Source: Bactericera cockerelli (taxonomy: Eukaryota; Arthropoda; Insecta; Hemiptera; Triozidae). From it: DNA of 64,000 nucleotides. Every line of letters starts with the position of its first letter. Position 1 is the first letter of the stretch. Shown here piece by piece: positions 1 to 64,000 of this stretch. A program made the position numbers and the translations under genes. Under the pieces are notes generated by a model. The model was not told where the DNA came from and ran no database searches. It saw nothing but the letters and a program-made list of their open reading frames with translations. The DNA is taken from the NCBI GenBank assembly GCA_024516035.1, contig CM044965.1:25201993-25265992 (forward strand), read 5' to 3'.

Positions 1-40
1 TTACAATTTGAAGGTAATAGTGTTACCTTCATTTGAAGGT

Positions 41-312
41 AATACTGTCTGGCTGGGGGACGTTAAACAGGGAGAAGACCAGTGTCTCGCTAGAGAACTA
101 TAAACAGAGAACAGACTAGCCAACCCTTACAAGTCAGGATAGCTTGCAGTTTCCTAAGGGTTTAATGGCTTGTACAGAAAAGTCCAAGTCCTCATGATGG
201 TTGATCGCACATAGAAATATGTGGTTCAGGACGAGACAACTTTGAAATAAAGTTGGTTGGAGACCATCACTCACCCCTCCAGCTGTAGCCAAGCTGGCTA
301 CAACAACAACAT
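41..312. repeat. Dispersed repeat fragments at left edge
   Basis: Positions 41-120 resemble the roughly 40-bp minisatellite unit (TCTGGCTGGGGGAC...AAACAGGGAG) that forms a long array at 19631-20455. Positions 190-312 match, in opposite orientation, pieces at 11440-11540, 25537-25735 and 48110-48330 (core TTGGTTGGAGACCATC). No coding potential is seen. Both are dispersed repeats of unknown class. Confidence 0.6.
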
Positions 313-538
313 ATTATTTATTATTATTACCTACCCGTAAGTGTGAAAGCAAACAAACTCCGCAAACCGAATCATAGGACAGAACCGGTACGGGAACAGA
401 ATACTCATGCTGTGGCCAAGTGGCAGAGCCTTGGACATAGAGTTTAATTAAAAACACTAAAATGGTTCAATTTCTTTGAGTTTATTTAAATATCGAAAAT
501 ATTGGGTGATTACATTTTCATTTTGTGCTTTCTATAGA

Positions 539-772
539 CAGGGTGTCTACAAGATTTTAAATAATAAATACATAAACACAACAATAAAGATAAAAAATAT
601 GTCATATAAATTTTAAAATATCACAGTGTCAAAAATAGTAGTTAAAATTAAATGTTAAGATTTTCTATACGAAAATTCTTGACTTTTTCTTGACCCCAGA
701 AAAAAATTGTGAAAGGTTTTGGTTGAAATATCTTGACCTTTTCTTGACTTTCTTGACCTAGTAGACACCCTG
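539..772. mobile_element. Short hAT-like MITE (CAGGGTGTCTAC termini)
   Basis: The element begins CAGGGTGTCTAC and ends GTAGACACCCTG, a perfect 12-bp inverted repeat around 234 bp of AT-rich non-coding DNA. The CAGGG terminus suggests the hAT superfamily. The flanks (CTATAGA and CTAGAG) are similar, but I cannot define a clean target duplication. The element at 1982-2865 has the same termini. Confidence 0.65.
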
Positions 773-1981
773 CTAGAGTACACCTTAGAAATGGTGCAAC
801 CCCTTTATTTTATTTTTTATTATTTTTTTGGCATTGGTTATTCTCCATATGTTTATTTAAAAATCGAAAAGTTTGGGTGATTACAGGTGTATTTTCTTTT
901 TTAAAGGATAAGGAAAGTGATTACAATACTTTCTATACAGTTATAGAAAGTAGATAAGAAAAGTAAAAAGAAAAGTAGAATCTGTAGTTAACAAATGTGT
1001 TATTTTATTAGTATGGTTAGTTTCATGTTATATACTTTTAAATACATATTAGTTTTTACATTATTCTAAATTATAAATCAATGAAAAGTTATCATAATTA
1101 TGTTAATCTCACAATTGCTCGAACTCGCTCAAATCTTTGCTCAAGTTGGTATTCGAACCACCGACTTCCAGGTTACAAGTTCACCGCCTTATTATTATTA
1201 TTCAACAATTTAGATCAATCTTTATTTACAATTTTTTATATACAGGTCCAGTCAAAAGGTATAATTAATTAAATATAAACAAAGTTTGATCAAGGACGGT
1301 TACACCAAAAGTATTTATTTTAATTTTACTCTGTTAAGGTAAATTGATTGTTGTAGGTTAAGTGGTAGAGATTGCCTAAGGCGGCATTAACTTCGCCTCG
1401 GGATTACAAAACAACTGTAAATAAAAATTAATAATGTTCTATATTGAATTGAATTGAAAATGTGGAAATTTTTATTTACATCAAGAAAATATACATTTTG
1501 GATTACCTCCTAAGCTAAACTTAACTTTTTAAAGCTTAACTTAATCTTAACTCCTAAGCTAAACTATATTTTTTTGTATATATTTTTAAGTTTAAAAAAA
1601 ATATTTTTATTAATTTATTGTTTTGTAAAATAAATAAATAGGTTATACAAATAACTCCACCACATTGGTATGAAATCCACGTTGCTTATTTTCCAGCAAA
1701 TGACAATCCTCTGATACACTCGCAACTACTGCTCTCGGTTTTTTTTTAGCACCAACTAGCATCTGTTAGTTGTGTAAAAAATATACTATTATGAGCTACC
1801 TACACTACCTACATAATATATGTACAGGGTGAGAATACTCTGAATTTTTTACCATCACATTTGTGTTGATCATAATCGTGACGTCACAATCACTCAAACT
1901 TGACTTAGAGTTTTGCCGTACTTGGGATTCGAACCATCTACCTCCAGGGCCTGAACGATATTGCTTTTGTGTCTGTCTGAC
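773..1981. other. AT-rich non-coding stretch with SINE scraps
   Basis: No exon is recognisable on either strand. Positions 1115-1190 and 1859-1950 are decayed minus-strand pieces of the tRNA-headed SINE whose better copy is at 28211-28360 (GTTCGAACCACCGAC-type box B). The stretch is probably intron of the minus-strand TBC1D8/9-like gene, but that rests only on position. Confidence 0.5.
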
Positions 1982-2865
1982 CAGGGTGTCTACTAAATGG
2001 TCAAAGTAAAATTCCCTGACTTTTCCAGGTTTTCCAGACCATTTTTCCAGTTTCTCCAGTCTACTTTTTTAATGAGACATTATATGTATATTATAATACA
2101 TACATGTATATTACGAGACCTCAATCTTTTTTTGCTAGTCCACCGACACCTAACCAAATATTTTTTCTAAATCAATAAAATGAGTTTTCTGGTAGGTTCT
2201 ACGACATCAAGATTTAGTACTGGGGAATAGACATCAGCAGGATGTCGAATTGGTGGATATTATGTACAAATTGCTTACTCCTTGCTTTTTTTTCAAATAA
2301 AATGTAGTGTGACCACCACAAGACTTTCCTTACCCTATTGCTAAGAAATCACCAATTCTTTTCTCGAAAATTCGATAAAAGTTCGCTAACGGTAGCTCTT
2401 ATCAAGAATGTGTTAGGAATGTTAAAAAAAGAAATACACAAATTATAACCTTATATTTATTGAAATTTCGGCGAATACAAAACTTTCCTCATTATAGGAT
2501 AAGGAAAGTTAAATGTAATAAATCAACATAAAAATAGGAACCCTAAAGAAAATTGAAGAACTTCCAGGGAAAACCCTGAAAAAAAAACATGCTAAAATTT
2601 TGATAATCTTCTAAAGAGTAGTTAAGAGTGTTTTGTGTTTCTTACCAAAGAAGTATTTTTTTTTTTTTTTTTTTTTTTTTATCATTTTAATGACAAAATT
2701 GGATCTTTAAAAAAATTCCCTGACTTTTGGTGTTTTTTCACAAAATTCCCTGACTTATGGTGACTTTTTACAAAATTCCCTGACTTTTCCCTGACTTTTT
2801 CGGTCTCGAAAAATTCCCTGACAATTCCAGGTTTTCCAGGTATTCCCTGACCAGTAGACACCCTG
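1982..2865. mobile_element. Non-autonomous hAT-like element, 0.9 kb
   Basis: Ends are CAGGGTGTCTACT and AGTAGACACCCTG. Repeated 'aaattccctgact' motifs lie inside both ends (subterminal repeats), and a T-run lies near 2658-2680. It sits inside a 56-bp tandem array: the array reads ...GTCTGAC before it and CTGACGGTA after it, consistent with a 5-bp CTGAC duplication. No transposase is seen. Confidence 0.65.
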
Positions 2866-3025
2866 CTGACGGTATATTTAGGCAGGGCCTGAAAGATATT
2901 GGTTTTGTCCGTCTGACGGTTATATTTAGGCAGGGCCTGAAAGATATTGCTATTGTGTCTGTCTGACGGTATATTTAGGCAGGGCCTGAAAGATATTGCT
3001 ATTGTGTCTGTCTGAATGTATATTT
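2866..3025. repeat. Tandem repeat, ~56 bp x 3
   Basis: Three near-identical units contain GGTATATTTAGGCAGGGCC and GTGTCTGTCTGAC. A partial unit at 1945-1981 lies on the other side of the hAT-like element, so the array existed before that insertion. Confidence 0.8.
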
Positions 3026-3054
3026 GGGTCATTGTTCCGTGCAGTATGTGCAGC

Positions 3055-3320
3055 AGAGGATACTACAAAACGGTGCTAAGGAGCTGCGGAACTGCAGCAC
3101 CCCCAGACGAAAATTGAAAAAAGAGAATTTTCTCAAGTCCTAGCTCGTACACTGTTAAAATCATCACACATTCCTAGACTAATTAACAAATTAATATGAT
3201 TAGCATGGTAAAAAAACTCATAAACTATTTAGATACTAAAAGAGCGACTCTATAAATCCCATTTTAGTCCAGTTTATGTGGCAGCACCCCTGAATCATTT
3301 TCCCACCGACCGCGCCTGCT
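3055..3320 (-). mobile_element. Fragment of CAGGCGCGG-terminus element
   Basis: In reverse complement this matches the element at 9797-10437: the right end carries the inverted terminus (CCGACCGCGCCTG) and the interior carries the paired 'gctgcggaactgcagcac' segment. The left end is truncated. Positions 3321-3862 hold nothing I recognise apart from AT-rich sequence. Confidence 0.55.
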
Positions 3321-3862
3321 AGGCTGTATGACTTTTTTATGAGTATCGTGAGAGGTGTGCAAATAGCAGAGGTGGAAAATGTATCATGCTCTATTTTGTG
3401 ATCGAATTAGATAATATTAATGTACATATAAACTGAAAACATACATTATAAAGACTACTCTGTGCATTTATTAATTTCCCTCTCTGTCTGAATACTTAGC
3501 ATATACTTACTACTTGCTGCCAGGGCCAGTAAGTAAGTATATTCGCAAATGTATGTAGGTTTACTGTGCAGTGCTCAGTGAAAACATAATAAAAAATTCC
3601 ATACATATCCTCCATCACCACATATATATGGAGTGTAATTAAAACTTAAATTAGAAAGAAGAAATGAATGAAATAGAAAAATCTCCAACATTGAGAAAAT
3701 TAATATCTTCTGGATTGATGGAATTTGCTGTGTATTAGCAATCTACCAAAAGTAGACAGCCCCTATTGTATGTATTTTAAATATATGATCAATTTGTTTC
3801 TCTCTTATACATACACAAATCTATGTATAATAGAATATAGTTTTAATGTAATAATAATATTC

Positions 3863-3942
3863 CTTATTTATACAGCCCGATTAGAGGACTACTGAGTAGT
3901 CCTATTACTCCATAAGTAAGCCCAAGACGACACTCAATTGCC
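3863..3942 (-). repeat. SINE fragment (tRNA-headed family 3, 3' part)
   Basis: It matches the 3' half of the SINE at 27305-27510, including the 'taagcccaagacg' segment. It lacks the tRNA-like head. Confidence 0.6.
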
Positions 3943-3943
3943 A

Positions 3944-4292
3944 GCCTCCGTGGCGTAATGGTTGAGACGACTGCCAGAAGTCCAGAGATCCCGAGTTCGA
4001 TTCCCGGTTGAAGCAGATTTTTCAGAGAAAATTCTGTTCCCTCCAAACACGTGAGGCTGCCATTTCCAGCACTACCCAGGCTGGGTGAGGTTAAAGGGTT
4101 GGGTGGAAGAGATTGCCACAGGCAATAACCCCGCCCTTTAGGTAGGACATTATTGTTATTTTCTTTTCTTCTTTACATTTATTTTGTCATTTGTTTGTTT
4201 TTTTTTTCTTCTTCTTTCTTTTCTTAATTTTATACTGTTGCCTGTTTGTCCTCCTAATAAAGCTTAAAAAAAAAAAAAAAAAAAAAAAAAAA
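3944..4292 (+). repeat. tRNA-headed SINE (family A) with LINE-type tail
   Basis: The head GCCTCCGTGGCGTAATGG and box B GAGTTCGATTCCCGG show a tRNA-derived pol III promoter. It is followed by the shared core CCCAGGCTGGGTGAGG. The tail (GGTGGAAGAGATTGCCACAG ... AATAAAGCTT and a run of about 28 A) matches 34520-34735, so this copy appears chimeric with a LINE 3' tail. Positions 4293-4380 hold another tail piece of family A. Confidence 0.75.
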
Positions 4293-4380
4293 TGTGGATA
4301 GCTGGTACGATTCCCAGTGAATGGAAGGTAAAACCCCCGTCCTGACTACTTCAAATCAGGACGTTAAAAACAAATTTAAA

Positions 4381-4687
4381 AGCGCGATTAGCTCAGTCGT
4401 TAAGTACTCGCTTGCCATGCGGAAGGTCCCGGGTTCGATCCCCCGTGCCGACAATTATTTGTATTCTTAATTTGGTTACAATTGTTTGTAAGGGTTACCT
4501 TCCGGTGCGCTCGTGTTGACCCACCTAATTGGGAAGTATTGTGTCACTTCTCGCCCATCAGAGGGGAGGCATACTACGGGATGGGCAGGCTACAACACAG
4601 ACCACAAGCGTCTACCGTAGCTCCTGTTACATGGCTACGAAATAAAAACGGCTGTGAAAAACTCATCTTAAAAAAAAAAAAAAAAAT
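4381..4687 (+). repeat. Full-length tRNA-derived SINE (family 2)
   Basis: The first 75 bases have a tRNA-like A box (GATTAGCTCAGTCGTTAAG) and B box (GGTTCGATCCC). A body of about 210 bp and an A-rich tail follow. Related copies are at 11600-11885 (-), 19190-19405 (+), 29434-29739 (-) and 60410-60620 (+). I do not call it a tRNA gene because the acceptor ends pair poorly and it runs directly into the repeat body. Confidence 0.8.
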
Positions 4688-4857
4688 AGAATCCAACTGG
4701 TCACGATAGTTCTAAATAGAGGTTGGTGTGATAATTGGTGCTTCTTTTGTGGAACTCCAACCAGTTTATAATAATAAGAGCCCAAGACGTCAAATTATGT
4801 GGTCAAAATCCTAAATGAGGGGATAAAATCGAAAATAAATATATATCATCCACTTAC

Positions 4858-4934
4858 TCTTTGATTTTGATGTCGGATAGCTGCTTCATGAGAGTGTGGG
4901 CTTTGCTGGCATCCAGAAATGAGTTGAAATATAA
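4858..4934 (-). CDS. TBC1D8/9-like exon 6
   Basis: The acceptor CTGTTTCAG precedes codons [19 protein letters not shown]. The donor is GA|GTAAGT and the exon ends in phase 2 (77 nt). It encodes the C-terminal helix of the first GRAM domain, corresponding to the 'FLNINETFKLMEQL' region of TBC1D9. No further exons are evident to its left in the window, so the next intron is at least 4.8 kb. Confidence 0.75.
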
Positions 4935-7900
4935 CTGAAACAGAAAAAAAAGATTACCATATCACACACTATAATAAATGAAAAAAGAAAAAATTACCAT
5001 ATTTGTGTTGATAACAATTATTGTGATGACATAATTCCTCAAACCAGCCTTACTAACCCACCATTAAGGACCAAATTATAAAACAGGATTAAAGTTAAGG
5101 TATGATTCATTAGGCCCCACTTACCAAGTTATTGCTCTTGTTATACACAGGAGCAATAACTTGTTATACACAGCCCCCCAGGGGTAACTTTGGTTATACG
5201 GGAACTGGCGATCCCGGGGTCCCGAGCAAGAGCTGGTAGCCTGGCTGGTTATTCTATCAAGACGTCCCAGGTTAGTAATGTACTGCACAACATGTGTGTA
5301 GGTACATGAATTATTGGCCAAAAAAGTTCTAGAGATTGGCTAATCCCCACTTTAGTCCTATCGGATTCAGAGAAAAAAAAGGAGCCTCGGAAACTCAACG
5401 GACGGATCAGGAAATTGCCCACGGAAACGATTTTGGACCAGATTTAGGACACGGATTGGAGCCTGGAATATTAAAACTATTACAGGAAAAGAAGTAGAGC
5501 TGGTGGACGAAATGAAAAAATACAACGTGAAAATATTGGGATTAAGTGAAATCAAGAAGAAAGGCAAGGGAGAAATTACATTGGATGACAGATACAGATT
5601 AAAATACTCGGGAGTAGCCATGGAATCAAATGCAAAAGAAGGAGTTGGGTTGGTCTGGACTGAAGAAATAGAACGCAAGTGCCTACGATGGGAAGCAGTT
5701 AACAGCAGGATCATAACAGCAGATCTTCAGCTGGAAGAAAGGATAACAATTATTCAAATATATGCACCAACAGAAGACTCAAATGTTAGTGACAAAGAAG
5801 CTTTCTACCAAGAACTAGACAAGGAAATGGAAAAGGGCCAAGATCGAAGCAGACATGTAATAATAATGGGAGATTGGAACGCTCGAATTGGAAATGAGGA
5901 AGTACCCAACATTATTGGAAAGTTTGGAGGAGAAACAACTATTAACACAAATGGAGAAGCCATGATTCAATTCTGCACCCAAAATCAACTAATAATTGGA
6001 AATACTTGGTTTAATCACAAATTGAAGGAAAAAATTACATTTGAAGAGGAAAGCCGAAACGTCAGGAGCATAATTGATTATATGACATACACCAAACACA
6101 CAAAATATGCTATAACAGATGTAAAAATTATAAGGAATGCGGAGTTAAGTACAGATCACTATCTCTTAGTAATGGACACAACCTTCTATGTCAAAACAGT
6201 GAAAGATAAAAAGAAGAACTATGAGAAGATAAACGTTGATCGTTTACGAGATGAAATGGAAACAAAAACAAAATACATTGAAACACTTAACAACGAGTTA
6301 AATAAGGAACCAACAGAAGAAAGAGATATAAATACAATTTGGAAAAAGTTGAAGGGATGCATTCTAAGAGCAGCCACGGAAACATGCGGTAAAAAGATTG
6401 TCAAACCCAATCATAAAAAAACAAGATGGTGGAACGAAGAGATTAAAGAGAGCGTCAAGAAAAAGAAAATAGCATGGAAGATTTTTAAAAACACCCAAAC
6501 AAGTAATGACCGTGATAACTACATAAAACTAAGAAATGAAACCAAAAATATAATCAAAGCAGCAAAGACGAAATCATGGGAAGAATTTGGCAAAGAAACA
6601 GAAAATAACTACAAGCACAACAGAAGAAAATTTTGGACAACACTGAAGAGAACCCGAAATCGTACATCACAGGGAATGAGAAGCATAGTGAGCGCTGAAG
6701 GAATACTAAAAACCGAAAACGAAGAAATACTAGAGGAATGGAGGAAATACTATGAGACCACCTTTAAAGATCAACTGGAAATGGAAAATGAAGAAGATGA
6801 AATACAGACCACAGAAAGGAATGAACAAACAATTACTATGAAGGAACTAGAAGATGCGATAAAATGTATGAAGAATGGGAAAGCAGCAGGCAGTGATGAA
6901 ATCAATCCAGAATACATAAAATACGGGGGGGAAGAACTCAAGAAGATATTACTTTATCTATTCCAAGAATGCTGGGAAGAAAATATAATACCTAAAGAAT
7001 GGGAAGAAAATATAATAATACCTATACACAAAAAAGGAAATACTAACAAATGTGAGAACTATCGTGCAATCTGTCTCTCTCAGGTAGTTCTTAAACTGTA
7101 CACCAGGATAATAGAAAAAAAGATCAGAACAGAATTGGAAGAAACGCTCCTGGAAAACCAAGCTGCATTCAGAAACGGAAGACAAACACAAGACCACATA
7201 TTCACACTAAGACTAGCCATGGAAAAAACAGTAGAAAGACAAAAAGAACTATACCTAGCATTTATAGATTTACGCGCAGCTTTGGACAACGTACATAAAA
7301 AACACCTATGGGAAGCACTAAAGACTAGTGGACTATCTGATAAATTGATCAAAGTGACAAAAAGAATATACGGAGAAGTGAAATGTAAAGTACGAATACA
7401 AGGTGAAGAATCAAACTGGTTTAAAATGGAGAAAGGCATAAAACAAGGAGATTCGTTAAGTCCATTGCTATTTATAATATTTATGAACGAGATAAGCAAA
7501 AAATGCAACACAAATAACCTAAGAACTAAAATCGGTAATTGGAACCTCCAACCTGTATATTTATCCGAACTCCTATTCGCAGATGATTTAGTATTAATAG
7601 CAGACACCAATGCCAAACTACAGAGACTTGTAAACCTATGGACTGAAAACCTGGACAGAAATGACATGGAAATAAATACCACCAAAAGCAAAGTAATGAA
7701 AATCTCAAGCAAACCAGAAGAAAACAATACAATCATTAAAATAAAAGGAAATCCTGTGGAGTGGGTTAGTCAGTATAGGTACCTGGGTACAATCATTAAT
7801 AACGATGGGAAAATTACGGAAGAAATTAAACAAAGAGTGCAGAAGGCGAGCCAAATATACTATGCTATAAATCAAACAATAATTGGACACAAAGAAATAA

Positions 7901-10900
7901 CTAAAAACACAAAAATGACAGTTTATAAAACGGTATACACCCCTACATTGACTTACGGCCTGGAAAGTGCAGTTTTGACCTCAAAAGAAAGACAAACCAT
8001 CCAAACAGCAGAAATGAAATACCTCAGAAGATCACTTGGAAAAACCCGCAGAGACAAAATAAGAAATACCAAAATCAGAGAGGATACAGGACAAAAAGAA
8101 CTACTGAAAGACATAGAAAAACAACAACTAAGATGGTTTGGACACGTCATCAGAATGCCTGAAACAAGAATCCCTAAACAAATATTGGAATGCAAACCAG
8201 AAGGTAGAAGAGGAAGAGGAAGACCAAGACAAACATATGAAAATACTATAACTGAAATAGCTAAAGCAAGAGGGAAATCCTTTTCTGAGGTCAAAAGAAT
8301 TTCCAGGCAAAGGAATGATTTCCGCCGTTGGATAAACGAGGAACCCGACGCTCGTTAGGGCATAAGGGAAAAGACAAAGAAGAAGAAGTTATACACAGGT
8401 ATAGAGGTGCGGGTATAGTCCAGATCAATCGCATTGCTCCATCTAACAATACCCTCACCCAGCCTGGTTTGGGTCAAAAATGACAAGGTATGATTCATTA
8501 GGCCCTACTCACCAGGTCATTGCTCTAGTTATGCACAGATATAGAGGTGCGGGTATAGTCCAGATCAATCGCATTGGTCCATCTAAAAATACCCTCACCC
8601 AGCCTGGTTTGGGTCAAATATGACAAGGTATGATTCATTAGGCCCTACTCACCAGGTCATTGCTCTAGATATGCACAGATATAGAGGTGCGGGTATAGTC
8701 TAGATCAATCGCATTGGTCCATCAAAAAATACCCTCACCCAGCCTGATTTGGGTCAAAAATGACTAGGTATGATTCATTAGGCCCTACTCACCAGGTCAT
8801 TGCTCTTGTTATACACAGATATAGAGGTGCGGGTATAGTCCAGGTCAATCACATTGGTCCATCTAACACTTACCTCACCTAGCCTGGTTTGGGTCAAAAA
8901 TGACATGACGTGATTCATTAGGCCCTACTCACCAGGTCATTGCTCTTGTTATACACAGATATAGAGGTGCGGGTATAGTCCAGATCAATCACATTAGTCC
9001 ATTTAACACTAACCTCACCCAGTCTGTTTTCGCATTGGTCCATCTAAAAATACCCTCACCCAGCCTGGTTTGGGTCAAAAATGACAAGGTATGATGCATT
9101 AGGTCCTACTCACCAGGTCATTGCTCTTGTTATACACAGATATAGAGGTGCGGGTGTAGTCCAGATCAATCATATTGGTCTATCTAACACTAACCTCACC
9201 CAGCCTGGTTTGGGTCAAAAATGACATGGTATGATGCATTAGGACCTACTCACCAGGTCATTGCTCTTGTTATACACAGATATAGAGGTGCGGGTATAGT
9301 CCAGGTCAATCACATTGGTCCATCGCTCCACAAGTTTAATCTCAGAGCCCAGAACATATGAGTAGAAGCAGAGGAAATTGACAGAGAGATAGAGGTACCC
9401 TGGGCGCGGTATACGATACCCTTTGGGTTGATATCTGTAAAAAGAAAGAAATTTTCAATTTTAATTTTTTTTAAATATCACTTGATCGATAAGGCGTGGA
9501 CTTGTAGCCTGGAGGTCGGTGGTTCAAGTTCCAAGTTAAGGAAATATTTAGCAATGCGAGTTTGAGTAGTTGTGATATCACGATTGTGATTAACACAAAT
9601 ATGATAACTTTAAAGATATTTTTTTTTGTCTGCGTCGATGGCGCGTTGAATGCACCGGTTCTTGTATCACCGATGTTAACCAACGATGTTAGCGAGGTGA
9701 AGACTTCGCGATGCTGGCATTCCGGCCCAACCCAGGCTGGGTGAGGTTAATGTGGGTAGCAGGTTTCTGTGTTTCCTGCGAGTGAAGGGTAACACCCAGG
9801 CGCGGCCGGTGGGAAAATATTTGGGGGTGCTGCGCCACATAAACCGGTCTACAATGAGATTTTTCGAGTCACTCTTTCAGTATCTATAGAGTTTGAGTTT
9901 GTTAACCATGCCAATCATAATAATTATTCATTCATTCTTCTAGAATGCAGCCTCCGTGGCGTAATGGTTGTGACTACTGCCCGTAGTCCAGAGTTCCCGA
10001 GTTCAACTCCCGGCTGGGGCAGACTTTTCGAAGAAAATTCTGTTCCATCCAAACACGTGAGGCTGCCATTTCCGGCCCTACCCAGGCTGGGTGAGGTTAA
10101 TGTGGGTAGCTGGTACGATTCCCAGCGAATGGAGGGTAAAACCCCCGTCCTAATCCAGGACGTTAAATCAAGTAGAATCGTTGGCGTTAGGAAGGGCATC
10201 CAGCCATAAAAAAACGTGCTCCACCCTACCAACCTCAACCATGAGGTTGAACAATGCCGACCCCAAAAGCAACATAAGCTAATATGGGATAAAGGCAAAG
10301 GAGATATATATTCATTCTTCTAGAAATGTTTGATGGTTTTCATTGTATATGAGCTAGGGACTTGAGAAAATCCTCTCTTTTTCCTTTTCGCCTGGGAGTG
10401 CTGCAGTTCCGCAGCTCCTTGGCACCGGCCACGCCTTGTAACACCCCCGTCGTGATATGACCATGCAGTTGAAATCGACGATAAACCCAAATTAAAAAAA
10501 ATATTTTTAAAAAAAGAAATTTTAATTAAAAAAAAAAACGATGAAACAGAAATAGAGAGGTAGGTTCTTATTAGTACTTATTTAGTCTCAGTGGGCATGC
10601 GGTGTATCCAATCATTTTTCCATAAATAGTTTTTGTGCAAATTTTTCCATAAATAGTTTTTGTGCAAAAAAAAATATATTTTTAACCGAACGCACTGAGC
10701 AAGCGAAGCGACATTACTATGTGAGGTTCTGTTTTAACTTGGGTACTGGACGATTTTTGACTTTCGTTTGTCTGTCTGTCTGTTCCGCGATAACTCCCGA
10801 CCAGATTCTTAAAAATTGTTGAAATTTAGCATACACGTTCATTGGGGTTCTAAAATTTTACATGTTGTTTTTGGGCCGATTTGGGCCACTCGGGACCGCA

Positions 10901-13690
10901 TGGGGGCCGTTTTGGTGAAAATCAAAAATGATTGTTTTTAATTTTATTTAATAAAGCAATCTCCTTAATATTTTTTAGAGTCGTTAAAAAATAATATTTG
11001 ATATCAGTAGTGAACTTTTGTGGTCGTGAAAGCTAAGGGGGACGGACACCCTGTGGTAAAAAATCGAAAAAGAGCACCAAAAAAGGGTCAACCGGTCCTA
11101 ATTTTTAATTAAAACCCATCGAGTGGTGTATTAAATAAAAGGTCTCGATATCCTCATAATTGATACGACATTTATAATTTGAAAATAGAATCTGTGTGAG
11201 ATTTACAGTTTGCAGAACTACTAGTAACTATACTTACGAACAAAGATAATAGTTGATGAGCTTCTCCTCAGGATGTAACTCAAACAGTTGAACAAACTTG
11301 GAACATGTGGCTTGGAAATGTTTCCTCTCATCATCTGATGGGAGACAAAATAAAATTAGTATTTGATTTAGCACAAATTCATAGTTATGTGATGACTTGA
11401 AAAAAAAAATGTGAAAATCTTTCACGATGCAATTTATTTTGTTAGTAGCTATTGTTGTAGCCAGCTTGTCTACAGCTGGAGGGGGAGAGATGGTCTCCAA
11501 CCAACTATATTTCAAAGTTGCCTCGTCTAGAAATCTAGTACATATCGTTTTTGAGCTATTGAGGTTTGGAATGATTATTTAAATAAACAAAGTATTTTTA
11601 CTATTTTTTTTTTACACCTTTTTTTGTATTTTGTAGCCATGAAACAGCAGCTACTGTAGACACTTGGGGTCTGTGTTGTAGCTTGCCCAACTTGTAGCAT
11701 GCTTCCCTTTTGTGAGAAGTGACACAATACTTCCATTTTATGTGTTGGCTCAACAAAGTGCACCAGAAGGTATCCCTTACAAACAACTGTCACCAAATTT
11801 TGAATACAATTTTTTTGACAGCTCTGGGGATCAAACTGGGTATCTTCTGCATGGCAAATGAGTATCTTACCACTGAGCTATCTGTGTACTCATATAAGTA
11901 TTTCAATTTAAGTAGTAGTAGTAGTAGTAGTATTTATTTTATTATGATTGAGCACCAAGTCCTTCAAGTCCTTTTTAACTGAAGACAGCTATTTTAGCCT
12001 ATATCTTGGTATTATTTGCTCTCTCATTTGCAGGAAACTTACAAACCTGCTACCCACATTGACCTCACCCAGCCTGGGTTGGGCCGGAATGCCAGCATCA
12101 CAAAGTCTTCACCTCGCTTAACTTCAGTGATTCTACAAGAACTGGTGCATTCAACGCACCATTGACGCTGGCTATTTCAATTTAAGAATTAAAAAAGTCT
12201 CACCTGTGCTGTCAACAATATAAATATTATTGTCAATAGCAAGACTGCTGATTTTGGTGATGACAAATTTCAACTTGTCGACTTCCTCAGCTTTCTCGTT
12301 AACCATGTCAATGTTTGTTTGCAGCCACTGCCAATCTTTGAGTATTTCTTCTTTTCTAGTGGCCACGGAAATGACTGAAACATGAAAGAATAATTTTTTA
12401 TTTTCACTTTGGTGGGAAGAAAATTTTTTTATCAAACTTGTATTAATTTTGAAAAAAAAAAAAAATCACCTTTTTTCATAAACAACAGAAAGATAAATTT
12501 TTCTTTCTTTTTTTTTCAAGTGCCAACAGAATGAAAATAATAAAAATAAGTAAAAATAACAATTAGTTTTTATGGCATGGATACATAATAAATTCATGCA
12601 TTGAGATTAATTTGAACTATTGGATCCTTCTCTATGCTGGATGGATATCTAGACTATCATTAAAAAAAAACCTTGGAAAATAAAATGGTTAAATAAATAG
12701 ACTCACCATAGAAGTAATCCTCATCATGCTTTGGGCTATGCAGTAGGATTCTGAAAGGAGGGGGCCTAGCATTCCATAGAGTATCTAATGTTCCGATAAC
12801 TTTGGACTGCAATGTCATGGCTTCTCCATGACCTTTCCGCTTCTGAAGCATGAAGTAGAGACTGATCTCCACATCATCCCTGGAAGAAAGGTAGATCAGT
12901 ATTGTCATTGTTTCATTTTACAGTTTTTTCATTAAAATCCCCTTGAAGTACAAGGTCTGTTGTACTTTTAATATCAATAGTTTAAACAATTATAGCTGGG
13001 GTGATGATTGACCCCTATTAACTTGCTATGAAAATAGAAAGGTGCACATTACTTGTCCTGGTAATTCAGTGGTCAAGGTATCTTTAATCCAGAGGTCATG
13101 GGTTTGAAGTCCAGATGTGATATGACAAATTTTTCCCTCATTTGGGATTTGGAACACATAATAATTCATCTTGGGCTTGCAACTGGAATAATGGGACTCT
13201 TTAGTTCTAATCGGACGGTGTAATTAATATGATATTATTATCATTACTACTTGTTGCATCAGGATTCAGGTTCCGGGTTTACACAAAGTATAATTTTTCT
13301 GAAACCCACTGCTTGTGTTAATATTATAATTTATAATATGTTGCCTCAGACTTTTTTGAAACCTACATAGCTAATAATTTTACAAGTTATGTTAAATCAT
13401 AACTTATGGGGTCCGTTCTGAAAAATCATGAGCGATAAGAGGTACAAGGATTAAACTTATCAAACAATTACTGAATGATCAATTGGTTTTCTGTAACTGA
13501 TTCCACCCTTATTTTATTAGCATATTTACTCCCATAATTAGGCCCCAAATGATTTAAAACACAATATTAAGTGATTGTTTACACTATTTACATAAACCAA
13601 AGTAGGAATCTCTAGCATTCAATTTACACTCAAAGAATCTTACCAAAATGAGATTATAGGGGGATCTATTTTCTTCGGTTTAATCCACAT
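4858..13690 (-). CDS. TBC1D8/TBC1D9-like Rab GTPase-activating protein, N-terminal part
   Basis: Six coding exons on the minus strand (13690-13644, 12879-12707, 12374-12204, 11334-11238, 9434-9254, 4934-4858) join with consistent phases into about 249 codons starting MWIKPKK. The product has the family's N-terminal order: a [11 protein letters not shown] motif near residue 27, a helical linker, then a GRAM domain (about residues 150-235) with EEKLINYY and [17 protein letters not shown]. In known members GRAM domains bind membrane lipids and a later TBC domain accelerates GTP hydrolysis by Rab proteins in vesicle traffic. The second GRAM, TBC and EF-hand parts would lie left of the window. The intron between exons 5 and 6 carries a 3.2-kb LINE. 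The gene is divergent from CAD. The call rests on family motifs recalled from TBC1D9/TBC1D8; I cannot separate the paralogues. Confidence 0.8.
5101..5173 (-). repeat. Left fragment of the exon 5 donor array
   Basis: This repeats the end of TBC1D8/9-like exon 5 with its donor (in reverse, AGCAATAACTTG|GTAAGTGG). It was separated from the main array at 8388-9253 by the LINE. It also contains an inverted 'attgctc/gagcaat' foldback and two copies of GTTATACACAG. Confidence 0.7.
5174..8387 (+). mobile_element. Non-LTR retrotransposon (RTE-like LINE), near intact
   Basis: About 3.2 kb with one long ORF, a short (GAA)n 3' tail and no poly-A. It is flanked by GTTATACACAG at 5163-5173 and 8388-8398, an 11-bp target-site duplication. 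Array units of TBC1D8/9-like exon 5 lie on both sides, so it landed inside that array and is younger than it. Fragments of the same or a related family lie at 26258-26325 and 31116-31468. The clade assignment is inferred from domain order and the tail. Confidence 0.85.
5356..8358 (+). CDS. LINE polyprotein: APE endonuclease plus reverse transcriptase
   Basis: The frame is open from the stop at 5353-5355 to TAG at 8358. The first in-frame ATG is at 5512, but homology-like sequence ([19 protein letters not shown]) begins before it near 5458, so the true start is uncertain or the 5' end is slightly truncated. The N-terminal third is an apurinic-type endonuclease with [18 protein letters not shown] and STDHYLL motifs. 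The middle is a reverse transcriptase with [11 protein letters not shown] (motif A region), [11 protein letters not shown] and the catalytic FADD box ([13 protein letters not shown]). The C-terminus has [13 protein letters not shown] and a basic [10 protein letters not shown] tail. It copies its own RNA at a nicked target site. No internal stop or frameshift is seen, so activity is possible. Confidence 0.85.
8399..9322 (-). repeat. 140-bp tandem array of TBC exon 5 donor junction
   Basis: Units start (TATAGAGGTGCGGG) near 8399, 8540, 8680, 8820, 8960 and 9141, and the last one near 9281 is the real exon 5. Each unit has about 69 nt of exon end, the donor (reverse: GACCTG|GTGAGTAGG) and about 70 nt of intron. 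The intron part includes a segment resembling the shared SINE core (CACCCAGCCTGG). Spacing is 140 bp, except one unit of 181 bp that carries an extra internal duplication. The unit length is not a multiple of three. Confidence 0.9.
9254..9434 (-). CDS. TBC1D8/9-like exon 5 (GRAM domain core)
   Basis: The acceptor is TTTTTACAG and the donor CTG|GTGAGT, 181 nt, phase 2 to 0. It encodes [17 protein letters not shown] and [15 protein letters not shown], the central strands of the GRAM domain. Its 3' end is the source of the adjacent 140-bp array, so six or more further copies of its donor lie downstream in the intron. Confidence 0.85.
9478..9610 (+). repeat. tRNA-headed SINE (family 5) fragment
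   Basis: It carries 'cttgatcgataaggcg', a box-B-like GGTTCAAGTTCC and the tail 'gttgtgatatcacg'. Better copies are at 28211-28360 and 53345-53495; a minus copy is at 54075-54190. Confidence 0.6.
9797..10437. mobile_element. Non-autonomous hAT-like element with 8-bp TSD
   Basis: The 5' end CAGGCGCGGCCGGTG and 3' end CACCGGCCACGCCTT form an imperfect inverted repeat. GTAACACC lies immediately outside both ends (9789-9796, 10438-10445). Without the nested SINE it is about 260 bp. Truncated relatives are at 3055-3320 and 20818-20935. Confidence 0.75.
9946..10309 (+). repeat. tRNA-headed SINE (family A), full, with TSD
   Basis: A 364-bp copy with A box (GTGGCGTAATGG), B box (GAGTTCAACTCCC) and core CCCAGGCTGGGTGAGG. 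It is flanked by the 16-bp direct repeat ATTCATTCTTCTAGAA (9930-9945 and 10310-10325). It is nearly identical to 14248-14626, suggesting recent activity. It sits inside the hAT-like element. Confidence 0.9.
10685..11145. repeat. Unclassified dispersed repeat
   Basis: It contains AACCGAACGCACTGAG and a TTTGTCTGTCTGTCTG run followed by 'gataactcccga'. The first part recurs at 16747-16820 and weakly at 49094-49125. No ORF and no clear termini are visible. Confidence 0.4.
11238..11334 (-). CDS. TBC1D8/9-like exon 4
   Basis: 97 nt, acceptor CCCATCAG, donor TC|GTAAGT. It encodes [19 protein letters not shown] and [10 protein letters not shown]. The 'F..LF.lp..EKLvnYYsCsy' pattern marks the entry into the first GRAM domain of TBC1D8/9 proteins. 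The phases (1 in, 2 out) fit its neighbours. Confidence 0.85.
11440..11540 (-). repeat. Dispersed repeat fragment
   Basis: Reverse copy of the repeat at 190-312 (CTCCAACCAACT core). Confidence 0.5.
11600..11885 (-). repeat. tRNA-derived SINE (family 2), diverged
   Basis: Reverse-strand copy of the family at 4381-4687. The body is 'gtagccatgaaacagcagc' and a degraded tRNA-like head lies near 11815-11885. A (AGT)n run follows at 11912-11930. Confidence 0.65.
12032..12172 (-). repeat. 5S-derived SINE, 5' part
   Basis: In reverse complement it reads GCGTTGAATGCACCAGTTCT, AGTTAAGCGAGG and the CCCAGGCTGGGTGAGG core. It lies 32 bp downstream of TBC exon 3's donor. Confidence 0.7.
12204..12374 (-). 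CDS. TBC1D8/9-like exon 3
   Basis: 171 nt, phase 1 to 1, acceptor CATGTTTCAG, donor ACAG|GTGAGA. It encodes [19 protein letters not shown] followed by a lysine- and glutamate-rich helix. The DWqWLeqNl motif corresponds to the EHWEWLEQNL region upstream of the GRAM domain in TBC1D9. Confidence 0.8.
12707..12879 (-). CDS. TBC1D8/9-like exon 2
   Basis: 173 nt, acceptor CTTTCTTCCAG, donor TATG|GTGAGT. It encodes [19 protein letters not shown] and later [19 protein letters not shown]. The YF.LQrRKGHG motif followed by PyRILyqtP is diagnostic of the N-terminus of this Rab-GAP family. Confidence 0.85.
13053..13235 (+). repeat. tRNA-headed SINE (family 3), diverged
   Basis: It resembles 27305-27510: a degraded head (TGTCCTGGTAATTCAGTGG), then 'gatatgacaaat', then 'aataatgggactc'. 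It lies in TBC intron 1. The remainder of the intron (13236-13643) shows nothing recognisable. Confidence 0.6.
13644..13690 (-). CDS. TBC1D8/9-like exon 1 (start codon exon)
   Basis: It begins with ATG (13690-13688) in the context GAAAATGTGG and encodes [15 protein letters not shown], then phase-2 TG before GTAAGA. The TBC1D9 family starts MWvnPeEvl, which supports both the start and the first splice. No promoter motif is identifiable upstream; transcription start would lie to the right of 13690. Confidence 0.75.
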
Positions 13691-14230
13691 TTTCTCGGGC
13701 GATTTCACTACCAAAATTTGAAGAGAGTTGTTCCAACTATTGTACCTCTCATCTTGATCCAAAACAGGTTAAAGTGGTAATGGTTGATGAAAATCAGTCA
13801 CATCAGTTGAACTTAAATTAAAATCAGTAGGACTTGAGAGATAAGTGCTGTAGACTTTAAGACTGATTACATGAGAATTAATTAAGACTTGATTAGCATT
13901 TAGCTGATTAGAAATTAAAATTTTATCATATTATTATCAATTACAACCGCGAAGTCCAAACGCTTTTTATCACTTTATTTTTCTAATTTATCAGGTATAA
14001 ATTGATAAAATAAACACAAAACAGATGATCTATTTATCAAATTCAAACGAATGCACAGATTACTTTTTATAACAAAAGAACTGTGCCTTTCACAAAAATC
14101 TGTGACACAGCTTGTAAAAGGGAAGTGTTGCCAAGCGCAAATAGGTATAGCCGTCTTTGTTGAAGAATTTTTAGGGTTTTCCTTTTATTCGTTCAAAAAC
14201 CCTATTCGCTTCTATGAAATATTCAATATT
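13691..14230. other. Upstream flank of the TBC1D8/9-like gene
   Basis: AT-rich sequence without an ORF of note or a recognisable repeat. It should contain the 5' UTR and promoter of the minus-strand gene, but I see no convincing TATA or initiator element. A separate 5' non-coding exon further right cannot be excluded. Confidence 0.35.
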
Positions 14231-14247
14231 ATAATGTTTTACAATTG

Positions 14248-14626
14248 CAGCCGCCGTGGCGTAAGCAGCCTCCGTGGCGTAATGGTTGTGACTACTGCCC
14301 GTAGTCCAGAGTTCCCGAGTTCAACTCCCGGCTGGGGCAGACTTTTCGAAGAAAATTCTGTTCCATCCAAACACGTGAGGCTGCCATATCCGGCCCTACC
14401 CAGGCTGGGTGAGGTTAATGTGGGTAGCTGGTACGATTCCCAGCGAATGGAGGGTAAAACCCCCGTCCTAATCCAGGACGTTAAATCAAGTAGAATCGTT
14501 GGCGTTAGGAAGGGCATCCAGCCATAAAAAACATGCTCCACCCTACCAACCTCAACCATGAGGTTGAACAATGCCGACCCCAAAAGCAACATAAGCTAAT
14601 ATGGGATAAAGGCAAGGGAGATATAT
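14248..14626 (+). repeat. tRNA-headed SINE (family A), full, perfect 17-bp TSD
   Basis: ATAATGTTTTACAATTG occurs at 14231-14247 and 14627-14643. The head is partly duplicated (GCAGCCGCCGTGGCGTAA then GCAGCCTCCGTGGCGTAA). The body is nearly identical to 9946-10309. Both copies end 'gggataaaggca.gg..ata'. Confidence 0.9.
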
Positions 14627-15394
14627 ATAATGTTTTACAATTGAACCGTTTCAACGATTCAACGTATTTAGGAAACTGTGTTATTCAAGGTAAGCAAAGT
14701 TGTACCTAAGATTTAGTAAAATAAAGTACTCTTCCAGGGAAAGATATTTCCAAGTCTGTCGAAAGAAAGTTTTTAATATTTTTCGCAAAATTATTCGACG
14801 TCCACAATTTGAAACAATTATCCGTTTCAATTTTGCATACTTATTGAAAAATGGTTGTAGCCAGGTGGTTTTGATAACCCTGTATTTGATCATTTATTGT
14901 TTAAAATGTGTTTAGTCTGGTGCTCAATCGCTCTTCTCAGAAGAAAACGGCCTTGAGTCTTCCTAACTTCCTTAAAAAATATTTGCCATAAGAAAATTAA
15001 CATAAATAATTTATTTTCATGCAAACTTGATTATTTCTTTATGCTTGTCGAGATATCTAATTCAACTATTACTAAAGTCGAACGTGGATGTAAGAGGAAC
15101 CTCGATATAAAAGAACAATTTCCAGGTCCAATTGACCTCTCTATAAGGGAAATAAGTAACCTCTTTACTAGCGAAACCTGGATATAAGAGAAAAAAAATT
15201 TGGTCCCTTAAGTTCCCTTGTATGCGGGTTCTACTTTATGCTGTGTATTTCTTTTGGTCCTCCCATAATTAGCAGAAGATGATAGACATGGTAAGGCGGT
15301 GGACTCGATCTAGAGGTTACTGGTTCATGTCTCAAGAATAGAGAATTTTAGTCAGGATGACCTTTCAACATGAGTAGATTGTAACGTCTTCAGT

Positions 15395-15850
15395 ACTTGG
15401 ATCGATAAGGTGAAAGATTCAGAACCTGGAGGTCGGTGGTTCGAGCTCCAAGCTGCAGAGAATTAATTAGTAAGGTTTAGGATCACCGAAGTTAAGCAAC
15501 GTCCAGCGAGGTGAAGACTTCGCGATGCTGGCATTCCGGCCCAACCCAGGCTGGGTGAGGTCAATATGGGTAGCAGGTTTGTAAGTTTCTTATTATTCTG
15601 TGGTCACAAACTCAAATTAATGAGGAAACATTCGTGCACTGGGTGGGATTCGAACCAACGGATCCCTACGCTACCTGGATTACCAGACTAGCGCGTTAAC
15701 CACTTGACTACCAGTGCACACTATATTACCCGACTAGGACTAATGAGTCCCACTATTCCAGCAGTAAGCCCAAAACGTATTATTATGTGGTCAAAATCCC
15801 GGTCAAATATTATGTGGTCAAAAAAGGATAACTTGTCATGTCCCCGGGGT
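15395..15850. repeat. Cluster of SINE fragments
   Basis: In order: family 5 head (15395-15470, +), 5S-derived SINE (15474-15595, +, with AAGTTAAGCAACGTCC), family 4 (15596-15718, -, box B as GGGATTCGAACC), then family 3 (15720-15850, -). None is intact. The stretch 14700-15394 holds no recognised feature. Confidence 0.65.
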
Positions 15851-15892
15851 TCGGGTTCGAAAACCTGCCAAATCTGGAGCTACAGGACAGAC

Positions 15893-16404
15893 ACCTTGAC
15901 CTCTCACTCCTCCTCCTCCTCTTCTCCTCCTCCTCCTCCTCTCTCTCCTCCTTCCTCTCCTTCTTCTCCTCTCTTCCTCCTTCTCCTTCTCCTCCTCCTT
16001 CTCTTCCTCCTTCCTCCTCCTCCTTCTCCTCCTCTCTCCTTCTCCTCTCCTTCTCCTTCTCCTTCTCCTTCTCCTTCTCCTTCTCCTTCTCCTTCTCCTT
16101 CTCCTTCCTCCTTCTCCTTCTCCTTCTCCTTCTCCTTCTCCTTCTCCTTCTCCTTCTCCTTCTCCTTCTCCCTTCTCCTTCTCCTTCTCCTTCTCCTTCT
16201 CCTTCTCCTTCTCCTTCTCCTTCTCCTTCTCCTTCCTTCTCCTTCCCCTTTCTCTCCTTCTCCTTCTCCTTCTCCTTCTCCTTCTCCTTCTCCTTCTCCT
16301 TTCCTTTCTCCTTCTCCTTCTCCTTCTCCTTCTCCTTCTCCTTCTCCTTCTCCTTCTCCTTCTCCTTCTCCTTCTCCTTCTCCTTCTCCTTCTCTTCCTC
16401 TTGC
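15893..16404. repeat. 500-bp pyrimidine microsatellite (CTCCTT)n
   Basis: Almost pure C and T on the plus strand: CTC/TCC triplets first, then hexamer CTCCTT with occasional indels. It produces long artificial SPSPSP, SFSFSF and EKEKEK reading frames. Such mirror-like polypyrimidine tracts can form triplex DNA (established for similar sequences). Confidence 0.95.
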
Positions 16405-16819
16405 TTCATTCCCTATCCAATAAAAGAGGTGTTCTCAGTATACTATACTGTCTGCATTATGTAACCCAACAGGCAGCATTAATTTGAATAACGCCAAACA
16501 CAGCTCTTGTCGTAGTATTTTATTTGATTCATATCAGTGATAAGAGTAAAGATAACTCAGGCTCGGGCTTAGGGGAACCACTGACAGTACTCCATTAAAA
16601 AAATATATTATATGAGTGTTTATTACCCCACAAAACAAGAGGACTGCATCCCCTTAGTGTGGTGTAGTCGCATTAAATATATATTATGTTACCTATTATA
16701 CCTATTATGTACAATTATTAATGCAAATAAATTACAAATTACAAATTAACCGAACACAGTGAGGTTGGGTACTAGGTACGTACTAGACGATTTGGTTTCG
16801 TTTGTCTGTCTGTCTGTGT

Positions 16820-16940
16820 GACTTACACAAGTCCTGCTTATCTAGATTTCCTTCTTACACAAGTCCTGCTTATCTAGATTTCCTGCTTACACAAGTCCTG
16901 CTTATCTATATTACCTGCTTAAACAAGTCCTGCTTATAGT
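16820..16940. repeat. Tandem repeat, ~33 bp x 4
   Basis: The unit is 'cttacacaagtcctgcttat' plus 'ctagatttcc', following a (CTGT)n run at 16801-16818 and the AACCGAACACAGTGAGG repeat. Confidence 0.8.
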
Positions 16941-17279
16941 TTAACCCTCTTCTTGTTCACACTGACTAACAGCTGGGTACACTAAATTAATAATGAAGAA
17001 CAGACATGGTAATATTTTATTGCTACATTTTGTAATTTACTGATTGGGAATGACTTTTTTTATGCTCAATGAAATGTGTCTTTATGTACAATTCTACATT
17101 TTTTGTTATTTAAACCTTATTATTTTGTAATTCTTATGTTGTTATTTATAAGCCAACCGTTGTAGCATTTTTCTATAAAATAAATACAACCTACCTACAG
17201 TCATGCTCAGGGCCGTATTTAAGGGGGGGGCCCAGGGGCCCGGGCCCCCCCCTCGAGCTTGGCCCCCCCTCGAAATTCT

Positions 17280-17670
17280 TACTTGAACGCAGGCTCTCGT
17301 CCCGGGCCCCCCTCGAAATTCTTACTTGAACGCAGGCTCTCGTACCGGGCCCCCCTCAAAATTCTTACTTGAACGCAGGCTCTTGTCCCGGCCCCCCTCG
17401 AAATTCTTACTTGAACGCAGGCTCTCGTCGCGGGCCCCCTCGAAATTCTTACTTGAACGCAGGCTCTCGTCCCGGGCCCCCCCTCGAAATTCTTACTTGA
17501 ACGCAAGCTCTCGTCCCGGGCCCCCCTCGAAATTCTTACTTGAACGCAGGCTCTCGTCCCGGGCCCCCCCTCGAAATTCTTACTTGAACGCAAGCTCTCG
17601 TCCCGGGCCCCCCTCGAAATTCTTACTTGAACGCAGGCTCTCGTCCCGGGCCCCCCTCGAAATTCTTTTT
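17280..17670. repeat. GC-rich minisatellite, 43 bp x 9
   Basis: The unit contains ACTTGAACGCAGGCTCTCGT and CCGGGCCCCCCTCGAAATTC. Small differences in the C-run length change the period by 1-2 bp. It lies inside the hAT element. The reading frames across it are repeat artefacts. Confidence 0.9.
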
Positions 17671-18837
17671 TTCTAGGTACATTACATATCTACATACGTA
17701 CATGTTGATTCCTAAACACAATAAACAGTAAAAACCAACTACATTACAACATAATATTATGTACCTACCAAGTAGAATCCTAAGTGGAAAATACAAAGTT
17801 CTGCTGAGAACTTGCAAAACAATCTACAAAATAAAACACGGTGCTTTTGATTTATTTTTACTTTCCTTATCTTATAGAAAGGAAAGTAATGGAATCACCC
17901 AAAATTTTCGATAGTGAGTTTTCAATTCCAAAACACGTTTTAGGGTCCCCAGAGCCTAAATCCAAAGTTTCAGCCATTGTTCCGTGTGTCTATCTGTCTG
18001 TCTGTAAACAGGATATATCAAGAACGGTAGAAGCTAGATACTTGAAATTTGGCACAGAGGTCATAAATGTATAGAGGACCCAGCTTGAAACTTTTGGAAA
18101 AAATCGTTGCCACCGGTCGCCGCTTTTAGACAGAATTTGGTGGTTCTGGCTACATAGTAAGAGATATGAAATTTTCATGGGAACAAGTTTTTATTCAAAT
18201 AAAAAAACTTTGGGGGTTTGTCCCGAATATTTTTTCTCATATCTTGAACTTTTTGCTACCCGACTCTAATTACTGGTATTTTGGGAGGGTCCACACGGAC
18301 TAACTTTTTTATTATTTATCCTAGATGTGGGTTGTGACATATCAATTCATAGGTTTTTTGAGGTTCTGAACACGAATTTGATAACCATTTTTTATCTTAG
18401 TAAGAACCTTTTAATTTAAGGTAAAAAATGAATAGGTAACACGTAAATAGTCACTTTTTAAAAGCTAAATCACATTTTTACTCGAATTTTGAAGTGACCT
18501 ATCAATTCAAAGTGAGAAAGTTTTAGGTAAGGGTCTGAGCTTTCATTTGACACATCGTTAGCGAATTTCTGATGAGCCGTTCTTGAGCTACGCCAAGTAA
18601 GGTAAAAATATGGATGGGTAACACGTAAAATAGTCACGTTTTTAAAGGTAAATGACATTTTTTCTCGAAATTTGAAGTGACGACTGATCAATTCAAAGTG
18701 AAAAAATTCCAGGCAAGGAGCTGAGCTATACATACATTTGACATATCGATCGCAAAATTCTGATGAGCTGTTCTTGAGCTACACCGGGTAAAGACAAAAT
18801 ATTCAAGTTTTTCGACACATTCTCTCTCCATGTGTGA

Positions 18838-18918
18838 GTGTGTGTGGTTTGTGTGTGGTGTGTGTATGTGTGTGTGTGTGTGTGTGTGCGCGTGCGTGCG
18901 TGTGTGTGTGCGTGTCTG
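18838..18918. repeat. (TG)n microsatellite
   Basis: TG/GTGT/GCGTGC-rich run inside the hAT element. Confidence 0.9.
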
Positions 18919-19189
18919 ATGGGCTGGCAAAGCGGCGCGCCGCTTACACCTGCCGCGGCGGGTGTAACCCGCTAGTAATATTATTATTATACCATTTGGG
19001 CCCCCCCCTGACGAAAATCCTGGATACGGCCCTGGTCATGCTAACGGACTCGTCATCTGAGAGTTGACAGGTTCGAATCCCGAATTGTTGTTGTTGTGAG
19101 CACAACATGTTCATGATCATGAATCTAGTCCCCGTGTTGACGCAGCACCTAAACGGGAAATATTGTCCCGGGTTCGAACCCAAGAGTTG

Positions 19190-19470
19190 ACGAGAAATTT
19201 GTATTCAATATTTGGTTACAGTTGTTTGTAAGGATGTTCGATCCCCCGTGCCGACAAAAATTTGTATTTATAATTTGGTTTTTAAGGGATACCTTCCGGT
19301 GCGCTCGTGTTGACCCAGCATCCAAATGGGAAGTACTGTGTCACTTCTCGCCCATCAGAGGAGAGGCATACTATGCGGGATGGGCAAGCTACAACACAGA
19401 CCTATGCTGGCTATTCCTGGCCCCACTCAGGCTGGGTGAGGTTGATTCGAGTATTAGCTAGTTTGTGAGT
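19190..19470 (+). repeat. SINE family 2 fragment plus shared core
   Basis: Two overlapping pieces of the 4381-4687 family: a box B fragment GTTCGATCCCCCGTGCCG, then the body to 19405. Then CCCACTCAGGCTGGGTGAGG, the core shared with the 5S-derived SINEs. Confidence 0.65.
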
Positions 19471-19630
19471 ACCAAATAATTACGAGTATATTTCGAATAA
19501 AAACAAGGTATTAAACACTTTCATTTTTATGAAAAGCCGTAACTCGTTGCCTGGTTTTCCATCATATTCCTGTCAACAAACACATTACTTCTATCTCTGT
19601 CTCTGTCAACCATCTCTACTATACTAGTCA

Positions 19631-20455
19631 CCGGGAGTGCTGGCGGGCTGTAAACAGGGAGTAGACTAGTAGTCTGGCTGGGGGACTATAAACAGGGATT
19701 AGATTAGTAGTCTATAAGTCTGGCTGGCTTACTATAAACTTGGAGCAAACCAGTAGTCTGACTGGGTTACTATGAGCAGGGAATAGATTAGTAGTCTGGC
19801 TGGGGCATTATAAACAGTTAGTAGACTAGTAGTTTGGCTGGGGGACTATATAAACAGGGAGTAGACCAGTAGTCTGGCTGGGAGACTATAAACAGGTAGT
19901 AGATTAGTAGTCTGGCTGGGAGACTATAAACTGGGAGTAGACAAGTAGTCTGGCTGGGGGACTATAAACTGGGAGTAGACAAGTAGTCTGGCTGGGAGAC
20001 TATAAACTGGGAGTAGACTATAAGTCTGGCTGGGGGACTATGAGCAGGGAATAGACTAGTATAGTCTCTTTGGGGGATTATAAACAGTTAGTACACTAGT
20101 AGTTTGGCTGGGGGACTATATAAACAGGGAGTAGACTAGTAGTCTGGCTGGGGTACTATAAACTTGGAGAAAACCAGTAGTCTGACTGGGGTACTATGAG
20201 CAGGGAATATACTAGTAGTCTGGCTGGGGGATTATAAACAGTTAGTAGACTAGTAGTTTGGCTGGGTGACTATAAACTTGGAGCAAACCAGTAGTCTGAC
20301 TGGGGGTCTATGAGTAGGGAATAGACTAGTAGTCTGGCTGGGGGATTATAAACAGTTAGTAGACTAGTAGTTTGGCTGGGGGACTATACATATAAACAGG
20401 GAGTAGACTAGTAGTCTGGCTGGGGGACTATACATAGGGAGCAGACTGATAGTTG
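19631..20455. repeat. ~40-bp minisatellite, about 20 copies
   Basis: The unit contains AGTCTGGCTGGGGGACTATA and AACAGGGAGTAGACTAGT. Units differ by small indels. The same unit occurs singly or a few times at 41-120, 34758-34815, 35257-35290, 38222-38300 and, reversed, in 3 copies at 61016-61137, so it behaves as a dispersed satellite linked to a repeat family. Confidence 0.9.
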
Positions 20456-20582
20456 GGTGACGTTGGCATTCCGCTCCAAGCCAGACTGGGTGAGGTTAAT
20501 GTGGGTAGCAGGTTTGTGAGTTTCCTGCAAATCGAGTGATACGACCATGCAGTTGAAAGCGACGTTAAACCCAAAAAAAAAG
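20455..20582 (+). repeat. 5S-derived SINE 3' half
   Basis: It has the core (CCAGACTGGGTGAGGTTAA), the tail GACCATGCAGTTGAAAGCGA and an A-run. The 5S-like head is absent. Confidence 0.65.
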
Positions 20583-20817
20583 AGTTTCACTGAAAACCTC
20601 GCAACTAGGTCAGATGATAATAATAGTAATACATGAATTGAATACCCAATACTGCGTACATGTGTAAAATTAGAATAAAATTTTGAGCTAAGTCTGGGAA
20701 TTACCATATTTCCATACTATGACCAATATTCGTACATACAATCAGTTGTTTCTTCTTGTTGTTATTGTTGTTGTTATTGTTATTTTTGCTGTTGTACCTA
20801 TAGGAGCCAGGCGCGGA

Positions 20818-20935
20818 CGGTGGAAAAATGCTGTGGGTGTGATCCCACACAAACCGGACTAAAATGGGATTTATAGATTCGCTCTTTCAGTAGGTATCTA
20901 AAGAATTTGAGTTTGTTTACCATTCCAAAGTGTCC
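20818..20935 (+). mobile_element. Truncated CAGGCGCGG element
   Basis: It begins CAGGCGCGGACGGTGG as in 9797 and matches that element through 'ctctttcagtaggtatct'. The 3' end is missing. Confidence 0.55.
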
Positions 20936-21063
20936 TTATACCCAAATCTTCTTGTGTCCTATCCCCAAATTTGCCTTATTGCAACCGTCACACAACGCAC
21001 TCTAATTGGTCATTTGCACCACTGATTCACTGAATGCATTTTCATCAAGTTCGTTTACTGAAA

Positions 21064-21320
21064 GGGCGATTTGGGGATTTTAAGAGTGAGATAGGAATTA
21101 ATGAGGTTTTTGTAATACCTCTGTGGAGCTAAGTCTAGATTTTGTGTATTGCCTTAGAGAGGGAAAACTAATGCTAAGTCATGATCATGAGTCATGACTC
21201 AGGATCTCGATTTTGTCTATTTTTTTCTTTTTAACAATTGGTAAAATATTGTTCTCAGATTCAATTTACATCTTTTCAGCAACTTGTAAGCAAGAGAAAA
21301 GGGAATTTTGTCTATCAATT
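21064..21320. mobile_element. Diverged MITE (TA-type) remnants
   Basis: Contains GGTTTTTGTAATACCTCTG, GTGGAGCTAAGTC and a final 'tctatcaatttcgccct', all as in the MITE at 33711-33841, but broken up. Confidence 0.5.
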
Positions 21321-21789
21321 TCGCCCTAAGAGTGCTTTTTGCAACGAGGGCCTTAAAACTATCTTCTCTCAGTACTTCCAATTTTTTTTTTAGGTCCGCC
21401 AGTGTGTTCGATCTTCGGGTGTCTTCGGGTGACCACTTCGTAACAACACCCGAAGTTCGAGTCTTGTCTTCGGCTCACATTATAGTCATAGGCTTCAGTA
21501 CTTCGGTGTACCGGTGTTTTTTTTATTAGTATTTTTATTTCTTTAGAATCTTTAGTAGCTCTCCATCACGTGATAGTGTTGGACGTATTTTGGTTTGCTT
21601 CGTGAACCTGGGAATTTTCCACAAATTTTCATTTTGACATGTGCTTTTAATTTTAATTTTACGACTGTCAATTTCTAGTGCGTTTATTTTTCTGTTGTCG
21701 TTTGTCTGCTGTAAACATTTTGGTAATTGGTAATTTTTGCGTGCTAGTTTAGTGTGTGTTGCTTGAATATGCGTGCAATTATTGTGTCT

Positions 21790-22150
21790 TCATATTTTTT
21801 GAACATTGAGGTTCTGTGAGCCTATTTTTTGCTTGTTTACAGCGTCTTGGTTCGATTTGCCCACTTTTATCGCCTCGACTATTATTTGTCCTTCTTTTTC
21901 AATTGGAAACATTTCAGTCCCACCTATGTTTGGTACCTACCTTTTATAGTCTAAATACTATAAATAGGTACGTTTTTGGAACATTGAGGTTCTGTGAGCC
22001 TATTTTTTTGCTTGTTTACAGCGTCTTTCTCCGATTCACCCACTTTATTTTTTGTCGCCTCAACTAATAGTCCTTCTTTTCCAATGGGAAATTTTTCATT
22101 GCCTATGTGAGGTACCTCTTATAGGCTATTTCCTATAAATAGGTACAGGT
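21790..22150. repeat. Tandem duplication, ~190 bp x 2
   Basis: Both units contain GAACATTGAGGTTCTGTGAG, TTGCTTGTTTACAGCGTCT and end near 'ctataaataggta'. They lie about 1 kb upstream of the CAD start. No regulatory role can be claimed. Confidence 0.8.
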
Positions 22151-22189
22151 AACCGGCAATTTTAATGTAGCTTGCAACTCAGCTTGTTT

Positions 22190-22800
22190 TAATCAGCGTA
22201 GCTAATTATTTTTAAATAAATGCATTAGCTACTTTCAATAATGAATAGCTAATTCATTTTTTAAATAAATTAATTAGCTAAGTTCAATAAAGAATAGCTA
22301 AATAGTTTTTTTAAATAAATTAATCATCTACGTTCAATAATGAATAGCTAATTCATTTTAAATTAACTAATTAGCTACGTTCAATAATGAATAGCTAATT
22401 CATTTTTTAAAGAAATTAATTAGCAACGTTCAATAAAGAATAGCTAATTCATTTTAAATTAATTAGCTACGTTCAATAAAGAATACCTAATTCATTTTAA
22501 ATTAATTAGCTACGTTCAATAATGAATAGCTAAATAATTTTTTTAAATAAATTAATTAGCTACGTTCAATAATGAATAGCTAAATATTTTTTTTAAATAA
22601 ATTAATTAGCTACGTTCAATAATGAATAGCTAATTCATTTTTTAAATAAATTAATTAGCTAAGTTCAATAATGAACAGCTTATTCATTTTTTAAATAAAT
22701 TAATTAGCTAGGTTCAATAATGAATAGCTAATTCATTTTTTAAATAAATTAATTAGCTACGTTCACTAATGAATAGGTAAGTTATTTTAAATTAATGAAA
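22190..22800. repeat. AT-rich minisatellite upstream of CAD, ~49 bp x 12
   Basis: The unit is TTAATTAGCTACGTTCAATA plus 'atgaatagctaattcatttt'. It ends about 300 bp before the CAD start codon, so it probably lies in or near the promoter or 5' UTR. Confidence 0.9.
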
Positions 22801-23095
22801 TGAGTAAATGACGTCTTCAAGTGTTTATTTACTTATTTACAATTTACGTAAATTTTGTAAAACGTAATCATATGTCACAATAAATATATTTGATTTGATA
22901 GGTAGCGTACGTTTTGGGCCATCGCTGAAACATTCTAGGATTAATATTGGGACCTGTGTCCTGGATATACACCCCACCAAAAGAGACTCGAAACCCTAAA
23001 ACTTAATCATAAACGGTTCACGATTGATTTAAAAAAATAAATTTAATTTAAATTTTTTTACTCCGTTCAAATTCTGTGGATCAAGGAACGGCGCC

Positions 23096-23201
23096 ATGTC
23101 AAAACCGTTGGAGTCAAAACCGGCCTACCTAATCCTGCAAGACGGTACCGTCCTTGAGGGTGTCAGCTGTGGCGCCCATGTACCCAGCGAGGGAGAAGTG
23201 G
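23096..23201 (+). CDS. CAD: CAD exon 1 (start)
   Basis: ATG at 23096 in the context GCGCCATGT (G at -3). It encodes [20 protein letters not shown] and on to GEV, ending phase 1 at G|GTAAGT. The protein starts slightly longer than the mammalian enzyme. This is the start of the small-domain barrel of the glutaminase half. Confidence 0.9.
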
Positions 23202-26200
23202 GTAAGTTAAAAATGCAAATGCACTAGGGAACGATTTTGGCAACTTTCCGCGTGTAGTTGATAATAATTTTTTTTTTGAATGTAGTAAAACATGAGTTTA
23301 TTTATTTAAATATAAAACAGCTCTTCGAAACGCAAGCCATCAGGAATAGTGCCCATAATAATTTAAGAAAAAAAAATGATATTAATTATGCAATGCACCA
23401 AGCTTATTTTAAAAAGGAAGGGGGAAAAAAAAAAAACAAACAAACAAACAAAAATGTACCTAACTCACTACATGTAAGAATTCCTCACTAATAAAATTAT
23501 CGATTATTTTGAACTGAACAGGGGCCCGGATGATCAGAAAATCTGCTACTCAAATTAACCACACCCAGCCTGAGTAGAGCCGGGAATAGCACAGCAACAG
23601 CACTTTACCCATACATTCTATACACCCATGCCATTCTGGAAACGGAAAATCTTGGTCAGAATTTTCCGCTCCGGCCGGGATTCGAACCCGCAACCTCCGG
23701 GTCAGTAACTATCGCTTTTAACCACTGAACCACGGAGGTCGGGCTTTATGGGAACCCTGCCCAGTGGATAATATAAATAAATAATAAATCACAATTTTAG
23801 TGGGTAGCGCAGAATAATAGGTCTTTTCCATATCATTAATATTCCAATATCTTATTATTGCCTATAATTCCACCACTGGTCGCTGCCAACATTTTTCCTC
23901 ACGAGGTATGAGTGGACCCCGAACACCCAAGTACAGAGCAGAAAAAATCCCGCCCATACCTAGTGCGCTAACTCACTCGACCATGGTGACCATATTATTA
24001 TCCTACATAATATAATAAGGAAAGTATTGTTTTCCAATGTGCACTGGTAGTCAAGTGGTTAACGCGCTAGTCTGGTAATCCAGGTAGCGTAGGGTTCCGT
24101 TGGTTCGAATCTTACTCAGTGCATGAATTTTTCCTCATTAATTTGAATTTGTGACCACAGAATAATACGACTCTGAGGGTTCTAGGTGGTAGAAAATGCT
24201 TTGAGCATCAAGCTCGCCTGGTGGTTACCTTCTACTAAAGAGTATTATTATTATAATGTAGGCACTAGGGGCAGAATTAATAGACGTTTTTGTAATACCT
24301 CTGTGGCGCTAAGTCACGGATTGCGTAAGATAGGGAAAACCGACGATTAGCAATGACTTGTTTGTGATAAATAATTTTTCTATTAATTTCGCTTTAAAGG
24401 TGAGATGGTAGAAAATGCTTTGAGCACTAACCTCGCCTGGTGGTTACCTTCCACTAAAGAGTATTATTATTATTATAATGTAGGTACTAGGGGCGGAATT
24501 ACTAGACAGCATCAATAACTTAAGTCTTTGCTAAGTGTCGGTCTTCCCTATCTTACACCGTACGCAATCCGTCACTTAGCGCCACAGAGGTATTACAAAA
24601 ACATCTATTAATTTCGCCCTAGGTATGCCATCAAGGTATCCTGCAATCTATCCTCCTTGTGTTCTTCATTATCAAATAATTCCGGGTTCATTGGTTACCT
24701 GAGTCCTTCGAAGTTGTAATCTTTTGTTTGCTGGAAATAAAGACTCCTCATCTTTTGTACGTCATGAAGACGTGAGTTTTGCCAGGACTCGCCAAATCTT
24801 GAAACCGGTTGCGACCAGACACAGGGGACATTGACCCTTTCCAACCGTGTGGGCAGAAGACGGTAGACTTGTGCCACCTTGGTTTCTTATCTCTATTTTT
24901 ATACCTTTTTTACTTCCGAGTACATAGGGTGCTGCGGAAGAGAATGTAATTAAATGTTTTATGTAATTAAATTTATGTTTTAAATTTAATGTTATTTTGT
25001 ATAATGAGTGCTGTATACTCGTAAGATTATGTTAAAAAAAAAAAGTTTTGTTCTATTAATTTCATTTTCTATGTATTGTACATATATTCTATGTAAATAA
25101 AACTTGACCCAATATGTTTAATAATAATAATCAAGCTCGCCGGGAGGCGAGCGCTCGTCAAGTAGCGCCAGCCAACCGGCCTATATTAACACGAAACAGA
25201 GTTTGTTTTATTGTTTTCGGCCATATAATTATCTGTATCCGACGTGATCAACAGGCTTACGGCTTAGTTTTTTTTTTGGCATTGGGCAAAAACAAAAATG
25301 AAATCAAGCAAAACGCTAGTTTTGCAACGCCAAAATAAACAAAACGAGCGTGATATACTTACGCTAAACCTAGTTCAAATGTATTTTCTTTTGTAATTTT
25401 GACCTTCTTAAATAATAAAAATAACTGTAGATAGCAGAAGATTTTAAAAAAATATTTTAATATTCAACATCTTTTATTATAAGATTTATAAGGTTATAAC
25501 AACAAAAACATTTTAGTATTAAGGTTATAACAACAACAAGAACAACAAGTTGTTGGAGTTGTTCTAACCAGCTTGTCTAGAGTTGGGGGAGGGATGGTCT
25601 CCAGCCAACTTTTAAAGTTAGCTCGTTCTGAAGCACATAGCTATTTCTATGTGCGATCAACCATCGTAAGGCTATTTCTGTATAAGTCATTAAACTCTTG
25701 GAAAAGTGCAAGCTAGCGTGCCTGGCTTTTTTTTAATTTGGATTTAACGTCGCTCTCAACATGATCGGTCACGACGGGGGTTTTAACCTCCATTCGCAGG
25801 AAACTCACAAACCTGCGACTCACATTACCCTCCTCACCCAGCCTGGCTTGGGCCGGAAAGCATCACGATGTGTTCACATCGCTGAACGTTGCTTAACTAC
25901 GGTGATCCTACGAGAACTGGTGCATTCAACGCGCCATTGACGCTGGCTGAAAGTATAATAAAAACTCAAATCTGTGCGTGTGTGACTGGCTGATTATGTA
26001 TATGTTACGGTAAAAGTACATAATTGGTGATTGTATACAATTACCGGTAATTGTATACAATCACCAAAGTCACTGGTAAATGTACTATACTCTTAGGGGT
26101 TGTCTGTTTTCAATAGGGTCCATTTCTCCAGCACCACCACCTTACAATACCACAGCCCAAACGGTAAAATTATCAAAATTAAAATATCCATCACCATTTT

Positions 26201-27634
26201 CGAGATATCGGGATTTTCTGGTCCGTAGCGGAGCACGGGTGAAACAGATAGTGTATTGTATCAGTAAAGAAAGCTGGACCAGAATGATGAGCCAACGTGT
26301 TAAAGCATAACGAAGAAGAAGAAGCTATTGTTTTGTTTTAGCTGGTAAGTCACTGTGGCCGAATAGTGTTGCGGAATAGGCTTTCACGCACCATGACCTA
26401 GGTTCGAATCCCAGTGCAGTTGGAATTTCATTACCAGTGTTTTAATTCAATTCTTCCCCTCCCCGTTTCATTTCCCACGTTCCAATTCAATTCTCTCTCT
26501 CTCTCTCTCTCCCGTTTCATTTTCGATGTTCCTATTCAATTCCCCCCTCCCCATTTCATTTCGTGTTTTCCCATTCAATTCTCTGTCCCTCGTTTCATAA
26601 GATGTTCTAATTCAATTATCTCACTACCGTTTCATTTCCGATGTTCCAATTCAATTCTCTTACTACTATTTCATTTCCGATGTTCCAATTCAATTCTCTC
26701 TCTCCCGTTTTATTTCCAATTCAATTCTCCCTTTCCCCGTTTCATTTCCAATGTTCCAATTCAATTCTCTCTCTCCCGTTTCATTTCCAGTGTTCCAGAC
26801 AGGCATGGTGGGCTACCCCGAGGCTATGACGGACCCCTCCTATCACAAGCAGATCCTGGTGCTCACCTATCCTCTCATAGGCAACTACGGAGTGCCTCCC
26901 GGGGATGTGGACGAGTTTGGCATTCTCAAGTGAGTAGCGATAACTGCAAGTGAGTAGCGATAACTGCAAGTGAGTAGCGAAAAATGATAATAATATCGCC
27001 TTATTTATACTGCCCGATTAGGACGATTAAATTCCCATTATTCCAGCAGTAAGCCCAAGCTATATTATTATGTGGTAAAAATCCCGAAAAGGAGGATATA
27101 ACTTGTCATGTCCAGGCTGGGTTTCGAACCCACGAACTCTGGAATCATTGGGTTAACAGAGATCAACTTTACCACTGAGCTACCTGGACAGACGGAAAAT
27201 AATAATAAGAAAATAAAGAGGACACGAAGAATAAAACCAATAAGTAACGAAACTATGATATTTCACAAATATTTTCATTTGTGATTCCGATCGGGATAGA
27301 TGGACGGTGTCTGTCCGGGTAGCTCAGTGGTCAAGACGACTGACTGGTAACCCAGAGGTCGCGGGTTCGAAACCCAGACGGGACATGACAAGTTATCCTA
27401 CATCTTGGGATTTTGACCACATAATAAAACGTCTTGGCCTTACTGCTAGAATAATGGGACTCAATAGTCCTAATCGGGCAGTATAAATAAAGCGATATTA
27501 TTATTCATTATTCTCAGACACATATTTCTCTGAACTCTTAACTTCGCCCCGGATTACAAAACAATTGTAATTAAAAATTAATATTGATCTTTGTTTCTTT
27601 TTGTACATAGGGTACCCATATTTCTACTTCTAAG

Positions 27635-27666
<32 letters not shown>

Positions 27667-30600
27667 TTGTTACTTTTCGTTGTTGTTGTTGATGATTGTT
27701 TTGTAAAAAAACTAAGGGCGGAATTAATAGACAACATCAAGAACTGAAGTCGTTGGTAAGTGTCGGTTTTCCCTATCTTACACAGTACGCAATCCGTGAC
27801 TTAACGCAACAGAGGTATTACAAAAACGTCTATTAATTCCGCCCATATATTTCTCTGAACTCATTCTCAGATACTTCGAGTCTCATCGGATCTGGATCTC
27901 GGGTCTCATCGTGGGAGAGATGTGCACTAGCCCCTCTCACTGGAACGCCTCGTCCACTTTATCCACCTGGTTGACGGCACACAACATTCCCGCCATATCA
28001 GGCGTGGACACACGCCGCCTCACCAAACACATCCGAGAACACGGGGTGGTGGGGGGCAGGATTGTGCTAGAGCCGCCCCTGAAAGGGAAGGAAATTGTGT
28101 GGACCACCCCGGGGAATTTGGTGGCTGATGTGTCTACGAAGGTAAGTTCACGCTAGATCCCACCCAGTACATGAATTTTTGTCTGAATTATTTAAATAAT
28201 AATCTTCGGACCGACCTCAGTACTCTCAGTAGTTTGATCGATAAGGCGGCGGATTTGTAGCCTAGGGTCGGGTGTTCAAGTCCCGGTTTCAGCGTAGATT
28301 TAGTAAAGCGAGTTTGAGTAGTTGTGATATCACGAAAGTGATTAACACAAATATGATTAAAATTTAAAATATTAATCCCCAGTGTATGGGAATATACCAA
28401 TTTACAATGTCAACAGTAAAAATGTTAGCTGTTCCGGTAGCTCAGTGGTTAAGGTGTCGGTCTGGTAATCCAGAGGTTGCGGGTTCGAAACCCTCCCGGG
28501 ACATGACAAGTTATCCTCCCATTTGTGATTTTGACCAGAATACGTTATGGCAAGCTGGAATAATAGGACTCATTATGATTATTATTTTGAATTATTATTA
28601 TTATTAGTTCTGGGGCCCAGAACCCCCAAAACTAATAATTATTAGCCTCCTTGCATAAATTTGATGAAAATTTCAATTTCGGCGACCATCGATGATGCTA
28701 CTCAATGATGATGATTATAAGTTTTATTATTCTCTCCTTTTTTTTTCTTTTTTTTTTGACACAGAATGGGCTTCAGGCCTGTGGACAGGAAGGAGGAAAA
28801 ATCTCTTTAATAGAGATACCAGGCCCAAGACGGCAGCATACTTATGGATACTGCCGCCATATCGGAAACCTGCCATTATTCTCTCCCTTGTCTTTCAGAA
28901 AGTGGTCACCTACAACCCAGGTGGCGCCGTCAAGCTGTGCGTGGTGGATTGTGGACTCAAGTACAACCAGCTGAGGTGTCTGATACAGAGGGGCGCATGC
29001 GTGGAGGTCGTCCCTTGGGACCACCCTATAAAGGTACTTTTACGCCCTAGTCTGTTGATCCAGGTAGTGTAGGGGTCTGTTGGTTCGAATCCCTCCTAGT
29101 GCATGAATTTTTCCTCACTAGCTTGAGTTTGTGACCTCACAATAATAAGACTCTTAGGGCGCAATTAATAGACGTTTTTGTAATACCTCTGTGGCGCTAA
29201 GTCACGGATTGCGTACTGTGTAAGATAGGGAAATCCGACGCTTACCAACGACTTAAGTTATTGATGTTGTCTATTAATTCCGCCCTTAAGCCGTAATAAT
29301 TAGACGTTTTTGTAATACCTCTGTGGCGCTAAGTCACGGATTGCGTACTGTGTAAGATAGGGAAAATCGACACGTACCAACGACTTAAGTTATTGATGTT
29401 GTCTATTAATTCCGCCCTTAAGCCGTAATAATTAGACTTTTTTTTTAAGATGAGTGTTTCACAGCCTTTTTTGTTTCGTAGCCATGAAACAGGAGCTACT
29501 GTAGACGCTTGTGGTCTGTGTTGTAGCCTACCCATCCCGTAGTATGCCTCCCCTCTGATGGGCGAGAAGTGACACAATACTTCCCATTTAGGTGCTGGGT
29601 CAACACGAGCTCACCGGAAGGTATCCCTTACAAACATCTGTAACCAAATTTTGAATACAAATTTTTGTCGGCGCGGGGGTTCGAACCCGGGACCTTCCGC
29701 ATGGCAAGCGAGTGCTTAACCACTGAGCTATTCGTGCGCTTTGTAATACCTCTGTGGCGCAATCACGGATTGCGTACTGTGTAAGATAGGGAAAACCGAC
29801 ACTTAGCAATGACTTGTGATAAAGAATTTTTCTATTAATTTCGCCCTGAGCGTTAGATGGTAGAAAATGTTTTAAACATTAACCTCGCCTGGTGGTTACC
29901 ATCCATTAAAGAGTTATTATTCTTTCTTTATTAGTTATTATTCTTTCTTTATCCCTCACATTGTTAACATACATTAGTATTACCTACAAACAATTAGAAT
30001 GATAAATAAAATAAATTCTCAGGTCGAAGCTTACGACGGCATATTCCTGAGTAACGGACCCGGGGACCCACACGTGTGCTCCGCCACTGTTGCCAACCTA
30101 CGCCAAGCCATGCAGACCATGGAGAACAACCAGGCGTGGAAACCTATCTTCGGGATCTGTCTGGGTCACCAGTTGCTAGCCAGTAGTATCGGGTGCAACA
30201 CGTACAAGTTGAAGTGAGTTTTTTTTTCAGACCATGACTTTCATATAGTAAGTTTTTTTTTCAGACCGTGCCTTCATATATTAAGGGCGGAATCAATAGA
30301 CGTTTTTGTAATACCTCTGTGGCGCTAAGTCACGGATTGCGTACTGTGTAAGATAGGGAAAACCGACACTTACCAACGACTTAAATTATTGATGTTGTCT
30401 ATTAATTCCGCCCTAAATGTGGTATGCAGAGTCCTTACTGTAGGGATGCCTGGGTCATTTGTCCCTTCAGCTGATTTTGTTATGCAGAGACGTTTGTTTG
30501 AAGCGCCTGTGCACATGCGCATTCAGAGGTCAAAGTATTCCCTATAGCAAGCTCGGGACCACCCTACGGTAAACCCTATAGGGATAAAAAAAAAGTCTCT

Positions 30601-33600
30601 GCATACCAGCCTAAGTTTTTTTTTCAGACCATGACTTTCATATTGTAAGTTTTTTTTTCAGACCATGACTTTCATATAGTAAGTTTTTTTTTCAGACCAT
30701 GACTTTCATATAGTAAGTTCTTTTTTCAGACCATGATTTTCATATAGAAAGCATAACGTGTAGATTAAGAAGTGTGGAAACCACCCCCCGCCGGCCTACA
30801 TCTTCGCGTCCTCAGCACTAGACAGCGCTTGTATCGCCGGAGACGGATCCTCTCCTCGCCCCTCACAAAATTTCTTCCCGGTACAAATGTAAACATAAAC
30901 ATAAAAAGTTCAATTTTTTTCAAGATCGAGATAGTTTCGGCATTTTTGCTGAAATAACAATAAGTAATTGTGATTTGAGCATTTTGAGCTTGGTTTTATG
31001 ATAAAAATCTTTTCTAAATTAGTTGTCAGTACCTTTTTAACTGTTTCATATTATTATGTAACTGTTAAGCTTAATCGCAAAAAGGATACCGAGGAAGAGA
31101 TTTGCAAAGTGTAACGTGTGGTGCTGTATGGAGCAGAGACGTGGACGATGAGAAAGAAGGAGGAAAAATATCTGGAGAGCTGCGAGATGTGGGTGTGGAG
31201 AAGACTAGAAGGAATCAAGTGGTCAGATAAAGCCAGAAATGAAGAAGTATTTAGAAGAGTTGGAGAGAAAAGAGAAATATTGAGAACCATGAACAGAAAA
31301 AGAAGCTGGCTGGGTCTCATACTGAGGAGAGATTTTCTGCAGAGAATCATCATGGAAGGAAATCTGGAAGGAAGAAGATCAAGAGGAAGAAGAAGGTTTG
31401 GAATGCTGACAAACATGCTGAATGGAAGAACATTTGAACAAATGAAGGAGGATGCCCAATGCCCATGATCGAGTAAAGTGGAGAACGTCAAGTTGAAACC
31501 TATCGATGGCTCGTTGAATACACCGGTTCTCTTAAGACCACCAAAGTTAAGCAACGTCCAGGGAGATTAGGACTTGGATGCTGGCTATTCTCGGTGCAAC
31601 CCAGGCTGGGTGAGGTTAATGTGGGTAACAGGTTTGTTAGTTTCCTGCGAGTGGAAGGTCGAACCTCTGTCATAACTGACCATACAGTTGAAATATGACA
31701 TTAAACTCTAATAAAACACACTCATAATACAAAAGGATTGGTGGGACATGAGTTTTCTTTCCTTCCAACCTGGGTGTTTTCTGTACTAGAAACCACTGGG
31801 TTGGAAGGATCTAACTCTCATCAAAGCTGGCTTTCTTTTTTCAAGTAAAGTGTCATGAAAATTAAGTCATGATTTTTGTTCTTTCTAAGTCTGTAGACTT
31901 AAGAAGCAAGGGAAAAAATGGAAATATTTAGGGTGAAATTAATAGACATTGATGACTTCAGCATTGGTTATCCTATGCTAAGTAATACGCAAATCTAGAC
32001 TTAGTGTCCAAGAGGTATTACAATTTTTTTAAATATTAACTTTGGCCTTAAGAAACAATACATTAAGGATGTTATAAACTTTTTTTCTAAAATATTTTGT
32101 TTTGCAAGTTTACATTTTTGTTTCCATAAGTTGTAATAATTTTTCCTGTATTGAGTGTAAATCCTTAATCTAATTTATTTTATACAAAACAAAAAAAATT
32201 GCGTGTGTTCCCTGAACTGTGCTAGAGAATGTATATTGGTATCTAATTTCTTATACTTTACTTATTTTATGTTGATCAACAAAATAATGAAAATATAAGT
32301 ATGTTACATTTGTGTATAAACATGATAATATTAATTATATCTTTTCTATTTGATAAAGTTTGCAGGAAGGTTTAGACACATTATAGTTAGTATCATTATT
32401 AAATTTACTTTGGTTCATATGGGCTGTGTGGGCCCCAGAGCAATAAGAGTGCAATTACCTCCACTACAGTACATAATTATTAGTAGAATAGTAAATAAGT
32501 TTCTTTGTGTTATTATATCACTATTTCAGTGGGTAGCATGGAACTAAAGAACTTGCACAAGTTATCTTTTAATATACAATAGCTTGATTTGACCATAATT
32601 CCACCAATGGTGTCTGCTCACAGTACTCACATCAAAGCATCTATTTATTTTTATCTCACAAGGTATATGAGTGGACCCCAGGCATTCAATTATAGAGAGA
32701 AAAATTATTGTCTCACTGGGTATCAAATGCAGGTCACTGTGTATGCAAGCCTAATATGCTACTCACTCAGCCACGATTACAACTAATTCTTCCCATAGAA
32801 TAATAGATATCAAGAAGTGCAGTAATCTCTTTAGCAACTTCTTTATAAGTTGGATGTTGTCTCGAGACACCCTAATAAAATAATAAATTAATTACTTTAA
32901 TGAGACACAAAGGAAAACTATTACTTGGTATCGCTCGTAAATCATATTGTTAGTATTTTGTAATAGGAAGTATTGGGTATATGTATGTACAACATGTTTA
33001 AATTGTGCATTTTTTATTGAGGAAAAATGTACGTGTCAATCGGGATTTGAACCCTACCGTTTGTTACCATTCAGATAAAATAATTGAGTAGGTAACAGTT
33101 ACCTACTTACCTGATGCCTATTAATTAATTAGTTACCTATATGTTGTGTGGCTTATTTCTCATTGAGGAATATTACACAGAAGTTTTTGAAATTTCCTTT
33201 ATAAACCATTTATACTTCAGGTTAACAGAGTTTTGAACTTTCTAATTTACCTAAATAAGGGAAACGATATTCCCATCTTAAAAAAAAAAAACAGTAATAC
33301 TGTCGTGATTATAGTGCTCGATTAGGACTATCATGTCCCATTATTCAAACAATAAGTCCAACGTAATGCATACTGTCAGTGCTTCCAATGAAAAAAAAAG
33401 ATGACACATTGTTTTACATATAAATAAAAATTATATAATTATTGATAGAAAATTAAATAAAAAAAAAATATATAAAAATTCTGCACATGTCACATCTGCA
33501 TCGTCAACTCTGAAATGTGGAGAGTGTCGCCTTAACCACAGAGCCATCGAATCATCTCATTGGATTGAATTAATAACACGTTATGAAGCTATCGAGACAG

Positions 33601-34694
33601 CCCGCGAGAAATATTCCGTCTGCGGCGATGGTGTCGCGCTATGTGGCGTGTCCACGAAACTGGGGCTCGTTTCCACACTTATTAATCTACACGCTATGTA
33701 GAAAGTTTTAAGGGCGAAATTAATAGACGTTTTTGTAATACCTCTGTGGCGCTAAGTCACGGATTGCGTACTGTGTAAGATAGGTAAAATCGACACTTAC
33801 CAACGACTTAAGTTATTGATGTTGTCTATTAATTCCGCCCTTAACACCATGGTGACACTCACATATGAGTTTCATGTACCAGATTAACACAATGGTGACA
33901 CTCATATAAAAATGAGTTTCATGCCATTTAACGTGTTTTTTTATTATTTTTTTATTTTAAAAACCACCTCTTTTATTTCAGGTATGGGAACCGAGGTCAC
34001 AACCTTCCCTGTCTGCTGCAGGATACAGGCAAGTGCTTCATGACGTCACAGAACCACGGATACGCGGTGGACGTCACCGCTCTACCGGCGGGATGGAAAC
34101 CGCTCTTCACCAACGCCAACGATCACACCAATGAGGGCATCGTGCATGAAACTCGACCTTTCTTCAGGTAAATCTTTCACCTGAAGTTTCCCCTTTCAAC
34201 CTTCCTTCCTTTCATAGGATCCTTCCCAAAAACCTTTCAGTTTAACCTCTAATATTTATTATTATTATTATTATGAAACTCTTTATTAGAAGAACATACA
34301 TACATACAAACAAATAATGGTAAAAATTAAAAAAAAATTGACAATATAAATATAAACAGGGAAAAAAATAAACAAAATATATATATTATGTACATGTGTC
34401 TTAACTAAAGGGCGGAGTTATTGCCTATGGCAATCTCTTCCATCCAACCCTTTTATTTATTATTAATCTATTATTGTGCGTGTTGATTTTTCTGCATAAA
34501 GAAAATGAAATGCTCGCTTTGAACTGGTACTAAGGGTTGGGTGGAAGAGATTGCCACAGGCAATAACCCCGCCCTTTAGGTAGGACATTCACTTCATTCT
34601 CTTTTTTTTCTTGTATATTTGCTTAATATTTTTGTTTTTCTTTAAATATTTCATTGTATTCTACTGTATATATTTTTTGTTCTACCTAATAAAG

Positions 34695-34735
<41 letters not shown>

Positions 34736-35712
34736 ACAAGGGCCTTCAAAACCAAGCCAATGCTGGTCTACTCCCTGTTTATAGTCCCCCAGCCAGACTG
34801 CTTATCTACTCCCTGTTTTGCATAAAGAAATGAAATGCTCGCTTTGAACTGGTACTTCTTTTTTTTGGGGCTTTCTTTTATATGGCAGGATTCTCCTTCA
34901 AGAAGCTCTTCCACCCAACCATTTCTCAATTTCAGCGTCCAGTTCCACCCCGAGCACACGGCAGGACCAGCAGATCTGGAGCTCCTGTTTGACATCTTCA
35001 TCTCTGCCGTGCACAACAACAAGACTCGAACCCCCGGCCCCTCCATCCGGGAGACCATCTACACCACGCTGGTGCCCCATGACGAACAGCTCATCGCCGA
35101 GTCCTTCGAAACACCTAAAAAGGTGAGTCCAAAATCATCATCATAGAGTGGTGTCATCGTGAACGATGGTAGCCAGACAGTGGAGGAATGACTCAGCACT
35201 TCTACCACTGTCTTTACAAGGAAGCTAATAATTGACAAGGGCCTCCAGAACCAAGCCAATGCTGGTCTACTCCCTGTTTATAGTCCCCCATAATAATAAT
35301 AAATCCATCATATTACAAACGTGTCAGCTAGTCAGAAGTTTCCTCGACACATAATTCGTACAATATGATGAACAGCTCACTGCCAAGTCCTTCCAAACGC
35401 CTAAAAAGGTGAGTCTAAAATAATAATAATAATAAATCCATCATATTACAAACTTGTTAGCTAGTCAGAAGTTTCCTCGACACATAATTCGTACAACATG
35501 ATGAACAGCTCATTGCCAAGTCCTTTCAAACACCTAAAAACGTGAGTCTAAAATAATAATAATAAATCCATCATATTACAAAAATTTTCCAATATCAAAA
35601 AATAACCATCATTTAAAATCTCCCATTAACCATATAATGCACCATTATAATAAATTAAATCCTGACATATTTTAATATAGTGTTACGAATAATGTACCTA
35701 ATTATATGTTTC

Positions 35713-35751
<39 letters not shown>

Positions 35752-38700
35752 CATCAACACTTGTCAGCTTTTTAGGGCTAGACAAGCAATTACAGATGCG
35801 AATATATTTATTGTGTGTTTATGTACAATTATATAACATATAGGTATACAATACATACTGATAGCTTAAAATTAAGGTGAATATAATAAAACATAACATA
35901 GAAGAAATAGAAATAAACAAGGTCTAATATTCATCTGGGTACTATCTAGTTGATTCTATTATGATTGCTGAATGATGATGAATTGTACGAGTGGAATGTG
36001 CATATCTATAGTAAACAATCTACATATAGTAAACAATATTATCATGCTGTCAATGTCTTAATCTGATGAGTCAGATTACAGAGATATAGAGTTACTTATG
36101 TTTGATGTTTTTAGTAAAAATATTTCAGTTATTGCTGTGTTTCGAATTACAAAAAAAAACTTGTCAGCTAGTCAGAAGTTTCCTCAACACATAAATCATA
36201 TGACCTACTTTTGTAGGTCATATGATTTCAAAATTAACGAATAGGACTAAATTGTCCCTTCTAATGTATCAACCCAGACAGCACAGTCAACTGGATGTAT
36301 ACCATACTGTTAGGTGGAAAAAGTCTACTTGCCCACCTGGAAATCAGCTGGAGATTTCCACCTTCCACCTGACCTCCACCTGGAAATCAACTGGAAATGA
36401 ACTGGAAAGTAACCCAACTTTTAACTGGAAGTCAGTTGCCCAAAGTCAACTGGATTTGTTCCACTTATTTCCAGCTACTTGTAGCGCTCTCTAGTGGATG
36501 GGTAGTAACTCACTACCACAATGTTGACATACCTATTTACCTATACTGTACATTATACTACATAATAATCAAATGCTATGCTCTTGGTTTTGAGGTCGTG
36601 GGTTCGAATCCCATTATATGCATTTTTTTGCAAAAAAAAAAAAATAATAATAGTAATAAAAATACTAGAAACAAATGTATATTAGGCATAAATTCAATTT
36701 AAGTTATTTTATTTAGAAGCCATACATTCAAATCTCATGAAGAACATTTTTTTTTTGTATAAAAATAAAGTAATAAATTTTAAATAGGTTTTTTTTAACA
36801 CATACACACACACAATTTTGAGTATAATTTTTTTTATAGAAATTTGGAAAGAAAAAGAAAATAACTAATCTGTTTTAAACAACACAATTCAAATAAGACT
36901 CTTTAACATTATTATATTTTTACAATAAGAGTGTTCATTATTAAAAAATTGTCCCAAAAGTGTAAAATGCACTATCAAATTTCCACCATGTCACAAGACC
37001 TTGTACCAATGTATCACAAGTATTTCCTAATAATAATAATAATAATAATAAAAATCTTTATTTGTTTTCATATACATTTGCATTCCCATTACATCTCCAT
37101 GAAGTACTGTTGTACTTTTCGGGAGTTACTTTTCTGTTGTACTGTCCCAGACGGCACATAAGGTTACACAAGCTTTATAGACTCTGAATTTTCCTTGTAA
37201 AAATAAGCTTTACTTCACAAGGTTTAAAAAGTATAAAAAAGTATGGATTTTTCCTTGTAAAAATAACCTTTACTTCACAAGATTTAAAAAAGTATAAAAA
37301 AGTATGAAATAATAAGTTTGCGGAAGACTTACTTAGGCAAGGTTTATAAACACTTTGGAAAGGTTTCCGCAATCTTTTATAAGTTTTTTAAATATTTTTT
37401 TTCGCAAGACATCGGAATAGAGAAAACGCCTTAAAAAATAAATGTGTGACTGTGTATGCAATATGTCTCTCTTCATCAATGTTCTGTGGACTCCATATTG
37501 AATTTTTGAAATTAAATAACTGAAAAGTTTATCAAGTCGCAAAACACTTTTAATTTATTTGTTATATTAGTATTGTTATTGTAACTTGAAATAGTTCTAT
37601 TTTAGTGATCCAATGCTCTGACTGAATTCTGGAGCTCTTTACAAACTTTTACCTTAGAGAGCATGAACAATTTTTGACCAACTGAGGTCAGGATGGTCAA
37701 TATGTCTGCAAACATAATATCTTTTTAAACTGGATCCTAGATTTTAAAATATGATCTATTTAGGAAATCCACATGATATTTTCCACCTGTTTACTTGTAT
37801 TGTGCATCCAATCCAACATAGCTTCAACCTGAAGAAACCTATTCAAGCTACCTCCCTCCTCAAACATATTGAACCTGACACGGGATAAGTGAAAGTGACT
37901 ACAAATTGATGATTTAACAATATAATTATATCCAACAATTTCTGATAAAAGTCCAACAAGTTGACTCTTCTAAAGTTCCTACATCACAGTTTTAGGGTGT
38001 AACTAAAAAGAAATTTTTCTCTACTTTAAAAAGTTTACTGTTCTAAAGTGTACCAATTTCCATGCATTAATCATAAGGGAGTTTTACACTCCAATTAGTG
38101 GGGTAAGCAATAGCTTAACAATATCTTACATTGTTTTATAGTCAAACCAGGATATGTATGTGGAAATGCTGGAGATTAACCTGTTCCAGATATTCCACTT
38201 AATCAGAATCACACTCTTAACAGGTGTCTGACTGGGGGATTTTAAACAGGGAGAAGACCAGTGTTTTGCTAGACAACTATAAACAGAGAACTGACTAGCT
38301 AAAGGCTTTTTAATAGGTTCACATTATTGAAGATTTGACTATACTGTTCCATAATCAAAAGATCCTGTGTGTCAATTCACAGTTTTTTTTTTCTCTTTCA
38401 AACAGCAAATTCTGTTCCCTTTGAAAATGAGGCATTTCTAGCCCTTATCAGGCTAAGTAAGGTTAATGTGGGTAGCTGGTACTATTCCCAGTAAATTCAG
38501 TATACAACCCCCATTTTTTTAAAAATAAATAAATCTGTTCTCTGAAAATGTGAGGCTGGTATATCTAGCCCTACTCAGGCTGAGTGAGGTGAATGTGGGT
38601 AGCTGGTACTATTCCCAGTAAATTCAGTATACAACCCCCATTTTTTTTTTTTTTTTTTTAATAAATAAATCTGTTCTCTGAAAATGTGAGGCTGGTATAT

Positions 38701-41700
38701 CTAGCCCTACTCAGGCTGAGTGAGGTGAATGTGGGTAGCTGGTACTGTTCCCATTAAATTCAGAATGAAATTCCCATCCTCACTATCTCAAATCAGGACA
38801 GGGGTTTTTCATGGATCTTCAACCAGCTATAACATAAAAAAAAAATATTGTAAGTTAAGAAGAAGTATTAAGTGTTGCAAATTTAGACAGTTTTTTACTT
38901 GTAATAAGTACATTTTTTACTATAATGTGTTCATTAATTTTAATTTTTAAAACAGTAGCTTGCATTATTCAGGATTTGACTACTGCCCATAATCCAAAGA
39001 TTTTGGTTCATTTTTGTTGTTGTGAAACAGATAATTCTCCTTCTATTGAAAATATGAGGCTGGCATGTGTATACACAGCCTTTATCAGGCTGGGTGAGGT
39101 TAATGTGGCTACCTGGTACTATTCCCAGTAAATTCAGAATAAAATGGCCCAACCCAGGCTTGGTGAGCTTAATGTGGGTAACAGGTTTGTGAGTTTCCTG
39201 CAAATGAGGGTAAAACCTCGGTCATGATATGACTATGCAATTGAGGTTAAACCCACTTTAAACAAACAAAAAAAAATTCTGGAAGACTGTTCTTTTTTTA
39301 TGAATGCCATGTTATAGTCAAAATTCTTTCGGGGTTCTATTTCCTAATTTCATCTTTTATAATCTCAACTTCTGTTCTGGTATTCTTTGTCTTTGGGCAG
39401 CCTGCTGCTGGGCAGGAAGATGGCATTTCAGCATATCTCTCTCTTAATTACCTATATGTATAATAGATTTAGATTAATTAAGTTCACTTGGCTTAATTTA
39501 TCTGCCGATTCTATGTATTATATTCTGTTTTTGTTTGTTACATATTTTTGCTTTCAATTCTTTTACCATCAAAATGGAAAAATATAAAACTGAAAAACAC
39601 AAATGGTCTTCTTATTTATTAATGTTAGCATTTCATCAACAGCTTTTCATCATCGTAGACCAAATTGCCTTGAAATAGTATATTTTTCATCAAATCCAAA
39701 TTAATTTTAAAAATTTCCTGGCCCTACCTGTGAAATCACAATTTTCAAATTTTCCCGGGCAATGGCGGCGCGGCGGTATGAAATTCAATATGGAGCCCCT
39801 TAATTATTAAGTAGGTATGCAATTTCCAAAACCTTGTAAAAATAAGCTTAATAAAATGCTCAGGGGGAGGAAGTAGTAAGCTTACAGAAGTGTTTCTAAA
39901 ATGTTAAGCCTTGTCAAAATAAGCTTTATAAAATGTTTGAATCTTGTCAAAATAAGTGTTTATAAAATCTTTTTAAACACTTTCTGTGCCGTCTGGGGTT
40001 GTACTAAGTAGGTATAATCTCTATTATATAAAACTCAAAGTTGTGCATGTCTGGCTGACTATGTCCTCTTGGGGTTACAATACCAAACGGTACTCTCACC
40101 GAGAGTTCACCCCCCCTAAGCCACCTTCAACATACTAGAAAATTATCAAAATTAAAATATCTAATACAATTTTCAAGTGCACTGGTAATCAAGTGGTTAA
40201 TGCGCTAGTCAGATAATCAACCTAGCGTAGGGTTCCGTTGTTTCAATTTTTTCCTCATTATGGTTGTGACCACATAATAATAAGACTCTGAGGGTTAGGT
40301 GGTAGAAAATGCTTTGAGCATAACCTTTAACCTTACCTGGTGGTTACCTTCCAGTTAAAAGTGTTATTATTATTTTTATTGGGACACCGGCCATGAGAAA
40401 AAACCTTAATGGTGACAAAATGCCAGGTTTTAGCTAGTATAGAAATAAAATAATGATATCCAATTATAAAATATGCTCATAACATGTACATAATCACAAT
40501 AAAATAATAATACTATGTAAATTAAAATATATTTCTTTTGAGAAACCAAAAATAACAAAGAAATAAACTAATAGCCAGCAGAAAATGAAGATGGGGCATG
40601 GAATACACCAGTTTTCATGAAATTGCAAAAGTTAAGCAATGTCTAACGGGGTTGAACATGGATTAGTGAATGTTATTATGTATTTGTAATCCTTCATGAC
40701 AATTTATATACTGCTGTGGCTAATTAGAATTGCTGGGTTGTTTGCTTTGAGAATTATTACCAAAAAACATTGTTATACTTAAATTAAAACAAAATTGACT
40801 TGTTAAGACTAGTGAAATTATATAACACAATAGTGTGGAAAACTTTTTTTAAATAGATATAAAATTAACTCAAAATTTAAGGGCCTTCATAGTAATAAGG
40901 TGGTAGAGAGAGCACAATAGTTATTATTGTTATTATGAACAGTGCACAGTAAATTGGCCAATTAATTTTAAATCAAGTAATCAGGAAGCATGTCACAAAG
41001 TACATAAACATCATTTTTTAGTGTGGCAGAACCACCTATCAGTGAAATATTCATTTTATAATAATATGTATTGTACATCTAAATAAAATCCACAGAGTGA
41101 AAAATTTCACTATCTAGCACTATGCATTCAGCTGTTTCTTTGCTTGAACCAGAACCTTTTTTTAGCCAACCTATGGTCAAGAGATCTTGAGCATAAAAAA
41201 TTCTGTTTCCCTTAACACATGAGACTAGCATTCATGGTCCTACTTTGGCTTGGCTAGGCTAGGTGAGATTAATATGGGTAGCTGGTATGATTCCAAGTGA
41301 ACTGAAGGTGTTAATCCCACTGAAGGTCCAGGAACAGGAGAGTGCAGAAAGTTCGTTAGGGTCCAAGTGGATGTCTCTAGAAATGGATGGTTATTGTCAG
41401 ATGAAAAAGGTGATCCAGTATTAACTGCTTCTTGTCCTCTTTCTTCTGTCACGATTTAGATAAACTAAAGAACTATTTTTTGAAACATCTCGAAAGCAAA
41501 TTTGGAGTTCAGAAATGACAAAGTAAACACTTTCAATAGTTATAAAAAAGATGTTCAAAACTAATTAAAATATTATTTGTATTTAAAATATGTTCAAATA
41601 AATGAAATACCTATTATTTGAGAGAATTATTAATTATTTAAAACAATTCACAAAAATATCACAATTTCTGAATTTCCTTCAACAAAGGACGAGTTTTATC

Positions 41701-44700
41701 TAAACACTTCCAGTAGTTATAAAAAAGATCAAAACTAAATAAAATGATATTTGTATTTAAAAATGTTCAAAACTAAATAAAATACCTAATATTTAAAAGA
41801 ATTATTAATTATTTAAAACAATTTACAATCACCAATATCACAATTTCTGAAATTACGACAGATCAAAGATGGCGTCTTCAACAAAGGACGCGTTTTATGT
41901 AAACTGGAAAAATATGGAACATTTCCAGCTGACTGGTCAACTGACTAAATTCTACTCATGTCCTAGCTGGAGAGAGTCGTTATATTTCCAGCTGACTGCC
42001 CAGGTGACTGAGTCTAGATGGATTTTTGTTGGAAATATCCAGGTGGCTGGTCAACTGATTTAATCCATGATGGAAAAATCCAGCTGTCGGGACAGTTGGA
42101 GGTCCAGTTGACTTTATACACCTGGATATTTCCACCTTAAATCCAGACTGGAAGTCAACTGCCGTGCTGTCTGGGAAATGTAAAAACAAAAATAAATGTC
42201 CATAATAATAATACTCCTCTTTAGTGGAAGGTACCCACCAGGCGAGGTTAATGCTCAAAGCATTTTCTACCACCTAACCCTCAGAGTCTTATTATTATGT
42301 GATCACAAACTTAAATTAATGAGGAAAAATTTATGTACTGGGTGGGCTTCGAATCAACTGATCCCTACGCTACCTGGATTACCAGATAACCACCTTTTTT
42401 TCTTTCTTTTTTTCTATAGGCGCTTTAACTCTGCTGGAGCAGGTCGTTCGCGCCGATATCCTGCTTCTAAATTCCTAGTATACATTTCTAGTTTTTGAAT
42501 TTTCATTAAATCAACGCTTTCAGTTAACCACTTTTGAGCTCACTTATTTATTTTTATTTTATTTATTTACACTTTATTAATAGGACATATTATATACAAC
42601 ACAAATAATATTACAAATTAAAATACAATATAATAGAAGAAAGAAATAAAGAAAAAAAAAATATATAAATATATACATAATCCCAGACAGCACAGTCAAC
42701 TGGATGTATACCATACTGTTAGGTGGAAAAAGTCTACTTGCCCACCTGGAAATCAGCTGGAGTTTTCCACCTTCCACCTGACCTCCACCTGGAAATCAAC
42801 TGGAAATGAACTGGAAAGTAACCCAACTTTTAACTGGAAGTCAGTTGCCCAAAGTCAACTGGATTTGTTCCACTTATTTCCAGCTACTAGTAGCGCTCTC
42901 TAGTGGATGGGATAAGAAGTCACTACCCCAATGCTTACATACCTATTTACCTATACTGTACATTATCCTACATAATAATTAAATGCTACGCTCTTGGTTT
43001 TGAGGTCGTGGGTTCGAATCCCATTATATGCATTTTTTTGCAAAAAAAAAAAAATATATAATAATAATAATAGTAATAAAAATACTAGAAACAAATGTAT
43101 ATTAGGCATAAATTCAATTTAAGTTATTTTATTTAGAGGCCATACATTCAAATCTCATGAAGAATATTTTTTTTGTATAAAAATAAAGTAATAAATTTTA
43201 AATAGGTTTTTTTAACATATCAATTTTGAGTATAATTTTTTTATATAGAAATTTGGAAAGAAAAAGAAAATAACTAATCTGTTTTAAACAACACAATTCA
43301 AATAAGACTCTAACATTATTATATTTTTACAATAAAAGTGTTTATTATTAAAAAAATTGTCCCAAAAGTGTAAAATGCACTATCAAATTTCCACCATGTC
43401 ACAAGACCTTGTACCAATGTATCACAAGTATTTGCTAAGTAGGTATAATCTCTATACATATATAAAACTCAAAGTTGTGCATGTCTGGCTGACTATGTCC
43501 TCTTGGGGTTACAATACCAAATGGTACTCTCACTGAGAGTTCACCCCCCCTAAGCCACCTTCAACATACTAGAAAATTATCAAAATTAAAATATCTAATA
43601 CAATTTTCAAGTGCACTGGTAATCAAGTGGTTAACGCGCTAGTCAGATAATCAACCTAGCGTAGGGTTCCATTGTTTCAAAATTTTCCTCATTATGGTTG
43701 TGACCACATAATAATAAGACTCTGAGGGTTAGGTGGTAGAAAATGCTTTGAGCATAACCTTTAACCTTACCTGGTGGTTACCTTCCAATTAAAAGTGTTA
43801 TTATTATTTTTATTGGGACACCGGCCATGAGAAAAACCCTTAATGGTGACAAAATGCCAGGTTTTAGCTAGTATAGAAATAAAATAATGATATCCAATTA
43901 TAAAATATGCTCATAACATGTACATAATCACAATAAAATAATAATACTATGTAAATTAAAATATATTTCTTTTGTGAAACCAAAAATAACAAAGAAATAA
44001 ACTAATAGCCAGCAGAAAATGAAGATGGGGCATGGAATACACCAGTTTTCATGAAATTGCAAAAGTTAAGCAATGTCTAATGTGGTGGAACATGGATTAG
44101 TGAATGTTATTATGTATTAGTAATCCTTCATGACAGTTTATATACTGCTGTGGCTAATTAGAATTGCTGGGTTGTTTGCTTTGAGAATTATTACCAAAAA
44201 ACATTGTTATACTTAAATTAAAACAAAATTGACTTGTTAAGACTAGTGAAATTATAAAACACAATAGTGTGGAACACTTTTTTTAAATAGATATAAAATT
44301 AACTCAAAATTTAAGGGGCTTCATAGTAATAAGATGGTAGAGAGAGCACAATAGTTATTATTGTTATTATGAACAGTGCACATTAAATTGGCCAATTAAT
44401 TTTAAATCAAGTAATCAGGAAGCATGTCACAAAGTAAACATCATTTTTTAGTGTGGCAGAACCACCTGAGTGAAATATTCATTTTATAATAATATGTATT
44501 GTACATCTAAATAAAATCCACAGAGTGAAAAATTTCACTATCTAGCACTATGCATTCAGCTGTTTCTTTGCTTGAACCAGAACCTTTTTTTAGCCAACCT
44601 ATGGTCAAGAGATCTTGAGCATAAAAAATTCTGTTTCCCTTAACACATGGTCCTACTTTGGCTTGGCTAGGCTAGGTGAGATTAATATGGGTAGCTGGTA

Positions 44701-47700
44701 TGATTCCAAGTGAACTGTAGGTGTTAGTCCATTGTGCTAGTCCAGGAACAGCAGAGTGCAGAAAGTTCATTAGGGTCCAAGTGGATATCTCTAGAAATGG
44801 ATGGTTATTGTCAGATGAAAAAGGTGATCCAGTATTAAATGTTTCTTGTCCTCTCCTTTTCTTCTGTCACGATTCACGATTTAGACAAACTAAAGAACTA
44901 TTTTTTGATACACCTCGAAAGCAAATTTGGAGTTCAGAGATGACAAAGTAATCACTTTCATAGTTATAAAAAAGATGTTCAAAACTAATTAAAATATTAT
45001 TTGTATTTAAAATAGGTTCAAATAAATGAAATACCTATTATTTAAGAGAATTATTAATTATTTAAAACAATTCACAATTTGTCACAAAAATATCACAATT
45101 TCTGAATTTCCTTCAACGAAGGACGAGTTTTATCTAAACGAGTTTTTTATCAGTAGTTATAAAAAAGATCAAAACTAATTAAAATGATATTTGTATTTAA
45201 AAATGTTCAAAACTAAATGAAATACCTAATATTTAAAAGAATTATTAATTATTTAAAACAATTTACAATCACCAATATCACAATTTCTGAAATTACGAAA
45301 GATCAAAGATGGCGTCTTCAACAAACGACGCGTTTTATGTAAACTGGAAAAATATGGAACATTTCCAGCTGACTGGTCAACTGACTAAATTCTAGTTATG
45401 TCCTAGCTGGAGAGAGTCGTTATATTTCCAGCTGACTGCCCAGGTGACTGAGTCTAGATGGATTTTTGTTGGAAATATCCAGGTGGCTGGTCAACTGATT
45501 TAATCCATAATGGAAAAATCCAGCTGTCGGGACAGTTGGAGGTCCAGTTGACTTTATACACCTGGATATTTCCACCTTAAATCCAGACTGGAAGTCACCT
45601 GCCGTGCTGTCTGGGATATATGTCCTAACTAAAGGGCGGGGTTATTGCCTTTGGCAATCTTTTCCACTTAACCCTTATTTTATTATCTCTGTTATTCATT
45701 ATCTCTGTTCTTCATTATCTCTGTTCTTCATTATCTCTGTTATTCATTATCTCTGTTATTCATTATCTGTGTTATTCATTATCTCTGTTATTCATTATCT
45801 CTGTTATTCATTATCTCTGTTATTCATTATCTGTGTTATTCATTATCTCTGTTATTCATTATCTCTTTTATTCATTATCTCTGTTATTCATTATCTCTGT
45901 TATTCATTATCTCTGTTATTCATTATCTCTGTTATTCATTATCTCTGTTCTTCATTATCTCTGTTATTCATCTTCTCTGTTCGTCCCAGGTTCTAATTCT
46001 CGGCTCGGGTGGGCTGTCCATTGGCCAGGCGGGAGAATTCGACTATTCCGGCTCTCAGGCCATCAAAGCGCTCAAAGTGTTGAACATCCAAACCGTCCTC
46101 ATTAACCCGAACATCGCCACTGTGCAGACATCGTCCGGGCTGGCCGACAAAGTCTACTTTCTGCCCTTGACGTGTGTCTACGTGGAACAGGTAAGGGTTA
46201 AAATCATTAAACAGGTTTATTATTAAACATTTACAAATGACATAGAATATATACAATTATACATACATAGAAATTAAAATTAACAAAACGAAACTTGATC
46301 AAGGGTGGTGCTAATGCCAACGGCATTCTCTTCAAAGGTTTATATTTTATTTTTTAGCAACTGTCTACACTTCCAACAGAAAGAGGTTTTCTGAAGCAAG
46401 CAATACTTGACAGGGTATTTGTGTTATTATTGAATGAGACTAAGGAAGATCAGGTTTCTAATTCATATTGTTGTATGTGTACATGGCATTAATTAATGGG
46501 GACTTTAATAAGAGGTTGAAATTTGGTGTATTGGGGATGTGGAACAAAGGTTTATCAGAAGATCTAAGTACTCTGATTTCTGTTTTTTCTATAAGGATGA
46601 TTAGTTAATCTTAGTGGACACTATTCCTTCACTTTCACCTTAACAAGAACTGTAGAGGTCATATTTAAGCCGGGCTTTGGAGCTGTATATTACTCCTGTG
46701 GCGTAACGGAGCTGTGGCCAGCCTTCGTGGCCGAAAAACCTTGAAATCTAAGGGTTGGCTTGGATTTACTAATCCTGTTATGGTCCTGTGACCTTCGATA
46801 AATTATTATTATTGATTTGTTCTGGTTCTCAGGTGATACAATCGGAACGACCGGACGGGGTGCTTCTGACATTCGGAGGACAGACAGCGCTTAATGTGGG
46901 GGTAGAACTGGAGAAGTCTGGAGTCTTCAAGAAGTACCAGGTAAGTAGGTTGTTGAAATATCAGGTAAACTTAACTGACCACAAGGCATTTGATAGGGTG
47001 GACCGGTGGACACTGTTACCATATACATAGTACCTATTTTATGTCAGTTATGTGATTATGTCTCCATTCATATTTTGTCTGTGGAAATCCTGGACTTCGT
47101 ACAGTTAAAGTAAACCGTATTACTAAATCTAGACCCGAATTATTGAAGGCTGCTTTGGTGGACAATGTTTTTTTATTCACAAAATAAACTTTTATATTTA
47201 TTTAATAAATCAACGAGTTACCGAAAAACACAGTATTCAGATCAGACAGGTGTTGTTATTGATTAGTTTATTATTATTTTATTTATTTTTTATGTGTCTT
47301 TGGCTTGGCTGTATGGATTGGCCTTGCCTAACAATGCCAAAAAAACTCGTTACTTATGACACTAATTTCCGTTCAGACTTTTGTGATTGGCTGTTAAACC
47401 TATTTAAGATTAATTTCCCATATTCCAGGTGAAGATACTGGGTACCCCCATCCAATCAATCATTGACACCGAGGACCGTAAGGTGTTCGCAGATCACGTG
47501 ACGAGTATCGGAGAGAAGGTGACACCCAGTAAAGCTGTGTACAGCGTGGAAGAGGTGAGATTGTCGTGAGGGTTAGCGCGGCGGTCTACGAAACAGGAGT
47601 CTCGAGTTCAAAACCAGCCCTTGACATTTTTTTTTGTAGATTTTTTTAGTGGTGAGACTGATGAGATGAAACTGTGTGTAGCCTAGTAGAGGTGAGATTG

Positions 47701-49161
47701 TCAAGAAGGTTAGCGCGGCGGTCTACGAAACAGGAGGCTTGAGATGGAAACCAGCCCTTGGCATTTTTTTTGTAGATTTTTTTTGTGGTGAGACTGATGA
47801 GTTGGAACTGTGTGTAGCGTACAAGAGGTGAGATAGTCACGAGAGTTAACGCCGTGGTCTACAATACAGGAGTCTTGTGTTAAGCTAAAATAATACTAAA
47901 ACAAATAATATTCTATTTGATTTAACGTCCTGGATTAGGACGGGGGTTTTACCCTCCATTCGCTGGGAATCGTACCAGCTACCCACATTAACTGGGTCGG
48001 AAACGCCAGCCTCACATATACGGAGGGAACAGAATTTTCTGTGTGAAAAGTCTCCTCCGACTACGGGCAATAGTCACAACCGTTACGCCACGGAGGCTGG
48101 CGTAACGGTTCATATAACATATAAATAAGTTGTTGTTGTTATTGTATAGCCAGCTTGACTGCAACTGGAGGGGTGAGTGATGGTCTCCAACCAACTTTTT
48201 TTTTTTTTTAAAGATGAGTGTTTCACAGCCTTTTTTATTTCGTAGCCATGAAACAGGAGCTTTTATTTCAAAGTTGACTCGTCCTGAACCACATATTTCT
48301 ATTATGTGCGATCAACCATCATGAGGACTCCTATAAATAAGGAGTATTATGTTATTATTTCTATTTTTTTTTTCAGGACTATCAATCGACAAGCTCTACA
48401 ATTTGACCAAGATAGACAGGTGGTGCACCGCGCCGTATTCAGATTAAAAAGAACTTTGAAGTCCCATTTGGACAGTATATGTTCATATAACATATAATTA
48501 TTTTCCTTTAACTAAATGAAAAAACAAATTCCCAGGCTCTGGAGGCCGCCAAGGAGCTCGGCTATCCCGTGCTGGTCAGGGCCGCGTTTGCTCTGGGCGG
48601 CCTGGGGTCTGGCTTCGCCAAGGATGAGGCCGAGCTGAAGAAACTGGCCGCGACTGCGCAGGCGTACTCTGCGCAGCTCATTGTGGACAAGAGTCTGAAG
48701 GGATGGAAGGAGGTCGAGTACGAGGTGGTGCGGGATGCGTACGACAATTGTATCACGGTGAGTGTACGACAATTGTATCACGGTGAGTGTACGACAATTG
48801 TATCACGGTGAGTGTACGACAATTGTATCACGGTGAGTGTACGACAATTGTATCACGGTGAGTGTACGACAATTGTATCACGGTGAGTGTACGACAATTG
48901 TATCACGGTGAGTGTACGACAATTGTATCACGGTGAGTGTACGACAATTGTATCACGGTGAGTGTACGACAATTGTATCACGGTGAGTGTACGACAATTG
49001 TATCACGGTGAGTGTACGGTAATTGTATCACGGTAATTGTATCGGGTAAGTTTACGGTAATTTTATTGTATCACGGTAAGTGTTCGATTTTGTTGTAACT
49101 TGGGTAGTGGACGATTTGGCTTTCATTTGTCTGATATTTGTGAAATTTAAATACATGGAAA

Positions 49162-49193
<32 letters not shown>

Positions 49194-52100
49194 TAGGTAC
49201 AACAACTATAAAGTTGAAAAACTCCACTTTTTTTTTTAACAAACAAAATGAACTGCCAGCCTTTAACTGGTTGCTTGAAACACAGCATACTCATCAAAAG
49301 ATCTTGCCTTCATTTTCTTTCATTGATGTTTATGAATTCTCAATTTGTAAATATATGTACATATGTATTTTTTTATCCATGTAGGTATGTGGTGTTGTAG
49401 GATTCGGATTGAATTTTGAATGATGGTTTCGCTGATTTCTCTTAATTGGTTTTTTTGCAAGTTAAAATGCTCGAATAAGTCGATGACAGTGTTTCCAATT
49501 GCTCCTCTTGAACCGAACCACAAACCTATGACTTTGGAATTCTCGGGATGAAAACTCTTCACTATATTTCTCTTCTAGGAACGGAATGCATGCCTCGTAT
49601 ATGTCTTTTTTTTCTCTGTCCATTTTATCGCCCTGTTCTTTATCATTTGATTCAAATCTAACGGTGGGGTCCAGGATATATGCATTTTCACAGTTCTTTG
49701 GAAATGTTACAATATCGCAGAAGCGCCTGGAACCTATTGAGTCAACACAGGAGACTTATATAGATATAGACTTCTATTATAGAAGATAGATAGCTGGATA
49801 AAAACCTCAATATATTCCTCAGGTGTGCAACATGGAAAACGTGGACCCCCTTGGAATCCACACAGGAGAGTCCATAGTAGTGGCACCCAGCCAGACGCTT
49901 ACCAACCGCGAGTACAACCGACTCCGCACGACAGCAATTAACGTGATCCGACACTTCGGTGTGGTGGGCGAGTGTAACATACAGTACGCCGTCAGTCCCT
50001 ACAACGAAGACTACTACATCATCGAGGTAAGTCTTTCCCGGCCCCACTCAGGCTGGGCGAGTGTAACATACAGTACGCCGTCAGTCCCTACAACGAAGAC
50101 TACTACATCATCGAGGTAAGTCCTTCCCGGCCCCACTCAGGCTGGGCGAGTGTAACATACAGTACGCCGTCAGTCCCTACAACGAAGACTACTACATCAT
50201 CGAGGTAAGTCTTTCCCGGCCCCACTCAGGCTGGGCGAGTGTAACATCTGTAACATACATTACGCCGTCAGTCCCTACAACGAAGACTACTACATCATCG
50301 AGGTAAGTCTTTCCCGGCCCCACTCAGGCTGGGCGAGTGTAACATACAGTACGCCGTCAGTTCCTACAACGAAGACTACTACATCATCGAGGTAAGTCTT
50401 TCCCGGCCCCACTCAGGCTGGCCGAGTGTAACATACAGTACGCCGTCAGTTCCTACAACGAGGACTGCTACATCATCGAGGTAAGTCTTTCCCGGCCCCA
50501 CGCAGGCTGGGCGAGTGTAACATACAGTACGCCGTCAGTCCCTACAACGAAGACTACTACATCATCGAGGTAAGTCTTTCCCGGCCTCACTCAGGCTGGG
50601 AGATGTCAATTCCAGAGTCAAAATATAATTCCTACTAAACTACAGACCACCAACTCCGTGGCCCTATGTTAAAAGAAACCCTTCATTTGACTAACAATGT
50701 AATAGCCCGTTCATGTTTTCTCTCATACTATAAACCCCTTCATTCTATCTCCCTTGCTAAAAACCCCTTCATTTTATCTTCCATGTTAAAACACCTTCAT
50801 TTTATCTCTCATATTAAAAACCCCTTCATTTTATCTTTCATATCGAAAGCATTTTCATTTTATCTTCCATGTTAAAAACCCATTCACATTATTTCCTATA
50901 TCTCCCATATTATAAACCCCTTCATTATCTTCCATGTTTAAACCCCTTCATTTTATCTCTCATATTAATAACCCCTTCATTTTATCTTCCCAGGTGAACG
51001 CTCGTCTATCCCGATCGTCTGCCCTGGCTTCGAAAGCTACCGGCTACCCTTTAGCGTATGTAGCCGCGAAACTTTCATTGGGGGTGGGGCTACCCAACAT
51101 CATCAACTCTGTGACTGGAACCACCCCGGCTTGTTTTGAGCCGAGTCTGGACTATCTGGTGGTCAAAATGCCTCGTTGGGATCTGAGCAAGTTCAGTCGG
51201 GTATCTACCAAGGTAAGAAATGAGAATCTGATATTCAGGCGAGTATCTACCAAGGTAAGGAATGAGAATATGAAATTCAGTCGGGTATCTACCAAGGTAA
51301 GGAATGAGAATCTGAAATTCAGTCGGGTATCTACCAAGGTAAGAAATGAGAATCTGATATTCAGTCGTGGGGTATCTACTCACTGAGAATATAGAATCAA
51401 TATTTTTCTTGTACCAAAGCACAATTCTCGCAATATAACATATGCCCCACTCAGGATGGGCAAGTGTATCATACAGTACGCCGTCAGTCCCTTCAATGAA
51501 GACTTCTACATTGTAAATTCTGCCTAGAGTCAAAATACAATTCCTACGAAACTACAGACACCAACTCCGGGAGGAATATATTTTTTACCCCTAATATCCT
51601 TGTTGGAAACCTCAATTCGGCCCTAACTGAACTTTTCCTTAATTAATTAATTAATAAATAACTTTAGTGGAAGGAAACCACCAGGCGAGGTTAATGCTCA
51701 AAGCATTTTCTACCACCTAGCCCTCAGAGTCTTATTATTATGTGGTCACAAAATTAAATTAATGAGGAAAAATTCGTGCACTGGGTGGGATTCGAACCAA
51801 TGGATGCCTACGCTACCTGGATTACCAGACTAGCGCGTTAACCACTTGACTACCAGTGCACATATATTATCCTTGTTGTAAACCTTATATCCTTGTTAAA
51901 AACCTCAATTTGGCCCGAACTGAACTTTTTCCTTTATTTCCCTCAGATCGGCAGTTCCATGAAAAGCGTCGGAGAGGTCATGTCCATAGGGCGAAACTTT
52001 GAGGAGGCTTTCCAGAAAGCTTTCCGGATGGTTGACGAAAGCGTGATGGGTTTCGATCCCTATCTGAAGTCAGTGAGTGAGGAGGAACTGAGCGAGCCGA

Positions 52101-55100
52101 CTGACAAGCGAATGTTCGTCCTGGCTGCTGCCTTCAAAAATGGTAAAATACATGTATATTACTTCCGATTAATTTCTAAATTAGAAATCGCAAGTATTGT
52201 GTTCGTTTCTGTTTAAAAAAATATTTGTTCGCTTCGATTTCATTTTTTTTCTTCATATTTCTCACCGTTTCATAACCTCTTGAGCAACTTTTTTTTTAAT
52301 TTGATTAAATTTCTATATATTAAAAAAAAACATCTTCATATATCTGGTATTATAAATTAACTAGCTAAGACCCGGCACTTTGTCGCCATTAAGGTTAAGG
52401 GGGGTCTGCTGAAAATTTCAATATCTGTTACGGTTTGACTGTGCTACTGTCAAACAACAACCCCTAAGAGGACATAGTCAGCCACACACGCACAGATTTG
52501 ATTTTCATAAATGAAGTACCTAAACTGTTAGCGTAATGGGACTTCCTGTCTCGAGCCGACAGTCTAAATAAAGCACTACTATACTATACTATACTATACT
52601 ATACTATACTATACTATACTATACTATACTATACTATACCTAATGTATTATAATTGATATTTTTCATTATTGTTATTGCTGTACTTTTCAGGACTGTCAA
52701 TCGACAAGCTCTACAATTTGACCAAGATAGACAGGTGGTGCACCGCGCCGTATTCAAATTACTCTTAGATTTTTTTTTTTTATTTTTTTTATTTCAACTT
52801 TATTTTTACAATAAACATTAAACAATTCACATAATAAGTAGTTATAATATAGATAAGGGTATTTAAAGTAAGTATACTTTTACATTATTATGGACTGAGT
52901 AATTTATATATTATATTATTATGTGTGTTGTATTAAATTAATTAAAGTTCAGGTATTTACACCCAATAAGCTTAGAGCTTGAGCTGGGTGAAAGAGTATA
53001 GTGATTAAATAAATTGAAAATTAAAAATAAATAAATTGAAAATTGAAAAAGTGAAAATATATTCTTTTTTTTCCCCCCTTTTAGTTAATAGGTAGTTTAA
53101 TTTTATATCCCCTTATTTCTCATCTTATCAATCCATATTATGTAAAAATATATGTATGTTCAAATATATAATAAGATAATACCATAATAATAATCATATG
53201 ATTGACATAATATATACAGGGTGGACCAAAAAAACGCCCACACCCGTCAATGACAGATTATTATACAAATTATCTTTGAAGTCCCATTTGGACAGTATAT
53301 GTTCATGTTCATATAACATATAATTAAAGACTAATATGTTATTAACCGACCTCAGTAGCTTGATCAATTAGGTGGTGGACTTGCAACCTGGAGGTCGGTG
53401 GTTCAAGTCCTGGTTTCAGCGTAGATTTAGTAGAGCGAGTTTGAGTAGTTGTGATATCACGAATGTGATTAACGCGAATATGATAACTTAAAACTAACTA
53501 ATTAGTTATTATTTCTGTTTTTCTTTTCAGGACTATCAATCGACAAGCTGTACAATTTGACCAAGATAGACCGGTGGTTCCTCCACCGCATGCAGAACAT
53601 CGTAGACGTGCAGAATATTCTGGAAGGCTACAAGGTGCAGACTCTGCCCATTGAACTGCTCAGGAAGTCAAAGAAACTCGGCTTCTCAGATCAGCAGATC
53701 GCGAGTTACATTGAGTGTACGGAGCTCATGGTGAGTGGAGCTGTTCTTGATGTGTGTTTTTTCGAGAAAAAAAATTCGATTTTTTTTTCGAATAAATAAA
53801 TAAAAATAAAATATATATAGTTCTTTTATTATTTTTTTTTATCGAAAAAAAGAACACATTTTTTGTCATTATATCACAATTTTTAATGGGTAGCGCAGAA
53901 TTATAGGATTTTTCCATATCTTTTAATATCCTAATATCTTATTTTTGCCTATAATTCCGCCACTGGTCGCTGCTCACATTAAAGCAGCTTCTCATTTTTC
54001 CTCACGAGGTATGCGTGGACCCCAAATACCCAAGAACAGAGCAGAAAAAATCCTGCCCTGCTGGGAATCGAACCCAGGTCAACTACTCAAACTCGCTTTA
54101 CTAAATTTTGCCTGAATACGTGACTTGAACCACCGACCTCGAGGTTACAAGTCCCGCTGCCTTATCGATCAAGCTATACTGTGGTCGGTTCTCTTTATAA
54201 GAGAAACCTGGATATGGGACCACGGACCACATAATCATAAGACTCTGAGGTCAGGTGGTAAAATGTATTTTCCGGGTCTCTTCTACTGCAATTTAAGTAA
54301 CAAAAAACGATTTTAAACATTTGATCTTTGTATACAATATTATTTTATTTAATTTATGTTTCTGTGCATGTTAATTGTTATATGTTTATAAAAAATAAAT
54401 GATGAAAAAGTATTTAAAAAAAAAATGCTTTGAGCAATTCAGCATTAACCTCGCCTGGTGGTTACCTACCACTAAAGAGTGTTATTATTATTATTATGAC
54501 TTGAGAAATAAAATCATGGCGTCTCGTGTTACAGGTCCGAAAGATGCGCGAAGACAACGACATTCGTCCGTTCAACAAGCAGATCGACACCTTGGCGGCT
54601 GAGCACCCCGCACAGACAAACTACCTCTACCTCACGTACAACGCGACTGAAAGTGATCTCCCAGACCCGAGCCAGCACATCATGGTGATCGGTTCCGGAG
54701 TCTACCGAATCGGCAGTTCGGTCGAGTTCGACTGGTGCGCAGTGGGCTGTATCAAGGAGCTGCGCAGGTTGAAGAAGAAAACGATCATGGTGAACTGTAA
54801 TCCGGAAACAGTGAGCACGGACTATGATATTCCGGACCGGTTGTACTTTGAGGAGATATCGTTTGAGGTGGTCATGGACATTTACAACAGCGAGGATCCG
54901 GAGGGTGTTATCTTGAGTATGGGTGGGCAGTTGCCGAACAATATCGCCATGGATTTGTACAGGTAGGTAGTAATGTAAAAAACCGGGTGAATTGGTTCGT
55001 GTAAAGATACTCTGCCGTGCTTGCTGGAACTTGGCCTGGCGCACTGCCATGCGTTCAGATAATATCGCCTTATTTAAGCTGTATTTTTCTTTCTAACCAG

Positions 55101-58100
55101 AGTGGATTGAAATGGAATAAAATGGACGAATTGGAAGAAAGTTATTTTCCTTTTGGAAGAGGAAAAATCTTCTTTCAGATTGGTTAACCAAAATGGATTT
55201 ATAAAATTCTTGCTTCCACTTCTTTTTTAGGTTAAGTCCATTGTTTATCTTTAAAAGTACCGAAACGCATATTTCTTTCACGAATAGTGGGGAAGCTAAA
55301 CTTGGAAGAAAATGGAAATATTTCGAATTACCGAACCTGGAATTTTTTTTTATCCAAAAGAAAAACACGGCTTTATACTGATCGATTAAGATTATTAGGA
55401 CTCAAATGGAAGGATAACATGTCATGCCCCCCCTTCACCTTTACTTCCATATCTCCAGAAGTATTGGGCCCAGCGTAAAATTGTAAGAATTGACACCTGG
55501 TCTAAAACTTTTTTGTAGAAAATTTGAAGGACCAGTAATTAAGTAAAGAAACACATTTTTGTCTCAAGGACATACATTTCGAGTTATTTGACATGTGGCG
55601 GGGGACCTATAACCGCCCCCTCCCTCGCTGTTAGATCCACTCCTATCCTCCAGGACATTTAGTATTTTGTCCAGGAGACTTTCCTGTACAACTGTGCCAA
55701 AATTGCCTTATGCACCAATTGTTTCGTTGCTTAAGCTTATAATAATGGTAATTGCCAGCGTCAGTGGCGCGTTGAATGCATCGGTTCTCGTAGGATCATC
55801 GAAGTTAAGCAACGCCCAGCGAGGTGAAGACTTCGCGATGTTGGCTGGCATTCCGGCCCAACCCAGGCTGGGTGAGAATAATGTGAGTAGCAGGTTTGCG
55901 AGTTTCCTCCAAATGGAGTGTAAAACCCCCGCCGTGATATGACCATGAAGTTAAAAGCGACGTTAAACCCAAATTAAAATTTAAAAAAAAAAAAAAAAAA
56001 AATGGTAAAATATTTTTTTTTTACAATTTACAGACAGAACGCCCGTATATCTTTGTTCATTTACAATTCACAGACAGAACGCCTGTATATCTTTGTTAAT
56101 TTACAATTCACAGACAAAACGCCCATAGGTATATTAAGCACCTCTTAAAAAAAATATTTTTTGTTTCTCTGTTAATTTACAATTTACAGACAGAACGCTC
56201 GTATAATATAAGCACCTCAAAGAAAATAAAGTAATTTTTTTTTTTGTTTCTTTGTTAATTTACAGACAGAACGCTCGTAGGTATAAAAAAAAAAAAAAAA
56301 AAAAAATTGTTTATCTGTTAATTCACAGACAGAACGCGCGTATATTGGGCACCTCTCCGGAAAGCATCGACGGCGCCGAGAACAGATACAAGTTCTCGCG
56401 CATGCTAGATAGGGAGGGAATCTCCCAGCCGGAGTGGATCGAGGCCAAAGATTTGACGGCGGCCGTGGCCTTCTGTTCGGCCCGCTACCCGTGCCTGGTG
56501 CGGCCCTCCTATGTGCTGAGTGGGGCCGCCATGAATGTGGTGCACAATGAGCAGGACTTGCAGGTGAGTGGGATTTGTGTTTAGTGGAACAGGATAGAAT
56601 AGGGTACCTACAGTAGAATATAACAGAAAGTGCGGAAAAGACAATACATACTAAAATAATATACAATTGAAGTTAAAAAGGTACTACAAATCTAAACAAG
56701 TCTTAAAATGTAAGATACTTTCTTGAACAAGAGCCATGTCTATAGCTCCCAAACCCTCCCCCACAGGTCTACCTCACCCAAGCGTCCCTCATCAGTCCAA
56801 ACCATCCGGTGGTCATTTCCAAGTTCATTCAAGACGCCAAGGAGATCGACATCGACGCAGTGGCGAATAACGGGGTCGTCCTGTGTCTGGCCGTGTCGGA
56901 GCACGTGGAGAACGCCGGGGTCCACTCCGGAGACGCGACACTGGTGACGCCCCCGCAGAGTATCAACAGCGTCACGCTGGATAAGATCAGACGCGTGGCG
57001 GCGCGCGTGGCACTGGAGTTGGGGGTCACAGGTACACAAAAAAACAAAATTTAATAATAATAAAAAAAAAATTAAATTAAAAAAAAAAACAAAATTTAAT
57101 TAAAAAAAAATAATAATTAAAAAAAAAAAACAAAAAAGTGCCGAAAATTAACCTTGGGTAAAACTCGAACATCCAACCTTCAGTTTACAATTATTATTAT
57201 TTAACACTTTATTGGTAAAACACATGATACATACATACATAGGACATGAAATAAAAAAGAACACAATAGAATATGTAGTGAACCAAGGGGCGAGGTTAGA
57301 GAAAGCCTGTCGCTTTGAAATAAACAAAAAAGAATTATATAATAATAAATACTTATAAAAAAGTAGAAGGAAACAAAAGTTCACAAAAAAAAGAGAAAAA
57401 AAAAAAATTGAAGGTACATATATTATAATGAAAATTGATTTTTCACAACTTACTCTTCGTTTCCATGACAACCCGATTGTATTATGTAAACAATGTCATT
57501 CCAGGGTCGTTCAACATGCAACTGATCGCCAAAGAAAACGAGCTCCATTGTTTACACAACTTACTCTTCGTTTCCATGACAACACGATTATAATATGTAA
57601 ACAATTTTATTTCAGTTTTTAATTAGTTTAATTTTTTTAAAACTCTAATTAGTAATTTAAGATAAATGTGAAACACATACTTTGTATATATTTATTCACA
57701 ATAAACATTTGATTGATTGATTTCAGGGCCGTTTAACATGCAACTGATCACCAAGGACAACGAGCTCAAAGTGATAGAATGTAACGTTACTATGGCAACC
57801 TATGAGTATGTCATTGTTTACACAACTTATTCTTTGTTTCCATGACAACCCGATTGTACTATGTAAACAATTTCATTCCAGGGCCGTTCAACATGCAACT
57901 GATCGCCAAGGACAACGATCTCCATATGATAGAATGTAACGTTACTATGGCAACCCATGTCATTGTTTACACAACTTATTCTTGGTTTCCATGACAACAC
58001 GATTGTAATATGTAAACAATTTCATTTCAGGGCCGTTCAACATGCAACTGATCGCCAAAGACAACGAGCTCAAAGTGATAGAATCTAATGTTACTATGGC

Positions 58101-61100
58101 AACTTATGTCATTATTTACACAGCTTACTCTTCGTTTCCATGACAACACGATTGTAATCAAACAATTTTATTTCAGTTTTAATTAGTTTAATTTTTAGTC
58201 TCTAATTAGTCTATATTCTTTTTCTATCTATATTCTATTATATTAAAGTGGTGTTTTTCAACTTTTTAGTTATATACACCAGTCTCTAATTAGTAATTTA
58301 AGATAAATGTGAAACACATACTTTGTATATATTTATTCACAATAAACATTTGATTGATTTCAGGGCCGTTTAACATGCAACTGATCGCTAAAGACAACGA
58401 GCTCAAAGTGATAGAATGTAACGTCCGAGTGTCTCGTAGTTTCCCCTTCGTATCGAAGACCCTGGACTTGGACTTCGTTGCCATGGCAACTCGTGTGATC
58501 GTTGGCGAAATCGTGGAGCCAGTTGATGTGGTCAGGGGCAAGTCCAAGGTGGGGGTAAAAGTGCCCCAGTTCTCCTTCTCGAGACTCACAGGGGCGGATG
58601 TGATGCTGGGAGTGGGGATGGCCTCCACTGGTAAGTTTTATCTCTATGTATAAAACAGAAAAAAGGACTACCTACCTACCTATGTTTGTTTGTCCGGAGT
58701 TGTTTAGCCTAAACGGTAAGAGATAGCGAAAAATGTCTCAGAATTGACCCCCCCAAAACCATTATTGCTTTGTTCAGAAAAATTATAAAAAGTTCAAAAA
58801 GGCATTGCTGTCCAGCAGTACGGCCATGCCTTAGTAAATTTGAAATTTAGTGCCGTTGCAAAGCACGGGCGAACGGCTAGTAATTTAATTAAAATAAAGA
58901 GCTGGTTATTTTTGTTATTCTGTGTTATTTTAGTGGGTAGAATCGACATTACGAGAACTAATGCTATTTCATCATATCTCCAACACACCATAATCGTTCA
59001 ATATCAATCTCGTAATGCCGCCACTGGTTGTTGCCCACTCTACAACTACCCCAGTTGTACTCAGGAGGCTAAAGTAGGTTATTATTATTATTATTATACA
59101 ACGCTTTATTAGGTATAAATGGACATTATGTACATAGAAATAATTAATTTAACAATGAAAAAAATGGAAACAATATATACAATGAAAATGAAAAAGAATA
59201 GAAAATATAAAACAAAAACATAAGTCCTAACTAAAGGGCGGGGTTATTGCCTATGGCAATCTCTTCCACCCAACCCTTTCTCTTCAAAGCATAGAGTGGA
59301 AAAATTCTCACCCCGCCGGGTTTCGAACCCAGGTCACCTGTTTTTTTTTCAATTATTTTTTTAAATCTACGTCGATGGCATGTGTATTACAACAGTTCTC
59401 GTTCTGTCTCTGAAGTTCAGCAACGTCTAGCGAGGCTATTATTTGGATGGACCATTCAAATTCGGACCCTCATGAAGATGGCTCTTATCCGACCCCACTC
59501 AGGCTGGGTAAGGTTAATTTGAGTAGCCGGTTTCTGAGTTTCCAGCGAATAGAGTGTAAAAACCTTGTCGTTAAATGACCATGCAGTTAAAAGGAAAAAA
59601 TTGGTTTCCTTAAAATTGTAACTTTTTTTACATACGAATTGATTCCCATTACGGGAACCAATTCGTACCTAGTCAGTTCATAAGTGACACGTTTTAACAA
59701 CTTTTTTTTTAAATTATCTAATCTTTTTTTAACTATCTTTTTTTCTTTTTTAATTATAATTTAATTTTAATTATCTAATTATCTAATCTAACCTTTTCTT
59801 ATTTGCCCAGGTGAAGTGGCGTGTTTCGGAGACAACATCTACGAGGCGTATCTGAAAGCCATCATCGCCAGCACAGGGTTCACCTGCCCCACCAAGGCTG
59901 TGCTGCTGTCCGTGGGAGGGATCAAGCAGAAGGAGGAACTACTGGAGTCCATCTGTCTGCTGGAGAAACTGGCGAAGAAGATGGGGTTCAAAATATACGC
60001 CAGTAGCGGCACCGCGGACTTCTATAGCGTGAAAGGTAAACAAAAAGGTTGCAATCTCACCAGGTCGCAGTGTTAATTAATTATACTCTTTACTGGAAGG
60101 TAAACTTCCAGTAACAAAAAAATAAAAGAAAAAAAAACATGTTTTTCAAGCTAGGGGTTTGGCTGTGGGGTAATGACCCACACCAGTAAAATCATACATA
60201 TTGTGGAACCAGATAGCAGCCTTCTAAATTTAAAGTAACACAAAACAAGAATCATCAACACACTTACCTAACATGAAGATTATTGCACAAGACAAGAAGG
60301 AGGAATCAAGACCCCCCGGAGAGAGTAAAGAAGCAACTGAGTGAGCGAAATAGATGTAGGTAATTAATGGAAAAGCTGTTTTCTGGAGGTCTGGAGAAAA
60401 TTGTTTTCAAAATTTGGTTACAGTTGTTTGTAAGGGATACCTTCCGGTGCGCTCGTGTTGACTCAGCACCTAAATGAGAAGTATTATGTCACTTCTCGCC
60501 CATCAGAGGGGAGGCATACTAGAGGATGGGCAGGCTACAACACAGACCACAAGCGTCTACAGTAGCTCCTGTTTCATGGCTACGAAATAAAGTGGCTGTG
60601 AAACACTCATTATTTTTAAAATAATAATTTCGCCTTATTTTTACTGCTCGATTAGTGAGTCCCATTATTCCAGCAGTAAGCCCAAGACGTATTATTATGT
60701 GGTCAACATCTCAAATGGGAGGATAACATGTCATGTCCCGGCTGGGTTTCGAACCCGCGACCTATGGCTTACCAGTGAGACGCCTTGACCACTGAGCTAC
60801 CGGGACTATATAATTTTAAATCTTTTTCATTTAATTTTACTCGTATTTCAGCAAATAAGCTGAATTGGAACCAGTTGTTCTGATATAATCTGATATCATC
60901 ATCATAGGGTGGCGTCATCGTGAACGATGGTAGCCAGACAGTGGAGGAGTTACTCAGCACTTCTACCACTGTCTTTACAAGGAGGCTAATAATTGACAAG
61001 GGCCCCCAGAACCAAGTAAATGCTGGTCTACTCCCTGTTTATAGTCCCCCAGCCAGACTGCTGGTCTACGCCCTGTTTATAGTCCCCCAGCCAGACTGCT

Positions 61101-61416
61101 GGTCTACTCCCTGTTTATAGTCCCCCAGCCAGACTGTATAATCTGATATATGTAAGAATTTTGATTTATGTAATATTTATGTTCCAAATAAAGATTTATT
61201 TATTTTAGTATTATTTTTATTATAGGAATCAAAGGTATCGAAGTGGTGGAACACGAGTGGAAATTTGACAACCTCGGAGAAGAAGACATCAGTGGAAACA
61301 ACGGGAGTGAACTGAACAGCATGGCAGACTATCTGGCGAGGAAACATTTCGACCTAGTCATTAATATTCCACTGAGAAGCGGAGGTGTGAGACGGGTGTC
61401 TTCATTCATAACACAG
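23096..61416 (+). CDS. CAD: CAD (rudimentary): GATase-CPSase-MGS part, 21 exons, 3' end outside window
   Basis: Twenty-one exons join without frame conflict into 4302 nt (1434 codons). CAD is a cytosolic fusion enzyme of de novo pyrimidine synthesis; this part makes carbamoyl phosphate from glutamine, bicarbonate and two ATP. Residues 1-405 are the small-subunit-like glutaminase with Cys263 (GICLGHQ), His347 and Glu349 (SVQFHPEH). Residues 406 to about 1295 are the two CPSase halves, each with a pre-ATP-grasp fold and an ATP-grasp site. From about 1296 the MGS-like domain begins, which in known CAD binds UTP and PRPP. RRVSSF (Ser1429) matches the PKA-type site of mammalian CAD. Dihydroorotase and aspartate transcarbamylase should follow to the right. 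All introns are GT-AG. Many junctions carry tandem copies of themselves. Confidence 0.95.
23540..24250. repeat. SINE cluster in CAD intron 1
   Basis: 23540-23745 is a minus-strand tRNA-headed SINE (reverse head: GACCTCCGTGGTTCAGTGG and GGGTTCGAATCCC). 23800-24000 is another family (copies at 32530-32790 and 53884-54080). 24038-24250 is family 4 on the plus strand (GGTAGTCAAGTGGTTAACG head, GTTCGAATC box B). Confidence 0.7.
24256..24390 (+). mobile_element. TA-type MITE copy
   Basis: Contains GACGTTTTTGTAATACCTCT, GGCGCTAAGTCACGGATTGC and ends 'ctattaatttcgct'. It is diverged from the consensus copy at 33711-33841. A piece of SINE family 4 (24395-24480) follows. Confidence 0.75.
24487..24626 (-). 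mobile_element. TA-type MITE copy
   Basis: Reverse orientation: starts GGGGCGGAATTACTAGAC, ends ATCTATTAATTTCGCCCTA. About 138 bp with inverted ends. Positions 24640-25330 after it hold a GC-richer stretch, an 'aataaaacttgac' LINE-type tail and a small ORF without recognisable product. Confidence 0.8.
25537..25955 (-). repeat. Dispersed repeat plus 5S-derived SINE, reversed
   Basis: 25537-25735 matches the repeat at 190-312. 25745-25955 is a 5S-derived SINE (reverse: GCGTTGAATGCACCAGTTCT, AAGCAACGTTCAGCGATG, core, GTTAAATCC tail). Confidence 0.7.
26258..26325 (+). mobile_element. 3' end fragment of RTE-like LINE
   Basis: Encodes [15 protein letters not shown] and ends in (GAA)n, as does the LINE at 5174-8387. 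The preceding 26080-26250 resembles Helitron-like sequence (GAGATATCGG, CGGAGCACGGGTGAA). Confidence 0.4.
26349..26422 (+). repeat. tRNA-like SINE head
   Basis: CACTGTGGCCGAATAGTG and GGTTCGAATCCCAGTGCAG give A- and B-box-like parts. The body is not recognisable. Rejected as a tRNA gene because the anticodon arm cannot be folded convincingly. Confidence 0.4.
26430..26797 (+). repeat. Acceptor-side array of CAD exon 2, ~38 bp x 10
   Basis: The unit is pyrimidine-rich: CCGTTTCATTTCC then G/A-A/G-TGTTCCAATTCAATTCTC. The last unit reads TTTCATTTCCAG|TGTTCCAGAC, that is, the true acceptor plus the first bases of exon 2. The array therefore amplified the acceptor including exon bases. Earlier units mostly have GA or CA instead of AG. 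Confidence 0.85.
26791..26929 (+). CDS. CAD: CAD exon 2
   Basis: 139 nt, phase 1 to 2. Encodes [20 protein letters not shown] and [13 protein letters not shown], the most conserved stretch of the CPSase small subunit. Acceptor ATTTCCAG, donor CAA|GTGAGT. Confidence 0.95.
26926..26982 (+). repeat. Donor array of CAD exon 2, 20 bp x 3
   Basis: AAGTGAGTAGCGATAACTGC is repeated head to tail, giving three identical CAA|GTGAGT-like donors; the third unit is cut short. Confidence 0.9.
26990..27195 (-). repeat. SINE family 3, reversed
   Basis: Reverse tRNA-like head (GAGCTACC..., GGGTTTCGAACCC) at 27117-27195. The 3' end lies at 26990 (AATATCGCCTTATTTATAC). Confidence 0.75.
27305..27510 (+). repeat. 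SINE family 3, best copy
   Basis: The head GGGTAGCTCAGTGGTCAAG plus box B GGGTTCGAAACCC is tRNA-like. The tail 'gataacttgtcatg' (reverse sense) and 'ataatgggactc' end in ATTATTATTC. Head-to-head with the copy at 26990-27195. Confidence 0.8.
27521..27870 (+). repeat. Partial acceptor-side duplication of CAD exon 3 with inserted MITE
   Basis: ATATTTCTCTGAACTC follows an ATTCTCAG at 27510-27540 and recurs at 27847-27870 before the true acceptor CATTCTCAG. Between them lie a poly-T run (27637-27660) and a TA-type MITE at 27717-27843 (GGGCGGAATTAATAGAC to GTCTATTAATTCCGCCC). Confidence 0.6.
27871..28141 (+). CDS. CAD: CAD exon 3
   Basis: 271 nt, phase 2 to 0. Encodes [40 protein letters not shown] and HGVVGGRIV, the rest of the small-subunit barrel and linker. 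Donor AAG|GTAAGT. Confidence 0.95.
28205..28605 (+). repeat. SINEs in CAD intron 3 (families 5 and 3)
   Basis: 28211-28360 is family 5 (TTGATCGATAAGGCGGCGG head, GTTCAAGTCCC box B, GTTGTGATATCACG tail). 28425-28605 is family 3 (CCGGTAGCTCAGTGGTTAAG, GCGGGTTCGAAACCC). Confidence 0.75.
28899..29033 (+). CDS. CAD: CAD exon 4
   Basis: 135 nt, phase 0 to 0. Encodes [20 protein letters not shown] then KYNQLRCL and VVPWDHPIK. It starts the class-I glutamine amidotransferase fold: [12 protein letters not shown] is the first strand and nucleophile-loop support. Donor AAG|GTACTT. Confidence 0.95.
29041..29160 (+). repeat. SINE family 4 fragment at exon 4 donor
   Basis: Begins 8 bp after the donor with '...CCAGGTAGTGTAGGG' and GTTCGAATCCC, then the 'gtgcatgaatttttcctca' tail. 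The tRNA-like 5' half is missing. Confidence 0.65.
29157..29416 (+). mobile_element. Two TA-type MITEs in tandem
   Basis: 29157-29286 and 29287-29416 are consecutive copies (each GACGTTTTTGTAATACCTCT ... GTCTATTAATTCCGCCC) sharing 'ttaagccgtaataatt' at their borders. Confidence 0.85.
29417..29850. mobile_element. Third MITE split by a family 2 SINE
   Basis: The left MITE part is 29417-29433 and the right part 29740-29850 (TTTGTAATACCTCTGTGGCG onward). Between them lies a reverse-strand family 2 SINE (29434-29739) with a clear tRNA-like head (reverse: CAGTGGTTAAGCACTCG, CGGGTTCGAACCC) and a T-rich left end. A piece of SINE family 4 follows (29855-29940). Confidence 0.8.
30023..30213 (+). CDS. 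CAD: CAD exon 5 (glutaminase nucleophile)
   Basis: 191 nt, phase 0 to 2. Encodes [16 protein letters not shown] and [17 protein letters not shown]. Cys263 in GICLGHQ is the nucleophile that hydrolyses glutamine. Donor GAA|GTGAGT. Confidence 0.95.
30286..30415 (+). mobile_element. TA-type MITE copy
   Basis: GGGCGGAATCAATAGACG to GTCTATTAATTCCGCCC, about 130 bp, inside the exon 5 donor array. Confidence 0.85.
30421..30607. mobile_element. Small TIR element (GGTATGCAGAG)
   Basis: Starts GGTATGCAGAGTCC and ends GTCTCTGCATACC, an 11-13 bp inverted repeat around 187 bp of non-coding sequence. It directly follows the MITE. No clear target duplication. Confidence 0.6.
31116..31468 (+). pseudogene. 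LINE reverse transcriptase C-terminal fragment
   Basis: Encodes [20 protein letters not shown], a W.WRR motif and [14 protein letters not shown], the region after the catalytic core in RTE-like LINE proteins (compare YGLESAVLT and [10 protein letters not shown] in the element at 5174-8387). Truncated at the 5' side. A 5S-derived SINE follows at 31495-31710. Confidence 0.75.
31495..31710 (+). repeat. 5S-derived SINE
   Basis: TCGTTGAATACACCGGTTCT, AAGTTAAGCAACGTCC and TTAGGACTTGGATG are clear 5S rRNA-like blocks. The shared core and 'gaccatacagttgaa' tail follow. Confidence 0.8.
31928..32055. mobile_element. Diverged MITE
   Basis: Starts AGGGTGAAATTAATAGACA, ends 'tattaactttggccttaa', with the 'agaggtattacaa' segment inside; an older copy of the 130-bp family. 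From 32056 to 33700 I see AT-rich sequence, a SINE-like piece (32530-32790) and no exon. Confidence 0.55.
33711..33841 (+). mobile_element. TA-type MITE, consensus-like copy
   Basis: GGGCGAAATTAATAGACG to GTCTATTAATTCCGCCC with TTAA on both sides. TIRs of about 18 bp. TTAA or TA as target duplication cannot be separated. Directly after it, a 50-bp segment (GGTGACACTCATAT) is present twice upstream of exon 6. Confidence 0.85.
33982..34167 (+). CDS. CAD: CAD exon 6
   Basis: 186 nt, phase 2 to 2. Encodes [24 protein letters not shown] and [16 protein letters not shown], the amidotransferase region between the nucleophile and the His-Glu pair. Acceptor TATTTCAG, donor CAG|GTAAAT. Confidence 0.95.
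34262..34738. repeat. LINE-type 3' tails
   Basis: 34262-34460 on the minus strand (reverse: GGCAATAACTCCGCCCTTTA) and 34520-34738 on the plus strand (GGGTTGGGTGGAAGAGATTG, AATAAAGCTT, then about 45 A). Similar tails: 4100-4292, 45616-45680, 59085-59285. Confidence 0.65.
34936..35122 (+). CDS. CAD: CAD exon 7 (glutaminase His-Glu)
   Basis: 187 nt, phase 2 to 0. Encodes [20 protein letters not shown]; His347 and Glu349 complete the catalytic triad with Cys263. Its end (SFETPKK) is the linker to the CPSase domain. Donor AAG|GTGAGT. Confidence 0.95.
35085..35560 (+). repeat. Donor array of CAD exon 7, 3 copies
   Basis: The exon end GAACAGCTCATCGCCGAGTC ... CCTAAAAAG|GTGAGTC recurs at about 35367-35420 and 35498-35555 (one has AACGTGAGT). 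Copies 2 and 3 share a ~131-bp unit. A dispersed repeat (35155-35290), also at 60893-61137, separates the exon from copy 2. Confidence 0.85.
37146..39997. mobile_element. Nested TIR element (CCCAGACGGCAC)
   Basis: Starts CCCAGACGGCACATAAGG, ends TTTCTGTGCCGTCTGGG; GTTGTACT lies just outside both ends (with two extra bases at the left). Subterminal CTTGTAAAAATAAGCTTTA motifs occur in both ends. The termini resemble those of the host element, so both belong to one superfamily. Inside: minisatellite fragment (38222-38300), a ~130-bp tandem repeat (38430-38780) and core-SINE pieces (39050-39270). No transposase. Confidence 0.75.
38430..38780. repeat. Tandem repeat, ~130 bp x 3
   Basis: The unit contains CTCAGGCTGAGTGAGGTGAA, GGGTAGCTGGTACTATTCCC and 'aaataaatctgttctctg'. 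It appears to be an amplified piece of SINE family A. Confidence 0.8.
40018..40437 (+). mobile_element. Helitron-like element with inserted SINE
   Basis: Starts TCTCTATTATATAAAACTC after an A and ends TTTTAGCTAG before a T, fitting Helitron rules (TC start, CTAG end, A|T insertion). SINE family 4 occupies about 40177-40380. The second copy is 43449-43871. Confidence 0.6.
42196..42395 (-). repeat. SINE family 4, reversed
   Basis: Reverse: CTGGTAATCCAGGTAGCG head fragment, TTCGAAGCCC, GGTAGAAAATGCTTTGAGC tail. It lies between the two large TIR elements. Positions 42545-42681 are the A-rich side of a reversed LINE tail into which copy 2 inserted (the tail resumes at 45616). Confidence 0.7.
42682..45615. 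mobile_element. TIR element copy 2 (CCCAGACAGCAC), uninterrupted
   Basis: 2.93 kb, termini as in copy 1. It contains the Helitron-like element (43449-43871) and the same 5S-like remnant (44020-44105). It lacks the nested element. No transposase or long ORF. Confidence 0.85.
45676..45989 (+). repeat. Acceptor-side array of CAD exon 8, 16 bp x ~19
   Basis: Unit CATTATCTCTGTTATT (some TTCTT). The last units read CATCTTCTCTGTTCGTCCCAG and end exactly at the exon 8 acceptor, so the polypyrimidine tract itself is the repeat. Confidence 0.9.
45990..46190 (+). CDS. CAD: CAD exon 8 (CPSase begins)
   Basis: 201 nt, phase 0. Encodes [20 protein letters not shown] and [20 protein letters not shown], the pre-ATP-grasp fold of the first CPSase half. 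Donor CAG|GTAAGG. Confidence 0.95.
46833..46940 (+). CDS. CAD: CAD exon 9
   Basis: 108 nt, phase 0. Encodes [20 protein letters not shown]. The donor CAG|GTAAGT is followed 24 bp later by a second ATCAG|GTAAAC. An RT-like scrap ([10 protein letters not shown]) lies just beyond, at 46976-47030. Confidence 0.95.
46976..47030 (+). pseudogene. Tiny reverse-transcriptase relic
   Basis: Encodes [14 protein letters not shown], resembling the A motif (K-A-F-D-R-V) of non-LTR reverse transcriptases. Nothing else of the element is recognisable. Confidence 0.35.
47429..47554 (+). CDS. CAD: CAD exon 10
   Basis: 126 nt, phase 0. Encodes [20 protein letters not shown] and [16 protein letters not shown], the start of the first ATP-grasp domain. 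Donor GAG|GTGAGA. Confidence 0.95.
47540..47880 (+). repeat. Donor array of CAD exon 10, ~138 bp x 2.5
   Basis: AGAGGTGAGATTGTC followed by TTAGCGCGGCGGTCTACGAA recurs at about 47690 and 47827. Each later copy is preceded by a diverged exon end (GTGTGTAGC.. for GTGTACAGC). T-runs occur within each unit. 47909-48100 is a reversed SINE family A piece. Confidence 0.8.
48360..48500 (+). pseudogene. Displaced copy of CAD exon 15 acceptor and 5' end, in intron 10
   Basis: TTTTTTTTTCAG|GACTATCAATCGACAAGCTC through 'accaagatagacagg' repeats the start of exon 15, then diverges to GTGGTGCACCGCGCCG. It sits 5 kb upstream of the real exon and shares its downstream part with the copy at 52690. The reading frame does not continue, so it is a decoy or relic. 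Confidence 0.85.
48536..48757 (+). CDS. CAD: CAD exon 11 (first ATP-grasp site)
   Basis: 222 nt, phase 0. Encodes [20 protein letters not shown] (glycine-rich ATP loop) and [19 protein letters not shown]. Donor ACG|GTGAGT, the first of twelve near-identical donors. Confidence 0.95.
48740..49035 (+). repeat. Donor array of CAD exon 11, 25 bp x 11
   Basis: ACGACAATTGTATCACG|GTGAGTGT starts at 48741, 48766, 48791 and every 25 bp to 48991: eleven perfect units, then a degenerate one at 49016. Each contains the last ~17 exon bases and a full GTGAGT donor. The perfection implies very recent expansion or active homogenisation. Confidence 0.95.
49340..49745 (-). pseudogene. LINE polyprotein C-terminal fragment, frameshifted
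   Basis: On the minus strand, [19 protein letters not shown] and [16 protein letters not shown] lie in one frame, then [14 protein letters not shown] in another. This 'DPTvRFE...IY...IP...Y...V.GL..GsRGai' series occurs at the C-terminus of some non-LTR retrotransposon proteins. A frameshift separates the halves. Confidence 0.6.
49823..50026 (+). CDS. CAD: CAD exon 12
   Basis: 204 nt, phase 0. Encodes [20 protein letters not shown], then GECNIQYAV and DYYIIE, part of the first ATP-grasp active site (the Glu-rich end binds metal with exon 13's EVNAR). Donor GAG|GTAAGT. Confidence 0.95.
49966..50600 (+). repeat. Donor array of CAD exon 12, 89 bp x 7
   Basis: Unit starts (GGGCGAG) at 49966, 50055, 50144, 50233, 50331 (9 extra bp before it), 50420 and 50509. 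Each unit has 61 exon bases, the GAG|GTAAGT donor and 28 intron bases CTTTCCCGGCCCCACTCAGG-type, which resemble the shared SINE core. A diverged copy is displaced to 51442-51570 in intron 13. Confidence 0.95.
50690..50993 (+). repeat. Acceptor-side array of CAD exon 13, ~31 bp x 9
   Basis: Unit ACCCCTTCATTTTATCTCTC plus 'atattaaaa'. The final unit ends TTTTATCTTCCCAG at the exon 13 acceptor. As at exon 8, the pyrimidine tract is the repeat. Confidence 0.9.
50994..51212 (+). CDS. CAD: CAD exon 13
   Basis: 219 nt, phase 0. Encodes [20 protein letters not shown], then [10 protein letters not shown] and [15 protein letters not shown], the end of the first ATP-grasp domain ([20 protein letters not shown] is near-invariant in CPSases). 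Donor AAG|GTAAGA. Confidence 0.95.
51192..51380 (+). repeat. Donor array of CAD exon 13, 42 bp x 4 (in frame)
   Basis: GTATCTACCAAG|GTAAGRAATGAG starts at 51201, 51243, 51285 and 51327, with a broken fifth near 51372. The unit is 14 codons and the exon frame reads through all units ([12 protein letters not shown] pattern) to a stop at 51384. Downstream donor use would add 14-residue repeats without a frameshift. Confidence 0.95.
51661..51862 (-). repeat. SINE family 4, reversed, full
   Basis: Reverse: GTGCACTGGTAGTCAAGTGG head, GGTTCGAATCCC box B, GGTAGAAAATGCTTTGAGC body. One of the best copies in the window. Confidence 0.8.
51947..52142 (+). CDS. CAD: CAD exon 14
   Basis: 196 nt, phase 0 to 1. 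Encodes [20 protein letters not shown] and [16 protein letters not shown], entering the CPSase oligomerisation domain. Donor ATG|GTAAAA. Confidence 0.95.
52361..52510 (-). mobile_element. Helitron-like fragment
   Basis: Reverse strand ends GCCGGGTCTTAGCTAG followed by T; shares 'gaggacatagtcagcc' with 40018-40437 reversed. A (CTATA)n microsatellite lies at 52571-52637. Confidence 0.5.
52571..52637. repeat. (CTATA)n microsatellite
   Basis: About 13 repeats of ACTAT upstream of the exon 15 pseudo-copy. Confidence 0.95.
52680..53330 (+). pseudogene. Copy of CAD exon 15 acceptor region, split by a LINE tail
   Basis: TACTTTTCAG|GACTGTCAATCGACAAG starts at 52691 and runs to 'gtattcaaatta'. After 52769-53265 (a reversed poly-A LINE or SINE tail flanked by CAAATTACTT-like repeats) it resumes TTTGAAGTCCCATTTGGAC as at 48460. 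It is therefore the same duplication unit as 48360-48500. Positions 53345-53495 are SINE family 5. Confidence 0.75.
53531..53730 (+). CDS. CAD: CAD exon 15
   Basis: 200 nt, phase 1 to 0. Encodes [20 protein letters not shown] and [20 protein letters not shown], the helical oligomerisation domain. Acceptor TTCTTTTCAG, donor ATG|GTGAGT. Confidence 0.95.
53884..54500. repeat. SINE fragments in CAD intron 15
   Basis: 53884-54080 (family also at 23800-24000; GAATCGAACCC end), 54075-54190 (family 5 reversed) and 54420-54500 (tail of family 4). Confidence 0.6.
54535..54962 (+). CDS. CAD: CAD exon 16 (second CPSase half begins)
   Basis: 428 nt, phase 0 to 2, the longest CAD exon here. Encodes [45 protein letters not shown] and [15 protein letters not shown], the second pre-ATP-grasp fold. 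Donor CAG|GTAGGT. Confidence 0.95.
55754..55998 (+). repeat. 5S-derived SINE, full length
   Basis: GCGCGTTGAATGCATCGGTT, GAAGTTAAGCAACGCCCAG, the core CCCAGGCTGGGTGAG, the 'gaccatgaagttaaaagcg' tail and A-run. The best single copy of this family. 54963-55740 before it shows nothing recognisable. Confidence 0.85.
56020..56345 (+). repeat. Acceptor array of CAD exon 17, 6 copies
   Basis: CAG|ACAGAACGC occurs near 56034, 56074, 56114 (ACAAAACGC), 56188, 56265 and the true 56329. Copies 3 and 4 extend to 'aagcacctc', matching the exon's 'tgggcacctc'. Units are spaced 40-77 bp and contain 'gtttctttgttaattta'. The last is the real acceptor. Confidence 0.85.
56329..56563 (+). CDS. CAD: CAD exon 17 (second ATP-grasp site)
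   Basis: 235 nt, phase 2 to 0. Encodes [20 protein letters not shown] and [20 protein letters not shown], the glycine/serine ATP loop of the second half, which phosphorylates carbamate. Donor CAG|GTGAGT. Confidence 0.95.
56767..57031 (+). CDS. CAD: CAD exon 18
   Basis: 265 nt, phase 0 to 1. Encodes [20 protein letters not shown] and [20 protein letters not shown], core of the second ATP-grasp domain. Donor CAG|GTACAC. Confidence 0.95.
57425..58165 (+). repeat. Acceptor array of CAD exon 19, 4 decoy copies
   Basis: Decoys begin (CAG|GGYCGTTYAACATGCAACTG) near 57504, 57727, 57882 and 58032; the real exon is at 58364. Each decoy keeps about 60 exon bases up to 'gaatgtaacgt' and then jumps to 'tactatggcaac', a later exon-like phrase. 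Between them: 'tttccatgacaacacgattg'. A 45-60 bp upstream tract with its CAG is copied too. Confidence 0.9.
58364..58630 (+). CDS. CAD: CAD exon 19
   Basis: 267 nt, phase 1 to 1. Encodes [38 protein letters not shown] and [20 protein letters not shown], the end of the second ATP-grasp domain with the metal-binding ECNVR. Donor CTG|GTAAGT. Confidence 0.95.
58641..58880 (+). mobile_element. Helitron-like non-autonomous element, 240 bp
   Basis: Begins TCTCTATGTATAAAAC after A and ends GCACGGGCGAACGGCTAG before T. The GC-rich 3' end can form a short hairpin (GCCGTT...AACGGC). It starts only 10 bp from the exon 19 donor. These are standard Helitron end rules. Confidence 0.75.
59085..59600. repeat. 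LINE-type tail (reversed) and 5S-derived SINE
   Basis: 59085-59285 is a reversed tail (GGGCGGGGTTATTGCC). 59367-59600 is a 5S-derived SINE with AAGTTCAGCAACGTC, TTTGGATGGACCATTC (5S-like box C region) and the core. Confidence 0.7.
59811..60035 (+). CDS. CAD: CAD exon 20 (MGS-like domain begins)
   Basis: 225 nt, phase 1 to 1. Encodes [20 protein letters not shown], then [19 protein letters not shown] and [13 protein letters not shown]. The SGTADFY phrase matches the methylglyoxal-synthase-like allosteric fold. Donor AAG|GTAAAC. Confidence 0.95.
60410..61137. repeat. Repeat cluster in CAD intron 20
   Basis: 60410-60620 SINE family 2 body (+). 60625-60812 SINE family 3 (-). 60893-61137 is the repeat also seen at 35155-35290 (GATGGTAGCCAGACAGTGGA), ending in three reversed copies of the 40-bp minisatellite. 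60060-60400 shows nothing recognisable. Confidence 0.75.
61226..61416 (+). CDS. CAD: CAD exon 21
   Basis: 191 nt, phase 1 to 0. Encodes [40 protein letters not shown] and RRVSSFITQ. Ser1429 in RRVS corresponds to the PKA site (Ser1406) of mammalian CAD. Donor CAG|GTAACA. This is the last complete CAD exon in the window. Confidence 0.95.
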
Positions 61417-62015
61417 GTAACAGGAAACATTAGAGTAACATTTCAGGAAACTGAACAGCATGGTAGACTATCTGGCCAGGAAACATTTCGACTTGGTCAT
61501 TAATATTCCTCTGAGAAGCGGAGGTGTGAGACGGGTGTCTTCATTCATAACACAGGTAACAGGAAACAATAAACAGGAAACATTAGAGTAACATTACAGG
61601 AAACTGAACAGCATGGCAGACTATCTGGCCAGGAAACATTTCGACCTTTTCATTAATATTCCTCTGAGAAGCGGAGGTGTGAGACGGGTGTCTTCATTCA
61701 TAACACAGGTAACAGGAAACAATATACAGGAAATATTAGGGTGACATTACAGGAAACTGAACAGCATGGCAGACTATCTGGTCAGGAAACATTTCGACTT
61801 GGTCATTAATATTCCTCTGAGAAGCGGAGGTGTGAGACGGGTGTCTTCATTCATAACACAGGTAACAGGAAACAATAAACAGGAAACATTAGGGTAATAC
61901 TACAGGAAACTGAACAGAACTGAACAGCATGGCAGACTATCTGGCCAGGAAACATTCCGACCTGTGGTCATTAATATTCCTCGGAGGTTTAAATTGTTTC
62001 CATAACACAGGTAAC
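61310..62015 (+). repeat. Donor array of CAD exon 21, ~150 bp x 5
   Basis: Donors (ACACAG|GTAACAGG) follow 61416, 61556, 61708, 61861 and 62010. Each repeat holds about 110 exon bases (GAACTGAACAGCATGGCAGA onward), the donor and ~40 intron bases. The last is eroded. Each downstream copy is preceded by ACATTACAG or a similar acceptor-like end, so each could define a complete mini-exon, but not in the conserved frame. Confidence 0.95.
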
Positions 62016-62348
62016 AGGATAAAACATCAAAACCTAGTAAAAAAAAAACTTTCCCCTTCCATTTACATCGGTTTGTGTTTTAGCATTTTTCAAAATTTTA
62101 ATCCGTACTGTAGATATTTCGAGTGGCTCCTTTTTTTGGCGGACCCTGTATGATAAACACCGTATGATTTCTGGGCACCTGTATCAATATGTTAACGGGT
62201 TATCCTTATCTTAAGGCTGGTTATCAATGTGATAGACAGTATAACAAAATTTGCATTCTTGTAGGTACATTTATTACCAGTAGGTAGTTCATTGTGTGGA
62301 CATTGGTATCACCCGTCAGAATAGCGTTCAAAGTATGTAGGCTAGCAC

Positions 62349-63016
62349 GTCGATGCGCGATGGCACGTTGAACACACCAGTTCTCATTGTGTCACTGAAG
62401 TTAAGCAACGTCCACCGCGGTGTAGGACTTGGATAGGTGACCATTCAAATTCGAACCCTCGTGATGCTGACTGGCTATTCCCGACCCTGCACGGGCTTAA
62501 GAGGTTAATTTAAAGTAGCTAGTTTGTGAGTTTTTTTTATCAATTTTTTACCTATTGATATTTATTTTCATTTTATTTTTGACATTTTACAAATATACAA
62601 ATAAAGAATCGTAAGTAGGTATTGCAATTATTTATTTGTATTTTTTTTTTATTTTTTATTCATCTTTACATTATTTGGCCTTATTTGATATTCTTTTGTG
62701 TACTTTTCTTTTTACTTATAACTGTGATATACCTATTTTGTGATATTTTTAATGATTATTTTGCAACCTAGGTTTTGTCATATTGATTTTATTTGTTTTC
62801 TGTGTGTATATAGAGCTTGGCGCGTGAATATACACCCGTTCTGCGGGCGTTTATTATTATTATTCTTATTATTATTACTTCCTAGATATTTTAATATTAG
62901 AAATCGGAAGAATTGTTTTTGTAAAAAAAAAATAAAAAAAAAAACCCCGCCGTGATATGACCCTGCAGTTGAAAGCGACGTTAAACCAAAAAAAAAAAAA
63001 AAAAAAAAAAAAAAAA
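62349..63016 (+). repeat. 5S-derived SINE split by an insertion
   Basis: The head and core are at 62349-62535 (GGCACGTTGAACACACCAGT, AAGTTAAGCAACGTCC, GGACTTGGATAGGTGACC: the clearest 5S-like copy). The tail 'gatatgaccctgcagttga' and A-run are at 62945-63016. An AT-rich insert lies between. Confidence 0.75.
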
Positions 63017-63091
63017 CATAACAATCATCAATCAACGAAATAAATAAAAATGAAATCATATATTGTATGTAAAAATATAATAAAAGTATAA

Positions 63092-63228
63092 TTGACTTCA
63101 TGAGTAAAAGTTTCACTGTAAATGCTGCCAGATTGTGGAATCAGCTTCCAGAGGAACTCAGAGTCTTGGAAAGTCGTACGTTATTTAAGATGAAATCAAA
63201 GGAATACATTTTTGCATTGGATCAGTGA
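63092..63228 (+). pseudogene. C-terminal fragment of a CR1/jockey-type LINE protein
   Basis: Encodes FTVNAARLWNQLPEELRVLE and SRTLFKMKSKEYIFALDQ then stop. 'ArLWN.LPeelR...s...FK.k.k..l' is the usual end of this reverse-transcriptase type. The following 63250-63600 (T-runs, GAATGCCGTTGGCATTAGCA, then AATAAAACTTGATTGAA and a TAA-repeat end) is its likely 3' UTR. Similar tails lie at 24930-25130 and 46280-46345 (-). Confidence 0.7.
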
Positions 63229-63808
63229 TACTGTATATATGTTGTATTGTATAATTGTGTAGCCCTCCTTTTTTTTTTTTTTTTTTTTTTCTTCTTCCCC
63301 CTTTTTTTTTAACCCCCCCCCCCCCATCCCATTAACCCATATTTTATTTTATTTTTCTTCTTTTATGTATATAGTTTATTTTATTTTTCTTCTTCTATTT
63401 TTTTTTTTTTTTTTTTTTGTAACTTAAATTGTCTTCTTTTTTTTTTTCTCTCTTTTATCTTTTTTTTTTATCAAGGGTGGTGCGGAAGAGAATGCCGTTG
63501 GCATTAGCACCGCCCTTGATCAAGTTTTGTTTTCTTAATTTTATTATCTATGTGTGTATATATTTTATGTCATTATTTTGTAAATAAAACTTGATTGAAT
63601 TTGTTTAATAATAATAATAATAATAATAAAATTTCGTCAATAAATTTGCTATTTTAATTTAAATAAAAAGTGTGATGTCTAGCCCACTGTGTCATAGTTA
63701 ATGACATGTGCTGGGCTAGATCATGTATTAAGTGTCTTATCGGTTAATTTGTTTATACTCTTTTTTCCTCCAATTTTTTCTCACCAACTCTACCTCTGTG
63801 GTTTCCCA

Positions 63809-63833
63809 GGGCTATCGCACCCGGCGGCTGGAT
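63809..63833 (+). pseudogene. CAD: Copy of the CAD exon 22 acceptor and 5' end
   Basis: GTTTCCCAG|GGCTATCGCACCCGGCGG encodes GYRTRRL, which follows exon 21's product in known CAD. It breaks off after 23 bases into unrelated 'ttcttattattatta' sequence. The upstream phrase CAACTCTACCTCTGTGGTTT recurs at 63946-63968, as in the other acceptor-side arrays. The functional exon 22 is expected just right of the window. Confidence 0.75.
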
Positions 63834-64000
63834 TCTTATTATTATTACTGCCGATATATTTCTAATATTAGAAATCGGAAGTATGTATTGTTTTCGTTTT
63901 TGTATTTTTTTTTTTTTTAAATATTTTTTCGTCCAATTTTTTTTTCATCAACTCTACCTCTGTGGTTTTACTTCCTGGATATTTTAATAATTATTAAAAA

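What the first reader, a model, noticed from the sequence alone, without database searches (positions are those of the whole stretch)
8399..63968. Exon-intron junctions of two genes are repeatedly tandem-duplicated, creating arrays of decoy splice sites
At least eight donors (TBC exon 5; CAD exons 2, 5, 7, 10, 11, 12, 13, 21) and several acceptors (CAD exons 2, 8, 13, 17, 19, and 22 in part) sit at the edge of arrays whose unit contains exon bases plus the splice site. Unit lengths run from 16 to about 150 bp and copy numbers from 2 to about 19. Ordinary intronic minisatellites should not stop at junctions so often. Inference: a duplication process active at junctions (for example at R-loops, or by microhomology around AGGT/CAG), or selection tolerating only duplications whose proximal copy stays functional. 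Donor arrays keep the true site upstream of the copies, and acceptor arrays keep it downstream, as expected if the exon body is protected.
Basis: partly seen in the sequence, partly recalled or inferred. Interest (0 to 1): 0.93.

Follow-up and report, generated by a model that had tools for sequence, protein, structure and literature searches.

The report
Splice-site-copying repeat arrays in psyllid genes
In this sap-sucking insect (a psyllid), short stretches covering the border between an exon and an intron have repeatedly been copied in tandem, leaving rows of look-alike splice sites beside the real ones; the same structure was described earlier in lancelets, and it offers a natural test of how cells choose the right splice site.

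Summary
The arrays are real, with corrections. CAD was modelled as 21 GT-AG exons (1434 aa, no stop); the closest listed protein is CAD of the psyllid Cacopsylla melanoneura (87%), so the host is a psyllid. One detector finds 12 of 49 in-window splice junctions inside local duplications (9 donors, 3 acceptors). The structure matches lancelet 'mirages'; my searches listed none in insects. Best mechanism: frequent local duplication, tolerated at exon edges because one intact site stays joined to the exon. Excess over uniform tolerated placement is 5.5- to 7-fold in the window and 3.5-fold in the CCT genes (p 0.001; 0.036 if junction copies stay detectable twice as long). Targeted duplication is possible, not shown.

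The parts
23096..61416 (+). CAD gene, exons e1-e21 (first 1434 codons; the gene goes on beyond the window)
   Evidence: 21 exons, all GT-AG, no stop; 87% identical to Cacopsylla melanoneura CAD over 99%
9254..12879 (-). TBC1D8/9-like gene, four modelled exons t2-t5 with a GRAM domain
   Evidence: exons joined in one open frame; Pfam GRAM E 4.8e-13
8387..9324 (-). Array at the TBC exon t5 donor, unit 140 bp, 71 exonic bases; five further CTG|GTGAGT copies
26444..26797 (+). Array at the CAD e2 acceptor, unit 39 bp, 7 exonic bases; 0 of 4 listed copies keep AG
26927..26980 (+). Array at the CAD e2 donor, unit 20 bp, 2.7 copies, 3 exonic bases, two exact decoy donors
30213..30285 (+). Duplication at the CAD e5 donor, unit 34 bp, 1 exonic base; a related array of the same unit lies at 30612-30751
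35078..35582 (+). CAD e7 donor: exon tail from 35078 and two further copies (35365-35431, 35497-35564) inside a 133-bp array at 35290-35582; 45 exonic bases
47535..47877 (+). Array at the CAD e10 donor, unit 136 bp, 20 exonic bases, two decoys of equal score
48739..49041 (+). Array at the CAD e11 donor, unit 25 bp, 12.1 copies, 19 exonic bases, ten identical decoy donors
   Evidence: the 25-mer occurs 11 times in the assembly, all here
49965..50600 (+). Array at the CAD e12 donor, unit 89 bp, 7 copies, 62 exonic bases, six identical decoy donors
51192..51367 (+). Array at the CAD e13 donor, unit 42 bp, 4.2 copies, 21 exonic bases, three decoys that would keep the frame open
56020..56345 (+). 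Array at the CAD e17 acceptor, units about 40/76 bp, 17 or more exonic bases, 5 of 5 listed copies keep AG
57440..58424 (+). Array at the CAD e19 acceptor, unit about 149 bp, 61 exonic bases, 4 of 4 listed copies keep AG
61310..61963 (+). Array at the CAD e21 donor, unit 153 bp, 107 exonic bases, decoy donors of equal score
45682..45982 (+). 16-bp array just before the CAD e8 acceptor; does not contain the splice site
50706..50992 (+). Array just before the CAD e13 acceptor; does not contain the exon edge
63774..63968 (+). Partial copy of the e22 acceptor (exon-like GYRTRR.. from 63810) and the start of a second copy; the true exon is outside the window
48346..48443 (+). Dispersed copy of the CAD e15 acceptor with 66 exonic bases in intron 10; a second copy is at 52667-52769 in intron 14

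Best explanation
These are psyllid 'mirages': minisatellite-like duplications that span exon-intron borders. Local duplications are common in these genes (14-21% of intron bases in the CAD, TBC, septin and GDPD genes; 1-19% in six CCT genes). One that falls wholly inside an exon breaks the protein and is lost. One that covers a donor or an acceptor leaves one complete splice site joined to the exon body, so the extra copies become intron and the allele survives. The array then grows, shrinks and decays like other minisatellites. The cell uses the copy joined to the exon; most decoys would shift the frame or meet a stop, so their use must be rare or the faulty mRNA is destroyed. Shown: the arrays, their span, the intact decoy signals, recurrence in other genes and contigs, absence inside exons. 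Inferred: the duplication mechanism (slippage or template switching), the splice choice in RNA, and neutrality. Because selection preserves the copy that is used, such pairs should also stay recognisable longer than intron pairs, which may explain part of the remaining excess.
For: 12 of 49 junctions in the window, 7 of 53 at four loci outside it, and 8 of 84 in five of six CCT genes taken by Pfam family. Intron share in arrays. No repeat pair wholly inside an exon in 18,848 exonic bases. The exonic share of the unit fits uniform (KS p 0.41, n = 12). 33 of 37 listed donor decoys score at least as high as the true site, and 28 of 31 CAD donor decoys shift the frame or meet a stop. The model shows no gap against Cacopsylla CAD within 12 residues of the array-bearing junctions. 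An array also runs over the CAD stop codon, another exon edge where one copy can stay intact.
Against: Even in the CCT genes the number of junction arrays exceeds uniform tolerated placement (8 of 29 against 2.28, p 0.001; still p 0.036 with 2x detectability), and at the four neighbouring loci too (7 of 25 against 1.22, p 1.2e-4; 0.005 with 2x, 0.035 with 3x). No RNA was seen, so use of the exon-joined copy is inferred from protein comparison. Some exon edges outside the window rest on consensus only.
Confidence: 0.62

Rival explanations
1. Duplication is targeted to exon edges, or to exons as such, for example by R-loops, transcription-coupled breaks or GC-rich DNA, and selection then keeps only the edge-covering cases.
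For: Excess over uniform tolerated placement in three samples: 12 against 2.2, 7 against 1.22, 8 against 2.28. In the first sample it stays when only sequence within 200 bp of a junction is allowed (12 of 16 arrays, 4.22 expected, p 2e-5).
Against: The excess shrinks from the chosen window to unselected genes, and a 3-fold detectability advantage makes the CCT sample non-significant (p 0.17). The junction can lie anywhere in the unit. Coverage per base shows no clear excess (12 of 49 against 16.2% of intron bases).
Confidence: 0.25
2. The decoys are useful, as spare splice sites or as a brake on expression, and selection keeps them.
For: Decoy signals are intact: 33 of 37 listed donor decoys score at least as high as the true site.
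Against: Neighbouring arrays share no unit, length or position, the e2 acceptor copies have lost AG, and intact signals are expected in young copies anyway. Some junctions of the same genes have none (GDPD 0 of 9; CCT gene on C6 0 of 12).
Confidence: 0.05
3. The arrays, or their copy numbers, are assembly artefacts.
For: Only one assembly was seen. Identical short units such as e11 are easily miscounted.
Against: Copies differ among themselves (74-100% identity to the exon), units differ from junction to junction, arrays occur on six contigs, and a LINE sits inside the TBC array with array sequence on both sides.
Confidence: 0.04
4. The arrays are relics of intron gain by tandem duplication of an AGGT-containing exon piece (Rogers model).
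For: The lancelet authors propose that mirages can create introns (PMC3087553, passages).
Against: Donor and acceptor regions of the same CAD intron are no more alike than those of different introns (mean local score 8.1 against 8.3, 20 introns).
Confidence: 0.02

Closest known systems
Lancelet 'mirages' (Adh3, globins BflGb6 and BflGb9, troponin C, PGBD5); passages of PMC3087553 and PMC3902484 seen
   Same: Minisatellite-like tandem copies of exon-intron borders, at donors and acceptors, units of tens to about 160 bp, many copies with intact splice signals
   Different: Here in an insect, and in most genes examined rather than single reported genes. Length and somatic instability, reported in lancelets, could not be tested.
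Variable internal tandem repeats at human exon-intron boundaries (PMC2812944, passages seen)
   Same: Minisatellites at boundaries, about 30-bp units
   Different: There in recently duplicated primate genes, where they alter the transcript; here the protein model is undisturbed
Intron gain by tandem duplication in Drosophila (PMC2891723, passages seen) and potato RdRp (PMC4974935, search listing only)
   Same: Tandem duplication that includes splice-site sequence
   Different: No sign of new introns here: the two ends of one intron are no more alike than ends of different introns

Membership tests
Mirage (as described in lancelets) | Tandem minisatellite-like copies spanning an exon-intron border | tested here: met
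   12 of 49 junctions in the window; 7 of 53 and 8 of 84 elsewhere
Mirage (as described in lancelets) | Both 5' and 3' borders affected | tested here: met
   Donors 12 of 50 and acceptors 7 of 52 on contig C11 (Fisher p 0.21); 4 of 42 each in CCT genes
Mirage (as described in lancelets) | Many, not all, copies keep the splice signal | tested here: met
   Kept at most donors and at e17 and e19, lost in 4 of 4 listed e2 acceptor copies; listed copies keep GT or AG in 7 of 8 CCT arrays
Mirage (as described in lancelets) | Regular mRNA splicing is not disturbed | not testable with these tools
   No RNA at hand; only the protein comparison is consistent
Mirage (as described in lancelets) | Length differs between haplotypes; somatic instability | not testable with these tools
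   One assembly only
Intron gain by tandem duplication (Rogers model) | The two ends of the intron are copies of one another | tested here: not met
   Mean local score 8.1 for same-intron ends against 8.3 for ends of different introns
Duplication by AGGT/CAG microhomology | Breakpoints at the splice-site motif | tested here: inconclusive
   Junction position in the unit fits uniform (KS p 0.41, n = 12); of five array edges listed, two (e2, e5) lie 1-3 bases from the splice site and three (e11, e12, e13) do not

The most novel reading that the evidence does not exclude
In psyllids roughly one splice junction in ten across the genome carries decoy splice-site arrays, because duplication starts preferentially at exon edges or in exons, and the splicing machinery picks the site joined to the exon with high fidelity among up to ten identical competitors within a few hundred bases.
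Probability: 0.25. Interest if true: 0.85.

Novelty: new member of a known kind. Interest (0 to 1): 0.62.

Why it matters
The papers seen describe mirages in a handful of lancelet genes. The same structure in an insect, in most of the genes examined, would make it a broad mode of gene evolution. It offers ready-made tests of how one of many identical splice sites is chosen, supplies raw material for new introns and alternative exons, and warns that gene prediction and short-read assembly can stumble at such junctions.

Tried and rejected
Lancelet origin of the window: rejected, since the best listed CAD match is a psyllid (87%) and the next is 71%. Diaphorina citri: its CAD-like model is 93% identical over 142 aa (exons 12-13), so another species. 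Rogers-type intron gain: not seen. GC bias of arrays as the cause: intron-only arrays have a mean GC of 0.34 against 0.35 for introns. BLAST self-comparison misses short-offset arrays; it found 9 of 41 CAD junctions against 17.6% of far-intron positions, no clear excess; a dedicated scan replaced it. Not resolved: species name, CAD exons from 22 on up to the N stretch and beyond (residues about 1432-1650), TBC exon 1, and a duplicated TBC piece at about -30 kb (left out of the counts). mis-set one exon end (C8 e5) and gave 7 of 84; one search corrects it to 8 of 84. Exon edges uncertain by a few bases or more: several TBC edges outside the window, one CAD acceptor near 76.7 kb, C1 e7 start, C4 e6 start, C5 e5 end and e8 start; the ones named here were counted as not spanned. 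Earthworm metallothionein paper (PMC12783039, passages): intron repeats, not used.

Full report
What the window is. Homology-guided modelling gives a CAD gene on the + strand with 21 exons, all GT-AG, 4302 coding bases and no stop. The best of the 120 listed proteins (7980 scored) is CAD of the psyllid Cacopsylla melanoneura at 87% identity; the next is 71%. Within 12 residues of the array-bearing junctions the model shows no gap against that protein; Periplaneta has a 4-residue gap just upstream of the e7 junction. A TBC1D8/9-like gene runs on the minus strand: four exons in the window hold a GRAM domain and the TBC domain lies further left. The assembly has 565 Mb in 1032 contigs; no tool names the species.

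Checking the observation. Tandem Repeats Finder and an own ungapped scan of offsets 10-600 with low-complexity filters agree in the main. In the two genes there are 25 arrays, the intron-4 and exon-5 arrays counted apart, and 12 cover a true junction: CAD donors e2, e5, e7, e10, e11, e12, e13, e21, the TBC exon-5 donor, and CAD acceptors e2, e17, e19. The arrays at the e8 and e13 acceptors stop short of the exon, and the e2 acceptor copies have no AG. Of 34 copies of exon fragments found elsewhere in the window (at least 8 exonic bases), 33 include a junction; the other is a piece of the exon-12 array at 51444-51511.

Decoys. 33 of 37 listed donor decoys score at least as high as their true site on a recalled donor table. 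Of the 31 in CAD, 28 would shift the frame or meet a stop; the three in the exon-13 array are in frame and open. The nine listed e17 and e19 acceptor copies keep AG; eight meet a stop, and the e17 copy 63 bases upstream is in frame and open.

How surprising is it? Two tests disagree, and both are told. Per base, junctions are not remarkable: 12 of 49 covered, against 16.2% of intron bases and 26.6% at 13-23 kb. Per event, if each array starts as one duplication placed uniformly where it would be tolerated, 2.2 junction arrays are expected among 25 and 12 are seen (p 1.3e-7; p 7e-5, 0.0016 and 0.010 if junction arrays stay detectable 2, 3 or 4 times as long). With clusters counted whole the figures are 12 of 24 against 1.76. 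I think the event test is the better model, since an array cannot swallow the exon body, but the window was chosen because it looked striking.

From 200 kb of flanks: the rest of the TBC gene has 3 of 14 junctions in arrays, the rest of CAD 1 of 17, a septin gene 3 of 13, a GDPD gene 0 of 9; together 7 of 53 junctions, and 7 of 25 arrays against 1.22 expected (p 1.2e-4; 0.005, 0.035 and 0.10 with 2x, 3x and 4x detectability). In the septin gene the exon S2 donor has seven further listed copies and the exon S7 acceptor three upstream copies. An array also covers the last 19 coding bases of CAD and runs past the stop codon; it is left out of the junction counts.

Genes chosen without regard to repeats. 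CCT chaperonin genes were taken by Pfam family. Six loci were fetched, on contigs C1, C3, C4, C5, C6 and C8; not fetched were second copies on C1 and C3, two loci on C8 (11.62 and 11.95 Mb) and three single matches. 8 of 84 junctions lie in arrays, 4 of 42 donors and 4 of 42 acceptors, in five of six genes; 8 of 29 arrays against 2.28 expected (p 0.001; 0.036, 0.17 and 0.36 with 2x, 3x and 4x detectability). Listed copies keep GT or AG in 7 of the 8. Intron share in arrays is lower here, 1-19%, against 14-21% at the first loci. Over the eleven gene sets no repeat pair lies wholly inside an exon in 18,848 exonic bases. The share of affected junctions falls from 24% in the window to 13% nearby and 10% in the CCT genes, as expected when the first case is picked for being extreme.

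Mechanism. The junction can sit anywhere in the unit (exonic fraction 0.03 to 0.76, KS against uniform p 0.41, n = 12), so the splice motif is not a clear breakpoint, though n is small. Intron-only arrays have intron-like GC. Dispersed, rearranged copies of the exon-15 acceptor look like template switching; that is inference. The best reading is frequent local duplication plus tolerance where one full splice site stays joined to the exon, with longer detectability of junction pairs as part of the excess. A junction- or exon-targeted process is the main rival.

What is known. Lancelet papers describe the same structure as mirages (passages seen: PMC3087553, PMC3902484); both say that splicing appears undisturbed. 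Human boundary repeats (PMC2812944, passages) and Drosophila intron gain (PMC2891723, passages) are more distant. In ten searches of the held library no listed title or abstract reports such arrays in psyllids or other insects; one search listed only 15 of 1,408 papers, and the library lacks most subscription journals. In the psyllid genome paper PMC12203342 a term search found 'tandem' 0 times, 'intron' twice and 'splice' once (12 of 19 places shown).

Noticed in passing
5356-8358: A 1000-aa open frame of an endonuclease plus reverse transcriptase element (LINE, RTE-like by recall) lies in the TBC intron; array sequence occurs on its other side too (5097-5138), so it probably inserted into the TBC array.
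   Followed up: partly
19639-20454, 61021-61136, 34752-34818, 35251-35290, 38221-38299, 47-120: One 38-bp satellite-like unit occurs at several places in both orientations.
   Followed up: partly
48346-48443 and 52667-52769: Two dispersed copies of the CAD exon-15 acceptor share changes with each other that the true exon lacks; next to the first lies a piece also found upstream of exon 15 (53267-53326), suggesting rearranged template switching.
   Followed up: partly
G000:C11:25288481-25288758 (in L011): A 2-copy-like array of about 145-148 bp covers the last 19 coding bases of CAD and runs past the stop codon: an exon edge that is not a splice site.
   Followed up: partly
G000:C1:46332789-46345999 and G000:C3:37510024-37527305: Second copies of two CCT genes lie 0.26-0.37 Mb from the first ones; gene duplication or uncollapsed haplotypes.
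   Followed up: no
L029, reverse strand, exon ending at 1595: A CCT4 intron seems to start with GC (AAG|GCAAGT) instead of GT.
   Followed up: no
15907-16394: Imperfect (CTCCTT)n array of about 490 bp between the two genes.
   Followed up: no
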